Shown here: in pieces, positions 1 to 64,000 of the stretch
How positions within the stretch are numbered: the stretch's first letter is position 1
Layout: every line of letters starts with the position of its first letter
NCBI GenBank assembly: GCA_013420905.1
Contig: JAAXNY010000004.1
Location: forward strand, 124,001 to 188,000
Origin: Collybia mongolica
Taxonomy: Eukaryota > Basidiomycota > Agaricomycetes > Agaricales > Clitocybaceae
Direction of reading: 5' to 3'
DNA length: 64,000 bases
The notes under the pieces: generated by a model
Database searches by the model: none
Told to the model about the DNA's origin: nothing
The model's input: only the letters and a program-made list of their open reading frames with translations
Position numbers and translations under genes: made by a program

Positions 1-1011
1 ACAACATCGATCCTGCTATCAATATATCAGAGATGGTATCTCCAAGAAGCCATACCTGTCAATATATCAGAGGTTAGTCGCGCTGTTCTATCGTATCTTT
101 TGAGGAGATTTTTCACACATGGAATGAGATGGAGAACGACTGATCTTCGTGAAATCGGCTGAAATGGCTTGTTACATACCCCTAAGGGTAGCTAAGTCAA
201 GTCCAACAGACCAAATATGGTGCGCTTACTCGAACGGCGGCTCCAAAGGCTCCGGCGGTCTGGACCATAGATGTCTATGCAATGAAATTCAGTGTAAGAC
301 CGGTAGCGTGTAGTTAGGTCGTTTTAGAATACTCACCAAGGCTATCAGAGCACTAAGCCACCAGTAATTCCTTTTCAAAACCCAAATACGATATGCAAAG
401 AAGCATTGGACGACGGCTGCAATGATTCCACATAGAAAAGGCGTATCCCAAGGTGCAAAGTATACATAATCCAGATGATTCATGTTGCCATATCCAGCAG
501 CAAACCTGTACCGTTTCCATAGTCATATACCATCAAATCTGAGCTGTCCCAGAAATATACGAACCAATAACATAAATCAGCCGTCGAAAGGGCAGTTTGC
601 GCTACTTCAAGCAAGTACGTTCCGTATACTGTGTGAAATTGGGATCAACTCATGAGTATAGTATAGATGACGCTCGACATTTTGGTCTCACTTACCTAGG
701 AACTTTACGGACACCTTGTCCTCGGGGAAGTTGAGGTGATAGATATCTAAGAGGACCTGATAAATAATGTCCTACAGAGAATCATGTCATAAACACACGT
801 ACAGACTTGGACAGTTAGGACGCCATAAAGACCCCAGTTGGACAGAGTGCCAACGATCTATGTTGTTCATGGGCTATTGTTGTAAGAAATTGTCCGGGAG
901 ACTGACCTGAGGCACAGTACTACGTCCTTGTGAGCCAAACGAAAAGCTGGGTAGACACCAAACTTACGTAGCGGTGATATTGCCAGGAATTGCCGGAGGT
1001 TCAGAAGACAT
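1..1011 (-). CDS. DUF6534 seven-transmembrane protein, gene A (3' end outside window)
   Basis: Unannotated fungal membrane-protein family, function unknown. I assembled nine exons on the minus strand: 968-1011 (ATG at 1011), 907-919 (13-nt microexon), 803-857, 696-746, 565-628, 337-505, 230-274, 119-181 and 1-55 running off the edge. Frames join without stops. Nearly all introns start GT and end AG; the one after exon 5 uses GTTCG. Family landmarks in order are TVPQIVGTL, GVLTVQVYIY, LNFPEDK, WDTPFLCGII, a basic-aromatic loop RIWVLKRNYWW, MVQTAGAFGA and VWLLGDTISDILIAGSML. The exon lengths 44, 13, 55, 51, 64, 169, 45 and 63 match gene B at 10,850-12,537 exactly, which supports the model and shows they are duplicates. 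The C-terminal third lies left of the window. Family call is from recognised motifs; the exact function is not known. Confidence 0.82.
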
Positions 1012-3200
1012 GAGACTGGATAAGCATCATTTCGAGTTTTGCCTTTCGAGGCTCTTATATGCATAGCATAAGGCGACCGAAACATAGAGTACGATCATAT
1101 CATGGAGAATAATCAATATCGTGGTACGGCAACGAAGGCCAACAAGTGCGTGGGTAGAAAACGATAAAAATACTTACAGAACAATCGAAAGTGATGGAAA
1201 TATATTATTAGCAGTAGTTGATGACGCCCATCATGCCTTGGGGCTGTGTGTATTCGCGGTATAAGGAAGAGAATTCGCACAAGCACAGTCACTGTTCACA
1301 ACTCCGCCTCAATGAGGCTTAGGTGCGGGTCATATTGGCCCAGGACGACAATAATAACTTTGAAAAAAAGCTATTATCATCATGCCGAGGCGGATCCTGT
1401 CTAGATTGTTCACAGCAGTTCACAAACAGCTTTTTGCATTGATATGCGATCTTTTGAGCTATTCAAGGCATACCAAAGTCTCAGAAGATGTACAAGGTAG
1501 ATGGACGTCACAGACACGATAAACGTCAAGGGCTCAGAACTGACAACTCCGACAAAGAGACGAAAATCGAGGTGCAATTAAAAGGGCAGGAACACCTTGA
1601 AGAGCTAAGTCAAAGAAAATCGACAATCTAGGTACGCCTTAGAGCGCCCGCCTTGGGCGCACCTAAGCAGCTGATGAACATCATTAAACGAACAGATTCC
1701 TCGCCGGTATATCAATCATAACACATAAATCATCTCATTAGCTTTCGTTTCGGGTATTAGATCTAGGACTTCTGATTGAGACTGAGGATGGCGGTGCGCC
1801 ACATATAGTATGTCTGGACCACACTCTAGATGATCCTGAAGTCCCGCGATTTGGTGACCAGGGCTTGTGGATATTTGCCCGAAGTTGTCATCTCGTACAC
1901 ATCGAACATCGGCTGGCCTTGACATTCAGTTCCCCGAACGAGGGTGGACCCCACTTGCTAGGCCAAGGCGGATGCCCGCATCCCATTCTGCGCTTCTATA
2001 CAAATGGACGGGCCCTTTCTATCACATAATTCCACACTTCCAAACTATTCTGTTTACTACCGGCAGGGGAGAACCACTTCCTATCAATGCATGTAAGGAG
2101 GGGCCTGGGCCCTGTCAAGACCGCGCTCTGCTCCACGTTATAAACCCGTACATTTCCTTTGGCCAGATGCGGAGGAAAGAAGAGCGTACATCAAACATGG
2201 TTAGCTACGGACGCAACAGAGGGCCCACGTCATAAGCATCGCCTGCACGTCACCGGGTCGCGTTTATAAAACCCAAGAGTAAGCATGGATGATGCAGCTA
2301 GCTTTCGGTAACAGACGCCGCAGAAAAATGGACTTGAGAAAACGTTTGGAATATCAGATTTAATACGTTCTACAAAGCTGTCTTATGTAGGTCCATTCCG
2401 GGTCTTTCGCCATCTTGGTGATGCAGCGGATACGCCTTGTGTTCTTTTTCCTATAATATGTGAGCATCCGCGAGAGAACCTTGAATTTGACTCCAAACAC
2501 CGGTACGGGCAAAAGCGCTGATATCGTGGGATGACCTATACAATTGAATGCAGAAGAATAGAAGGGTTATCTTGTGATACTCGCCACATATCTTTCTGCA
2601 TGAGCCCGCGCGTTCTAATGGTGTGTACGTAGGCACAAACGCTGAGGGGATTGCCACGAATCACGATATCAAAAGAAAGGACTCATCATTAGGAGTTAGA
2701 GAGTATGTGGGAGTCACAGTGCTCAACGCAAGGGCGCAAGAGGAGCTATGAGATTCTGCCCCCACTTCGTCGAGCTTCAATAAGAAGAAACCGAAAAAAC
2801 AACGCATCCGACTCCCGAACCGAAGCGGAGCTTGACCTGCCACATTTCCGATTTTCCCCGTCTAGCATCATTCCACTCTGGCTGCTTGTTTCTTGTCAGC
2901 GGTCAGATCCATCCTTTACTGATTCATCTCCATATTACAATTTTGAGAGATTCCTCCACCATGAGGTCAGTTCATGTGACAAGACATCATACAATGCGAA
3001 CGCAAAGAGTGTATTATATCAGATCGATTGTGGTGCGTGGTAGTTTCAACCGTGTCTATGTTTTTCAACCATGATTTTAACGAACAATCGGGTCGTCAAT
3101 AGCCTGTCATATTCTACGTTCCACCATTCCTTTCTACGCTCCATTCCATCATTATCTATCGTCACGTAGCAGTTCTTCCCCTTCTGCGTCCGACAATGAT
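1012..3200. other. No recognisable gene; upstream part duplicated at 12,538-13,300
   Basis: The first ~700 bp are the 5' flank of DUF6534 gene A and can be aligned by eye with the flank of gene B (for example the segment around 1,285-1,310 with AGCACAGTCACTGTTCACAA recurs at ~12,810). The rest contains only short open frames with no family signature, which I take as chance. Confidence 0.5.
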
Positions 3201-3214
3201 TAACCGGATCTAAT

Positions 3215-3222
3215 TATATAAA
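3215..3222 (+). promoter_or_regulatory. TATA box candidate
   Basis: TATATAAA lies about 75 bp upstream of the ATG at 3,296 and is followed by a C/A-rich leader, a typical fungal core promoter layout. It supports the small gene call downstream but is not proof. Confidence 0.4.
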
Positions 3223-3295
3223 CAGGCTCACAACACGGTTGCTCCACCCCCCCACACCCACCGCATATCATGATTCGCAATCTAGGATCCCAACC

Positions 3296-3710
3296 ATGAG
3301 CCAGATCTACATATTCAACAACAAGCATAACTTCTACACCACGACCGCTGCGGGCGTCAACACATCTGAGGAATACAGATTCTCCAAGGTCTTCACGGAA
3401 CCCGGGGTGCCCTTAACGACGACATTGACGGGTTCTGCAGGAAACGAGGCCATAATACACCGGAAGGATCATGCGTTAGAGGCTGATGAAGTGAAGCATT
3501 AGCGTCGAGGATCCAGCAGAGACAGAGTAGACTGAAGTACATCGCTCTCGCTAATACAGACGCAGAATCCGTGTTCCTCATTCTCCTCCTCATATGCTCG
3601 CACCTCATCGAGCTTCCTCGATTTTTGCGGATAGGCGGCATTTTGAACTTGAGTCGGTTGAGTGGGAGCCGATGGAATGTCTAAAGTGGGGGGACGGTGC
3701 GTTGGATTAA
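3296..3710 (+). CDS. Putative small protein, weak DUF6593-like resemblance
   Basis: An ATG in good context (CAACCATGAG) opens a frame of 68 codons to 3,502. A possible intron (donor GTTAGA near 3,475, acceptor CTAATACAG at about 3,561) would join it to a downstream frame ending at 3,710 that contains SVEWEPMECLKWGDGALD. That ending recalls the IEW...KVRFG segment of the basidiomycete DUF6593 family, and the N-terminal part is T/S-rich. The donor is not a strong consensus, so the second exon is inference. The gene may equally be a 68-aa orphan frame or a decayed copy. No neighbour suggests a role. Confidence 0.28.
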
Positions 3711-4896
3711 TTTTTAGTCAGCAAGTTTTTATTCAAATCCGTGAAACCTATCCACCTTTCGGACCATTCGACTCTGCCGCACACAATCGCTCCAAGATGC
3801 AGCATACACTTGATCGGCACCTCTAACTCCCAGGCCTTTGTAAGGCGCCTCCCTTGTTCCTAAAAGCTATGTTGCAATCCACAGTATTCTTGATAATCAC
3901 TCCCCAGTTGCTTAATCCTCCTCTTCCACATCTCCTAACGTCTGAGGGCGCCGGCTGAGCCTACCACATCCTCCGACAACCCCTAGGTTCTGACCTGGTT
4001 ACCCTTACCGTATTTGCGGATTTTTTCTTCACAGGTCCTTCCCCGTTAGATCCTCTCCGCCTTAGTCGGGGGGTCATGCCGGTAACCACTTGCGAGCATT
4101 GTGGCTTCGCTCCTCTTGAGCATTGAGTACGCGGAATTGGCAGTGGGGAAGGTATTTACACATCGTGCGTCCGTTTTGTGTTTCTGCACAGCTAGGCGAA
4201 TAAGTGCCTGGAGCATTACGAGCGTAAAAACTGCCAACGATTTTACCCAATCATAGGTTGGATACAGATGATACCTCATGCGCCCATGGGTACTGTCCTG
4301 GGATACTTTACATGCCGTTCATCCTGCGCTGTGGAAAAAATATAATCTCAACTACAACCATGCGCAGCTACGCTATCTGGTAATCCAGTAACGGTACGCA
4401 CGGGTTCTGGGTTCAAACCACCAGTTTGGGAATTGGACAATCAAGTGTGATCTTTTTCCTGGGTCCTTGAAGTGCACGCACAGCAAGTACTTCTAGTCGA
4501 CCCATATATCTCATGGTCATTTAAAACAAACACAACATCAACCCCCCATACTACCCACCATCGGAGGGAACTGGTAGGCGTACGCTCGCGAGCACTCACA
4601 CATACGGTTGTGAATTTGACATAAAACCGTAAACTAAACTCTTTTCACGACATAGGATAGGAAAAATAGTGTGTACATGTACGGAAGACGGATCCCGTCC
4701 TCAATTATTGATGAAGAAAACAGGGACAAGGATGTGATGTGGAAATTGGAGTTAGATTGAACGTGAACTATTAGGAATTATTAGCGATAATTTCAGGGAT
4801 AGTTTGGGACCGTACAAATACTCGTAAGGCTATCCTCCACCGGAACAGATGGCTCAAACTTTTTGTTTCAAAGAAAACGCATCGGTGTATTTGCGC
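3711..4896. other. Intergenic, nothing recognised
   Basis: About 1.2 kb with only short open frames and no repeats, TIRs or family motifs that I could see. It includes the 3' flank of the dehydrogenase gene. Confidence 0.5.
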
Positions 4897-5934
4897 CTAC
4901 CACGCCAATCTCTGGCCATCGATATTGACGAACTCCCCGCTATCCTTCTCGCGCGTAGCGTTCTCGACAACGCCTATCAGAAGTGGAGCAGCCTCGTTCG
5001 CTGGGATTGATAAGGAGTCTTGATACGTGGCTAGCAAGCCCGTCTCATCCATCACCCGATTTGACGCGGCTATGTTTAGCCCATGAACACTTGCCACAAA
5101 AAGGGTATCGTTTTTCACAGGACTACTCACACATGCCCGTGTGTACAAATCCGGGTGCGAGAGGGAAACAGACTTTGAGAAAGTAGTATACCCTAACCGT
5201 GAGAGCAAGCACAAACACTCACTGAGCCAGTCATTTTCGAAATGTATCTTCCGGGCGATGTAGTTCAAGGCCACCTTGCTTGCACCATAGCACGTGTATG
5301 CCAGTGGAAGGGAAATAAAATCCGTCAAGCTTGCAGCAGCCGAGGACATGGGAATGAACCGTGGGGAAGAGGTACTTGCTTTAAGAAGTGGGTACATAGC
5401 CTGAAAGAGGACAAGTATCCCGGTGGTGTTCACCTGAGTGTGAAGCGTATGAAAAGGTCTAGAGAACTTGGGACACGATTTCGCTCACTTCTAGATGATC
5501 CCGTAGTTCCTTGACTGGGGTCTGTGCTACTGTCCCCATGTATGCCGAAATGCCTTACAGTAGCTCAGGAAAAGACAAGGTGCAAAAGTATAACTTGGGG
5601 CAGAACTTACCTGCACATGAGATAACTGCATCAAGGTAGCCGTGCTTCGTCTCGATTTCCTTCGCCAGCGCTTTATTGACTTCCTCATCAGCTGAGACGT
5701 ACTTTACAATCGTAATTTTCCCAGCATATTTTGCAGAGAGGTCCTTCAAATCACTTGCCGTAGAAAGGTCATGTACTCCAGCAAAGATAGAAATGTCGGG
5801 GTGGTTAGTAGCTAGCTCATTGACAAGGGAAAATCCTGCCAATTAGTGAGGAAAGGGTCTCGAACGACAAGCGAGGTCGACTGTATACCAATTCCACCCC
5901 TAGCCCCAGTGATGAGGTATACTTTCGGGCCCAT
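4897..5934 (-). CDS. Short-chain dehydrogenase/reductase (SDR), complete
   Basis: NAD(P)-dependent oxidoreductase of the classical SDR superfamily; the substrate cannot be told from sequence. Six exons on the minus strand: 5889-5934, 5611-5835, 5489-5553, 5223-5433, 5131-5172 and 4897-5069. They join in frame to 253 residues, the usual SDR length. Motifs in order: ITGARGGIG near residue 8-16 (TGxxxGxG cofactor loop, interrupted by intron 1), SCAG near residue 87-90 (equivalent of NNAG), catalytic Ser in IPMSS, catalytic Tyr and Lys in YGASK, then the PGFVHTG segment after the active site. All introns are GT-AG and about 50-60 nt. No lesion was seen, so it is probably functional. The fungal ketoreductase-like (Nor-1-type) subgroup is a guess from overall look. 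It sits between two DUF6534 paralogues with no obvious pathway link. Confidence 0.88.
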
Positions 5935-7000
5935 GTGAAAGATTGTAAATTGTGCGAAGGTCTTAGTGCTTACTTCGTGATGGGGGCGGTTTTTATGACT
6001 GAAATCCTGAGAAGATCAACAGGACGGGCTGCCGGGTGATTGGGCCTTTCCTGTTCTAAGAATAACGCCTATCCATCTTACCATATACATGGCTTGGCTA
6101 GAAATGGTGTTTAGTTATAATAGCGTGCAATAATTCAAAATATACCACTTGGCAGAGAATTCCACAGGAAAATTGTGTGTATATCATTACTGGGATCCCG
6201 GGTCAGGTAGGCACATACGGTAACTACGTCCTGAATATTATGAACTGTATGCCCTCAATCATGTGTCCAGTGTATGGCATAAATGCTGTACAATAGTTCA
6301 AAAATACACTACTTTCCAGAGAATTTTAAGGTTTCCGACACAACTTTGAAGGAATATTGACAAAATTGAGCAGGCTTAGTGTATTTTCTTAGTAATTAGT
6401 ACACCTCGTACCAACCCTGCCAGAAAAACAACGCATTTAGCGCCGCAGTAAATATACATCACACAATTCCCTTACCTTCAAGGCAGTCACTAATCACAGC
6501 GAATAAGAGTATTAAATATCCCAACTTTACTCCTGCATTCCGTGGGTGGGCCAAATCCAAGGCTCCTCAGAATACACAAATCATAAACCGCGATGCATCA
6601 GATTCAAAGCAACATGGTCATGTGGCGAGAGCCAACGGGCGCACGACACGTCTCTTGTTGCTTAGACTCACATCCCAGCAGCCTGTGTCCTGTGGTACCA
6701 TTTCCCGAGCCCTAACGTTTATAATTTTGCATTTTTCATACCCAGCTCCTCTGTTAACATTTCAGGGAATACACACACATAAAAAAGTACATCCCCACAG
6801 ACCGTGGCGCACGCTGTGGTGTTTGTCAAGCTACATTACAAAAAGGCACGTGCGTACGATTGTTATCTTGATGATGCATGGCGCACTCTGCTTAAAAATA
6901 GCCCAAATTCAAATGTAAGCCTAGGCCGCACAGCGCTCGTAATACAAGAGGCAGAGGTCCACATCAGAATTGCAATCACAATCGCAATTGAAAACTAGCA
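5935..7000. other. A/T-rich intergenic with a degenerate direct duplication
   Basis: No gene recognised. Two similar ~40-bp segments, around 6,124-6,163 and 6,287-6,327, share a core of CAATARTTCAAAA followed by CCAGAGAATT-like sequence, suggesting an old short duplication. The 5' flank of the dehydrogenase gene (start at 5,934) is at the left end. Confidence 0.4.
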
Positions 7001-7024
7001 GAGACTTTGCCTCTAATGATGATC

Positions 7025-7200
7025 ATGTCCATTTCGCCAGAAGTCCTCAGGCACATCTTCATATTCCTTATCCCGATGGAGACACTCACAGCCCCCACGC
7101 AACTTCGGGACACCCTCCAGAATTTACCATATACGCACTCTTGCTCGCATGTCGTGATCATTATCAATGACGCATCACGCTTTTGTCCTCGGACCAAGAG
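7025..7200 (+). pseudogene. F-box N-terminal fragment
   Basis: An ATG at 7,025 begins MSISPEVLRHIFIFLIPME, which resembles the LSPEVLRHIF start of an F-box motif. The usual following helix (R.W..IA...LW) is absent, and homology fades before the hAT-like insertion at 7,343. It is best read as a truncated or decayed relative of the F-box genes further right. A chance resemblance is possible. Confidence 0.35.
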
Positions 7201-7334
7201 CATGGCCATCCAGAACGCCAACCCAAATTTAAATCCGGAGATAGAAGCGTCAACGTGCCGCACGTGCTCCACGTCAACTATGTGTGGAAGCGTTCCCATG
7301 TCAGTTGTGTACTTAACTGTAGTAGTTGTTCTCA

Positions 7335-7342
7335 CGTTAACA
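7335..7342. repeat. 8-bp target duplication (CGTTAACA), left
   Basis: CGTTAACA occurs immediately outside both ends of the element (7,335-7,342 and 8,775-8,782). An 8-bp duplication is characteristic of hAT-superfamily insertion. Confidence 0.7.
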
Positions 7343-7369
7343 GAGGTCTTTACACTAAGCCACATAACC

Positions 7370-7560
7370 CGTGCGGACTCCGTGCGGACTCCGCGCGGAC
7401 ACACGGACTCCGCACGGAGTCCGCACGGACTCATTTGGCAGGACCGTCAGCCAGACAAGAATCCGTGTCCGCACCGAGTCCGCATCAATCCACGTAATTT
7501 TACGCGGACACGCGGACTAGCACGGACGGACAGCTCGCAGAGTCCGCGCGGCCAGTCGAT
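7370..7560. repeat. Subterminal GGANTCC array, left end of copy 1
   Basis: At least four exact GGACTCC/GGAGTCC heptamers plus several degenerate ones, embedded in CGTGCGGACTCCGTGCGG-type sequence. This is the usual position for transposase-binding subterminal repeats. Confidence 0.65.
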
Positions 7561-7642
7561 TACTAATCGGATTAGTAATATAAATTTTATTTACACAAAT
7601 TATATATACTATTTGTTATTAATAACATAACATAACGGCGGT

Positions 7643-7725
7643 GAAAAACTTGCATCCGACTAGGTTCGAACGCGTAAAGGCACGAACATTACGTCATATG
7701 TTTGGCGTTCATAACCGTTGGGCAA
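7643..7725 (-). other. tRNA-like (A box, B box, T-run) segment, copy 1
   Basis: Read on the minus strand: an A-box-like TTGCCCAACGGTTATGAACG (7,706-7,725), a B-box-like GCGTTCGAACCTA (7,661-7,673), then a T5 run (7,643-7,647). Size and order match a Pol III type-2 promoter with terminator. Stems pair poorly, so this is a tRNA relic or SINE head rather than a working tRNA. The same arrangement recurs in copy 2. Confidence 0.4.
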
Positions 7726-8604
7726 GGCGGGCATATCTAGCTACAGAATCACTGGCCTCAAGTCAACGGACTTAGGTCACATGATTACGAGGCACGTGCA
7801 ATGGTCACATTACCGTTGCCACGTCTTCGTTGGTTCTTTTCAACCACATCAACGACGCCCGCCAAAACCGCCAACGCCGACACCAACGCCAACGCACCCA
7901 CGCCGCCAATGCCAACGCATCGAACGCCAACCGACATCAACATGACGACGCACAAGACGGTGTGGGGAGAAGGATAGAAACGGACGCGGAACGAGGGGAC
8001 GACGAGGAAAGGGCGCCCCGAGGGGCAGAACCAGGTGAGTCGTACACCGCCGCTCACCCACACGCTCACCACGCAGCGCGTCCCCCCCTCCCCACTTCAG
8101 GAACTCGAAACGAAGGATACGGCCGCCAACAGCAACAGGAGGAAGGCGGCAACGACAACGACAACGACGAAGACAGCAACAGCAACAGCAGCAACAGTGC
8201 CGACGAGGCCTGCGGCAACGACGGCAACAGCAGCGGCAGCGGCGGCACTAACAACGGCGCGACGACGACGACGACAACTACAACAAAGACGACCACCACC
8301 ACCACGAGGATGACGACGACTAAGGACAACGAGGACGACGACGACAACGACGACTAAGGACAACGGGGACAACGACAAGACAAGCGGCCAGTGCCGCCGC
8401 CGCTGAAACCCAGGCCGCTGACGACGTCGCGGGGGCCGACGAGGACGACGGGGGGGCGGGGGCCCCCGCCCCCGCCTATATTAAATTATTTTATCATATA
8501 TGTATTATACTTAGTAATAATATATGTTTTATTCTATTAATTATATAGATTGTTAGTAAGTAAAAGAGTAAGTAAGTGCTTCATAATAAAAGAAAGTAAG
8601 TGAG

Positions 8605-8745
8605 TCTGCGCGGACTCTGTGGAGTCCACACGGAGTCCGCGCGGAGTCCGTGCAGAGTCCGTGTGGACTTTGTGCTGTCCTTGCGGAGTCCGTACGGAGT
8701 CCGTGCGGAGTCCGCACGGACTTTTGCAGTCCGCGCGGAGTCCGC
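8605..8745. repeat. Subterminal GGAGTCC array, right end of copy 1
   Basis: Seven exact GGAGTCC heptamers with degenerate copies between them. Neighbouring copies are often spaced 11 bp start to start, close to one helical turn. The array stops at the CCCCCACAT terminal block. Confidence 0.7.
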
Positions 8746-8782
8746 AAGGACATGTGGGGGAGTGTAAAGTACAGCGTTAACA

Positions 8783-9480
8783 GCATATAAAATCATTTTA
8801 TGCCCCTCGTATTTGTCAACCACTGCTATCCGTCCAAATTTGTGATTCATTTCCCAGGAATGAGAGCACTGATCCCGCGTCCTGCCGTTTAACCATCCAA
8901 GTCTAGTCTACAAATTCAAACTCCTATTGGGTATCGGGGCTGTACCCTGATCGATAAATGCCCCTGGTTTTGATCCGGAGGCTGATGCTGGTGCTGGTGC
9001 CGTTCTTGCCGTCGATGCTTGGTTCTTGGTTATAACGCAGGCATTGGGTCGTTACACAAATTGTGCTATGGTCTGACCAGCTGTGTAGCTGGATATTGGG
9101 GCTAACCCAGATGTACAGACTCTGAAGAGCTACTGTGCGCCAAGGCGAGCACATACATGTGCACGACGCCCTCATAAGGCATACCATGAATACATGAACA
9201 TTAAAAACCTCTTTTGAGGGTGCAACTCGTAAGTGTTTAAGTTCATGGCTACGACAAGTCACTCATACCTGAAAGCATTACACCAAAATGCCCCATTCGA
9301 ACGGACTCAATAATTCCAGATATTCATCAACACTCCGTAATACAAACGCAGGCAGCCCACACCAAATAGTAAACATAGGTCAAGGATAATACCTTGAACT
9401 GTATAGAGAGTTCCAACCAGAGACGTGACCGCAGTCGCCCACGCCCGTGAAATAAACGCAGAAATTTGAGCCATGATCGC
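8783..9480. other. Intergenic, nothing recognised
   Basis: Sequence between the hAT-like element and the F-box relic; short frames only. The right end may contain the decayed 3' part of the F-box gene. Confidence 0.4.
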
Positions 9481-10528
9481 TCAGTCTCGTAGGACCCCAG
9501 ATGTTCCACAAGAGGTAGGATCAAGAAAATTTAAATGCGTGTTGCTCTCACTGTGCGAGTCTCTTGAATATGATTGTTCGTCCAATGAGTTCAGGTACAA
9601 CGCGTGCAAGCTTTGTCTGCACTCCCCGATCTTGCAAGGAACGCACCACGGCCAGCTGCTCCTCACCACCACCGTAGTACACAACTTCGGTGGCGACATC
9701 CACAATTTTTGGCGGAGATTCCAGCATATTCGAAAATGCATCAAGTTCATCCGCCATCACAGAGCACACTATAGATCGCCATTTTTGGCACGTTCCCTGC
9801 CTTTATATTTGTTCAATCGTTTCGAGTGATACCATCCACCGAACGTAGAGCTCTTCAAGGGATATGGTCTGCTCCAACACTCTTTCCCATTGTACAAAGA
9901 AGGCGCTTATAAATAACCGGGTGAGCCTACTATAACTCAAGCCAATATTTCTACTCCAGCGTTGTATGTCAGGGATGGGATGTATAGGCAGATTAGGAGA
10001 CTGAACCAGCCGGGTTGGTCTCATGATGTATACTTGGATGTTATGCCTTCCACGCAGTATGGGTGTCTTATCCCATGGACCTAGAGGGGCGTTTGCGATT
10101 GAGAGAGGTGAGTCACCACCGCGATGCAAACATTCCGTTGCGAAGTGGTTTGTGCTTTCTTCGTTCCTGCTTGAGACAGACATGTACATACTACTCCGCA
10201 AGCGATGAAGTCCGAGCGCATAAGCACGCCACGAAGAGCCCGTCTGTGCCACATTCCAGATTGTATTGAACTCCTCGGACGGAACGACCAAAATTCCAGA
10301 GATAAGGAGTATGAATATCTCCCCGAGTATCTCTGGTGGCGTGTTGCAAGCGGGTGCCATCTGCATCCTCTTTGTATGTATCCTCAATGCCTGCGAACGC
10401 CTTAAGTATTGCAGCTTTGTTCGAGCGAGGTTGTAGATGCATGTCAAAAGAAGACCTGCGGGTTGGACATAGTACGTAGCAGTGCTATCTGATGAAATTG
10501 GAGGATTGGGGGTAAGGCCCTCCCACAT
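9481..10528 (-). pseudogene. F-box protein gene, probably decayed
   Basis: Basidiomycete-type F-box protein (substrate receptor of SCF ubiquitin ligases by family knowledge). The minus-strand frame from 10,528 contains NTPPEILGEIFILL, then SSWRAYALGLHRL, the usual F-box continuation, and then TECLHRGGDSPLSIANAP, which matches the WL.RSG..PL.L segment of the family. The frame stops at 9,803. The same frame reopens to 9,548 with ELDAFSNMLESPPKIVDV, which looks like the continuing LRR-like region. A 36-nt GT-AG span could remove the stop but is short for an intron. No full-length C-terminus was found, so I call it a pseudogene with caution. Confidence 0.6.
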
Positions 10529-10849
10529 TAATCGTTCTTTATGGACCTATGACCCATGTATTGATGAAGTGTTGAGGAAGTAGAGTTAAGGATAGTCCGA
10601 TGGCAATGATTCAGTGCACATTTCTCCCTTGGGCAAGATTTTCGTATCTATGGCCTACATTTATCGTCAATATATTCGGGCGCCGGAAATCCCTGCCCAC
10701 TCGTTAATATCAAAATCTACATGATGTGCCAAAGCATATGCTTGCACATATGTCTCCCCCGTACTCATTTGAATATTTTGAAAGTGATGGACAGACATTA
10801 GTACTACGGATAATATCTGATATTATGAAGTGGAACCAACACCATGTGG

Positions 10850-12537
10850 TCAGTGATCCTGGTGTTTGTTAACCTGGAATCCGTCCGGGCTGAGATGGTA
10901 CATATTTCCGATCACACTGTCTGAAGTACTGGATACCAGGGTCTTGTGGGAAGATTCAATGTATACATCAGAACCCTGGGCACGGACTCTTGGATCCATT
11001 GGAGTTTCCTCGGCTGCGACTTTCTGAAGGACTAGCCGATTGTTGAATGTGACCAGAAGCGTATTTGAATATCTAATTGGATCGACTGAGATGCAGAAAA
11101 AGTGATATATGGTGAAAACGAACTTACAGCTTGCCCATCATCACAGTTCTTGAGATTTTATACAGCTCAACCAAGCACGGAAACTGCTATGAATAACTCA
11201 CGTGCAAATGAAGAACTCATGTTTCTGTTGTAGTCATAGTAAATGATACTAATAATTGAACAGTTACGTCGACACGTACACGAAACCCCGCGTACAAGAC
11301 AAAAGACAACAAGGCCATACTTGCTAAAATATCTATCAGATCATTATTTCAATTTATGGTGCGACTTGAGATTTACCTGTGAGCGTATTTGTCTCCACAA
11401 TTAATCTAACAAGCCGGGTGAGGATTTTGTTAGCGTGTTGATAATCCTGCTTCTTGGACTTGTGGAACTGCGCAAATATCATTAGTGTTTATGCTGGCAG
11501 CTTCTAACGAAGATTGAAACACAATATACAGCATTGATCCTGCTATTAAGATGTCGGATACGGTGTCTCCGAGAAGCCATACCTATAAATACATAAGAGT
11601 TTTTATTGCCGCTTCATATTTCGAGGAAATTATTCGTACATGAAAAGAGGCAGTGAGCACCGAATCATCGTGAAATCGGCTGAAATTGCGTAGCAGATGT
11701 CCCTAAGGGAAATTGAGTTAAATATAACTCACAGACTGTGATGCACTTACCTGAACAGCAGCTATAAAGGCTCCAGCGGTCTGAACCAAGGATGACTATG
11801 TGATGGGGTTGAGCGTGAGAGGGGGGCATATTAAGCGACTGCATCACTTCAGAGTGCGCACCAGAGCGATCAGAACACTAAGCCACCAGTAGTTCTTCTT
11901 TAGAATCCAAATACGGTATGCAAAGAAGCATTGCACAACTGCTGCGATGATCCCACATAGAAATGGCGTATCCCAAGGCGCGATGTATACGTAGTCGAGG
12001 TGATTCATGTTGCCATACCCCGAAGCAAACCTATGCCGTTTTCATTATACTATTACATGGAATCTGAAAAGTTCAGAAGGTATGCGAACCAATAGTACAA
12101 ATCTGCCGTCGAGAGGGCGGTTTGAGCCACTTCCAACAAGTATGTTCCGTATACTATTTAAAAGTGGGGTCATTTCATGAGTACCATATGGATGATGCCC
12201 CACGTTGAATCTTTACTTACCTAGGCATTTTGCGGATACCTTATCCTCAGGGAAGTTGAGGTAATAAATGTCTACCAGGACCTGATCAATAATGTTTCTC
12301 AAAGAATTGAATCATGAACACACGTACAGACTTGGACCGTTAGGACACCATAAAGACACCAGTTGAACAGAGTGCCAATGATCTATGTCGTTCATAGGCT
12401 ACTATTGTGAGGCATTGTCCGGGAAACTGACCTGAGGCGCAGTACTAAGAACCTGTGAGCCAGACGCGAGACTGCGCAGACGTATACACTTACGTCGCGG
12501 TGATATCGCTGGGAATCGTTGGAAGCTCAGAAGCCAT
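10850..12537 (-). CDS. DUF6534 seven-transmembrane protein, gene B (complete)
   Basis: Complete 325-residue member of the DUF6534 fungal membrane family (function unknown). Thirteen exons on the minus strand: 12494-12537 (ATG), 12432-12444 (13-nt microexon), 12328-12382, 12221-12271, 12090-12153, 11862-12030, 11751-11795, 11640-11702, 11523-11582, 11377-11467, 11280-11323, 11128-11183 and 10850-11072 (TGA). The total of 978 nt is exactly 326 codons. Hydrophobic segments in order include IIGTLFNWCLYGVLTVQV, the PWDTPFLCGII helix, VQTAGAFIAAV, VWLLGDTVSD and LVRLIVETNTL. The C-terminus has the family hallmark KLYSNTLLVTFNNR followed by a Ser/His-rich cytosolic tail. No stops or frameshifts appear, so it is likely functional. 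The first eight exon lengths match gene A. Exon 11-12 borders are the least certain. Confidence 0.85.
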
Positions 12538-13562
12538 GAGAGGGGATAAGCATAATTCGGGTTTGGCCCTTTGGGGCTCTTATACATAATGACTGAAACA
12601 TGGGGTACGATCAAATCATGAAAACTAACCAATATTATGGCACGGCAACGACGGCAAACAAGTGCCTGGCTATAAAATGGTGGGAATATCTTACAAAAAA
12701 AACCAAAGCTATGGAAAGATAAAAATAGCAATAATTGATGGACACCCGCCATACCTTCGGCTATGTGCATGTAAGCGTCATAGCAGTATGGGGAAGAGAA
12801 ATCACACAAGCACAGTCACTGTTCACAACTCAGTCTCAACGAGACCATCGTACGAGCCACGCTGGTCCAAGGGTAACCATAAAAACTTTGAGGAAAACTA
12901 AAATCGTTATTGTGAAGTAGGCCCCATCTAAGGGTGCTCAATGTCAGACGATTTTCAGCAACCGGGAAATGGACTATTGTAATTATGTGTGACCTGTCAA
13001 ACTATCGGAGGTGGCACGGGGCCTTGGAGAGAAAGATGCACAAGGTGGACTCGTGAGGATGTAGAGGGTCGGAACCAACCCGTTTGCCATAGGGACAAGG
13101 ATCGAGATGCAACTGGAGGCACAGAAATACCTTGTCAAAAATCGAAAAACGTAGCATGTCCGCTTTGAGCGCATCTATGCAGCTCATGTACATAATCAAA
13201 AGAATAATCTTTTACCGGTACATAAAATGTAACATGTAACACGTCAAATTGACATTGCATTAATCTTTGGTCTGGAGATTTGATCTAGGTCTTCGTATTT
13301 AAGTTATTAGGAGACGTCGGCTAATCAGGCGACGGTGGAATACCACAGGTGTTCAATATTTAATCATTCCTGGACACACATACCCTTTCCAGACATAACA
13401 TTCCCACCGGAACTTGCATCACCCTGGTGCGCGTCCACATGAAACTGCAGTGATGTCCTTAAGAATAGGCATTAATCTTGGCGTCATGATTGCATTTAAT
13501 GCCCTCTTACTGGAAGGAAACGATGTTTGGCGCAAAGGGCACTGTTCAGGGATTGGTTCGCA
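12538..13562. repeat. 5' flank of gene B, duplicated from/with 1,012-1,800
   Basis: Several blocks upstream of both DUF6534 genes align in order (for example GCACAGTCACTGTTCACAA and the CATATCATG/CAAATCATG block), so the ancient duplication covered the gene plus at least 700 bp of flank. No other gene recognised. Confidence 0.55.
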
Positions 13563-13570
13563 CCAGCAGC
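13563..13570. repeat. 8-bp target duplication (CCAGCAGC), left
   Basis: CCAGCAGC directly abuts both ends of hAT-like copy 2 (13,563-13,570 and 18,524-18,531). Confidence 0.7.
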
Positions 13571-13594
13571 CAGAACTTTGCACTCCCCCACATG

Positions 13595-13745
13595 TTCCAG
13601 GAGGAATCCTAGGAATCCTGGTGAACCTGGGAGGAATGCCAGGATTCCAGGTGGACTTCCTCATAGGAATCCCAGGAGTGAACCAGGACTCCAAGGAATG
13701 AACCAGGAATACCAGGAATCCATCTGGAGTCCCAGGAGGAAGCCA
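13595..13745. repeat. Subterminal GGANTCC array, left end of copy 2
   Basis: Seven GGANTCC heptamers (GGAATCC, GGATTCC, GGACTCC and GGAGTCC all occur) with CCAGG spacers. The motif core is the same as in copy 1, but here the middle base is mostly A/T and the flanks are CAGG instead of CG. Confidence 0.65.
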
Positions 13746-13814
13746 GGGGCAAAATACAAATGACATAGAATAAATACTGTATATTGATAATAATTACAAC
13801 ATTATACTAATCTA

Positions 13815-14809
13815 ATATGGGCGGGGGCCCCCGCCGCCCCCGCCGTCCCCGTCGCCCTCGTCGCCATCGTTTTCCACCAGGTTGTGCAGGATGGGCCCCC
13901 GCGGCGTCGTCAGTGGCCTGGGTAGCGGTGGCGGCGGCACTGGCATGATCCAGCGCCGGCCGTTTTTCTTGCTGTCGTCCCCGTCGTTCTTAGTCGTCGT
14001 CTTCGTCGTCCTTGTGGTGGTGGTCGTCGTCTTTGTCCCCGTCCTAGTCGTCATCTTTGTCTCGTTTTCGTTGTAGTCGTCCGCTTCTCCGTCGTCGTTG
14101 CTGCCGCTGCTGTTGCCGTCGTTGCCGCTGGCCTCGTCGTCGCTGTTGTCGCTGCTATCTTCGTTGTCGTTGTCGTTGTCGTTGTTGTTGCCTTCCTCGG
14201 GTATCGTCTTGATATCCGAGCGTCGCAGACGCCCGGTTGTCGTTCGGGTGACTTCGCCCTGCACGGGCAGGGTGGGTGTGGTGGCCAATCGCGCACGAGG
14301 TGGGGGCGCGATGCTGGCGGTTCCTGCGTCGAGCGCACGTTCGGTCCTGGGATGAGGAATTAGTAACGGATGCGATTTAAAAAAAAATGGAACGCACGCG
14401 GTTAGGTGCGCTGGGGCACCTTGGGCGTTGGCGGCCGCGTCCTCCTCGTTTCGGGTTCCTGACGTTTTCCTGGAGGGGGGGACGATCTGTGTGGTGAGCG
14501 CGTAAGGAAACAATGTTCTCTGACTGACTGACCTCCGCCCCTCGGGGCGCCCTTTCCGCGCCGTCCCCTCGTTCCGCGTCCTTATCCACCGTTTCCCCCA
14601 CTTCCCTCGGCCTCGTTGTTTGCCGTTTGTGCGTCTCTGGGCGCTTCGGGTGCTTGAGGGGCTTTGGCTTTTGTTTTGGTTTTCTTGGCTGCAGCAGCGG
14701 TTTCGTTGGCGCTCGACAATGCGCGCTTGCGAGATTTTGATGGAGGAGGCGACGAGCGGCGTAAGCCGCTGCGCGTGGTGAGTCCCATAGAACGTGTCGT
14801 TGCTGGCAT
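13815..14809 (-). pseudogene. hAT-like element ORF remnant, acidic low-complexity
   Basis: From ATG at 14,809 the frame reads MPATTRSMGLTTRSG followed by a Ser/Pro/Lys/Ala-rich basic stretch, a start style seen in mobile-element proteins of mushrooms. Downstream frames (to 13,815) are Asp/Asn/Thr repeats encoded by GAC/AAC/ACG runs and end Gly/Asp-rich. Frames are broken at several points and no catalytic motif is visible. Much of the apparent coding capacity on both strands comes from simple trinucleotide repeats. Confidence 0.45.
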
Positions 14810-14996
14810 ACCGGCGTTGGGCGTTGGTTCGTTGGTCGGCGTTGGGCGATGTTGGGTGCGTTGGCGGTCGTTGATGTGGTTGAAGATAATCAACGAAGAC
14901 GTGGCAACGGTAATGTGATCGTGGCACGTGCTTATAGTCATGTGACTTGAACGTGTAGACTTGAGGCCGTGTATCTTTTAGCTATGAATGCCAGTC

Positions 14997-15078
14997 TTGC
15001 CTAACGGTTATGAATGTCAAAAATATTATGTAATGCTCCTGCCTGTGCACGTTCGAATCTCGTTGGGTGCAAATTTTT
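14997..15078 (+). other. tRNA-like (A box, B box, T-run) segment, copy 2
   Basis: TTGCCTAACGGTTATGA (A-box-like, 14,997-15,013), CGTTCGAATCT (B-box-like, 15,050-15,060) and TTTTT (15,074-15,078). Order and spacing match copy 1 on the opposite strand. The T stem pairs only partly (outer and closing pairs kept), so it is unlikely to be a functional tRNA. Confidence 0.4.
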
Positions 15079-15171
15079 CAGCACCGTTATATTATAATTT
15101 GAGTCAATAAAAATTACATTAATAATCTGATTAGAAATAATATTAGTCAGCATCTGGCCGTGCGGACTCTA

Positions 15172-15207
15172 AGGTAGACGACTTTCATAATCGACCAACA
15201 TCACGTG
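15172..15207 (+). repeat. Left TIR of the mariner element
   Basis: 36-bp terminal inverted repeat starting AGGTAGACG and ending CATCACGTG; pairs with 18,229-18,264. Confidence 0.85.
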
Positions 15208-15516
15208 GCGTTACTTGCCTGTGACAACCTCAATCAAATTAGGAAGGTTTCTGTCGGGGAACGTGGAACAACGACAAGAAAGAGGAAATTGCAAAATGTA
15301 CGCCCAACATATTGTTGTAATAGTTGTGTAATATATGTGTTTAAATTTTTATGAAGTTTGAGTAAAAGCTGACCGAGAAATAAAACCTACAAACTCTGGC
15401 GGCTATCTGATCACTGATTGCTACCCGATCAGATAAAAGATGTTCCCTTGGGATGTCGCATGTCGTTTCAAAGTTGTCTGAATAGAATTGTGATGTGAAA
15501 TGGGTTTAATGTGGCA

Positions 15517-17967
15517 CTAAACAATCCCTTTCTTTCCCAACTCCTCCATTATGTTCATGGGAACCACCCGATGTCCCCTGTAAACTCTTGCTGCCCAGGC
15601 TGCTTGTCTCCCATTTAGTCCATGCATGTACAAATTCATAAATCTATGGGAACGGTTGGCAAACTTACGCATCAATTTCAAAGGGACAGACTCTAAAGCA
15701 GCAAGCATATTTTTCTCCAGCACATCTTCACGCGACGATTCGGGGTTGAGATGGTAAATCCGTTTTGAGTATCCCCAGCACTGCTCGATAAAGTTCAATT
15801 CGCAGTGGAACTTTGGCAAGAAGACCAGCTTGAAGTCGCGTGCCTTGCAGATGCTTTCCAGGATAGTCTCAATGTTGACAAAGTCGGGTTCATTGTAGAG
15901 AATTCGGCAGCAACAACAATTGATTGCAGGAGGTACGCACTTGAAATTTTTGCATTCAGCGCGAACCTTGGACATGTCACCATAGCCCCGTTCCTCCAAA
16001 ATCATCGCCATCCCCTTAAATACTCCGGCGCGCTCGTGCCCATCTGGGAAATACAGTGGCTGTGCTGTTCCATCTCTGAACAACGCATCACCCATCCGAA
16101 TCTTGGTTTTCTTGGGGGTGCCGTCTGGCTTGTGAACTATCTTGCCAGTAAGTGGATCTCGAAGTGATACCTCAATTCCCCAGTTGTGACCAACTTTTGG
16201 GGTATTTTTAAGCATTTTTCGGGCTGATAATGCATTCTCCTCTCACTTGAGGTGAGTTGATGCGTTGTCATAGATCAGGACATGGTCATACTCCAGATAG
16301 AATTCTGTGAGGATGTCCATAGCTTCTTGGACCTGTGCTTGGATGTCCTCATTGGTAAAATAACCATCCCGATTTTTTCCTGGCTTCAGAATTTGTCGAG
16401 CCGACCTGGTTCCATCAGGAGATCGAAGCCAACCAAAGTCTGCAGAAACATAGTCCGCCACCATCATTGACACGCCTTCCCCTTTTGCATATGGCTTGGC
16501 TGGTGCATCTTTATGGATCCAGACCTTGCGTCGCTGATCATGAGCATAAAAAATAGATTCGTCATGGAACCATGCAATGATGCGACGCCCAGGTGGCCTC
16601 GGTCCTAGTTCTGGTAAGTTGTCTTTGTCCCAGTTGAACATAAGGTGTTCAATATTCCACCACTGTGGCAAGAAGACCTGCTCCCAGTAGAAGACCACAT
16701 CCTCGTGCTCATGTCCATCAGCATATTGGCCTTTTTTCGGCGTTCCATATCGGTACCCAAGTGCCTTTAAGTAACGTTGGGCCGTCTGTATGGTAATCTT
16801 CCGACTGATTCCATGCCACAACCTAACATTGTCTGAGTTGACGAAATCACAAAGCTTTTTGCCTGAGATCTCGTTGCCAATGGATAGAAGGTAAATGCCG
16901 ATTTCGTTTGTAAGATCTTCATTTACAAGCATTGTCTCATTCCAATCCCCATAGGGGTTTAAAGGGAGCATGGTGCAGTCCTTTATATACTGCCTCGTGA
17001 GTTTCCGCAGTTGCCGTGCACAATGCAGACCTCTTGACAGTGATACTGCAGCCTGACATGACGATGCAGCCCAGCTATCATAGGTGCGGGACTGTTTATT
17101 CACGTAGAAGTTTAGCATCGTCTGCATGCCTTCTAACCATGTGCGAATGAATATGTTGAGCTTTGGATCAACATGTCCTGGGCCCTTTTTTCGAGGTGGG
17201 TGGAGAATCTTCCTGATGTCCCCTAGTGCTGCTTTAGCCTGTAGCTGTGTTGGAGCCTCACGTTCTTTCCCTGGTTGCGCTGTGGCCTCAATGCTCGGGG
17301 GTGGAGGATTGTGTGCAAGTTCCGCAGCCCCCCTGCTCAGGTCTTCTGGTGTACGATCTATTGACACCTCGACTTGGTCTCTATCACCAGTGCTGTGTGG
17401 GACTTCCTCTGTGTTTGGCTGTTTATGAGAGCTGGATGAGTGGTTCACTGCCCTCAGGGATGGGAAGTCCTTGTACAATTCCTCCATGAAGTCCTGTGGT
17501 GTGTCGGCTTCATCATCACTGTCATCATTGTCATCATCATCCTCTCCGCATTCACTGTCTGAATCCTCGACGAGCCCTGGAACCTCATGATCATCCTTCA
17601 AGTCCTCAGGATCTGGCTCAGTGCCTACATTCCAGTAGAACTCATGGAATTGAAATCCCATTGGACCATTTTGTGCTCGGAGAGTTCCTTTTGGAACCTG
17701 GATTCAGAATTTGCTTTGCATGTTGTCGCCAGATGATTTGCCTATATTTTCGTTCTTTCCTCTTGTGTTTTCATGTAATGGTATATTCTAGGAGATCTAT
17801 GGTAGGTTTATGCAAAGACAAGTTAAGATTTTCCAGCTTACCTCCTTGTTTTTTTGGGCAGAGCCTTTTTTGGGGCCATCAAGTTTCTGCCTCTTGTTGG
17901 GATGTTCGCCACCATTTCTGTTGAAGTTTTCTAGTCAATTGATTGTAGATCTCTTTTTCTGCCCCAT
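15517..17967 (-). pseudogene. DDE transposase with two premature stops
   Basis: IS630/Tc1-mariner transposase of the long-spacer class common in Agaricomycetes. Two exons: 17842-17967 (ATG at 17,967) and 15517-17697, with a 144-nt GT-AG intron; 768 codons if stops are ignored. An acidic Asp/Glu/Asn stretch follows the N-terminus. Catalytic residues are visible: first D in WFHDES, second D in YDNASTH, and E in CELNFIEQCWG. The spacing between the second D and the E is over 100 residues rather than the ~34 of classic Tc1. In-frame TGA codons occur in exon 1 (after KKRSTIN) and just after YDNASTHLK, about 16,243. Both could derive from CGA by a CpG transition. No frameshift was seen, so decay is recent. 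Confidence 0.82.
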
Positions 17968-18228
17968 TGGTTTGTTGCAAACAGGAAGCAGCGAGGTAGA
18001 ATTGCTGAGGCGCGACGCGCTTGACGTGCCTAATTGGTTTCTCGTATTTTTTCTATTTCGGGATGAAATCATTACATTTTCTTGAAATGAGCATAGCACC
18101 ACATGTCTCTCGTATTTATGAATAAAATGTTGGATGTCAATTTGCCCGAAAAGAGCTCATTGTGTGCAAAACGAGCTTTTTCCCTAAATTCTCAAAAAGT
18201 TACTTCTTTTAGAAGCTGTCACACCGAG

Positions 18229-18264
18229 CACGTGATGTTAGTCAATTATGAAAGTCGTCTACCT
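18229..18264 (-). repeat. Right TIR of the mariner element
   Basis: Inverse partner of 15,172-15,207; the two mismatches are T here versus C on the left. Confidence 0.85.
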
Positions 18265-18292
18265 TACCAGCTGTCCGGCCGTGCTTGTGGAA

Positions 18293-18505
18293 TCATGCTT
18301 GAGTCCTGCATTCCTTATAAGGTCCACCTGGAATCCTGGTAAATTCAGTGATTCCACGCGGATTCCTGGCAGAATTTACATTGATTCCTGGCAACCAGGA
18401 ATCATGAAAATGGCTGGTGTTTGGCTGAGACATGACTCCAGGTGGATTCCTCCTGGATTGACCAGGAATCCCAGGATTCCACCCAGATTCCGCATGGAAT
18501 ATGTG
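18293..18505. repeat. Subterminal GGATTCC/GGAATCC array, right end of copy 2
   Basis: Numerous GGATTCC and GGAATCC heptamers and one-off variants with CCTGG/CAGG spacers, ending at the GTGGGGGACC terminal block. Confidence 0.6.
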
Positions 18506-18817
18506 GGGGACCGTAAAGTGCTCCCAGCAGCAGGAAGGGGATTGGAGTTTGAACCACGCATAAGTCCTCAGAAGGCCAATATTTAAACGGGCACACGCTA
18601 ATACTGTAATCGTCACACTAAAATCGTAATAATCAGGGTGTTGGAGTGAAGATGGAAACACTGGCTCCCTTCATATCTTGTTTCTTGTGGATAAAATGGG
18701 CATTGTGCAGCACTGCCCTCGCACAACCAAATAAATCTCTTCCTCAACAGTTGGAAGTGATGCGATCACAGTTATGCCGGCACTAATCGCACCAAATCAC
18801 TAAATCTACTTGCCTCC

Positions 18818-19640
18818 TCAAAATCGTATATTCGGATTTTTCCACCTTTGCACCTTTGCTGAGGATTGCATCATTCGAACAGAACATAATACAAGTTTTC
18901 CTTGTCTATTTATTGGAACCAAAACTATATCCAGGCCACGATCATTACTCCCACAATAATTTAGTTTGACCATCAATAAGCGAGGGAACCGATCCATTGA
19001 AGATAAGGTCGGAGCTCTACTTGTACCCCTCACTTACGTATGATGTGTACCTTTTCCAGCTCTTCGTCATTGCCACAGTCATACATAACATTGACAGAGA
19101 TATCCACAATAATCGGCTGAGATTCCACTAGTTTTATTAATGGATTGAGTGTCTGAGTTGTCACTGAGCATTCTGATAATCATAATACAGGGCATGTGCA
19201 TTGAGTTGATGTGGTCCATCATGCTGCTCGACATTGACTTTTGAATGCGAAGTTCTTCGAGCAACAATTACTATCCTGTATATAGTGTCTCCTCTCGAGT
19301 TCCACCGGGTGTGCATCTCGAACGTTTACACAAAACACTCCAGCCATCATTGCCCTAGAATTCGGCCACGTTAGCCTCCATATGGGCAAAATTTGGGAAC
19401 ATAAGTGATAAGAACAGGAATGGACATCTGAAATCAACATTGAAGTATTGGATTCCGACAGAATAAAATGTGGCATGAACTCATTGCTCCCCTTGGCAGA
19501 GAAGAGCGCGATTAAAAGAAGTGAGTTGCCACTCAGGCGCAGACATTCATTTGCAAGGCATGTTGTGATTTCTTCGTTGTTTCTCAATAGAGGTATGCCT
19601 ATATTACTCCACAGACGTTAGAGTACGAGGACAATTGCGC
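18818..19640 (-). pseudogene. F-box family relic lacking the F-box
   Basis: Minus-strand fragments contain NNEEITTCLANECLRLSGNS, which parallels NEESTNHFATECLHRGGDS of the relic at 9,481-10,528. It is followed by frame-broken LRR-like pieces including LSSMDRFPRLLMVKL near 18,980. The frame changes several times and no F-box start remains. It is a decayed paralogue of the other F-box relics. Confidence 0.5.
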
Positions 19641-20329
19641 ACCGCGTACAAGGTGAGTACTTCAAGATCCACGGGGTGCAGAACGGTGGGCAGGGTGAGA
19701 GGGTGGATTCTGGAGAGGCGGCAGGTGTGATGCCGCCGATGCGCACTTGGGTATTATGAGGATTGGGTCAAGTATACCCAATCTGTGTAGCTTGTGCGCG
19801 AATATATAGGTAACTGCAGCTTGGGCATACCTAGAACATATCCTGATGGATGTGATAATGCATGCCCGAGTGAGGAGCACCAAACCTGTCATGCTCCTAC
19901 TCGCTCCCACTATGTGATTACGTGTTGGGTCCTAATGCCATTATCCATTTTTTTTGCTGAAAAGAATCATCAACAACCGTTTGGATCCACGATCAAAAGC
20001 AAGGCTCTACATACGTACTAAAGATTCACCATTTATATCCCTTCCGAAAAACCTCTGGACGTCGCCTTGTGATATCCCCAACTTCCAAGCTCGTTCAGAA
20101 AAAGCCCTTGGGGTTGGTGCGGTAAGGAGTAGATACAACACAGCTTAGAGATGGTTGAGAGCACCGATTCAGAGATCATTTACCTGCTACTGTATATATT
20201 TAGATTGTGCAATACCTAGCACCGTCTAATCATTGAGTAGGAACACTCAGATCGTCAAAATAAGTCTGGGGTGTATGTGTGGCCGTATGACAGATCGTGA
20301 AGGACTGAATTCCATTTAAATTGTTCAAT
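19641..20329. other. Intergenic between F-box relics, nothing recognised
   Basis: Short frames only and no repeats seen. It may contain decayed pieces of the flanking F-box genes. Confidence 0.4.
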
Positions 20330-20800
20330 CGGTACCGGAGTCCCTATGACGACCTCCGAATGCAAGAGATTGGGAAGCACAAGTGGCAAGAGAAGAATTG
20401 AACATCTGTAATAAGGATTGAAGTATTGTATTCAGATGCAATGAGGAACAAGGAAATGCGGTGTGAATGTGTCGCATGAGTCCGCACGGGTAATCGTGAT
20501 TGAGATAGGGGAGTTTCCACTTCAACGCAGACACGCACTTGCGAGATGAATTGTTGCTTTGAGAAGGATATATTCCATAGAGTTACTCCATAGATGGTGG
20601 AGTTCAAGAGCAGCAGCACGCCCTGCGGGCATGTCTGTGAGGCCCTCCATATTGGTTCGAAAACTCCTGGGATCAGATGACCAGCATTATCAGGAAGAGG
20701 AGTGTGAATATCTCCCCGAGGATCTCAGGGGGCACCTTATCGATGGCTGCTGTATTCATCAGCCCTATGCGCTTCTAAAGCTAGGAAGTGTGGCACAGGT
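20330..20800 (-). pseudogene. F-box gene relic
   Basis: The minus strand near 20,750 reads AIDKVPPEILGEIFTLL, a clear F-box start. It is followed by in-frame stops and then, near 20,500, sequence corresponding to the ACLR..GNSPISITITR segment seen in the other relics. The gene is truncated and frameshifted. Confidence 0.55.
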
Positions 20801-21883
20801 GGGAATATTTCATAGGTTTAGCGCCCATGATTGTAAAAAAGATGCTCTATACGGCGGTTCTGCTATTTCAAATTTAGTAACGGGAGTGTGGAAGTCAAGG
20901 GGGCACTTACAAGCTGAAAGTCATATCTATAGTATATTCATACCCATGAAACATAAGGTTGGGAGAAATCTGACGACCACACTGAGTTTCTGCATTCCGA
21001 CCATTGCTATCACGTTTCATTGCATCTATGATGCCCGGATATTCACCAAGAGTTAACGCTACAGGATGTGCGAATCTCATTTATAAAAACAGCTGAGTTT
21101 AGAGTTCCGTAACACCGCCCATAAATGCAGAAGAAAGAGCATTTACCTTAATTGCGCGCGCATCGAAGGTGGTCCTTTGGGAGACATCTAGTCTGAAGCA
21201 GTTTGCTGTGGTGTGGAGCATTGTCATAGGAGAGTATGTGCCTTGGGCGTTCGGCGTTGTGGGACAGAAGTACATCGGTCATATGACCCTTAGGCAAAAG
21301 TACAGAGCTTGGATCAATTACATGAATAGGGTGGGCTTGGCTTGTTGGTCTCATATACTATTGAGTGTCTCTCACAAGCCCAGCCTCACATTTATGTTGC
21401 TATTTTTCGTTGGTCCTCAAGACCCGGATGGAGCCTCCGAAATACGGAACATTATATCAAGTCCTCTGGGATCACTTCCTCCGTGTTGAGTACCGCTAAG
21501 CAGTGCGTACTGAAGCCAACTGAGAGACGGGTGATATAACAACACAAATGCCGAAGGAGCGCGCGGATATTAAGATCAGGGTGTGCCTCCCTTCAAGGGC
21601 TGATGTTGGATGCTGAGGATGATCCATAGGTCAGGGCGTCGCAGGGCTATCGCGCATGAGGAGTGCATGTATCGCCTTGTGTGTCAACATTGCGTGATGT
21701 GATTGGGGATGGGCAGGATCTTGTGCTTCGTGGAAATGGTGCGCACTTGCCAGCGGGTATCGATGGTAGCGGTACTGCTGGACCTTGCTAAGGTCACCGC
21801 GTATCCCGAGGGTAAGGGCTCCGCTGCGATTAAATACTCATAAGGCTTGCGGGTTGTGCCAGACAGGTGACTGCTTTGTCCGG
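20801..21883. other. Intergenic up to the retrotransposon edge
   Basis: No family recognised in either strand. The last four bases, CCGG (21,880-21,883), would be the left target duplication of element A1. Confidence 0.4.
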
Positions 21884-23099
21884 TGAAAGGGGGCTCCTGG
21901 GCTATAAGTGCGCTGATGCTATGAAATGTAATCTCTCTCACACACACACCAAACCTAACAATCAACACACGAACAGTAGGAATCGCCTGTTTTGAGTTCG
22001 GGTTCAAGTGCTTAGAAGCACTAAGCTTTGAATAGTACTAGCCAAAGCCCTTTCCAATGATCTCTCGACGGGTTCGATTTAGACAAAAGCTTCAACACAG
22101 GTTCAAAAACCTGCTAGGTATATTTATAATATCTCTCGATCCAATAGACTGAGTACCAAGTGTACGTTCAATTATTAGTGATCCCAAGTGGATCTATAAG
22201 TCCAAGCGACTTATCAAACAATACAGTGCCAAGTGCACTAAGGCCAAGTGCCTAGTAATTCCAACGGACAATACGGTACTAAGTTCCAAGTGAACTAAGT
22301 TTCTTTAATTCTGTGGTTCTCCAATCAATTCCAATCAAGACACGTTGAAGCAATCTGATCCTTAATTCGGGCACGCAATAGTGTTTTAACAAATGTGATT
22401 TGTATACTCTATAGTCGCGCGAAGTGGGGGCAAGATTCCTTACCTTAGCGCTACTCATCTACAGTCTATTTATAATGTACAAACTAAATATCATACGGAA
22501 TTGTAAATTTTACACGGAACCGCGCTCCCGCGCGCCAAGGATCTGTATTCAATACCGACGCGTCTACTACAGCTTGGCGCGCGCGCCACGCGTGCCAATT
22601 ATGTCGTTTACTGGTTACTTATCAAATATTGAAAGAGCGGGCTAAACTCTTATCAAGTCCCGACCGCGCGCTTTGTTATTTAAAACAGCGCGGCACTGTC
22701 GTTTACTCCCCCTGATTGTCCCTGTTGTTATTCACGGTGTCCCGTCGCTTCCGGTAGTTAACACCAAGTACCCCTGACTAGGATCGGGTTGTGCAAGTCC
22801 CGAATTTACAATTACTTCTCCTATTAATGATGATCCCCGGACTAATGATATCATACTACAACGGTTACTTATGAACTAAGACACCGAGGTTGTAACCGGG
22901 CATGGTGAATAGGACTAATAATAGACCGTACTCATAGTCCTCTGTACTGATAGTGTATTATCCATTAGACTAGTTCACTCTGATTAGCCGTCTTGGAGCT
23001 CGACTCTAATCCTTTATTACTGCTTACTTGGTTATTAGAAATGACACTAATAGCCTTACTTGTCGACTTTATAAGTGCAAACAATTTCGGGCCCTATCA
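21884..23099 (-). repeat. LTR of A1 (3' LTR)
   Basis: 1,216 bp, TGAAAGGGGG...GGCCCTATCA. It contains TATAAATA on the minus strand and a CCAAGTG array near 22,150-22,300. It is the same length as the A2 LTRs but with more substitutions. Confidence 0.9.
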
Positions 23100-23129
23100 T
23101 CTCCCCCATACCACAAATGTAGACTGTCC
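23100..23129 (-). other. Polypurine tract and GGACAGT motif of A1
   Basis: Plus strand TCTCCCCC, 15 bases, then ACTGTCC; on the coding strand this is GGACAGT then GGGGGAGA directly abutting the 3' LTR. It primes plus-strand synthesis by family knowledge. A second copy lies at 25,873-25,902. Confidence 0.7.
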
Positions 23130-23551
23130 TCAGTCTCTCTTTGCCGGCATGTTGGTCCAATACTTCGGGTCTGCACGCGTCTAATCTTTCAGTACAATGT
23201 TACAACGGTTCCGCTTTTAGACAGGTAGGCGCGCGATGTTGGGATCGAGCCCAGAGGTTTTACTTCCCATCAGGATTGTGACAGCTATATACGTCTCCTG
23301 AGAGAGTACTTGACATTCGGACATCGCTTTACAGATATTTCAGTCATCTGGACATTTTTCTCGTTATGTTTCTGACACTTCAGCAAGAGATCGGTACTCC
23401 TGTTTGTCTTTCAGAGCTTCGCAATGCAGGGTTGTGCGTTTTAAAAAGCTCGCGTCCTTGCTAAGTTTTAGACAATTTGGACTTTATAGCCCATTTCTAA
23501 ATCTCTTTGCTATCTGCATTGCTCAAACGCTCCAACTCTTTTCAAACAGAA

Positions 23552-25500
23552 ATGTCTTCCACTTCCACTTCCACCATGGCTTGTGCTCTGCGCTCGCCTT
23601 CCGCGCTGTCCCTCTCGCTTTCTGCCGCGATTCTGCCGACTGAGGGCCGTTCCCCCACCATGGTCTATGTGGACCAGCCGATCCCTTCCTTCTCGGACCT
23701 CCTCGAAGATGCCGAGGGCGACGTCTTCGTTGCTATGGAGCAAGGGTGGATTATCATGGCCGAGGAGCTCGCGCCCCGTATGGACCACCAAGGTCCCCTT
23801 GACCTTGATGACTTGATCGACTTTGTCGATCACTGCTCCATGCTCATCGTACGCCCATCTTTTACTTGTTAACTCCTTTTACTTATTTACTGGTCTCAGG
23901 ATGCCATCACTGGCGTGGTCCGTGGCGCGCGTTTCTCGCTGCCATATCCGGCTATCCTCCTCCTGCGCGCGCTTCACCTTCAAGTGATGCGCATCCCTGT
24001 CGACGCGCGCGAGGCTTCGTGGTCTTCCTGGCGCACGGTCATATCGACTGACCTGGGCCACAATTCCATTCTTCTGGTAAGTGACTTGTTTACTTCTTTA
24101 CTCTGCCTGCCCTTGTCAAGCTGACTACCTTTTACTTTAGGGCCAGGCTCCCACTGTGGAGCAAGTCCTGGACCAGGTGGGGTCGCGCTTCGAGCGCGAC
24201 AACGGTGAAAGTATCTTTCAGGATACTTTCCTCGTCCCTCCTCGCATGGTGGGCGCACCGCGCCGTTACCATCAGTACCGGGACAATTGGTCCGCCGCGC
24301 CCTTGCCGGCGCGCTCCCCGGTCTTGGTACCTGCGGTTCGTTTATCACTGCTTTTTATTACTTTCCTTCGGTGGTTGACTTATTTTAATAGCCCCTCAAG
24401 CGGAAGCGTAATGCTGGGTCCAAGGGAAAAGGCCGTGCGGTTCCCCAGGTATATCCTTTACTTTACGAGTTTCACATTATTGCTGACTTGATTTCAAAAT
24501 TCTAGTCCGACATGTCGCGCGCCCAGGGGACTGGCAGTGCTTCCGCGCTGCGTCCCTCGGAAGCAGGCCCAGTATGTCTCTTTCTGAAGTCATTTACGTT
24601 TACTCATCTTTATCTCCTTAGTCCTCTGGGCAGCCGCCGGTGAAGGTTGAAGTCCCTGAGCTTCGGCTCTTCGATGATGAGATCGCACGCCAGTTGGCTC
24701 AAGAGGGGTTCGCGGAGTTGTTGCCTCCCGCGGCCCCTTCTCCTCGTCGGTCGCGTAAGACCACCCGTTCTAGGGATAGGGCTCAGGCGACATGCCGCAA
24801 GCACGCGCTGGTTCCCAACCGGGAGCTGACGCCGCTACAGTCCCCTATTACCTCCCTGCTGGCTGACCTTGCGCCGCGGCGCTCTTCCGTATGTTTATTA
24901 CTACTTTATTTCTTGTTACTGATCATTTTTTTTTTACTAGGTGGACTATCCTTGCACGATGTGTGCCACCCGTGGTGACATTGAGTGCACCTTCAACGGT
25001 TGGGGTAAACCGTGCGTGGAATGCGCCACCGCCAAGAAGGGGAAGTGCAGCTTCAGCCTCACTCCCCAGAAGCGCGCTAGGCTTCGTGAGGATCTGGGGC
25101 CAATGCTTGGTGCGGGCATTTCTAGTAAGCCATTTTCTTTCTGTCTTTTTGTTTACTAATGATTTTACTTATTCTACTAGCGGTTGCTGAAGCCTATGCT
25201 CAGCTAGGCGACGCGGACTCTCTTGCCGCGGAGGTCATTCAGGCCGCTAATCGCGCGCTTGAAATGCGCAACTCCTTGTTGGCGCGCATAGTTGGCACCA
25301 TCGGTAAGTTGTACGAGGAGGAAGGCCTGGAGGGCCTTCAAAACCTCTTGCTGACTACGCCAGCCACGGAGAGCGCTCTCCTCTTCTACGCGGATTTCCA
25401 GAACCTCCCTTGGCCGCCCTTGGAGGAAGAAGCAGAGGTTGATGACGGTTCTTCGTCGTCAAGTTCCTCTTCGTCCGTGCCTGACAGCGAGGAGGAGTAG
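23552..25500 (+). CDS. Accessory gene acc1 of family A: Zn2Cys6-like protein (A1 copy, intact)
   Basis: Antisense to gag-pol, between pol and the 3' LTR. Eight exons: 23552-23848, 23900-24076, 24141-24335, 24392-24448, 24506-24571, 24622-24888, 24941-25124 and 25181-25500; 1,563 nt, 520 residues, all junctions in phase. Introns are 50-63 nt GT-AG, many with a TTTACT-like stretch before the acceptor. Residues 224-230 (PLKRKRN) look like a nuclear localisation signal. Residues 358-389 form CX2CX7CX8CX2CX7C (CTMC...CVEC...C), close to the fungal Zn2Cys6 pattern. The C-terminus is acidic (Ser-rich, then SEEE). I infer a nuclear DNA-binding regulator; the target is unknown. No retroviral domain is present. 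Family B carries a gene of matching design in the same position. Confidence 0.82.
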
Positions 25501-25872
25501 CCGCGCCGCGCCCCCCCCCCTATATTTTTTTTTTATCTACTTGTGTTTTCCCGGGCCCCTGTGCCCTTACATATTACTTATTCCCCCGCCTTTCGTTGGG
25601 CTTCAATTTTATTAATTGAAGTCCAACACATGTTTCTACATACAGTCCCCTGGACTATAAACAATACAATTGGTTTACCCGTTGTTCTATTGTCTTCATA
25701 AGAAAGCTTCCGCCCTTGCACCGGCTACTTAAGTTATAAATAGTACAGTTTAATTCTGGTGCAATTCTCTCGATCATTAAGACCGTGGTGCAATCACTGA
25801 CTTTTTATAGACAATCTATTTCAATCCTTGTAACCTTGGTAGGTTTTTCCAAATCGATTTTGCTTATACCCA

Positions 25873-25902
25873 TCTCCCCCTCAACACTGACAACAACTGT
25901 CC
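25873..25902 (-). other. Internal duplicate of the PPT motif, A1
   Basis: TCTCCCCC, 15 bases, ACTGTCC: same blocks and spacing as at the LTR edge (23,100-23,129), but placed between acc1 and acc2. Confidence 0.6.
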
Positions 25903-26085
25903 CAGTTGTCATGCGGACACTGCCGCGCTCCACATGAATTTTTACGGAGCTCCTTTTTCAATTGGGCCCAGCATTTCAATTAGGCACGCGTCTCGGACCT
26001 GTTCAGTTGAAATGTATAGATTTTTCTGGGGGTAGAGCGCGCGCAATGAATGAGAGACTGGGTAGCGCTTCTCTAGTCCTAGAGG

Positions 26086-26093
26086 TATAAAAA
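26086..26093 (+). promoter_or_regulatory. TATA box of acc2 (A1)
   Basis: TATAAAAA about 105 bp upstream of the acc2 ATG; also present in A2 at 35,791. It implies acc2 has its own promoter rather than relying on an LTR. Confidence 0.6.
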
Positions 26094-26191
26094 GGGGATT
26101 GGCTGTGCTTTCTGTCCAAAGACATCGCCCGACTCTATTATACTCTCTTTACATCGTTCTGTATCGAAGAACCAATTTCCTCTGCATCATT

Positions 26192-27574
26192 ATGACTAGC
26201 CTCCCCAACTATCAAGACATCGAGAACTTCAAGATGGTCCAAGCTCTGTGGAACACCTTTCAAGCTCGTTTATCGATGGACACCCTTGTTGAACAAAGGG
26301 TCAGCGTCCGGAAGTTAGGTGAAACCGCGGTACACTTTTTACCAATTTAACTTTTATACGCCGTTATCGTAACCAACTTTTACAATTTACAGCTACTCCT
26401 GACTGAGTCCAAAATGGTTTTGACGGAGCGGTCCTGGCAGAATGTTATCTTTGGCGTCCGTAAAGCATTCCAGGGACTACAACATGTATACCCCGAGTTA
26501 CTTCAAGAGCCCGTCTACCGCAACATTGTGACTCTTACTGCCGCTATTCACCGTCACCGTGAAAAGCTCCGCACTGAGCACCTGTCTCAAACCGCGGTGC
26601 GTGCTTTTTACCTCATCTTGTACTGTACTGTTCTTTTTAAACCATGGTTTTCTGGTACTAGGTCCCTGCTACTGGTGGTGAAGCGGATGGTACCACTATT
26701 CCAGGCGAGGTCATTGCTGGCGGTGAATATGACGGTGACATTGAAATGTCTGGTACTGACTCGGTATGTTTCTTTTTAGCTACCGCGCTGTCAGTGCGCG
26801 ACATACTCAATGGTGTCTCTTCTTTACTCAAGAATATGGTCATTGATTCCGGCGCTACGGCTAGTGCTGCTGTCTCTGGATCAGTGACTAGTCGTCTCCT
26901 TAGTGAAGGACCAATCACCCGTAGCCGCAAGGAGAAGGAGAACATTAAGGTTCCCCGTGTCAAAAGGACTAAGGCTGAAAAGGCTGCCATCAAGGTACCC
27001 ATTCTTGTTTTTGCTCTGTCTATTACTTTGTTTCTTATTCCTACAGGACGGTAAGCGTTCCGAGCTCAATCGCGGCAGCACTCTTCGTCCCAAAAAGCGT
27101 ACAAGGCAGGACACCCCGGATGAAGATCCAAAGGCATCTGCTGAGGGTACGTTTTCTAATAATAGATGGTTCTAAATTTATACCGACTGTGCATCAGATA
27201 CTCGTGTCTTTATTGACTTCCGTCCCTCCAAGGAGCACGATGTAGTCTTAGCGCGGGCGCGCTTGATTGCAGACGCGGGCGATCCCATGTCGCACACCAA
27301 GCAAGCCCTCGGTAGGATGCTCTTAAACTACCGCGCTGAGTTGGAGGAGATCAGTCATACAGTGTCCTTCTTATTGAAGCGTCGTGATGCCACTATGGAC
27401 GAGGTTACTCGCCTCAACGGTCTAATGAACGAGGCCGCTCTGGAGGGAGGCTCTGACGAGGCTGCCACTGCGAGCGCTACCGAAGTCCATGACCAGGATG
27501 ACAATGATAAGGAGGAGGTAGCTCCGGCTGACTTGCCCTTGCCCGAGGTTGAAGACGACTTCATATCTGCTTGA
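26192..27574 (+). CDS. Accessory gene acc2 of family A (A1 copy)
   Basis: Unknown protein, antisense to pol and convergent with it (146 bp apart). Exons 26192-26329, 26393-26596, 26662-26763, 26833-26994, 27047-27146 and 27198-27574 give 360 residues. A 69-nt intron (26,764-26,832) is a multiple of three without stops, so retention would give 383 residues. Features seen: a basic stretch with RSRKEKENIKV and RVKRTKAEK, a second basic patch RPKKRTRQ (possible nuclear signals), a helical C-terminal half including LEEISHTVSFLLKRRDATMD, and an acidic end. No enzymatic motif and no cysteine cluster. It may act with the acc1 product; that is inference from co-location only. The A2 copy is nearly identical. 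Confidence 0.75.
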
Positions 27575-27720
27575 GGACAGTCCAATTAACTTCCTCCTGA
27601 GTTATGGTGTCCCTCCCCACGCTCCTTTGTATTACTGTCTTTACTCGGCTTAACGCTGTCCTTACTACTTCGCTTAGTTGCTTATACTGTCTTTACTGCT
27701 TCTGTTTCCATACTGATTTA

Positions 27721-28733
27721 TCACCTATGCAACTTCCGGTGTGACATAGTAGTTTGTGGTAGCGCTGGCGCTATCCCCTCCTCAGTGTTCTCACTAGAGC
27801 TTGACTCTGAATTGGACTGATCCAATTGGACTCTGTCAAACGTATAGTCACGCTCCTTGTAAACTTGCCTATTAGCGGGATCTTTCGATTCCACTAAAGC
27901 ATTTAGTGTTTCGCTAGAGATGTCTATTAGATCTTGCAGATTATCCGGCAGTTCAATTGTACTCCTAGCAAAATAGGGAATAACCCTAAACGCCCCCACT
28001 TTATGTTGCCACACCGATCCATCCATTTCGCAAACAATATAGGCTCCCCCGCGGTTTCGTCTAAGGACTATCATTGGTCCCAGGTACTGTGGCTTCAGCT
28101 TTTTATCGAGCGAACTTTCGACCTCGGTATTTCTAACTAGTACTAAACTTCCTGGTTTGAAATCATAGTCTCTGATGGTCGCGCTGTGATCCTTCTCATA
28201 CTGTAATAGTCTCCTTCGTTTTTCTATATTGATACATTTCCTCATATCGGCCACATGCTGGACGTGCTTAGCTAGAGCCTGCGCTCTAAATCCAATGAGT
28301 TCCTCTGTAGTCAATATTTTTCCTGGTAACTTTACTAACCAAGTGGCTTCGATAATATCTAATGGTAAGGTTGGGTGCGCGCCCGTAATCATAAAATAGG
28401 GGGAGCAACCCGTCCCTTTCCGTATAGTAATTGTGTCAGCCCACATTACATGGTGGAAGAAGTAGTACCACTTCTTTACATCACCACCTGTAGCTTTGAA
28501 GACAGCTTGACGCACATCCCAATGTGCGCGCTCGGCGATCCCATTTCCTTTGGAATTGTATGGTGATATACTTATTCCTGTAATACCATACTTGGATTCC
28601 AGCCACGCTTTGGCTGCGACAAAGGCAGGACCATTATCCGTTACAATTTCCGTTAGGGAACCCCATCTACAAATTACTTCTTCAAACAGCCACCTTCCCA
28701 AGGTCTTGCCATCCTCAGATTTGAGGGGCGCGC
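27721..28733 (-). CDS. Pol C-terminal part of A1 (integrase), split by B1
   Basis: Continues the reading frame begun at 54,597-57,607. It starts within the integrase core (APLKSEDG...), with the second catalytic Asp in VTDNGPAF and the Glu in NGIAERAH. The C-terminal domain has the YLGPMIV block found downstream of gypsy integrases; no chromodomain is visible. It ends at 27,721. The GCGC at 28,730-28,733 is the target duplication made by B1. Confidence 0.88.
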
Positions 28734-29736
28734 TGACAAGCCTAGCTCGGCGCTAGGCATGTTATTCCTCGTTCAATCGTATTTCGCGCTCACAAGTATA
28801 CCCATTTCCTACTCTCATTCGCGCGCATCTACACACGGCTTACTTCGCGCGCAATCCCTCATTCTCAATCTTACTTCGCGACTCTCATACACGCTTATTT
28901 CGCAAACTTCTCTCTTACTTCGGGATCTTCGGGCTTGACCTACTTCGCGCGCTTTAACTCTGTTCCGTCTCGGGGACCCCGGGAACGCCACTCCACAAGT
29001 CGGTCGCGGAAGTCCTTTCCGTCTCAACGACCCTGCTCCGTTTCCGATCAAGGATTGACATCCCGGCGTTCAGTTAATTAGTGATCTCCGTTCTAGGCAC
29101 GCTCGCCTTATCTCTTAGGTATTCCTTAGTTCGCCGTCGCGCGAGTTTATCTTAATTTAGTAGTTTGTATCTCGACTCACCTTTCTCCTACTTGAAAATT
29201 TTACCTTACATCTCCATTTAGATTCCATGTAGTTAGTATAAAAACCTCTGTACTTTACTACTAGAGAATCAGGACACTTTCCCCTCCTCTCTACATCTAA
29301 ACTTCGCTCTCAAACGCTTCTGTGCATACTCAACAAGTTCACAACTGCTCCGACTTATTGACACGAAGTTCGCGCACGCCTGTATACGTTTCGTTCGTGA
29401 ACTACAGGGCAGCACCTTAATCGTTGTCGTCTTAAGCTCGCGACTTTGTGCGCGGAGAATCTCGAACCTCTAAGTCCGCATTTCAGTTGCGCGTTGCGCA
29501 CTTTGCGTCTTTTAGTGTCGAAGTCTCACAACTCGTTTGGTTTGTTAGTCACTAAGCGTACCTCTTACTTCGCGCGTGTTACGCACTCCCCTTGGTAATT
29601 CTCCGTACTCCGAACTGTGCACTGATATCTTCTCCCTCCTTTTGATACAGAAAACACCCCTCACTTTCTAGGAGAGGACCTGCGAGATAAGAACGCGCAC
29701 TTAGTTCTCACATCTCGCACAGACTCGTAACTGTCA
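28734..29736 (+). repeat. 5' LTR of B1
   Basis: TGACAAGCC...AACTGTCA; TATAAAAA at 29,237-29,244; rich in TTACTTCGCG-type motifs. It differs from the 3' LTR at four positions, all CpG transitions. Confidence 0.9.
29237..29244 (+). promoter_or_regulatory. TATA box in the B LTR
   Basis: TATAAAAA, the probable start signal of the genomic RNA about 30 bp downstream. The equivalent in the right LTR is at 54,097-54,104. Confidence 0.6.
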
Positions 29737-29739
29737 ATT

Positions 29740-29759
29740 TGGAGCCCACCGCGAGGGTT
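29740..29759 (+). other. Primer binding site of B1
   Basis: TGGAGCCCACCGCGAGGGT three bases after the LTR end; TGG pairs with a tRNA CCA tail. Family A has the identical site. The tRNA species was not identified. Confidence 0.75.
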
Positions 29760-30121
29760 TTCTAATCATTTCAGGCGAGGAATCAGTCACACCAACTCGG
29801 AATCTACGAGAAGAAATCCACAGGGTTGTATCCGATCCAGTTATCTCTCAGCAACGTCGCGAATCGCGAACATCACAAACTCACCCACACTCTGTAGTTC
29901 GTTCGCGCGATTGAACCCTTTATTCGCAACTTGAGTTTTCCATTCCTTCTTTACACACCCTGACGACTCCTGATCCCTCGCAAGACTCAGACTGGTCTAC
30001 AGACAAGACAGTCACGCCGATTGAATCACCTCCAAACCTCAACATCTCCGACTTCTCAACTCCCTCATCCATATCTCCGTTTTCGACCTCTCCATTTATC
30101 ACTCCCTCATTCACTCCAGCC

Positions 30122-31594
30122 ATGTCTATTCCATTCGGAAAGTCCAACGCCGACGTACCGAAGCAGGAACCTGAAGGATTGTATTTGGGTGGCGGCTATC
30201 TCTCATCTCTGCACATTCCGGAAGCAACAGCGGCGTACTTCTCGGGAAGCGTTCCGACCACAGTTGAGGCACAGATTCCACTTCCCCAATCCCCGCGATC
30301 ACCCAGTCCTCCGCTACCGCAAACTGGCCCTGCAGCCGCGAACAGTGCCACCGCTCCACAACCAGCCACGTTCAATGTGTTCCGACAACCCGCACTTGCA
30401 CAACAAGCGGCTCCACGCGTTCAGGTCCCCGCAGTAACTCAGCACGTGGCAGGATACCCAGCCTATATGCCCACGCGAACTAGCTCCACCGCTCCGCAGT
30501 TTGATGGGCAGGCACACTCTCTCAAACGGTTCTTTCAGGACTTCGAGCATCTTGCGCAACTCGTCGGACTGAGCAACCAACAGAAGAAGGAAGACATTCT
30601 CCGCTACATCGACGTTCCGACCGCACTGCTCTGGCAGAAGGAACCAGAGTACGCGGACACTTCCAAAACCTTTGACGATTTTAAAACCGCGATCGCCAAA
30701 CTCTATCCAGGATCTTCAATCGAGGATGCCTACCGTTTCACAGACCTCGACGAGCTCATTGCCAACACTCAAGCTCAGGGGATCCGATCTACAGGAAGTT
30801 ATGGTGCGTATTATCGCACATTCAAGGGAATTGTCGATCAACTCGCCAGCAAAGACCGCATTGGGAAGCGGGAGATTCAAGACAAGTTCCTCAGGGGTTT
30901 ACCTTCGGACATTGCGGCGAAAACAATATTCCGTTTACAGATTCGTTTCCCCAACCAGCACGTCGACGAGGCTTTTCCCCTGGCCGAATTATATAGAGCC
31001 GGACTTGGCGCAGTTGATGGAACTTCGGCGATCGATGCAGGAAATCCCTTCTCTCTTGCGGCGGCATTTATGCCCGCAAATCCGTTCAACGCTTCGGGCG
31101 CTGCGGGTCAGCAATTCCAACAACCCAACCCTGCGCCTCAACCAGTTCAGGTCCCATTCAACAACCCTTATCTTGCGCACATCGTTCCTCCCGCAAACAC
31201 TAGACCGCCCGCTGCAATCTATCAACAGCCAGCTGCTCAAACGTATCAAGCACCCCCTGCTCAGGTCGCACAAGCACCTGCTCCAGCCCCAGCCCCCGCG
31301 CCAGCTGCGCCCGAAGCCTATCAGCTGTTACCTCGTGCGCCAGGCATCGTCGCGTCTGACTTGAATACGTTCGCAACCACCATTGCCACCACCATGAGAA
31401 ACGAGTTCGCGACATCTATCCGAAACGAACTCTTGCCGTTCCTTCAACAACAACAGCAACAACAACGAGGTGGCAATTACAACTACAATGCGCAACAAGG
31501 CCGATTCACCTGCAACTTCTGTGGACAAGACGGACACGGCATTCGCAACTGCAACACGGTTCAGCGCTACATCAATGAGAACCGACTACGTCGC
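30122..31594 (+). CDS. Gag of B1, N-terminal part (interrupted by A2)
   Basis: Structural nucleocapsid precursor. From ATG at 30,122: a Pro/Ala/Gln-rich N-terminus, a capsid-like helical region (FDGQAHSLKRFFQDFEHL, then LLWQKEPEY, and FLRGLPSDI), a second Pro/Ala/Gln linker, a poly-Gln run, and a CCHC zinc knuckle CNFCGQDGHGIRNC near the end. The frame runs straight into the A2 LTR. After excision of A2 and one TCGC copy it continues in frame at 45,814. Confidence 0.88.
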
Positions 31595-32810
31595 TGAAAG
31601 GGGGCTCCTGGGCTATAAGTGCGCTGATGCTATGAAATGTAATCCCTTACACACACACACCAAACTTAACAATCAACACACGAACAGTAGGAATCGCCTG
31701 TTTTGAGTTCGGGTTCAAGTGCTTAGAAGCACTAAGCTTTGAATAGTACTAGCCAAAGCCCTTTCCAATGATCTCTCGACGGGTTCGATTTAGACAAAAG
31801 CTTCAACACAGGTTCAAAAACCTGCTAGGTATATTTATAATATCTCTCGATCCAATAGACTGAGTACCAAGTGTACGTTCAATTATTAGTGATCCCAAGC
31901 GGATCTATAAGTCCAAGCGACTTATCAAACAATACAGTGCCAAGTGCACTAAGGCCAAGTGCCTAGTAATTCCAACGGACAATACGGTACTAAGTTCCAA
32001 GTGAACTAAGTTTCTTTAATTCTGTGGTTCTCCAATCAATTCCAATCAAGACACGTTGAAGCAATCTGATCCTTAATTCGGGCACGCAATAGTGTTTTAA
32101 CAAATGTGATTTGTATACTCTATAGTCGCGCGAAGTGGGGGCAAGATTCCTTGCCTTAGCGCTACTCATCTACAGTCTATTTATAATGTACAAACTAAAT
32201 ATCATATGGAATTGTAAATTTTACACGGAACCGCGCTCCCGCGCGCCAAGAATCTGTATTCAATACTGACGCGTCTACTACAACTTGGCGCGCGCGCCAT
32301 GCGTGCCAATTATGTCGTTTACTGGTTACTTATCAAATATTGAAAGAGCTGGCTAAACTCTTATCAAGTCCCGACCGCGCGCTCTGTTATTTAAAACAGC
32401 GCGGCACTGTCGTTTACTCCTCCTGATTGTCCTGGTTGCTATTCACGGTGTCCCGTCACTTCCGGTAGTTAACACCAAGTACCCCTGACTAGGATCGGGT
32501 TGTGCAAGTCCCGAATTTACAATTACTTCTCCTATTAATGATGATCCCCGGACTAATGATATCATACTACAATGGTTACTTATGAACTAAGACACCGAGG
32601 TTGTAACTGGGCATGGTGAATAGGACTAATAATAGACCGTACTCATAGTCCTCTGTACTGATAGTGTATTATCCATTAGACTAGTTCACTCTGATTAGCC
32701 GTCTCGGAGCTCGACTCTAATCCTTTATTACTGCTTACTTGGTTATTAGAAATGACACTAATAGCCTTACTTGTTGACTTTATAAGTGCAAACAATTTCG
32801 GGCCCTATCA
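31595..32810 (-). repeat. 3' LTR of A2
   Basis: TGAAAGGGGG...CCCTATCA. Two differences from the partner LTR, both C to T at CpG. Confidence 0.92.
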
Positions 32811-32840
32811 TCTCCCCCATACCACAAATGTAGACTGTCC
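32811..32840 (-). other. Polypurine tract and GGACAGT motif of A2
   Basis: Plus strand TCTCCCCC at 32,811-32,818, then 15 bases, then ACTGTCC. It abuts the 3' LTR as expected for a plus-strand primer. Confidence 0.7.
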
Positions 32841-33261
32841 TCAGTCTCTCTTTGCCGGCAGGTTGGTCCAATACTTCGGGTCTGCACGCGTCTAATCTTT
32901 CAGTACAATGTTACAACGGTTCCGCTTTTAGACAGGTAGGCGCGCGATGTTGGGATCGAGCCCAGAGGTTTACTTCCCATCAGGATCGTGACAGCTATAT
33001 ACGTCTCCTGAGAGAGTACTTGACATTCGGACATCGCTTTACAGATATTTCAGTCATCTGGACATTTTTCTCGTTATGTTTCTGACACTTCAGCAAGAGA
33101 TCGGTACTCCTGTTTGTTCTTTAGAGCTTCGCAATGCAGGGTTGTGCGTTTTAAAAAGCTCGCGTCCTTGCTAAGTTTTAGACAATTTGGACTTTATAGC
33201 CCATTTCTAAATCTCTTTGCTATCTGCATCGCTCAAACGCCCCGACTCTTTTCAAACAGAA

Positions 33262-35192
33262 ATGTCTTCCACTTCCACTTCCGCCATGGCTCGTGCTCTG
33301 CGCTCGCCTTCCGCGCTGTCTCTCCCGCTCTCTGCCGCGATTCTGCCGACTGAGGGCCGTTCCCCCACCATGGTCTATGTGGACCAGCCGATCCCTTCCT
33401 TCCCTGACCTCCTCGAAGATGCCGAGGGCGACGTCTTCGTCGCTATGGAGCAAGGGTGGATTATCATGGCCGAGGAGCTCGCGCCCCGTATGGACCATCA
33501 GGGTCCGCTTGACCTTGACGACTTGATCGACTTTGTCGATCACTGCTCCATGCTCATCGTACGCCCATCTTTTACTTGTTAATTCCTTTTACTTATTTAC
33601 TGGTCTCAGGATGCCATCACTGGCGTGGTCCGTGGCGCGCGTTTCTCGCTGCCATATCCGGCTATCCTCCTCCTGCGCGCGCTTCACCTTCAAGTGATGC
33701 GCATCCCAGTTGACGCGCGCGATGCTTCGTGGTCGTCCTGGCGTACGGTCATATCGACTGACCTGGGCGCCAACTCCATTCTTCTGGTAAATAACTTGTT
33801 TACTTCTTTACTCTGCCTCCCTTTGTCAAGCTGACTACCTTTTTCTTTTAGGGCCAGGCTCCCACAGTGGAGCAAGTCCTTGACCAGGTGGGGTCGCGCT
33901 TCGAGCGCGACAATGGTGATAGTATCTTTCGGGATACTTTCCTCGTCCCGCCTCGCATGGTTGGCGCGCCGCGCCGTTACCATCAGTACCAGGACAATTG
34001 GTCCGCCGCGCTCCCCGGTCTTGGTACCCGCGGTTCGTTTATTACTGCTTTTTATTACTTTTCTTCGGTAGTTGACTTATTTTAATAGCCCCTCAAGCGG
34101 AAGCGTAATGCTGGGTCCAAGGGAAAAGGCCGTGCGGTTCCCCAGGTATATCCTTTACTTTACGAGTTTCACATTATTGCTGACTTGATTTCACAATTCT
34201 AGTCTGACATGTCGCGCGCCCAGGGGACTGGCAGTGCTTCCGCGCTGCGTCCCTCGGAAGCAGGCCCGGTATGTCTCTTTCTGAAGTCATTTACGTTCAC
34301 TCATCTTTATCTCCTTAGTCCTCTGGGCAGCCGCCGGTGAAGGTTGAAGTCCCTGAGCTTCAGCTCTTCGATGATGAGGTCGCACGCCAGTTGGCTCAAG
34401 AGGGGTTCGCGGAGTTGTTGCCTCCCGCGGCCCCTTCTCCTCGTCAGTCGCGTAAGACCACCCGCTCTAGGGATAGGGCTCAGGCGACACACCGTAAGCA
34501 CGCGCTGGTTCCCAACCGGGAGCTGACGCCGCTCCAGTCCCCTATTACCTCCCTGCTGGCTGACCTTGCGCCGCGGCGCTCTTCCGTATGTTTATTACTA
34601 CTTTATTTCTTGTTACTGATCATTTTTACTAGGTGGGCTATCCTTGCACGACGTGCGCCACCCGCGGCGACATTGAGTGCACCTTCAACGGTTGGGGTAA
34701 ACCGTGCGTGGAATGCGCCACCGCCAAGAAGGGGAAGTGCAGCTTCAGCCTCACTCCCCAGAAGCGCGCTAGGCTCCGTGAGGATCTGGGGCCCATGCTT
34801 GGTGCGGGCATTTCTAGTAAGCCATCTTCTTTCCGTCTTTTTGTTTACTACTGATTTTACTTATTCTACTAGCGGTTGCTGAAGCCTATGCTCAGCTCAG
34901 CGACGCGGACACCCTTGCCGCGGAGGTCATTCAGGCCGCTAACCGCGCGCTTGAAATGCGCGACTCCTTGTTGGTGCGCATAGTTGGCACCATTGGTAGG
35001 TTGTACGAGGAGGAAGGCCTGGAGGGCCTTCAAAACCTCTTGCTGACTACGCCAGCCACGGAGAGCGCCCTCCTCTTCTACGCGGACTTCCAGAATCTCC
35101 CTTGGCCGCCCTTGGAAGAAGAAGTAGAGGTTGATGACAGTTCTTCGTCGTCAAGATCTTCTGCGTCCGTGCCTGACAGCGAGGAGGAGTAG
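33262..35192 (+). pseudogene. acc1 of A2, frameshifted by a 14-bp deletion
   Basis: Same eight-exon gene as in A1, starting at 33,262 with the Zn-cluster exon from 34,633. Exon 3 (33,852-34,032) lacks 14 bp present in A1 at 24,300-24,313 (CCCTTGCCGGCGCG), beside a short GCG repeat. All candidate donors downstream are in the wrong phase, so the product should terminate before the nuclear signal and the zinc cluster unless an unusual splice restores phase. All other exons look sound. Confidence 0.75.
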
Positions 35193-35572
35193 CCGCGCCG
35201 CGCCCCCCCCCACCTACGTTTTTTTTTTTTTTCTATATGTGTTTTCCCGGGCCCCTGGCCCTTTTATTACTGCTACCTAAGTTCCCCCGCCTTTCGTTGG
35301 GCTTCAATTCTTTAATTGAAGTCCAACACATGTCTTATATACAGTCCCTCGGACTATAAACAATGCTATTGATTTGGCTGTGGTTCTATTGTCTTCATAA
35401 GAAAGCTTCCGCCCTTGCCCCGGCTACTTAAGTTATAAATAGTACGGTTTAATTCTGGTGCAATTCTCTCGATCATTAAAAACCGTGGCGCGATCACTGA
35501 CTTTTTATAGACAATCTATTTCAATCCTTGTAACCTTGGTAGGTTTTTCCAATTCGATTTTGCTTATACCCA

Positions 35573-35602
35573 TCTCCCCCTCAACACTGATAACAACTGT
35601 CC
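35573..35602 (-). other. Internal duplicate of the PPT motif, A2
   Basis: TCTCCCCC, 15 bases, ACTGTCC, between acc1 and acc2; same arrangement as at the LTR edge. Confidence 0.6.
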
Positions 35603-35896
35603 CAGTTGTCATGCGGACACTGCCGCGCTCCACATGAATTTTTACGGAGCTCCTTTTTTTTTTTAATTGGGCCCAGCATTTCAATTAGGCACGCGTCTCG
35701 GACCTGTTCAGTTGAAATGTATAGATTTTTCTGGGGATAGAACGCGCGCAACGAATGAGAGACTGGGTAGCACTTCTCTAGTCGTAGAGGTATAAAAAGG
35801 GCACTGGCTGTGCTTTTTGTCCCAAGACATCGCCCGACTCTATTATACTCTCTTTACAACGTTCTGGTTCGAAGAATCAATTTCCTCTGCATCATT

Positions 35897-37274
35897 ATGA
35901 CTAGCCCCCCCAACTATCAAGACATCGAGAACTTCAAGATGGTCCAAGCTCAGTGGCACACCTTTCAAGCTCGTTTATCGATGGACACCCTTGTTGAACA
36001 AAGGGTCAGCGTCCGGAAGTTAGGCGAAACCGCGGTACACTTTTTACCAATTAACTTATATACGCCGTTATCGTAACAACTTTTACAATTTACAGCTACT
36101 CCTGACTGAGTCCAAAATGGTTTTGACGGAGCGGTCCTGGCAGAATGTTATCTTTGGCGTCCGTAAAGCATTCCAGGGACTACAACATGTATACCCCGAG
36201 TTACTTCAAGAGCCCGTCTACCGCAACATTGTGACTCTTACTGCCGCTATTCACCGTCACCGTGAAAAGGTCCGCACCGAGCACCTGTCTCAAACCGCGG
36301 TGCGTGCTTTTTACCTTATCTTGCACTGTACTGTTCTTAAACCATGGTTTTCTGGTACTAGGTCCCTGCTACTGGTGGTGATGCGGATAGTCCCGCTATT
36401 CCAGGCGAGGTCATTGCTGGCGGTGAATATGACGGTGACATTGAAATGTCTGGTACTGACTCGGTATGTTTCTTTTTAGCTACCGCGCTGTCAGTGCGCG
36501 ACATACTCAATGGCGTCTCTTCTTTACTCAAGAATATGGTCATTGATTCCGGCGCTACGGCTAGCGCTACTGTCTCTGGACCAGTGACTAGTCGTCTCCT
36601 TAGTGAAGGACCAATCACCCGTAGTCGCAAGGAGAAGGAGAACATTAAGGTTCCCCGTGTCAAAAGGACTAAGGCTGAAAAGGCTGCCATCAAGGTACCC
36701 ATTCTTGTTTTTGCTCTGTCTATTACTTTGTTTCTCATTCCTACAGGACGGTAAGCGTTCCGAGCTCAACCGCGGCAGTACTCTTCGTCCCAAAAAGCGT
36801 ACGAGGCAGGACACCCCGGATGAAGATCCAAAGGCATCTGCTGAGGGTACGTTTTCTAATAATAGATGGTTCTAATTTTATACTGACTGTGTATCAGATA
36901 CTCGTGTCTTTATTGACTTCCGTCCCTCCAAGGAGCACGATGTAGTCTTAGCGCGGGCGCGCTTGATTGCTGACGCGGGCGATCCCTTGTCACACACCAA
37001 GCAAGCCCTCGGTAGGATGCTTTTAAACTACCGCGCTGAGTTGGAGGAGATCAGTCATACAGTGTCCTTCTTATTGAAGCGTCGTGACGCCACTATGGAC
37101 GAGGTTACTCGCCTCAACGGTCTAATGAACGAGGCCGCTCTGGAGGGAGGCTCTGACGAGGCTGCCACTGCGAGCGCTACCGAAGTCCATGACCAGGATG
37201 ACAATGATAAAGAGGAGGTAGCTCCGGCTGACGTGCCCTTGCCCGAGGTTGAAGACGACTTCATATCTGCTTGA
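35897..37274 (+). CDS. acc2 of A2
   Basis: Near-identical copy of the acc2 gene at 26,192-27,574, with the same six-exon layout (first exon 35,897-36,034), basic patches and acidic C-terminus. TATAAAAA lies at 35,791-35,798. Function unknown. Convergent with pol, whose stop is at 37,421. Confidence 0.75.
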
Positions 37275-37420
37275 GGGTAGTCCAATTAACTTCCTCCTTA
37301 GTTATGGTGTCCCTCCCCACGCTCCTTTGTATTACTGTCTTTACTCGGTTTAACACTGTCCTTACTACTTAGCTTCGTTGCTTACACTGTCTTTACTGCT
37401 TCTGTTTTCATACTGATTTA

Positions 37421-40400
37421 TCACTTATGCAACTTCCGGTGTGACATAGTAGTTTGTGGTAGCGCCGGCGCTATCCCCTCTTCAGTGTTTTCACTAGAGC
37501 TTGACTCTGAATCGGACTGATCCAATTGGACTCTGTCAAAGGTATAGTCACGCTCCTTATAAACTTGTCTATTAGCGGGATCTTTTGATTCCACTAAAGC
37601 ATTTAATGTTTCGCTAGAGATGTCTATTAGATCTTGCAGATTATCCGGCAGTTCAATTGTACTCCTAGCAAAATAGGGAATAACCCTAAACGCCCCCACT
37701 TTATGTTGCCACACCGATCCATCCATTTCACAAACAATATAGGCTCCCCCGCGGTTTCGTCTCAGGACTATCATTGGTCCCAGGTACCGTGGCTTCAGCT
37801 TTTTATCGAGCGAACTTTCGACCTCGGTATTTCTAACTAGTACTAAACTTCCTGGTTTGAAATCATAGTCTCTGATGGTCGCGCTGTGATCCTTCTCATA
37901 CTGTAATAGTCTCCTTCGTTTTTCTATATTGATACGTTTCCTCATATCGGCCACATGCTGGACGTGCTTAGCTAGAGCCTGCGCTCTAAACCCAATGAGT
38001 TCCTCTGTAGTCAATATTTTTCCTGGTAACTTTACTAACCAAGTGGCTTCAATGATATCTAACGGTAAGGTTGGGTGCGCGCCCGTAATCATAAAATAGG
38101 GGGAGCAACCCGTCCCTCTCCGTATAGTAATCCTGTCAGCCCACATTACATGGTGGAAGAAGTAGTACCACTTCTTTACATCACCACCTGTAGCTTTGAA
38201 GACAGCTTGACGCACATCCCAATGTGCGCGCTCGGCGATCCCATTTCCTTTGGAATTGTATGGTGATATACTTATTCCTGTAATACCATACTTGGATTCC
38301 AGCCACGCTTTGGCTGCGACAAAGGCAGGACCATTATCCGTTACAATTTCCGTTAGAGAACCCCATCTACAAATTACTTCTTCGAACAGCCACCTTCCCA
38401 AGGTCTTGCCATCCTCAGATTTGAGGGGCGCGCCTTCCATCCATGAAGACAGCGCACATCTTCCTTGGACAATGTATTTATAGCCATTAGACGATGGGCT
38501 CATATACATGGTGTCCGCATGCAATACTTGGAATATAGACGGCGTGTGGGTTATGACAGGAGGGATTCTCAACAAAGTTAAGAGCCTTGTCTGACAGATG
38601 TGACATGACTTCACATACCATGATACATCGCGTTCCATTTCTGGCCACCAAAATCTTTTATCTATTAAGGATTTTGTTGCATAGAAACCCCTATGTCCAA
38701 CAGAATCGTGAGACGCCTTCATCATATATGTTCGGTGATTTTTATCAACAACAAGCTGGTGCGCGCTATCGATATTTTTCCTATACATCCTGCCTTCTGG
38801 ATCCAAAAAGAAATTAGACGCCTGCCTTGCAAACTTTAGGTAGGCACGATCTGTCATTCCTTTTGGTCTCTTTTGTGGTCTTTTTAACCATTCTTTTATT
38901 AAAGGTAGGTTTTTATCCTGTTCCAGTGCCGTAGGTGTTCGTTTAGACTCATCATATACTTCCCTTACATTAGGGTCATATTTAAACTTTTCATCAGGTA
39001 TGACAGTAGTATTTACAAGTTGCTTTAGATAAGCTTCTCTTTGAATACCGAACCGTCCTAAACCTAAGTGCTGTTTTACTTCTCCAATAAATGCCGCTTC
39101 ACCAGCCCAGGCATTGTTTACTTCCACTTCAAAATCAGAGATTTCCTTTGCAAGTTGGAATAAATATCCGCCGCGCGTATCGATCTCCTCTTTAAAGTCT
39201 GACAGTTCCAAAGGGTCATCCAATCCTTCCATTGGGTTGATAAACCTTAAAGGACCTGAGGGTTCGTCGTAACCATCGTCTGGGTCCGGGTAGACAGGAT
39301 CCTCTAGCCGCGCGTCGCGTCTTGACAGACCGTCTGGGCCAAAGCCTTTACCAGCTTTATGAACCAAAGTAAAGTGGAACATAAGTATCCTATCAATCCA
39401 CCTATTTACCGTTGCATTAGGTCCTAAACTTGGGTTTGATAACATCCCCTTAATGTACTTTGCATCCGTTTCCACTACCAAATTTCGTACTCCAATAAAC
39501 CAATAATAACATGCCATTAGAACTCTCATTAATCCGAATAGCTCTCGTTTGGGTTGTGAGAAGCGCGCTTCGCGCTCATTCAGAGTTATCGAGTCAAATC
39601 TAGCATAGTGCTTTCTTCCAGGTATATCAGGGTCTTCCTGGTAGATATAGTAGCCTACGGCTTTCCATGACGTATCTACTGACAGTACTACTGGCGTATT
39701 CCAGGTGTAATTAATTGGACGGAGCGCGGGGCTATTTTTAAGTGCGTCTAATAATAGCTGCTGCGCTTCTTCTTGCTCAGGCCCCCATATCCAAGGTTCA
39801 CTACTCCTAGTTAACTTTTGAATTGGTTGACCTATACGGGCGAAGTCTTTAATGAAATTCCTGCATACACCAATAGTTCCCATGTAAGCGCGTACTTCAC
39901 TGACATCTTTGCATGGTCCCCATCTTTCAACTACACCGATTCTATCTGTAGTAGGTTTTCGTCCTTCATAGGTACATCTATGTCCTACCACTAGAATTTC
40001 ACTTGCGCATAACATAGACTTATATCCTGAAAATGTTCCTCCAGAATACTTCATTCTCTGTACGACGCGATTTACATTTTGCATATGTTCCCAGAAGAAG
40101 CGCCTAACACCTGGAGCACCAGGTAGCTCTTCTTCTGTTCCGTCCGGTAGTTCGTAGTGCGTTGCTGGACCGCGCACGGGTACATCATCAATATAGGGTA
40201 TTGTGACATGTGGTACCTCATCCTGTAGGATGTACGTGACATCGTCATGAAATATTGGAACAGAATTCGTCCATCCCATAGGGAGTGTTACTAATCTCAG
40301 CGCGCCAAATGGTGTTTGGAACGTGGTTAGATCGCGCGAGGTTTCTGCTAAAGGCCTCTCATCGTATCCTACATATAGATCCATCATTCCGCCACAAGCG

Positions 40401-41440
40401 CGCCCTGCGAAGTGTTCTGCTAGTTCTTCGGTAGCGGGTGGTAGACCCGAGTGCGCTATTGTGACTGCATTCAGTGGTTCTAGACTATGTACAATTCTAA
40501 GCTTCTTTCCTGGGCCTTTCTTTAATACGGTAAACCATCTAGACCTGTATGATGAATTGGATCTCTCATAGACTCCTGCATCAATTTTTGTCTTGATGAT
40601 TTTACAAACATCTTCATAGATTCCTGGTGGGATTCTAATGTTCCTCTCTGTCCACGGCGTATGTGGGACTACTGGTATTTCGACGGGAGGAAAATATTCC
40701 TTCTTAAAACTACCGCGCTCACTATCATTCCAAGCAAAACCATCATTATGTTTGCACATAAAGTCGTGGATTATATCCATCTCTTTAGGTTTTAAGAAGC
40801 TTTCTTCTTCGTGTACTCTTTGGAATTCCGCGCGCCTTTCCTCAGTGTACCTCCCAGTTGGTTTAAACGGAGGTGGGTTAGGCGTTAGAACTGGTAGGGC
40901 TGCTAAAGGGTCGCCCTTTATATCTCTGATAATTCTAAATTTATCAGGCAGGTCCGCCAGTGTTGGTTTTGTTTTCAAATGTACTGGTTTATACTTCTTT
41001 CCTACTAGCTGATCCATGGTCTCAATATTACACTTTTCACTTGTTGCCGTTCCAAGACCGCGCTCGTTTGTGCCAATTTGCCACTGCTTTAATTTACTTA
41101 AAGCTTTATTGATCATGGGCTGTTCTTGAGCGTATGTCAGCGGTCTAGTGGGTGTGCTTGCTGGGTCCCTACTGTTCTGCTCGTAGTTTATTACTGGTCC
41201 ATCGCGCTCATCTACGGAAGCCAAGTACGTGGCTAGTAATTCGCGTTCAGGTACTGTACTATTCATGTTTACATCACTTCTAGACAAAAAGACATCTCTA
41301 AGTTCTTTGTGACCAAAATTCCGCTTATCAGTAGGGTGTCTATAACCCGTTATAATAAAGTTCCCGTCCTCATCTTCAGCAATTTCTACGGCTAGCTCTC
41401 CTTGATCACTTTGGATTAATTCATCGAAGGCCGAAAATCC
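37421..41440 (-). CDS. Pol of A2: reverse transcriptase, RNase H, integrase
   Basis: Entered by an apparent -1 shift at GGATTTT (41,434-41,440); the frame is open from there and has 1,288 codons downstream of 41,287. Counting from 41,287: RT with LPMGWTNS and catalytic YIDD near residue 365, RNase H with LSVDTSW and VETDAKY, integrase zinc finger (SHDSVGHRG, then CHICQTR), and DDE core with D in HADTMYM (~922), D in VTDNGPAF (~985) and E in GIAERAH (~1,020). The C-terminal domain has YLGPMIV; no chromodomain. No stops or frameshifts, so the enzyme set is probably functional. It copies element RNA and inserts the cDNA. Confidence 0.92.
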
Positions 41441-42639
41441 TGCTCCGGTTGTCTTTTCAACAGCTTAGGCGGTGATCCCTTTGCATGGGTAGGAATAGTA
41501 CACCTTCGTCCCGTGTTAGGGTCCGTGATAGTGACTACTTGTCCCCCGTCCCGAGCATTTTTGATCTGACTTTCCGTGAGCGTATCAAACGGTCTCCCGA
41601 GCAATACTTTGTATGCGGGTGAATTTATAATATGTACTTGGAGGTAGATGGCCATGTCATTAAACAAGAAAGGGACATTGCGCGCTAATCCCGCTGTTTT
41701 CTCCACTTGTTTATTAGCACTCTGCATGTGTATGACAACGTCCGGATCCCATGAAATATCCAAGTCTAAAGCCGTTTGTTTAGCCATTGATACTATTTGG
41801 GATCCCCCATCTAATAAAGATTCCTCCGTTCCTACCCCATTTATTACTGGATATACTGCGCGCAAAGAGGCCGATTCTTTTGCTACATACAACTGTTTGG
41901 GCTCTTCCCCGGCTGGTAAAGATTCTAAATACTGTAGGACTGGGTCCCCGCATATTATAGATCCCTTAGGTATTCCGCCGCAGTCATACTCTGAGATGAA
42001 GAAAGACTGGAATGGGATTGACTCTACTGGTAGCGCGTCATGCCGTAAGTAGTTATCATCAAGTTCCCAGTCCCCTCCAAAGGGTAAGACGTCTTCCTCA
42101 TCTATTCCGTTTATTTGCAAGTTAGCGTCCCTTTGGGTAAGGGACTTACGTCTGGCAGTTACAATATTCTTTATTCCATCTCTAATGGTTTTTGACGAGC
42201 CCATTAACTCTCCCGTGGTCAATGTGATAGGGTTGTCTAACACTTTAGCAATTATATCACCACCTTTTAATTTTACTTCTATCGGGGACTTAGTTTCATA
42301 AGTCGGACCGCGCTTAGTGTTAAAATTAGGTAGCGGATCAACTGGTTCAGGGTTGCGTTCCGTTCTCCGGGGTATGTAGGGTACCACGGGCACATCGATG
42401 TAGGGTAATTCTTTTCGTACTGGAGACTTTACTGATGGTTCAGCAAATTTTACTTTCCTTTTACTAGGAGACGGCGCTACCAGCTCCTCTCCGCTACTAT
42501 CCTGACTACTCTCTGAATCGTTACTTTCTTGACGACTATTTCTATTTTTACTTCGGTCCTCTGGCTGTCTCTTGGAACGCGACCTAGTCGTAGGTCTAGC
42601 GTGTTCCTTAGCCTCCTTCATCGGACCTAATTGAAACCC
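41416..42639 (-). CDS. Protease domain ORF of A2
   Basis: Frame entered by an apparent -1 shift at GGGTTTC (42,633-42,639) at the end of gag; an ATG at 42,621 is in the same frame. The N-terminal half is Ser/Arg/Lys-rich and proline-rich. The aspartic protease core has [13 protein letters not shown] (active-site D in DGGS), [19 protein letters not shown], and ends at a TAA at 41,416 just after the pol shift site. It cleaves the Gag-Pol polyprotein by family knowledge. Confidence 0.85.
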
Positions 42640-44138
42640 GACTCTTTAACCTTGTTTTGGTTATTGAGTTCTGCTACCTGCCCTAATAAAGTACTCATTT
42701 GTGCTTGTAAGGCTACTATGTCAGGGTTCGGCGCGCTCTTTGCCGTAGGATTATAGTTATTATTTATATATTCCTGTTTCTGCATCTGAGGCGCTACTGG
42801 CAGCGCGGTTTGCGCGCTCTGTTGTCCTAACATTTGTTGCGCTTGAAATTGTGCCATTTGTGCCATTATGGCTTTCAAGGTTCCAATGTCATTACTATTG
42901 TCTACTGCATTATGTGACTGCATAACGGACAATACTCCTGGAGCGGGTCCTTCTGTGACATCTCCGTAATAAAGGGCCGCTACCTTCTTTGAATGGAAGT
43001 GTTCCACTTTATCTTTCAATGATACCGTTTCTGGTTCTCTTGGAATATATGATCCGTCTGGTAAGCATACTCCTCCATTTGCGTTGGTTTTTATTTTCCC
43101 TTCCTCAAAATGTTTCTGTTTCTCGGGACAGGCCATTATGAAGTGTCCGGGTGTAAAACAGTAGTGACATTTATACGCATTTGGTCTTTGCGGTTGTCCT
43201 TCTTTAGGCTTTCCGTACTGATTCTGATACTGATGCTGCTGGGGTGCGCTATTCGTGGCATGGTTCTGAACAGTTGCTTGTTGAAGCGCTTTCATTACAT
43301 CCTCGAATCCACTCCTCGTATTCTTCTCATTTACTTGGAGACGGTCTAACAAATTAACTATTTGTTGTTTTATTTCATCCATCTCTACTTTGATTTTGGG
43401 CGCTGCTGTTGCTGTTACGGACGTTATAAACGATCTATTTGTGTCTGGAATATTCATGTTGGCTACACCTTCAGAAATGCTGATTGCAGTTGCTATAACT
43501 TCCTCCAGATCGTACTGATCCCCTTTTCGTCGCGCGAGCGCGGCGGCTTCGGCAATAGTATTAGGATCTGCTCGGTTGTTTGTAGCAACGGCTTGTCCTG
43601 CCTGTGTAGCATTAGACTGATTATTCCCTAGCAGGGTTAGCCTTCCTTGTACTTGGGATCTGAAGACTTCGTCTAGACATCCCAAGAACTTGGTAACTAA
43701 TTCTCGGTTAGAGATAATTGGTGGCCTAACTCCCAAGAGTTTAATAGATTCTGCTTTGAATTCACGCTTCAGCTTTTTCAGCGCGGCCTCATCGGTTACT
43801 CCAATACGTGGGTTGGCGCGACACACTGCCTCTAACTTGGCTACTGATCCTTCTACTTGATCGAGTGCTTCCGGATAACTAGAGATCAACTCTGTCTTGA
43901 AATCCGTCCAAGTGCCTGTCTTATAGTGGTCTAATGCCCTCCACTCATTCTCTGATTGTAGGTCTGCGTATTTTCCCAACATTAACTTCTTTTCTTCATC
44001 ATTTGTAATGTTACACTCCTTCCATAGGACTTCCATTCGCTCCAGAAATCGGATTAAACCCGTGGGCTCTTTTCCTTTGAATACTGGTGCATCACGGACG
44101 CCTGGTTGGGGCATATATTTACGAGGGGGTTCAGTCAT
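42627..44138 (-). CDS. Gag of A2
   Basis: 503-residue structural protein. Capsid-like N-terminal region (VFKGKEPTGLIRFLERMEVL, WTDFKTELISSYPEA, then LVTKFLGCLDEVFRSQVQG), a central helical segment (LLDRLQVNEKN), a CCHC zinc knuckle CHYCFTPGHFIMAC, and a Gln-rich tail. Translation start taken at the first ATG (44,138), but the frame stays open for over 100 codons upstream without another ATG, so non-AUG initiation is possible. It ends KESGFN at a TAG that overlaps the -1 shift site. Confidence 0.88.
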   Translation of the reverse strand: MTEPPRKYMPQPGVRDAPVFKGKEPTGLIRFLERMEVLWKECNITNDEEKKLMLGKYADLQSENEWRALDHYKTGTWTDFKTELISSYPEALDQVEGSVAKLEAVCRANPRIGVTDEAALKKLKREFKAESIKLLGVRPPIISNRELVTKFLGCLDEVFRSQVQGRLTLLGNNQSNATQAGQAVATNNRADPNTIAEAAALARRKGDQYDLEEVIATAISISEGVANMNIPDTNRSFITSVTATAAPKIKVEMDEIKQQIVNLLDRLQVNEKNTRSGFEDVMKALQQATVQNHATNSAPQQHQYQNQYGKPKEGQPQRPNAYKCHYCFTPGHFIMACPEKQKHFEEGKIKTNANGGVCLPDGSYIPREPETVSLKDKVEHFHSKKVAALYYGDVTEGPAPGVLSVMQSHNAVDNSNDIGTLKAIMAQMAQFQAQQMLGQQSAQTALPVAPQMQKQEYINNNYNPTAKSAPNPDIVALQAQMSTLLGQVAELNNQNKVKESGFN

Positions 44139-44571
44139 GATTACTGAATGGTTCTGAGTAGCTAACGAGTTCGGGTTTGCTACTGGGTTTACTACGGACG
44201 ATCTTCCGCGCGCTACTGGTCTACTAGTAGTCGATATGTTTCCTAAGGGCTCTGGGGTTCTAAATACTTGCCTTGGTCCTGAAGATCCAAAGGCTGGTTG
44301 TGAAGATCCTCGTGTGCGCGCTCGCCTAGGAGGTGGTAACGACTCTGTTGCTCCAGCGTTTTGCGAATTTTTAGTCTTCCGCGTTTTTGTAGCTACTTGT
44401 CTTGCAAGTGGCTGATTAGTTAGTCTGTTTGACGAGCTGGCTTGTGGGCGCGGCTCTTGAGACAGATTGACTAAACTTTCTCCGCTCTACTTCAATTTGT
44501 AGACGACGTTACTCGTCTTGGTATAATATTTTTCAAAGAAAGATGCTCTCTTTAGACTATTCAAAACTCTG

Positions 44572-44591
44572 AACCCTCGCGGTGGGCTCCA
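44572..44591 (-). other. Primer binding site of A2
   Basis: On the minus strand TGGAGCCCACCGCGAGGGT starts two bases after the LTR end; identical to the site in family B. Confidence 0.75.
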
Positions 44592-44593
44592 GA

Positions 44594-45809
44594 TGAAAGG
44601 GGGCTCCTGGGCTATAAGTGCGCTGATGCTATGAAATGTAATCCCTTACACACACACACCAAACTTAACAATCAACACACGAACAGTAGGAATCGCCTGT
44701 TTTGAGTTCGGGTTCAAGTGCTTAGAAGCACTAAGCTTTGAATAGTACTAGCCAAAGCCCTTTCCAATGATCTCTCGACGGGTTCGATTTAGACAAAAGC
44801 TTCAACACAGGTTCAAAAACCTGCTAGGTATATTTATAATATCTCTCGATCCAATAGACTGAGTACCAAGTGTACGTTCAATTATTAGTGATCCCAAGCG
44901 GATCTATAAGTCCAAGCGACTTATCAAACAATACAGTGCCAAGTGCACTAAGGCCAAGTGCCTAGTAATTCCAACGGACAATACGGTACTAAGTTCCAAG
45001 TGAACTAAGTTTCTTTAATTCTGTGGTTCTCCAATCAATTCCAATCAAGACACGTTGAAGCAATCTGATCCTTAATTCGGGCACGCAATAGTGTTTTAAC
45101 AAATGTGATTTGTATACTCTATAGTCGCGCGAAGTGGGGGCAAGATTCCTTGCCTTAGCGCTACTCATCTACAGTCTATTTATAATGTACAAACTAAATA
45201 TCATATGGAATTGTAAATTTTACACGGAACCGCGCTCCCGCGCGCCAAGAATCTGTATTCAATACTGACGCGTCTACTACAACTTGGCGCGCGCGCCATG
45301 CGTGCCAATTATGTCGTTTACTGGTTACTTATCAAATATTGAAAGAGCTGGCTAAACTCTTATCAAGTCCCGACCGCGCGCTCTGTTATTTAAAACAGCG
45401 CGGCACTGTCGTTTACTCCTCCTGATTGTCCTGGTTGCTATTCACGGTGTCCCGTCACTTCCGGTAGTTAACACCAAGTACCCCTGACTAGGATCGGGTT
45501 GTGCAAGTCCCGAATTTACAATTACTTCTCCTATTAATGATGATCCCCGGACTAATGATATCATACTACAACGGTTACTTATGAACTAAGACACCGAGGT
45601 TGTAACCGGGCATGGTGAATAGGACTAATAATAGACCGTACTCATAGTCCTCTGTACTGATAGTGTATTATCCATTAGACTAGTTCACTCTGATTAGCCG
45701 TCTCGGAGCTCGACTCTAATCCTTTATTACTGCTTACTTGGTTATTAGAAATGACACTAATAGCCTTACTTGTTGACTTTATAAGTGCAAACAATTTCGG
45801 GCCCTATCA
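44594..45809 (-). repeat. 5' LTR of A2
   Basis: 1,216 bp. Minus-strand TATAAATA at 44,831-44,838 is a promoter candidate. A CCAAGTG/CCAAGCG array spans 44,866-45,003. Confidence 0.92.
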
Positions 45810-45813
45810 TCGC

Positions 45814-46395
45814 GAAAACAATCGAATCGTTATGAACGATGGATCGCCCCTTCCGCGCAGCAACCCTGGAGAAACTCTACTTCAGTGCGTCGATCGCTTT
45901 TTCCAGGAAAACAACCCCGTTCCCCAACGCACTGCTGCGATGTTGGAGATCGTGTCTCCCGAAGTAGACTCGACTACAGTTGCGCAGGTCAACATGAACG
46001 AATTAGTAGATGATGATGAAGCTCTGAGGGAAGATCAGGCGGAAATCGCAGCAGCTGAGGCCTACGTTTTGGAACTCAAGCGCAAGTCGCGAGTCAAGTT
46101 CGATGGCGTTCAGATCCCTCAGAACAAGGCAAAAGCACGCGATTCACCTGCAGTTGCATCCGACGCGACACAATCCAGTAATTCCAGCTCATCCACCACT
46201 CAACCATCCCCCATATCGTCGACACAACCTACCAAAGCTGTTTATCCACCTGGTGTTCAAGTAACTAAAGATGATCCGCAACCAAAGGAAGAAGTCAATT
46301 ATCGCTACGCGGCTCCGATCGCATCCTGGATGCTCAAGTCACAGTTACTGCGCGCGAGATACTTGCGTCGTCCCCCGAAGTTCGGAAGCAAATGA
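45814..46395 (+). CDS. Gag C-terminal part and start of protease region, B1
   Basis: Resumes the gag frame after A2 (RENNRIVMNDG). Acidic linker (MNELVDDDEALREDQ), Ser/Thr/Pro-rich stretch, then NYRYAAPI, which by comparison with A belongs to the start of the protease module. The frame then departs (about 46,310-46,330) and ends at TGA 46,393-46,395. Compared with A, some 8-12 residues before the ILDAQVTV segment are missing, so a small out-of-phase deletion is likely. Confidence 0.7.
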   Translation, partial: ENNRIVMNDGSPLPRSNPGETLLQCVDRFFQENNPVPQRTAAMLEIVSPEVDSTTVAQVNMNELVDDDEALREDQAEIAAAEAYVLELKRKSRVKFDGVQIPQNKAKARDSPAVASDATQSSNSSSSTTQPSPISSTQPTKAVYPPGVQVTKDDPQPKEEVNYRYAAPIASWMLKSQLLRARYLRRPPKFGSK

Positions 46396-47006
46396 AAGAG
46401 GCAACTACCACGCGAAAGGTTCCTCCTTACATTAAGACTGCCCCAGCCTACGTTACTACCGACACCCGCCAAGTCTTTCAGCAATCACTTGCTGCGCACC
46501 AGGTTAACGAACTCCTCGTCGTTGCGAAGGAATCCTGCGCACTTCGCGCCATCAGTCCTCTCGTCGAGGGACTCCATGAGATTGAAGCTATCTTAGATCC
46601 GGGATCAGAGGTCGTCGTCATGTCAGAAGCTGTCTGGTTGACACTCAATCGCGCGCTCAACCCCGACGTCCGCATCTCCTTACAAGCCGCGAACTGCACC
46701 AAGGATCTCTCCAAGGGTCTGGTTGAGAACTTAGAACTCGAGATCGGCGGAATCAAGTTCTACTTGCAAGTGCACGTCATTCACGAACCAGCCTACGACA
46801 TTCTTTTAGGTCGCCCCTTCGATGTACTCACTGCCTCGCAGGTCAAGAATTCGACTAATGGCGATCAAGTCATCACCCTTTATGATCCCAACTCGGAGAA
46901 AGCCACCACTGTCCCAACTTTCAAACGAGGCAAGCCGCGATTCAAGATTCCTCCTCCTACTCCAGAACAACACGAATTACCAATGGCGGCGATCGGAAAT
47001 TTTTGA
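46320..47006 (+). CDS. Protease ORF of B1
   Basis: In frame -1 relative to gag, open from ~46,276. ILDAQVTVTAREILASSPEV leads into the aspartic protease with IEAILDPGSEVVVM (active-site Asp in DPGS) and DILLGRPFDVL. An ATG at 46,392 overlaps the gag stop (ATGA). It ends at TGA 47,004-47,006, immediately after AAATTTT (46,997-47,003), a good -1 slippery site leading into RT. Confidence 0.75.
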   Translation, partial: RILDAQVTVTAREILASSPEVRKQMKEATTTRKVPPYIKTAPAYVTTDTRQVFQQSLAAHQVNELLVVAKESCALRAISPLVEGLHEIEAILDPGSEVVVMSEAVWLTLNRALNPDVRISLQAANCTKDLSKGLVENLELEIGGIKFYLQVHVIHEPAYDILLGRPFDVLTASQVKNSTNGDQVITLYDPNSEKATTVPTFKRGKPRFKIPPPTPEQHELPMAAIGNF

Positions 47007-50000
47007 ATATCGAGGATTTGAGTGACCCAGACACTCAAGGAGAGATCCCATTCGTAGTTTCCGCGTATAAGCTTTCTCACACCACTCAATTATCCTCCAT
47101 TCCTTCTATTTACGATACCCATTCTATTCCAGGCTACGCTGTTTCAATCCGCTCCGCTACTCTTACAGATTCCACTCGTTCCACTTCTTACTCCGAAGTC
47201 GCAAACCCCGCGATCTATACCCAATTTGCTAAGTCGTTAACCCCTACTCCTGACTCAACTACATATACACTCCCCAGTAATAGTGCACCAAAATCCGATT
47301 TAGTTTCAAACTACTCCTCGTCCGATTCCTCTCAAGTTCCATCATCAGTTTCCGCGAAGCACGAGCGAACCGAGTTCGCTAAGTTCAAGTCAGTTTATCA
47401 GTCCGTGCCTGCATCGAGTCAGGTATCCGTGCCTGCATCGCGCCAGGTAGTCTCCGAAGTTATCGTGCCTGCATTGAGTCAGGTAGTCATGCCTGCATCG
47501 CGCCGGGTAGTCGTGCCTGCATTGAGTCAGGTAGTCGTGCCCGCATCGCGCCGGGTAGTCGTGCCTGCATTATGCCAGGTAGAGTCTCAAGTATCAAAGT
47601 CTGTTGCAAACCAGACCTTTCCCGAACGCCTCGCACTAGCTGTCAAGAGGAAGTACAAGCCAGTTGCGAAGAAAGTCAAAGCAGTTCCCGCAACCTTACC
47701 AGAGGATTTCCGCATCGTCCGAAACATTCAAGGCGATCCACTTGCATCCACTCCCATCCTTTCCCCAATCACATCCGACTTCACTCCAACGGGTCGTTAC
47801 AACGAAGATGGCTACAACATTATTGAGAAGAACCACCCTCCCGGATTTCTTATTTCGGAAGAGCGCCGATTCATGCACAACTTTATGATGATCAACAACG
47901 ATGGGTTCGCATGGAACGAGTCGCAGAAGGGTTCATTTCGCAAGGACTTCTTCCCTCCTGTCCGAATGGCCATTACCGAACACGTACCTTGGGCGCTCAA
48001 AAACATCCCCATTCCGCCAGGCATCTACAACGACGTTCTCGACATTGTGCGCGAAAAGATTGCAGCTGGTGTATATGAACAGTCGAACTCGTCTTACCGC
48101 TCAAAATGGTTTACCGTACTTCGCAAAGGCGGAGGCAAGTTACGAATCGTACACGACCTCCAACCACTCAACGCAGTTACAATTCGCGATTCGGGAATGC
48201 CGCCGTACACTGAACAGCTCGCTGAGTCGTGCGGAGCTCGTGCATGTTACGGACTTCTAGATTTATTTGTTGGATATGATGAACGCGCACTAGCAGTTGA
48301 GTCTCGCGATCTCACAACATTCCAAACCCCTCTAGGAACGTTCCGACTCACCTCAGTACCAATGGGATGGGCTAACTCGGTCCCCATCTTCCACGGCGAT
48401 GTAACGCATGTTCTACAAGACGAAATCCCAGACATCACAATCCCATTCATCAATGATGCGCCAATCAAAGGTCCACCCACGCGTTACGAACTTCCAGATG
48501 GATTGTACGAAACTCATCCAGATAACCCAGGCATTCGTCGATTCGTTTGGGAGCACTTCCAAAATCTCAATCGAGTCGTCCAGCGCATTCGCTATGTCCA
48601 TTGTACCTGGTCAGGTCCCAAGGCCTTTCTTTGCGTTCCCGAAACCCTTATTGTCGGACACCGGTGTACGTATGAAGGAAGACAAGCAGTAGAAAGTAAA
48701 GTTGCCAAGATTCGCGATTGGGGTCCTTGTACCAACCTCTCAGATGTCCGAGCCTTTCTAGGCACCGCTGGCCTCATGCGCATTTTCATTAAGGACTTCG
48801 CAACCATAGCTCGACCCCTCACTTGTCTCACACGCAAGGACACCGAATTTGTCTTTGGACCCGAAGAAAGGGCATCCCAGGAAGCCCTCAAGCATGCAAT
48901 CATTCATTCCCCCGCAGTTCGTACTCTCGACTACACCAGCGAGCGACCCGTCTACCTCTCAGTGGACACTTCTTACATCGCGATTGGCTATGTTCTTGCG
49001 CAGCAGCGTCCCGACTCACAAACACAACGATACCCTAGTAGATTTGGGTCCATTCTCCTCAACGAACGCGAAGCAAAGTATTCACAACCGAAGCTCAAGC
49101 TATATGGCTTATTCCGCGCACTACGTGCCACGCGACTTTATATCATAGGAGTGAAGCATCTCATTGTCGAAGTTGACGCGAAATACATCAAAGGCATGCT
49201 CAACAACCCAGATATCCAACCGAACGCCACTATCAACTGATGGATCGCAGGTATTCTCTTGTTCGATTTCAAGCTCGTCCATGTTCCAGGAGTCACACAC
49301 GGACCTGATGGACTTTCCCGCCGAATTGCGCAACCCGAGGATCCTCCTCCGGAAGATGATGACTTTGAAGATTGGATCGACCGCGCGTATGGATTCATGC
49401 ATCTCATCAACAGAGTCCCAGTCACGCACAACGCAAAAACCTACGTTTCGCTCATTACACTCAAGACATCTGACAGCAATGCTTTCCGTTTCACTCGCAC
49501 CCCATCCTCCTCTTTCGCAGATTATCGATCCACCTTCACCGACACCATAGAAACATTTCCCGACTTTACCCCTCCACCACCTCCTCCAGCAGACGAAGTA
49601 GCTATTCCGCGAAGTAAAGAACAGGACGACTCCGACTTGAGACTTAACACCATTGTCACCTTCCTCCAAGGTACCCAGCGACCCTCCGGCATGAATGATC
49701 AAGACTTCAAGAGACTAATTCGATATGCGCAACTATTCTTCTTCAAGGGTAAAGTATTATGGCGTAAGGACATTCATGGTTTTCATAAAGTAGTCATTCC
49801 CCCAATTCGTCGCTTGGCACTGATAATCCAAGCGCACGACTTTGTGGGGCATCGCGGTATTTATCCGACAAAAGCTCACCTTATTGAGCGTTTCTGGTGG
49901 CCCCATCTCCGAGCGAACGTCAAGTGGTTTGTGGATTCTTGCCACATCTGCCAAACCCGACAGACGCGAAAGATCAATATTCCGCCCGTAGTCGCGATGC

Positions 50001-51022
50001 CTGCTCCGCTGTTTCGCAAGGTATACATCGACACAATGATGATGCCTAGTGCGGGAGGGTTCCGCTACGTCGTACATGCTCGTTGTTCTCTTTCTTCTTA
50101 TCCCGAAGCTCGCATGCTCCGCGCAGAAAATCATGAAACTTTAGCTGACTTTATTTTTCAAGATATTATTTGTAGGTGGGGTGCCCTCTCTGAAATAGTC
50201 ACGGACAATGGGGGACCCTTCGTCAAGGCTGCGTCCGAACTTGCAAACCGACACAAAATTCGACATATCACTATTTCGGGATACAATGCGCAAGCCAATG
50301 GTCCAGTAGAGCGCAAGCACTGGGACCTGCGACAAGTCCTCTACAAGATCGCAGATGGAGTTGAGAAGAAGTGGTTCCGAGGATTTTACTCTGCACTTTG
50401 GGCGGAGCGCATTACCCCAACGCGCACTCTAGGCTACAGTCCTTACTTCGCGGCGCACGGTATTCATCCCATTTTACCTTTCGACATTGATGAGGCAACA
50501 TACCTTCTCCCTCCTCCTGATTCCATCCTCAGTCCGGAAGATCTCATCGTTCGTCGTGCTCGTCAACTTCAGCGTCGCCAATCTGATCTGGAAGACCTCC
50601 GTCAACGCGTGTTCAAAGCTCGCCAACAACATATGCATCGATTCTCAGCACAACACCCGACCAAGATCAAAGATTTTAACTTCGCGCGCGGTGCACTTGT
50701 CCTGATGCGCAACACGCAGATCGAGAAATCCCTCAATCGCAAAATGAGACCTCGATACTTGGGACCTTATATCGTCGTGTCCCGCAACCGTGGAGGAGCT
50801 TACATCTTGGCGGAGTTAGATGGAACAATCCTGGCGTCACCGGTAGGAGCCTTCCGCGTCATTCCTTACTACGCGTGCACTTCGCTTCCTTTGGCTGGCA
50901 TACTTGACAAAATCGACATATCTCGTGCGGAACTGCAGCGCAGAGAAGATTCAGACGAAGCTGATGAAGAATACAATGGAGCTGATTTCCCCGACTTCAC
51001 CGATGACGATAACCATGATTAG
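47003..51022 (+). pseudogene. Pol of B1 with a changed RT active site and a premature stop
   Basis: RT, RNase H and integrase of family B. The first part (47,003-49,240) holds VPMGWANSVPIF and, at the catalytic site, FIND (48,446-48,457) where family A has YIDD; the first catalytic Asp is Asn. An in-frame TGA at 49,238-49,240 interrupts NATIN-WIAGILLF, where A has Arg. The second part (to 51,022) holds the integrase with AHDFVGHRG and CHICQTR zinc ligands and a DDE core (YIDTMMM, VTDNGGPF, NGPVERKH), then YLGPYIVV. Both changes fit CpG transitions. Likely inactive without help in trans. Confidence 0.85.
47404..47583 (+). repeat. 24-bp minisatellite in the B pol N-terminus
   Basis: Seven 24-bp units of the form GTGCCTGCATYGMGYCRGGT plus AGTC, six in register in three pairs and one 12-bp interruption at 47,452-47,463. 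Units alternate, encoding VPALSQVV and VPASRRVV, so the higher-order repeat is 48 bp. It lies in the linker between protease and RT. Confidence 0.8.
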
Positions 51023-51192
51023 TTATTTATTTCTCTTTCCCATTCTCTCCCATTCTCCCCTTTTAATTCGCCTCTTTACTTCGCAAATTTCTATGGACTC
51101 TCTCATTCCCCACCCCTACTCAGTTTACATCGTCTCTCATCAATTGCGCACTTACTAGATTCTATTTCCTTTCCCTCATGCCTTCTTCCTGG

Positions 51193-51220
51193 GGACAGTC
51201 AGTATTCAGTCTAGGGGAGG
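51193..51220 (+). other. Internal duplicate of the PPT motif, B1
   Basis: GGACAGTCAGTATTCAGT followed by CTAGGGGAGG. It matches the terminal motif (53,565-53,593) at nearly every position but lies between pol and the accessory gene. Confidence 0.7.
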
Positions 51221-51396
51221 AGGCCCCCCCCCCTTTTGTGCCTTATTCATTTCATTTTCTTTTCACTCTACCTTACTTCGCGATCTTTCTTTACTAATTC
51301 ACACAAGGCAAGAACGAAAATCTGCGCATTGCTATTGCGCGCGACTCAAGATATACACAACGAGATGTAAAAACAAAAAATCTTCCAAACCCCCTT

Positions 51397-53070
51397 CTAC
51401 TTCTTCGCAGCGGCGTCCAACTCGGCCTTTTGGGATCGGAGAGTCGCAATCATGGCAAGGTGGACGTCCACCAACGTCTCGAGACGCTGGATCTCGTCCC
51501 CCAGGTGCTTGGCCTGCATTCCTGCAACTCCGCGTGCGTTTGAGATGTCCAAGGTAGGGGCCTTGGCCTGCGAGTTCGATTGAGATGCCCCAGTTGCTAC
51601 CTTTCCACCTCTCTTGTAAACCTTTCCAGCGGCGGACATCACAGGTAGTTTGACGTCAGTACTGGTGCGCGCCCGGCGCGGCGGATTTGGACTTCGACGA
51701 ACAGGGGGTTCTTCTTTGACCACGGGCGTAGTTTTCTTCGTAGGAGGGATGACGATTGTCGGGGAGATCTCCTCGATGTCGTCCGACCTTTCTTCTTCGT
51801 CTGACCCCGCTGCATCCTCATCCTCGTCGTCATCTTCGTCAACTTCCTTCGTCTTCCCCTTCACAACTTCTACTTCCACATCCTCATCATCCACATAGAA
51901 ACCTTCCAAGGTATCGAATCCGTCTCCATCCTTGGCGTCCGGGAATCGCGGCGCAAATTTCTGAGCTCTCGCAACACAGGGCTTGCGTTTGAAGGCGCAC
52001 CCATGGCATCTGTTCTCCCCCTTCGCCCCGACGCAGACCTTTAGGTTGGACCCGCGACATCCCTCGCAACGATGTTTGTAGACCTGGGAGATGGACGTTC
52101 AACACGAATCGACAGACAAAACAAAAGAATGAACCACGTCGGACAACTGCGTGGCTTCTCCCAAGTACGCAGTGTACGCCTTAGTGACCCCGCGACCCCT
52201 CCTCCGCTTCACTTCTCGCGCCGCTTCATCCCCTTTTGCCGCAGTTTTCCGTTTCTTCCCCGCCACCTTTGTTACAGGTTTGGAGTTCTCGGGCGATGTG
52301 TCTCGCGGAGCCACAGCAGAGGAGGACTCTGCTCGAGTCGTTTTTGGCCTTGCAGTAAGAACTATGCCATCAAACAACACACCTTTTTTCTTGAAAACCG
52401 GACAAGGTTTGGGCCTTGTCGGGGTTTCCGCCGGTTCTTCATCATCTTCGTCACTCTCCACCACCGCTTTGCTCTTGACCCTGGTACTACCTTTCTTCCC
52501 TGCGACCTTCGGCGTCGCACTCACTCCTACGTCGTCCTGCTCTGCCACCACTTTCGGGGCTGTTTGCTCTGGTCCTCGAGTTGTTGAATCGCGCCGTTCT
52601 GAGGGACCAGGTGAAGGCACTACAAGGGGCGCCCCCATCTCGCGCTCGGGGGTCGTGTTCCAGTCCAACCAATCCCGGTAAGCATCAGCGATCGTCGCCC
52701 ACCCAGGCTGGATGTTCCTCCGAATGAATTGGTCGAGGCGTTCGACAAAACCTTTCGTAGGCTCCTCGAATTCGTGTTTGGTACGGTGCAAACGGTCGAT
52801 TTCACCCTACATTCGAAAAACACGGCAGTTAGTTAGGAAAACGAGCTTTGAGCCGTTGAAGGAAGACTACGGCGGAGAAGAAGTTCACAAAAACACGATT
52901 TCACTCACCTGGGCGCGTGCGAAACGCCTCGCGAATTTCAGACCATCCTCAGCACTCAAAACAGCGGGGAGGGCGTCGATCCGGGCCAACTGGGGCTTCA
53001 GGGTTTCGTCAAGGTAACCCAACGTTGTCGGGAGGTCAGGAACGGGAGTACTAGAAGTTGAGGAAGACAT
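51397..53070 (-). CDS. Accessory gene of family B: Zn2Cys6-like protein (B1 copy)
   Basis: Antisense to gag-pol and convergent with it. Three exons: 52909-53070 (ATG at 53,070), 52138-52806 and 51397-52083; 1,518 nt, 505 residues. The second intron (donor GTGGTT, 54 nt) is the less certain one. Features: a MSSSTSST start similar to acc1 of A, a charged middle (KKRKTAAKG and KRRRGRG, likely nuclear signals), a cysteine cluster at residues 283-313 (CX2CX7CX8CX2CX6C), an acidic stretch (VDEDDDEDED), and a C-terminal helix DEIQRLETLVDVHLAMI that could form a coiled coil. It is inferred to be a nuclear DNA-binding protein. No retroviral domain. The copy in B2 appears identical. Confidence 0.8.
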
Positions 53071-53564
53071 TTTATTGATAAGATTAGATCACGGAGGGGC
53101 GGGCGTTGACTCGGTGTTTGGAAGTGGAGTGGGAATGAGAGAGAAAAGAACGGGTGAGAAATTGCCATGTTGACTTTCAGGAACCAACCAACACATGACC
53201 GTGACGTGTCTCCCCTTTTGGGCCTTGACCACGCGTCAACGATCGACACTTCTCCCGCAACACGGAGCGTCCGCCGGATCAAATCTATTTTTGTTGCCTT
53301 CATCAGAATCCTCTAAGTCCAACTTCGATCATTCGCTTACCTTCGCATGTTCCTTACTTCGCGAGCATCTCTGCTTACTTCGCCATGACCCCCTGCCAGC
53401 ATCCCCTACTTCGCACACGCAATTGCAAGACTGAAATACAGGAATCCCATTGTAGTCGTCGCCTTTGCACCCTTCAAAATCTCCGAGCTCCGATTCACAT
53501 TTTGCCACACCGTTACCTCATGAATTTCACCCAAAAACGTTTTCACCGACATCCGATTGACTGT

Positions 53565-53593
53565 GGACAGTCAATATTACAGTCCAGGGGAGG
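53565..53593 (+). other. Polypurine tract and GGACAGT motif of B1
   Basis: GGACAGTCAATATTACAGT then CCAGGGGAGG, directly abutting the 3' LTR. Confidence 0.7.
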
Positions 53594-54596
53594 TGACAAG
53601 CCTAGCTCGGCGCTAGGCATGTTATTCCTCGTTCAATCGTATTTCGCGCTCACAAGTATACCCATTTCCTACTCTCATTCGCGCGCATCTACACACGGCT
53701 TACTTCACGCGCAATCCCTCATTCTCAATCTTACTTCGCGACTCTCATACACGCTTATTTCGCAAACTTCTCTCTTACTTCGGGATCTTCGGGCTTGACC
53801 TACTTCGCGCGCTTTAACTCTGTTCCGTCTCGGGGACCCCGGGAACGCCACTCCACAAGTCGGTCGCGGAAGTCCTTTCCGTCTCAACGACCCTGCTCCG
53901 TTTCCGATCAAGGATTGACATCCCGGCGTTCAGTTAATTAGTGATCTCCGTTCTAGGCACGCTCGCCTTATCTCTTAGGTATTCCTTAGTTCGCCGTCGC
54001 GCGAGTTTATCTTAATTTAGTAGTTTGTATCTCGACTCACCTTTCTCCTACTTGAAAATTTTACCTTACATCTCCATTTAGATTCCATGTAGTTAGTATA
54101 AAAACCTCTGTACTTTACTACTAGAGAATCAGGACACTTTCCCCTCCTCTCTACATCTAAACTTCGCTCTCAAACGCTTCTGTGCATACTCAACAAGTTC
54201 ACAACTGCTCCGACTTATTGACACGAAGTTCGCGCACGCCTGTATACGTTTCGTTCGCGAACTACAGGGCAGCACCTTAATCGTTGTCGTCTTAAGCTCG
54301 CGACTTTGTGCGCGGAGAATCTCGAACCTCTAAGTCCGCATTTCAGTTGCGCGTTGCGCACTTTGCGTCTTTTAGTGTTGAAGTCTCACAACTCGTTTGG
54401 TTTGTTAGTCACTAAGCGTACCTCTTACTTCGCGCGTGTTACGCACTCCCCTTGGTAATTCTCCGTACTCCGAACTGTGCACTGATATCTTCTCCCTCCT
54501 TTTGATACAGAAAACACCCCTCACTTTCTAGGAGAGGACCTGCGAGATAAGAACGCGCACTTAGTTCTCACATCTCGCACGGACTCGTAACTGTCA
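53594..54596 (+). repeat. 3' LTR of B1
   Basis: 1,003 bp; followed by GCGC (54,597-54,600), the second copy of the target duplication, and then by A1 pol sequence. Confidence 0.92.
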
Positions 54597-57500
54597 GCGC
54601 CTTCCATCCACGAAGACAGCGCACATCTTCCTTGGACAATGTATTTATAACCGTTAGACGATGGGCTCATATACATGGTGTCTGCATGCAATACTTGGAA
54701 TATAGACGGCGTGTGGGTTATGACAGGAGGGATTCTCAACAAAGTTAAGAGCCTTGTCTGACAGATGTGACATGACTTCACATACCATGATACATCGCGT
54801 TCCATTTCTGGCCACCAAAATCTTTTATCTATTAAGGATTTTGTTGCATAGAAACCCCTATGTCCAACAGAATCGTGAGACGCCTTCATCATATATGTCC
54901 GGTGATTTTTATCAACAACAAGCTGGTGCGCGCTATCGATATTTTTCCTATACATCCTGCCTTCTGGATCCAAAAAGAAATTAGACGCCTGCCTTGCAAA
55001 CTTTAGGTAGGCGCGATCCGTCATTCCTTTTGGTCTCTTTTGTGGTCTTTTTAACCATTCTTTTATTAAAGGTAGGTTTTTATCCTGTTCCTGCGCCGTA
55101 GGTGTTCGTTTAGACTCGTCATATACTTCCCTTACATTAGGGTCATATTTAAACTTTTCATCGGGTATGACAGTAGTATTTACAAGTTGCTTTAGATAAG
55201 CTTCTCTTTGAATACCGAACCGTCCTAAACCTAAGTGCTGTTTTACTTCTCCAATAAATGCTGCTTCACCAGCCCAGGCATTGTTTACTTCAACTTCAAA
55301 ATCAGAGATTTCCTTCGCAAGTTGGAATAAATATCCGCCGCGCGTGTCGATCTCCTCTTTAAAATCTGACAGCTCCAAAGGGTCATCCAATCCTTCCGTT
55401 GGGTTGATAAACCTTAAAGGACCTGAGGGTTCGTCGTAACCATCGTCTGGGTCCGGGTAGACAGGATCCCCTAGCCGCGCGTCTCGTCTTGACAGACCAT
55501 CTGGGCCAAAGCCTTTACCAGCTTTATGAACCAGAGTAAAGTGGAACATAAGTATCCTATCAATCCACCTATTTACCGTTGCATTAGGTCCTAGACTTGG
55601 GTTTGATAACATCCCCTTAATGTACTTTGCATCCGTTTCCACTACCAAATTTCGTACTCCAATAAACCAATAATAACATGCCATTAGAACTCTCATCAAT
55701 CCGAATAGCTCTCGTTTGGGTTGTGAGAAGCGCGCTTCGCGCTCATTCAGAGTTATCGAGTCAAATCTAGCATAGTGCTTTCTTCCAGGTATATCAGGGT
55801 CTTCCTGATAGATATAGTAGCCTACGGCTTTCCATGACGTATCTACTGACAATACCACTGGCGTATTCCAGGTGTAATTAATTGGACGGAGCGCGGGGCT
55901 ATTTTTAAGTGCGTCTAACAATAGCTGCTGCGCTTCTTCTTGCTCAGGCCCCCATATCCAAGGTTCACTACTTCTAGTTAACTTTTGAATTGGTTGGCCT
56001 ATACGGGCGAAGTCTTTAATGAAATTCCTGCATACACCAATAGTTCCCATGTAAGCGCGTACTTCACTGACATCTTTGCATGGTCCCCATCTTTCAACTA
56101 CACCGATTCTATCAGTAGTAGGTTTTCGTCCTTCATAGGTACATCTATGTCCTACCACTAGAATTTCACTTGCGCATAACATAGACTTATATCCTGAAAA
56201 TGTTCCTCCAGAATACTTCATTCTCTGTACGACGCGATTTACATTTTGCATATGTTCCCAGAAGAAGCGCCTAACACCTGGAGCACCAGGTAGCTCTTCT
56301 TCTGTTCCGTCCGGCAGTTCGTAGCGCGTTGCTGGACCGCGCACGGGTACATCATCAATGTAGGGTATTGTGACATGTGGTACCTCATCCTGTAGGATGT
56401 ATGTGACATCATCATGAAATATTGGAACTGAATTCGTCCATCCCATAGGAAGTGTTACTAGTCTCAGCGCGCCAAACGGTGTTTGGAACGTGGTTAGATC
56501 ACGCGAGGTTTCTGCTAAAGGCCTCTCATCGTATCCTACATATAGATCCATCATTCCGCCACAAGCGCGCCCTGCGAAGTGTTCTGCTAGTTCTTCGGTA
56601 GCGGGTGGTAAGCCCGAGTGCGCTATTGTGACTGCATTCAGCGGTTCTAGACTATGTACAATTCTAAGCTTCTTTCCTGGGCCTTTCTTTAATACGGTAA
56701 ACCATCTAGACCTATATGATGAATTGGATCTCTCATAGACTCCTGCATCAATTTTAGTTTTGATGATTTTACAAACATCTTCATAGATCCCTGGTGGGAT
56801 TCTAATGTTCCTTTCTGTCCACGGCGTATGTGGGACTACTGGTATCTCTACGGGAGGAAAATATTCCTTCTTAAAGCTACCGCGCTCACTATCATTCCAG
56901 GCAAAACCATCATTATGTTTGCACATAAAGTCGTGGATTATATCCATCTCTTTAGGTTTTAAGAAGCTCTCTTCTTCGTGTACCCTTTGGAATTCCGCGC
57001 GCCTTTCCTCAGTATACCTTCCAGTTGGTTTAAACAGAGGTGGGTTAGGCGTTAGAACTGGTAGGGCCGCTAAAGGGTCACCCTTTATATCTCTGATAAT
57101 TCTAAATTTATCAGGCAGGTCCGCCAGTGTTGGTTTTGTTTTCAAATGTACTGGTTTATACTTCTTTCCTACTAACTGATCCATGGGCTCAATATTACAC
57201 TTTTCACTTGTTGCCATTCCAAGACCGCGCTCGTTGGTGCCAATTTGCCACTGCTTTAATTTACTTAAAGCTTTATCGATCATGGGCTGTTCTTGAGCGT
57301 ATGTCATAGGTCTAGTGGGTGTACTTGCTGGGTCACTGCTGTTCTGCTCGTAGTTTATTACTGGTCCATCGCGCTCATCTACGGAAGCCAAGTACGTGGC
57401 TAGTAATTCGCGTTCAGGTACTGTACTATTCATGTTCACATCACTTCTAGACAAAAAGACATCTCTAAGTTCTTTGTGACCAAAATTCCGTTTATCAGTA

Positions 57501-57607
57501 GGGTGTCTATAACCCGTTATAATAAAGTTTCCGTTCTCATCTTCAGCAATTTCTACGGCTAGCTCTCCTTGATCACTTTGGATTAATTCATCGAAGGCCG
57601 AAAATCC
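54597..57607 (-). CDS. Pol N-terminal part of A1 (RT, RNase H, start of integrase)
   Basis: Same protein as 37,421-41,440. Entered through GGATTTT at 57,601-57,607. The RT has [14 protein letters not shown] intact. RNase H and the integrase zinc finger are open. The frame reaches SSWMEGA at the B1 insertion and continues at 28,733. It was therefore intact when B1 arrived. Confidence 0.9.
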
Positions 57608-58806
57608 TGCTCCGGTTGTCTTTTCAACAGCTTAGGCGGTGATCCCTTTGCATGGGTAGGGATAGTACACCTTCGTCCCGTGTTAGGGTCCGTGATAGTG
57701 ACTACTTGTCCCCCGTCCCGAGCATTTTTGATCTGACTTTCCATGAGTGTATCAAATGGTCTCCCGAGCAATACTTTGTATGCGGGTGAATTTATGATAT
57801 GTACTTGGAGGTAGATGGCCATGTCATTAAACAAGAAAGGAACATTGCGCGCTAATCCCGCTGTTTTCTCAACTTGTTTATTAGCACTCTGCATGTGTAT
57901 GACAACGTCCGGATCCCATGAAATATCTAAGTCTAAAGCCGTTTGTTTAGCCATTGATACTATTTGGGATCCCCCATCTAATAAAGATTCCTCCGTTCCT
58001 GCCCCATTTATTACTGGATATACTGCGCACAAAGAGGCCGATTCTTTTGCTACATACAACTGTTTGGGCTCTTCCCCAGCTGGTAAAGATTCTAAATACT
58101 GTAGGACTGGGTCTCCGCATATTATAGATCCCTTAGGTATTCCGCCGCGGTCATACTCCGAGATGAAGAAAGACTGGAATGGGATTGACTCTACTGGTAG
58201 CGCGTCATGCCGTAAGTAGTTATCATCAAGTTCCCAGTCCCCTCCAAAGGGTAAGACGTCTTCCTCATCTATTCCGTTTATTTGCAAGTTAGCGTCCCTT
58301 TGGGTGAGGGACTTACGTCTGGCAGTTACAATATTCTTTATCCCATCTCTAATGGTTTTTGACGAGCCCATTAACTCTCCCGTGGTCAATGTGATAGGGT
58401 TGTCTAACACTTTAGCAATTATATCGCCACCTTTTAATTTTACTTCTATCGGGGACTTAGTTTCATAAGTCGGACCGCGCTTAGTGTTAAAATTAGGTAG
58501 CGGATCAACTGGTTCAGGGTTGCGTTCCGTTCTCCGGGGTATGTAGGGTACCACGGGCACATCGATGTAGGGTAATTCTTTTCGTACTGGAGACTTTACT
58601 GATGGTTCAACAAATTTTACTTTCTTTTTCCTAGGAGACGGCGCTACCAACTCCTCCTCGCTACTATCCCGACTACTCTCCGAATCGTTACTTTCTTGAT
58701 GACTATTTCTGTTTTTATTTCGGTCCTCTGGCTGTCTCTTGGAACGCGACCTAGTCGTAGGTCTAGCGTGTTCCTTAGCCTCCTTCATCGGACCTAATTG
58801 AAACCC
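57583..58806 (-). CDS. Protease ORF of A1
   Basis: 401-residue counterpart of the A2 protease ORF, entered via GGGTTTC at 58,800-58,806; [11 protein letters not shown] intact. A few substitutions relative to A2; no lesion seen. Confidence 0.85.
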   Translation of the reverse strand, partial: GFQLGPMKEAKEHARPTTRSRSKRQPEDRNKNRNSHQESNDSESSRDSSEEELVAPSPRKKKVKFVEPSVKSPVRKELPYIDVPVVPYIPRRTERNPEPVDPLPNFNTKRGPTYETKSPIEVKLKGGDIIAKVLDNPITLTTGELMGSSKTIRDGIKNIVTARRKSLTQRDANLQINGIDEEDVLPFGGDWELDDNYLRHDALPVESIPFQSFFISEYDRGGIPKGSIICGDPVLQYLESLPAGEEPKQLYVAKESASLCAVYPVINGAGTEESLLDGGSQIVSMAKQTALDLDISWDPDVVIHMQSANKQVEKTAGLARNVPFLFNDMAIYLQVHIINSPAYKVLLGRPFDTLMESQIKNARDGGQVVTITDPNTGRRCTIPTHAKGSPPKLLKRQPEQDFRPSMN

Positions 58807-59891
58807 GACTCTTTAACCTTGTTTTGGTTATTGAGTTCTGCTACCTGCCCTAATAAAGTACTCATTTGTGCTTGTAAGGCTACTATGTCAGGATTCGGCG
58901 CACTCTTTGCCGTAGGATTATAGTTATTATTTATATATTCCTGTTTCTGCATCTGAGGCGGTACTGGCAACGCAGTTTGCGCGCCCTGTTGTCCTAACAT
59001 TTGTTGCGCTTGAAATTGTGCCATTTGTGCCATTATGGCTTTCAAGGTTCCAATGTCATTACTATTGTCTACTGCATTATGTGACTGCATAACGGACAAT
59101 ACTCCTGGAGCGGGTCCTTCCGTGACATCTCCGTAATAAAGGGCCGCTACCTTCTCTGCAGTTGCTGTTACGGATGTTATAAACGATCTATTTGTGTTTG
59201 GAATATTCATGTTGGCTACACCTTCAGAAATGCTGATTGCAGTTGCTATAACTTCCTCCAGATCGTACTGATCCCCTTTTCGTCGCGCGAGCGCGGCGGC
59301 TTCGGCAATAGTATTAGGATCTGCTCGGTTGTTTGTAGCAATGGCTTGTCCTGCCTGTGTAGCATTAGACTGATTATTCCCTAGCAGGGTTAGCCTTCCT
59401 TGTACTTGGGATCTGAAGACTTCGTCTAGACACCCCAAGAACTTGGTAACTAATTCTCGGTTAGAGATAATAGGTGGCCTAACTCCCAAGAGTTTAATAG
59501 ATTCTGCTTTGAATTCACGCTTCAGCTTTTTCAGCGCGGCCTCATCGGTTACTCCAATACGTGGGTTGGCGCGACACACTGCTTCTAACTTGGCCACTGA
59601 TCCTTCTACTTGATCAAGTGCTTCCGGATAACTAGAGATCAACTCTGTCTTGAAATCCGTCCAAGTGCCTGTCTTATAGTGGTCTAATGCCCTCCACTCA
59701 TTCTCTGATTGTAGGTCTGCGTATTTTCCTAACATTAACTTCTTTTCTTCATCATTTGTAATGTTACACTCCTTCCATAGGACCTCCATTCGCTCCAGAA
59801 ACCGGATTAAACCCGTGGGCTCTTTTCCTTTGAATACTGGTGCATCACGGATGCCTGGTTGGGGCATATATTTACGAGGGGGTTCAGTCAT
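58794..59891 (-). CDS. Gag of A1 with internal deletion (no zinc knuckle)
   Basis: Starts MTEPPRKYMPQPG at 59,891 as in A2, but about 137 residues are missing near 59,155, between SFITSVTATA and KVAALYYGD. The loss is in frame and removes the central helical region and the CCHC knuckle. The C-terminal shift site is kept. B2 sits upstream of the start codon (59,964). Confidence 0.82.
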   Translation of the reverse strand: MTEPPRKYMPQPGIRDAPVFKGKEPTGLIRFLERMEVLWKECNITNDEEKKLMLGKYADLQSENEWRALDHYKTGTWTDFKTELISSYPEALDQVEGSVAKLEAVCRANPRIGVTDEAALKKLKREFKAESIKLLGVRPPIISNRELVTKFLGCLDEVFRSQVQGRLTLLGNNQSNATQAGQAIATNNRADPNTIAEAAALARRKGDQYDLEEVIATAISISEGVANMNIPNTNRSFITSVTATAEKVAALYYGDVTEGPAPGVLSVMQSHNAVDNSNDIGTLKAIMAQMAQFQAQQMLGQQGAQTALPVPPQMQKQEYINNNYNPTAKSAPNPDIVALQAQMSTLLGQVAELNNQNKVKESGFN

Positions 59892-59964
59892 GATTACTGA
59901 ACGGTTCTGAGTAGCTAACGAGTTCGGGTTTACTACTGGGTTTACTACGGACAATCTTCCGCGC

Positions 59965-60967
59965 TGACAGTTACGAGTCCGTGCGAGATGTGAGAACTAA
60001 GTGCGCGTTCTTATCTCGCAGGTCCTCTCCTAGAAAGTGAGGGGTGTTTTCTGTATCAAAAGGAGGGAGAAGATATCAGTGCACAGTTCGGAGTACGGAG
60101 AATTACCAAGGGGAGTGCGTAACACGCGCGAAGTAAGAGGTACGCTTAGTGACTAACAAACCAAACGAGTTGTGAGACTTCGACACTAAAAGACGCAAAG
60201 TGCGCAACGCGCAACTGAAATGCGGACTTAGAGGTTCGGGATTCTCCGCGCACAAAGTCGCGAGCTTAAGACGACAACGATTAAGGTGCTGCCCTGTAGT
60301 TCGCGAACGAAACGTATACAGGCGTGCGCGAACTTCGTGTCAATAAGTCGGAGCAGTTGTGAACTTGTTGAGTATGCACAGAAGCGTTTGAGAGCGAAGT
60401 TTAGATGTAGAGAGGAGGGGAAAGTGTCCTGATTCTCTAGTAGTAAAGTACAGAGGTTTTTATACTAACTACATGGAATCTAAATGGAGATGTAAGGTAA
60501 AATTTTCAAGTAGGAGAAAGGTGAGTCGAGATACAAACTACTAAATTAAGATAAACTCGCGCGACGGCGAACTAAGGAATACCTAAGAGATAAGGCGAGC
60601 GTGCCTAGAACGGAGATCACTAATTAACTGAACGCCGGGATGTCAATCCTTGATCGGAAACGGAGCAGGGTCGTTGAGACGGAAAGGACTTCCGCGACCG
60701 ACTTGTGGAGTGGCGTTCCCGGGGTCCCCGAGACGGAACAGAGTTAAAGCGCGCGAAGTAGGTCAAGCCCGAAGATCCCGAAGTAAGAGAGAAGTTTGCG
60801 AAATAAGCGTGTATGAGAGTCGCGAAGTAAGATTGAGAATGAGGGATTGCGCGTGAAGTAAGCCGTGTGTAGATGCGCGCGAATGAGAGTAGGAAATGGG
60901 TATACTTGTGAGCGCGAAATACGATTGAACGAGGAATAACATGCCTAGCGCCGAGCTAGGCTTGTCA
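59965..60967 (-). repeat. 3' LTR of B2
   Basis: 1,003 bp, same ends as the B1 LTRs, with only a few differences from either B1 LTR. Confidence 0.92.
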
Positions 60968-60996
60968 CCTCCCCTGGACTGTAATATTGACTGTCC
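60968..60996 (-). other. Polypurine tract and GGACAGT motif of B2
   Basis: Inverted copy of 53,565-53,593. The internal duplicate is at 63,341-63,368. Confidence 0.7.
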
Positions 60997-61490
60997 ACAG
61001 TCAATCGGATGTCGGTGAAAACGTTTTTGGGTGAAATTCATGAGGTAACGGTGTGGCAAAATGTGAATCGGAGCTCGGAGATTTTGAAGGGTGCAAAGGC
61101 GACGACTACAATGGGATTCCTGTATTTCAGTCTTGCAATTGCGTGTGCGAAGTAGGGGATGCTGGCAGGGGGTCATGGCGAAGTAAGCAGAGATGCTCGC
61201 GAAGTAAGGAACATGCGAAGGTAAGCGAATGATCGAAGTTGGACTTAGAGGATTCTGATGAAGGCAACAAAAATAGATTTGATCCGGCGGACGCTCCGTG
61301 TTGCGGGAGAAGTGTCGATCGTTGACGCGTGGTCAAGGCCCAAAAGGGGAGACACGTCACGGTCATGTGTTGGTTGGTTCCTGAAAGTCAACATGGCAAT
61401 TTCTCACCCGTTCTTTTCTCTCTCATTCCCACTCCACTTCCAAACACCGAGTCAACGCCCGCCCCTCCGTGATCTAATCTTATCAATAAA

Positions 61491-63164
61491 ATGTCTTCCT
61501 CAACTTCTAGTACTCCCGTTCCTGACCTCCCGACAACGTTGGGTTACCTTGACGAAACCCTGAAGCCCCAGTTGGCCCGGATCGACGCCCTCCCCGCTGT
61601 TTTGAGTGCTGAGGATGGTCTGAAATTCGCGAGGCGTTTCGCACGCGCCCAGGTGAGTGAAATCGTGTTTTTGTGAACTTCTTCTCCGCCGTAGTCTTCC
61701 TTCAACGGCTCAAAGCTCGTTTTCCTAACTAACTGCCGTGTTTTTCGAATGTAGGGTGAAATCGACCGTTTGCACCGTACCAAACACGAATTCGAGGAGC
61801 CTACGAAAGGTTTTGTCGAACGCCTCGACCAATTCATTCGGAGGAACATCCAGCCTGGGTGGGCGACGATCGCTGATGCTTACCGGGATTGGTTGGACTG
61901 GAACACGACCCCCGAGCGCGAGATGGGGGCGCCCCTTGTAGTGCCTTCACCTGGTCCCTCAGAACGGCGCGATTCAACAACTCGAGGACCAGAGCAAACA
62001 GCCCCGAAAGTGGTGGCAGAGCAGGACGACGTAGGAGTGAGTGCGACGCCGAAGGTCGCAGGGAAGAAAGGTAGTACCAGGGTCAAGAGCAAAGCGGTGG
62101 TGGAGAGTGACGAAGATGATGAAGAACCGGCGGAAACCCCGACAAGGCCCAAACCTTGTCCGGTTTTCAAGAAAAAAGGTGTGTTGTTTGATGGCATAGT
62201 TCTTACTGCAAGGCCAAAAACGACTCGAGCAGAGTCCTCCTCTGCTGTGGCTCCGCGAGACACATCGCCCGAGAACTCCAAACCTGTAACAAAGGTGGCG
62301 GGGAAGAAACGGAAAACTGCGGCAAAAGGGGATGAAGCGGCGCGAGAAGTGAAGCGGAGGAGGGGTCGCGGGGTCACTAAGGCGTACACTGCGTACTTGG
62401 GAGAAGCCACGCAGTTGTCCGACGTGGTTCATTCTTTTGTTTTGTCTGTCGATTCGTGTTGAACGTCCATCTCCCAGGTCTACAAACATCGTTGCGAGGG
62501 ATGTCGCGGGTCCAACCTAAAGGTCTGCGTCGGGGCGAAGGGGGAGAACAGATGCCATGGGTGCGCCTTCAAACGCAAGCCCTGTGTTGCGAGAGCTCAG
62601 AAATTTGCGCCGCGATTCCCGGACGCCAAGGATGGAGACGGATTCGATACCTTGGAAGGTTTCTATGTGGATGATGAGGATGTGGAAGTAGAAGTTGTGA
62701 AGGGGAAGACGAAGGAAGTTGACGAAGATGACGACGAGGATGAGGATGCAGCGGGGTCAGACGAAGAAGAAAGGTCGGACGACATCGAGGAGATCTCCCC
62801 GACAATCGTCATCCCTCCTACGAAGAAAACTACGCCCGTGGTCAAAGAAGAACCCCCTGTTCGTCGAAGTCCAAATCCGCCGCGCCGGGCGCGCACCAGT
62901 ACTGACGTCAAACTACCTGTGATGTCCGCCGCTGGAAAGGTTTACAAGAGAGGTGGAAAGGTAGCAACTGGGGCATCTCAATCGAACTCGCAGGCCAAGG
63001 CCCCTACCTTGGACATCTCAAACGCACGCGGAGTTGCAGGAATGCAGGCCAAGCACCTGGGGGACGAGATCCAGCGTCTCGAGACGTTGGTGGACGTCCA
63101 CCTTGCCATGATTGCGACTCTCCGATCCCAAAAGGCCGAGTTGGACGCCGCTGCGAAGAAGTAG
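61491..63164 (+). CDS. Accessory gene of family B: Zn2Cys6-like protein (B2 copy)
   Basis: Exons 61491-61652, 61755-62423 and 62478-63164; 505 residues, apparently identical to the B1 copy at 51,397-53,070. The cysteine cluster is encoded at the start of exon 3. Transcribed toward, and convergent with, B2 pol. Preservation in two copies fits recent amplification, so identity alone does not prove selection. Confidence 0.8.
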
Positions 63165-63340
63165 AAGGGGGTTTGGAAGATTTTTTGTTTTTACATCTCG
63201 TTGTGTATATCTTGAGTCGCGCGCAATAGCAATGCGCAGATTTTCGTTCTTGCCTTGTGTGAATTAGTAAAGAAAGATCGCGAAGTAAGGTAGAGTGAAA
63301 AGAAAATGAAATGAATAAGGCACAAAAGGGGGGGGGGCCT

Positions 63341-63368
63341 CCTCCCCTAGACTGAATACTGACTGTCC
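63341..63368 (-). other. Internal duplicate of the PPT motif, B2
   Basis: Plus strand CCTCCCCTAGACTGAATAC then TGACTGTCC; inverse of 51,193-51,220. Confidence 0.65.
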
Positions 63369-63538
63369 CCAGGAAGAAGGCATGAGGGAAAGGAAATAGA
63401 ATCTAGTAAGTGCGCAATTGATGAGAGACGATGTAAACTGAGTAGGGGTGGGGAATGAGAGAGTCCATAGAAATTTGCGAAGTAAAGAGGCGAATTAAAA
63501 GGGGAGAATGGGAGAGAATGGGAAAGAGAAATAAATAA

Positions 63539-64000
63539 CTAATCATGGTTATCGTCATCGGTGAAGTCGGGGAAATCAGCTCCATTGTATTCTTCATCAG
63601 CTTCGTCTGAATCTTCTCTGCGCTGCAGTTCCGCACGAGATATGTCGATTTTGTCAAGTATGCCAGCCAAAGGAAGCGAAGTGCACGCGTAGTAAGGAAT
63701 GACGCGGAAGGCTCCTACCGGTGACGCCAGGATTGTTCCATCTAACTCCGCCAAGATGTAAGCTCCTCCACGGTTGCGGGACACGACGATATAAGGTCCC
63801 AAGTATCGAGGTCTCATTTTGCGATTGAGGGATTTCTCGATCTGCGTGTTGCGCATCAGGACAAGTGCACCGCGCGCGAAGTTAAAATCTTTGATCTTGG
63901 TCGGGTGTTGTGCTGAGAATCGATGCATATGTTGTTGGCGAGCTTTGAACACGCGTTGACGGAGGTCTTCCAGATCAGATTGGCGACGCTGAAGTTGACG
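63539..64000 (-). CDS. Pol C-terminus of B2 (integrase C-terminal domain), partial
   Basis: Continues beyond the window. It contains [18 protein letters not shown] and ends at 63,539. Matches the end of B1 pol. The RT and RNase H region, which carries the B1 lesions, lies outside. Confidence 0.88.
   Translation of the reverse strand, partial: RQLQRRQSDLEDLRQRVFKARQQHMHRFSAQHPTKIKDFNFARGALVLMRNTQIEKSLNRKMRPRYLGPYIVVSRNRGGAYILAELDGTILASPVGAFRVIPYYACTSLPLAGILDKIDISRAELQRREDSDEADEEYNGADFPDFTDDDNHD

What the first reader, a model, noticed from the sequence alone, without database searches (positions are those of the whole stretch)
23552..63164. Spliced antisense Zn-cluster genes carried by two different gypsy families
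Families A and B differ in LTR, gag and pol, yet both place an intron-containing gene antisense to gag-pol, between pol and the 3' LTR. Each encodes a ~510-residue protein with a CX2CX7CX8CX2CX6-7C cluster (A: residues 358-389 of acc1; B: residues 283-313), basic nuclear-type patches and an acidic stretch. Family A adds a second antisense gene. The introns argue for expression as a separate mRNA from the opposite strand, since genomic RNA cannot be spliced in that sense. This suggests a retrotransposon-borne nuclear regulator, perhaps of LTR activity, silencing or integration site.
Basis: partly seen in the sequence, partly recalled or inferred. Interest (0 to 1): 0.88.

Follow-up and report, generated by a model that had tools for sequence, protein, structure and literature searches.

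The report
Antisense spliced genes in fungal retrotransposons
Three related jumping-gene families in this fungal genome each carry, on the opposite strand, an intron-containing gene for a cysteine-cluster protein; in the commonest family selection keeps it intact, so the element probably uses it, but its exact job is unproven.

Summary
The window is a nest of young Ty3/Gypsy elements (A, B) in an unnamed 46 Mb genome. Each carries an intron-containing gene antisense to gag-pol, between pol and 3' LTR, encoding a six-cysteine-cluster protein; A adds a second antisense gene. In 30 distinct A copies, variants shared between copies avoid amino-acid change (N58 S96 against N96 S56 expected; 0 of 2000 simulations), introns gain indels while exons hardly do, and 29 of 30 spliced frames are intact. 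Inside the small B and C families N/S is close to neutral. A and B are one pol clade (RT about 57% identical), not unrelated. A third family, C, has 77-81% RT identity to B but only about 24% identity in the antisense protein, with both introns and all six cysteines kept: retained, yet fast-evolving. Antisense genes at this place are a known kind (plant Grande and Retand, Botrytis Boty brtn); HTLV-1 HBZ is the functional parallel. The multi-exon cysteine-cluster version was not found in my literature searches. A nuclear regulator of the element is the best reading, untested: no RNA data, no Pfam or PDB match, useless structure model.

The parts
23552..25500 (+). A copy 1, antisense gene 1: exons 23552-23848, 23900-24076, 24141-24335, 24392-24448, 24506-24571, 24622-24888, 24941-25124, 25181-25500; 520 aa; six-Cys cluster 24953-25048
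26192..27574 (+). A copy 1, antisense gene 2: exons 26192-26329, 26393-26596, 26662-26763, 26833-26994, 27047-27146, 27198-27574; 360 aa
33262..35192 (+). A copy 2, antisense gene 1, broken by a 14-nt deletion in exon 3; cluster 34645-34740 intact
35897..37274 (+). A copy 2, antisense gene 2, intact
51397..53070 (-). B copy 1, antisense gene: exons 53070-52909, 52806-52135, 52083-51397; 506 aa; cluster 51976-52068
61491..63164 (+). B copy 2 (inverted), antisense gene: exons 61491-61652, 61755-62426, 62478-63164; 506 aa; cluster 62493-62585
31595..45809 (-). Complete A element (copy 2): LTRs 31595-32810 and 44594-45809; gag 44486-42627, protease region 42645-41416, pol 41464-37421
28734..54596 (+). 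B element (copy 1), interrupted by A copy 2: LTRs 28734-29736 and 53594-54596; gag from 29915; pol frames to 51022
21884..28733 (-). A element (copy 1), 3' part with 3' LTR from 21884 and both antisense genes; interrupted by B copy 1
54597..59964 (-). A element (copy 1), rest of pol, protease region and gag
59965..64000 (-). B element (copy 2), inverted: 3' LTR 59965-60967 and its 3' region; runs off the window
32834..32845 (-). ACTGNGGACAGT stem-loop beside the polypurine tract, A copy 2 (copy 1: 23123-23134)
53560..53571 (+). ACTGNGGACAGT stem-loop beside the polypurine tract, B copy 1 (copy 2: 60990-61001, - strand)
51188..51220 (+). Second copy of the B hairpin plus purine tract, between pol and the antisense gene

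Best explanation
A clade of Ty3/Gypsy elements carries an intron-containing gene in antisense between pol and the 3' LTR, probably gained before the A and B/C branches split. It is read from a promoter near the 3' LTR, spliced, and makes a protein with a six-cysteine, probably zinc-binding cluster between basic and acidic stretches. The protein most likely enters the nucleus and acts for the element on its DNA or chromatin, tuning sense transcription or resisting silencing, much as HTLV-1 HBZ acts for its provirus. Shown: the genes, their splice architecture, their presence in the copies examined, coding constraint in A, fast divergence between B and C. Inferred: transcription, splicing, zinc binding, nuclear location, regulation. 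The introns persist because the replicating genomic RNA carries them in the wrong sense for splicing.
For: Shared variants in 30 A copies: N58 S96 stop 0 against null N96.3 S55.7 stop 2.0, ratio 0.35, 0 of 2000 simulations; 29 of 30 intact. Gene 2 dN/dS 0.30 between the two window copies. Six Cys in 31 of 32 A, 6 of 6 B and 5 of 5 C copies. Layout: 50 of 58 gene 1 starts have gene 2 downstream and 43 of 58 an RT on the opposite strand beyond. B gene at 7 of 7 B loci; C gene at 6 of 7 C loci, one interrupted. B and C share two phase-0 introns at matching places. Basic and acidic runs in B and C. Parallels with suggested nuclear or DNA-binding roles: Grande, Retand, HBZ.
Against: No RNA or protein data. 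No Pfam domain over cut-off, no PDB relative, structure model pLDDT 50. N/S inside B 0.93 and inside C 0.95 of neutral; 3 of 6 B and 4 of 5 C frames intact. Homology of the A genes to the B and C genes is not supported by BLAST (best E 0.031). The A gene 1 product has one short basic run only and no acidic run of four. Three of 58 gene 1 starts have an RT on the same strand within 3-12 kb, read as nesting but not checked.
Confidence: 0.5

Rival explanations
1. The protein is a cofactor of retrotransposition itself (nuclear entry of the pre-integration complex, integration-site choice, or handling of RNA or cDNA), not a regulator of transcription.
For: Coding constraint in A; a cluster with basic residues could bind nucleic acid; a role of this sort is proposed for plant antisense ORFs (passages).
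Against: A gene with its own introns and opposite strand is an odd way to make a particle protein; divergence between B and C is far greater than for the enzymes.
Confidence: 0.2
2. The protein counters a host defence (DNA methylation, small-RNA silencing or heterochromatin), which drives its fast change.
For: Antisense protein about 24% identical between B and C against 77-81% for RT, 71-76% for integrase and 47-50% for gag.
Against: Fast change alone is also seen with relaxed constraint; N/S inside B and C is near neutral, not above it.
Confidence: 0.15
3. The antisense transcript, not a protein, is what matters, for example through double-stranded RNA.
For: Antisense RNA as regulator is proposed for other elements (passage).
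Against: The constraint in A is on amino acids and frame, and exons differ from introns in indels.
Confidence: 0.05
4. A captured host gene or passenger without function for the element.
For: Introns as in a host gene; N/S near neutral inside B and C.
Against: Carried in three families; constraint in A; genome searches with the B and C genes returned only matches at B and C element loci, no host paralogue.
Confidence: 0.06

Closest known systems
Antisense additional ORFs between pol and 3' LTR of plant Ty3/Gypsy elements (Grande gene23, RIRE2, Retand, PvRetro13; passages of PMC7264820 and PMC11963269)
   Same: Position, orientation, presence in most copies, suggested nuclear or DNA-binding product, function unknown
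   Different: Those papers' passages name SMC and TRP28 domains, not a six-Cys cluster; the word intron does not occur in either text; hosts are plants
Boty antisense gene brtn of Botrytis cinerea (Zhao 2011, known to me only as cited)
   Different: Sequence not compared; Boty pol is described with a chromodomain, and none was found in A or B pol
HBZ of HTLV-1 (passages of PMC10186651)
   Same: Spliced antisense gene at the 3' end of a provirus; nuclear regulator of 5' LTR transcription
   Different: bZIP protein of a retrovirus; no sequence relation claimed; promoter and function untested here
Fungal Zn(2)-Cys(6) binuclear cluster (PF00172)
   Same: Six cysteines in the order C-X2-C, C, C-X2-C, C with basic residues in the second half
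   Different: First loop is X7 instead of the family's X6 (spacing recalled); best Pfam score 13.4 bits against a cut-off of 21, for C only

Membership tests
Ty3/Gypsy LTR retrotransposon (the carriers) | pol with RT-RNase H before integrase | tested here: met
   A pol: RNase H-like at 560-693, integrase zinc-binding at 906-960, rve at 979-1070
Ty3/Gypsy LTR retrotransposon (the carriers) | direct LTRs, target duplication, polypurine tract | tested here: met
   1216-nt and 1003-nt LTRs; 4-base duplications TCGC and GCGC read by eye; purine tracts
Ty3/Gypsy LTR retrotransposon (the carriers) | tRNA primer-binding site | not tested
   not examined
Antisense additional ORF between pol and 3' LTR | opposite strand to gag-pol, between pol and 3' LTR | tested here: met
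Antisense additional ORF between pol and 3' LTR | present in most copies of the family | tested here: met
   7 of 7 B loci, 6 of 7 C loci with one interrupted; in A 43 of 58 gene 1 starts linked to a listed RT, a lower bound
Antisense additional ORF between pol and 3' LTR | transcribed from its own antisense promoter | not testable with these tools
   no RNA data
Fungal Zn(2)-Cys(6) cluster (PF00172) | Pfam score over the curated cut-off | tested here: not met
   A and B clusters: no PF00172 match; C: E 0.087, 13.4 bits, cut-off 21
Fungal Zn(2)-Cys(6) cluster (PF00172) | CX2CX6C first half (spacing recalled) | tested here: not met
   CX2CX7C in A, B and C
Fungal Zn(2)-Cys(6) cluster (PF00172) | binuclear zinc fold | tested here: inconclusive
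   AlphaFold of the B/C cluster region: mean pLDDT 50, pTM 0.24
HBZ-type antisense regulator (as a way of working) | spliced antisense gene near the 3' LTR | tested here: met
   intron structure inferred from DNA only
HBZ-type antisense regulator (as a way of working) | nuclear protein that lowers 5' LTR transcription | not testable with these tools
   needs bench work
Retand TRP28 (PF04195) | TRP28 domain | tested here: not met
   no such match for A gene 1, A gene 2 or B or for C exons 2 and 3
Boty brtn | sequence similarity to BRTN | not tested
   no brtn sequence was fetched

The most novel reading that the evidence does not exclude
A Gypsy clade that reaches across mushrooms (pol relatives named from Armillaria ostoyae and Lentinula edodes) carries an ancient spliced antisense gene whose six-cysteine protein evolves at arms-race speed and decides whether the element is transcribed or silenced: the HBZ strategy reached independently in a fungal retrotransposon. 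In family B the gene even lies between two copies of the element's 3'-terminal hairpin and purine tract, a possible trace of how it was acquired.
Probability: 0.3. Interest if true: 0.78.

Novelty: new variant of a known kind. Interest (0 to 1): 0.57.

Why it matters
[quoted passage not shown] This system gives handles for a test: tens of copies in one genome, clear splice sites, six invariant cysteines, and two close families (B, C) whose antisense proteins have diverged far more than their enzymes. If the protein proves to be an element-encoded nuclear regulator, it would be a fungal parallel to HBZ and a way to study how a retrotransposon controls its own expression or resists silencing.

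Tried and rejected
Independent acquisition by unrelated elements: rejected, one pol clade. Sense-strand gypsy ORF: rejected, the genes lie beyond pol on the other strand. Host paralogue: none among the matches with the B or C gene; the A searches were capped and not screened for this. PDB by sequence, cluster regions only: chance-level matches. AlphaFold: unusable, so no fold search was made. Pol relatives in viral contigs: none confirmed. Doubled hairpin plus purine tract: significant in B only (0 of 300 shuffles); in A 78 of 300 and in C 82 of 300 shuffles reach the score, so not claimed for A or C; an earlier run with a truncated module gave the same picture. Selection: a first run mixed strands and was discarded; one search fixed this and gave N245 S187 X14 in 31 distinct copies; L043, with a misaligned 3' end, was then dropped for the final count. 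Three older A copies (L070-L072) are decayed and were left out of the selection counts. The alignment of A, B and C clusters misplaced cysteines and was not used.
Full report
SETTING. From 21.9 kb on it is a nest of young Ty3/Gypsy elements: A copy 1 (minus strand) is interrupted by B copy 1 (plus), which is interrupted by the complete A copy 2 (31595-45809, minus); an inverted second B copy interrupts the gag of A copy 1 at 59965 and runs off the window. Four-base target duplications (TCGC, GCGC) and near-identical LTRs (2 of 1216 sites differ in A copy 2, 4 of 1003 in B copy 1) mark recent insertions.

THE GENES. Between pol and the 3' LTR, on the strand opposite to gag-pol, A has two genes and B one. 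A gene 1: 8 exons, 520 aa. A gene 2: 6 exons, 360 aa. B: 3 exons, 506 aa. Introns are 50-102 nt and GT-AG; 6 of 7 in A gene 1 and 4 of 5 in A gene 2 are in phase 0. The clusters are CX2CX7CX8CX2CX7C (A, residues 358-389) and CX2CX7CX8CX2CX6C (B, 284-314); the general pattern occurs in no other stop-free frame of the window.

COPIES AND LAYOUT. I took 58 matches to the start of gene 1 (of 189 matches; 82 of 430 candidates scored; shorter exon-1 matches left out). Of 58, 50 have gene 2 downstream on the same strand, 43 have an RT beyond it on the opposite strand, 41 have both, and 3 have an RT on the same strand within 3-12 kb; the gene 2 and RT lists were themselves capped, so the first three are lower bounds. 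Of 92 gene 2 last exons 60 have an opposite-strand RT 1-4.5 kb beyond. The B gene is at 7 of 7 B loci known by RT. RT matches reveal a third family, C, 77-81% identical to B, at 7 loci. Beyond its pol an antisense gene of 3 exons and 677 aa was read in L061; it is at 6 of 7 C loci, one of them, by its two separated matches, interrupted. The seventh (L062) has a Tc1/mariner-like transposase there instead. One region each of three other Gypsy families (L058-L060) has no six-Cys pattern in any frame and no comparable gene by ORF reading; antisense ORFs of other kinds do occur there, and short exons are hard to see, so this is a weak control.

SELECTION IN A. Thirty distinct copies of gene 1 (one of 31, L043, dropped): 1 exon indel in 1563 nt against 9 intron indels in 386 nt; 29 of 30 frames intact. 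Variants shared by two or more copies, which mostly passed through transposition: N58 S96 stop 0 against a context-matched null of N96.3 S55.7 stop 2.0, ratio 0.35, 0 of 2000 simulations. Variants private to one copy: N67 S51, ratio 0.73, 103 of 2000 simulations. All variants: N125 S147, ratio 0.48, 0 of 2000. With L043 kept, the shared-variant ratio is 0.37. Copies are related by descent, so the simulation counts are indicative. Between the two window copies dN/dS is 0.30 for gene 2, 0.046 for the 5' part of pol and 0.18 for the protease region: the antisense gene is constrained, but less than pol.

SELECTION IN B AND C. Inside B (6 copies): N39 S29 stop 1, ratio 0.93, 3 of 6 intact. Inside C (5 copies): N86 S64 stop 1, ratio 0.95, 4 of 5 intact. 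Shared variants are few (B N5 S8, C N11 S12; ratios 0.51 and 0.67, not significant). Taken alone these do not show constraint. Between B and C both introns lie at matching places in phase 0, the six cysteines are kept (third loop X7 in C, X8 in B), and long open frames persist at 24% identity (BLAST E 3e-13, no composition correction). RT is 77-81% identical, integrase 71-76%, gag 47-50%. The gene is retained but moves faster than the other coding parts compared.

A AGAINST B AND C. BLAST does not join the A genes to B or C (best E 0.031). In favour of common descent: same place and strand, same six-Cys order with an X7 first loop, and in all three a phase-0 intron four or five residues before the first Cys with a Tyr between. 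Homology of A gene 1 with B and C is likely, not shown; for gene 2 there is no evidence.

A TERMINAL SIGNAL. The exact motif ACTGNGGACAGT occurs four times in the window, each time beside the polypurine tract of a 3' LTR (A copies 1 and 2, B copies 1 and 2); with up to two mismatches there are 24 matches against 15.0 expected, reached by 1 of 100 shuffles. Exact, it is in 28 of the 30 A loci L028-L057 and in none of L058-L069; with its purine tract it is letter-identical in 27 of 30 A loci. The minimum-energy folds show a stem-loop at the outer site of A and B, not of C. In B a second copy with purine tract lies between pol and the antisense gene (score 43, null maximum 31, 0 of 300); in A and C the best inner matches are within chance. 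It may mark how the gene was acquired or a second plus-strand start; neither was tested.

DATABASES. No Pfam domain over cut-off in any antisense product, no PDB relative of the cluster regions, no homologue of the B protein in a database of 5.8 billion sequences (in one search only the 7994 candidates sharing most words were scored). The same database gave 1251 relatives of A pol at E 1e-20 or better, up to 88% identical; of the 120 listed, one is named from Armillaria ostoyae and one from Lentinula edodes, and most bear no organism. The B protein is therefore either fast-evolving or hidden by its introns from gene predictors; I cannot tell which.

LITERATURE. [quoted passage not shown]). One fungal case, brtn of Boty, is cited (passages; the original was not read). 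HBZ of HTLV-1 is a spliced antisense nuclear regulator (passages of PMC10186651). The listings held no paper that by title or abstract start deals with spliced cysteine-cluster antisense genes in fungal Gypsy elements; the library holds open-licence papers only.

VERDICT. A real accessory gene system, functional-looking in family A, and a new variant of a known kind. The nuclear-regulator reading is the most likely of several, at about one in two.

Noticed in passing
window 53560-53571, 51188-51220, 32834-32845, 23123-23134: A stem-loop motif ACTGNGGACAGT sits beside the polypurine tract in A and B; B has a second hairpin plus purine tract downstream of pol, possibly a doubled 3' end or a second plus-strand start.
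   Followed up: partly
window 50561-54600 and 59961-64000: Two B copies in inverted orientation, 99.95% identical over at least 4040 nt with 5360 nt between the arms, a large near-perfect inverted repeat made by nested insertion.
   Followed up: partly
L070, L071, L072: Older A copies are decayed, with many Arg-to-His, Cys or Gln changes by eye, as C-to-T loss at CpG would give; suggests methylation or a RIP-like process on these elements.
   Followed up: no
L058:385-1500: In another Gypsy family a 371-aa sense ORF with CCHC-like motifs follows pol, an unusual place for a gag-like protein.
   Followed up: no
L062:631-1659: A Tc1/mariner-like transposase (DDE_3, HTH_Tnp_Tc3_2) lies between inverted repeats of about 230 nt where one C copy should have its antisense gene.
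   Followed up: partly
window 15517-17703: Two adjacent frames on the minus strand with weak, below-cut-off DDE_3 transposase matches; probably another old transposon.
   Followed up: no
window 1-1316 and 11528-12843: A diverged direct repeat of about 1.3 kb (76% identical), 11.5 kb apart, with inverted repeats between 7.8-8.4 kb and 14.0-15.1 kb; nature unknown.
   Followed up: no
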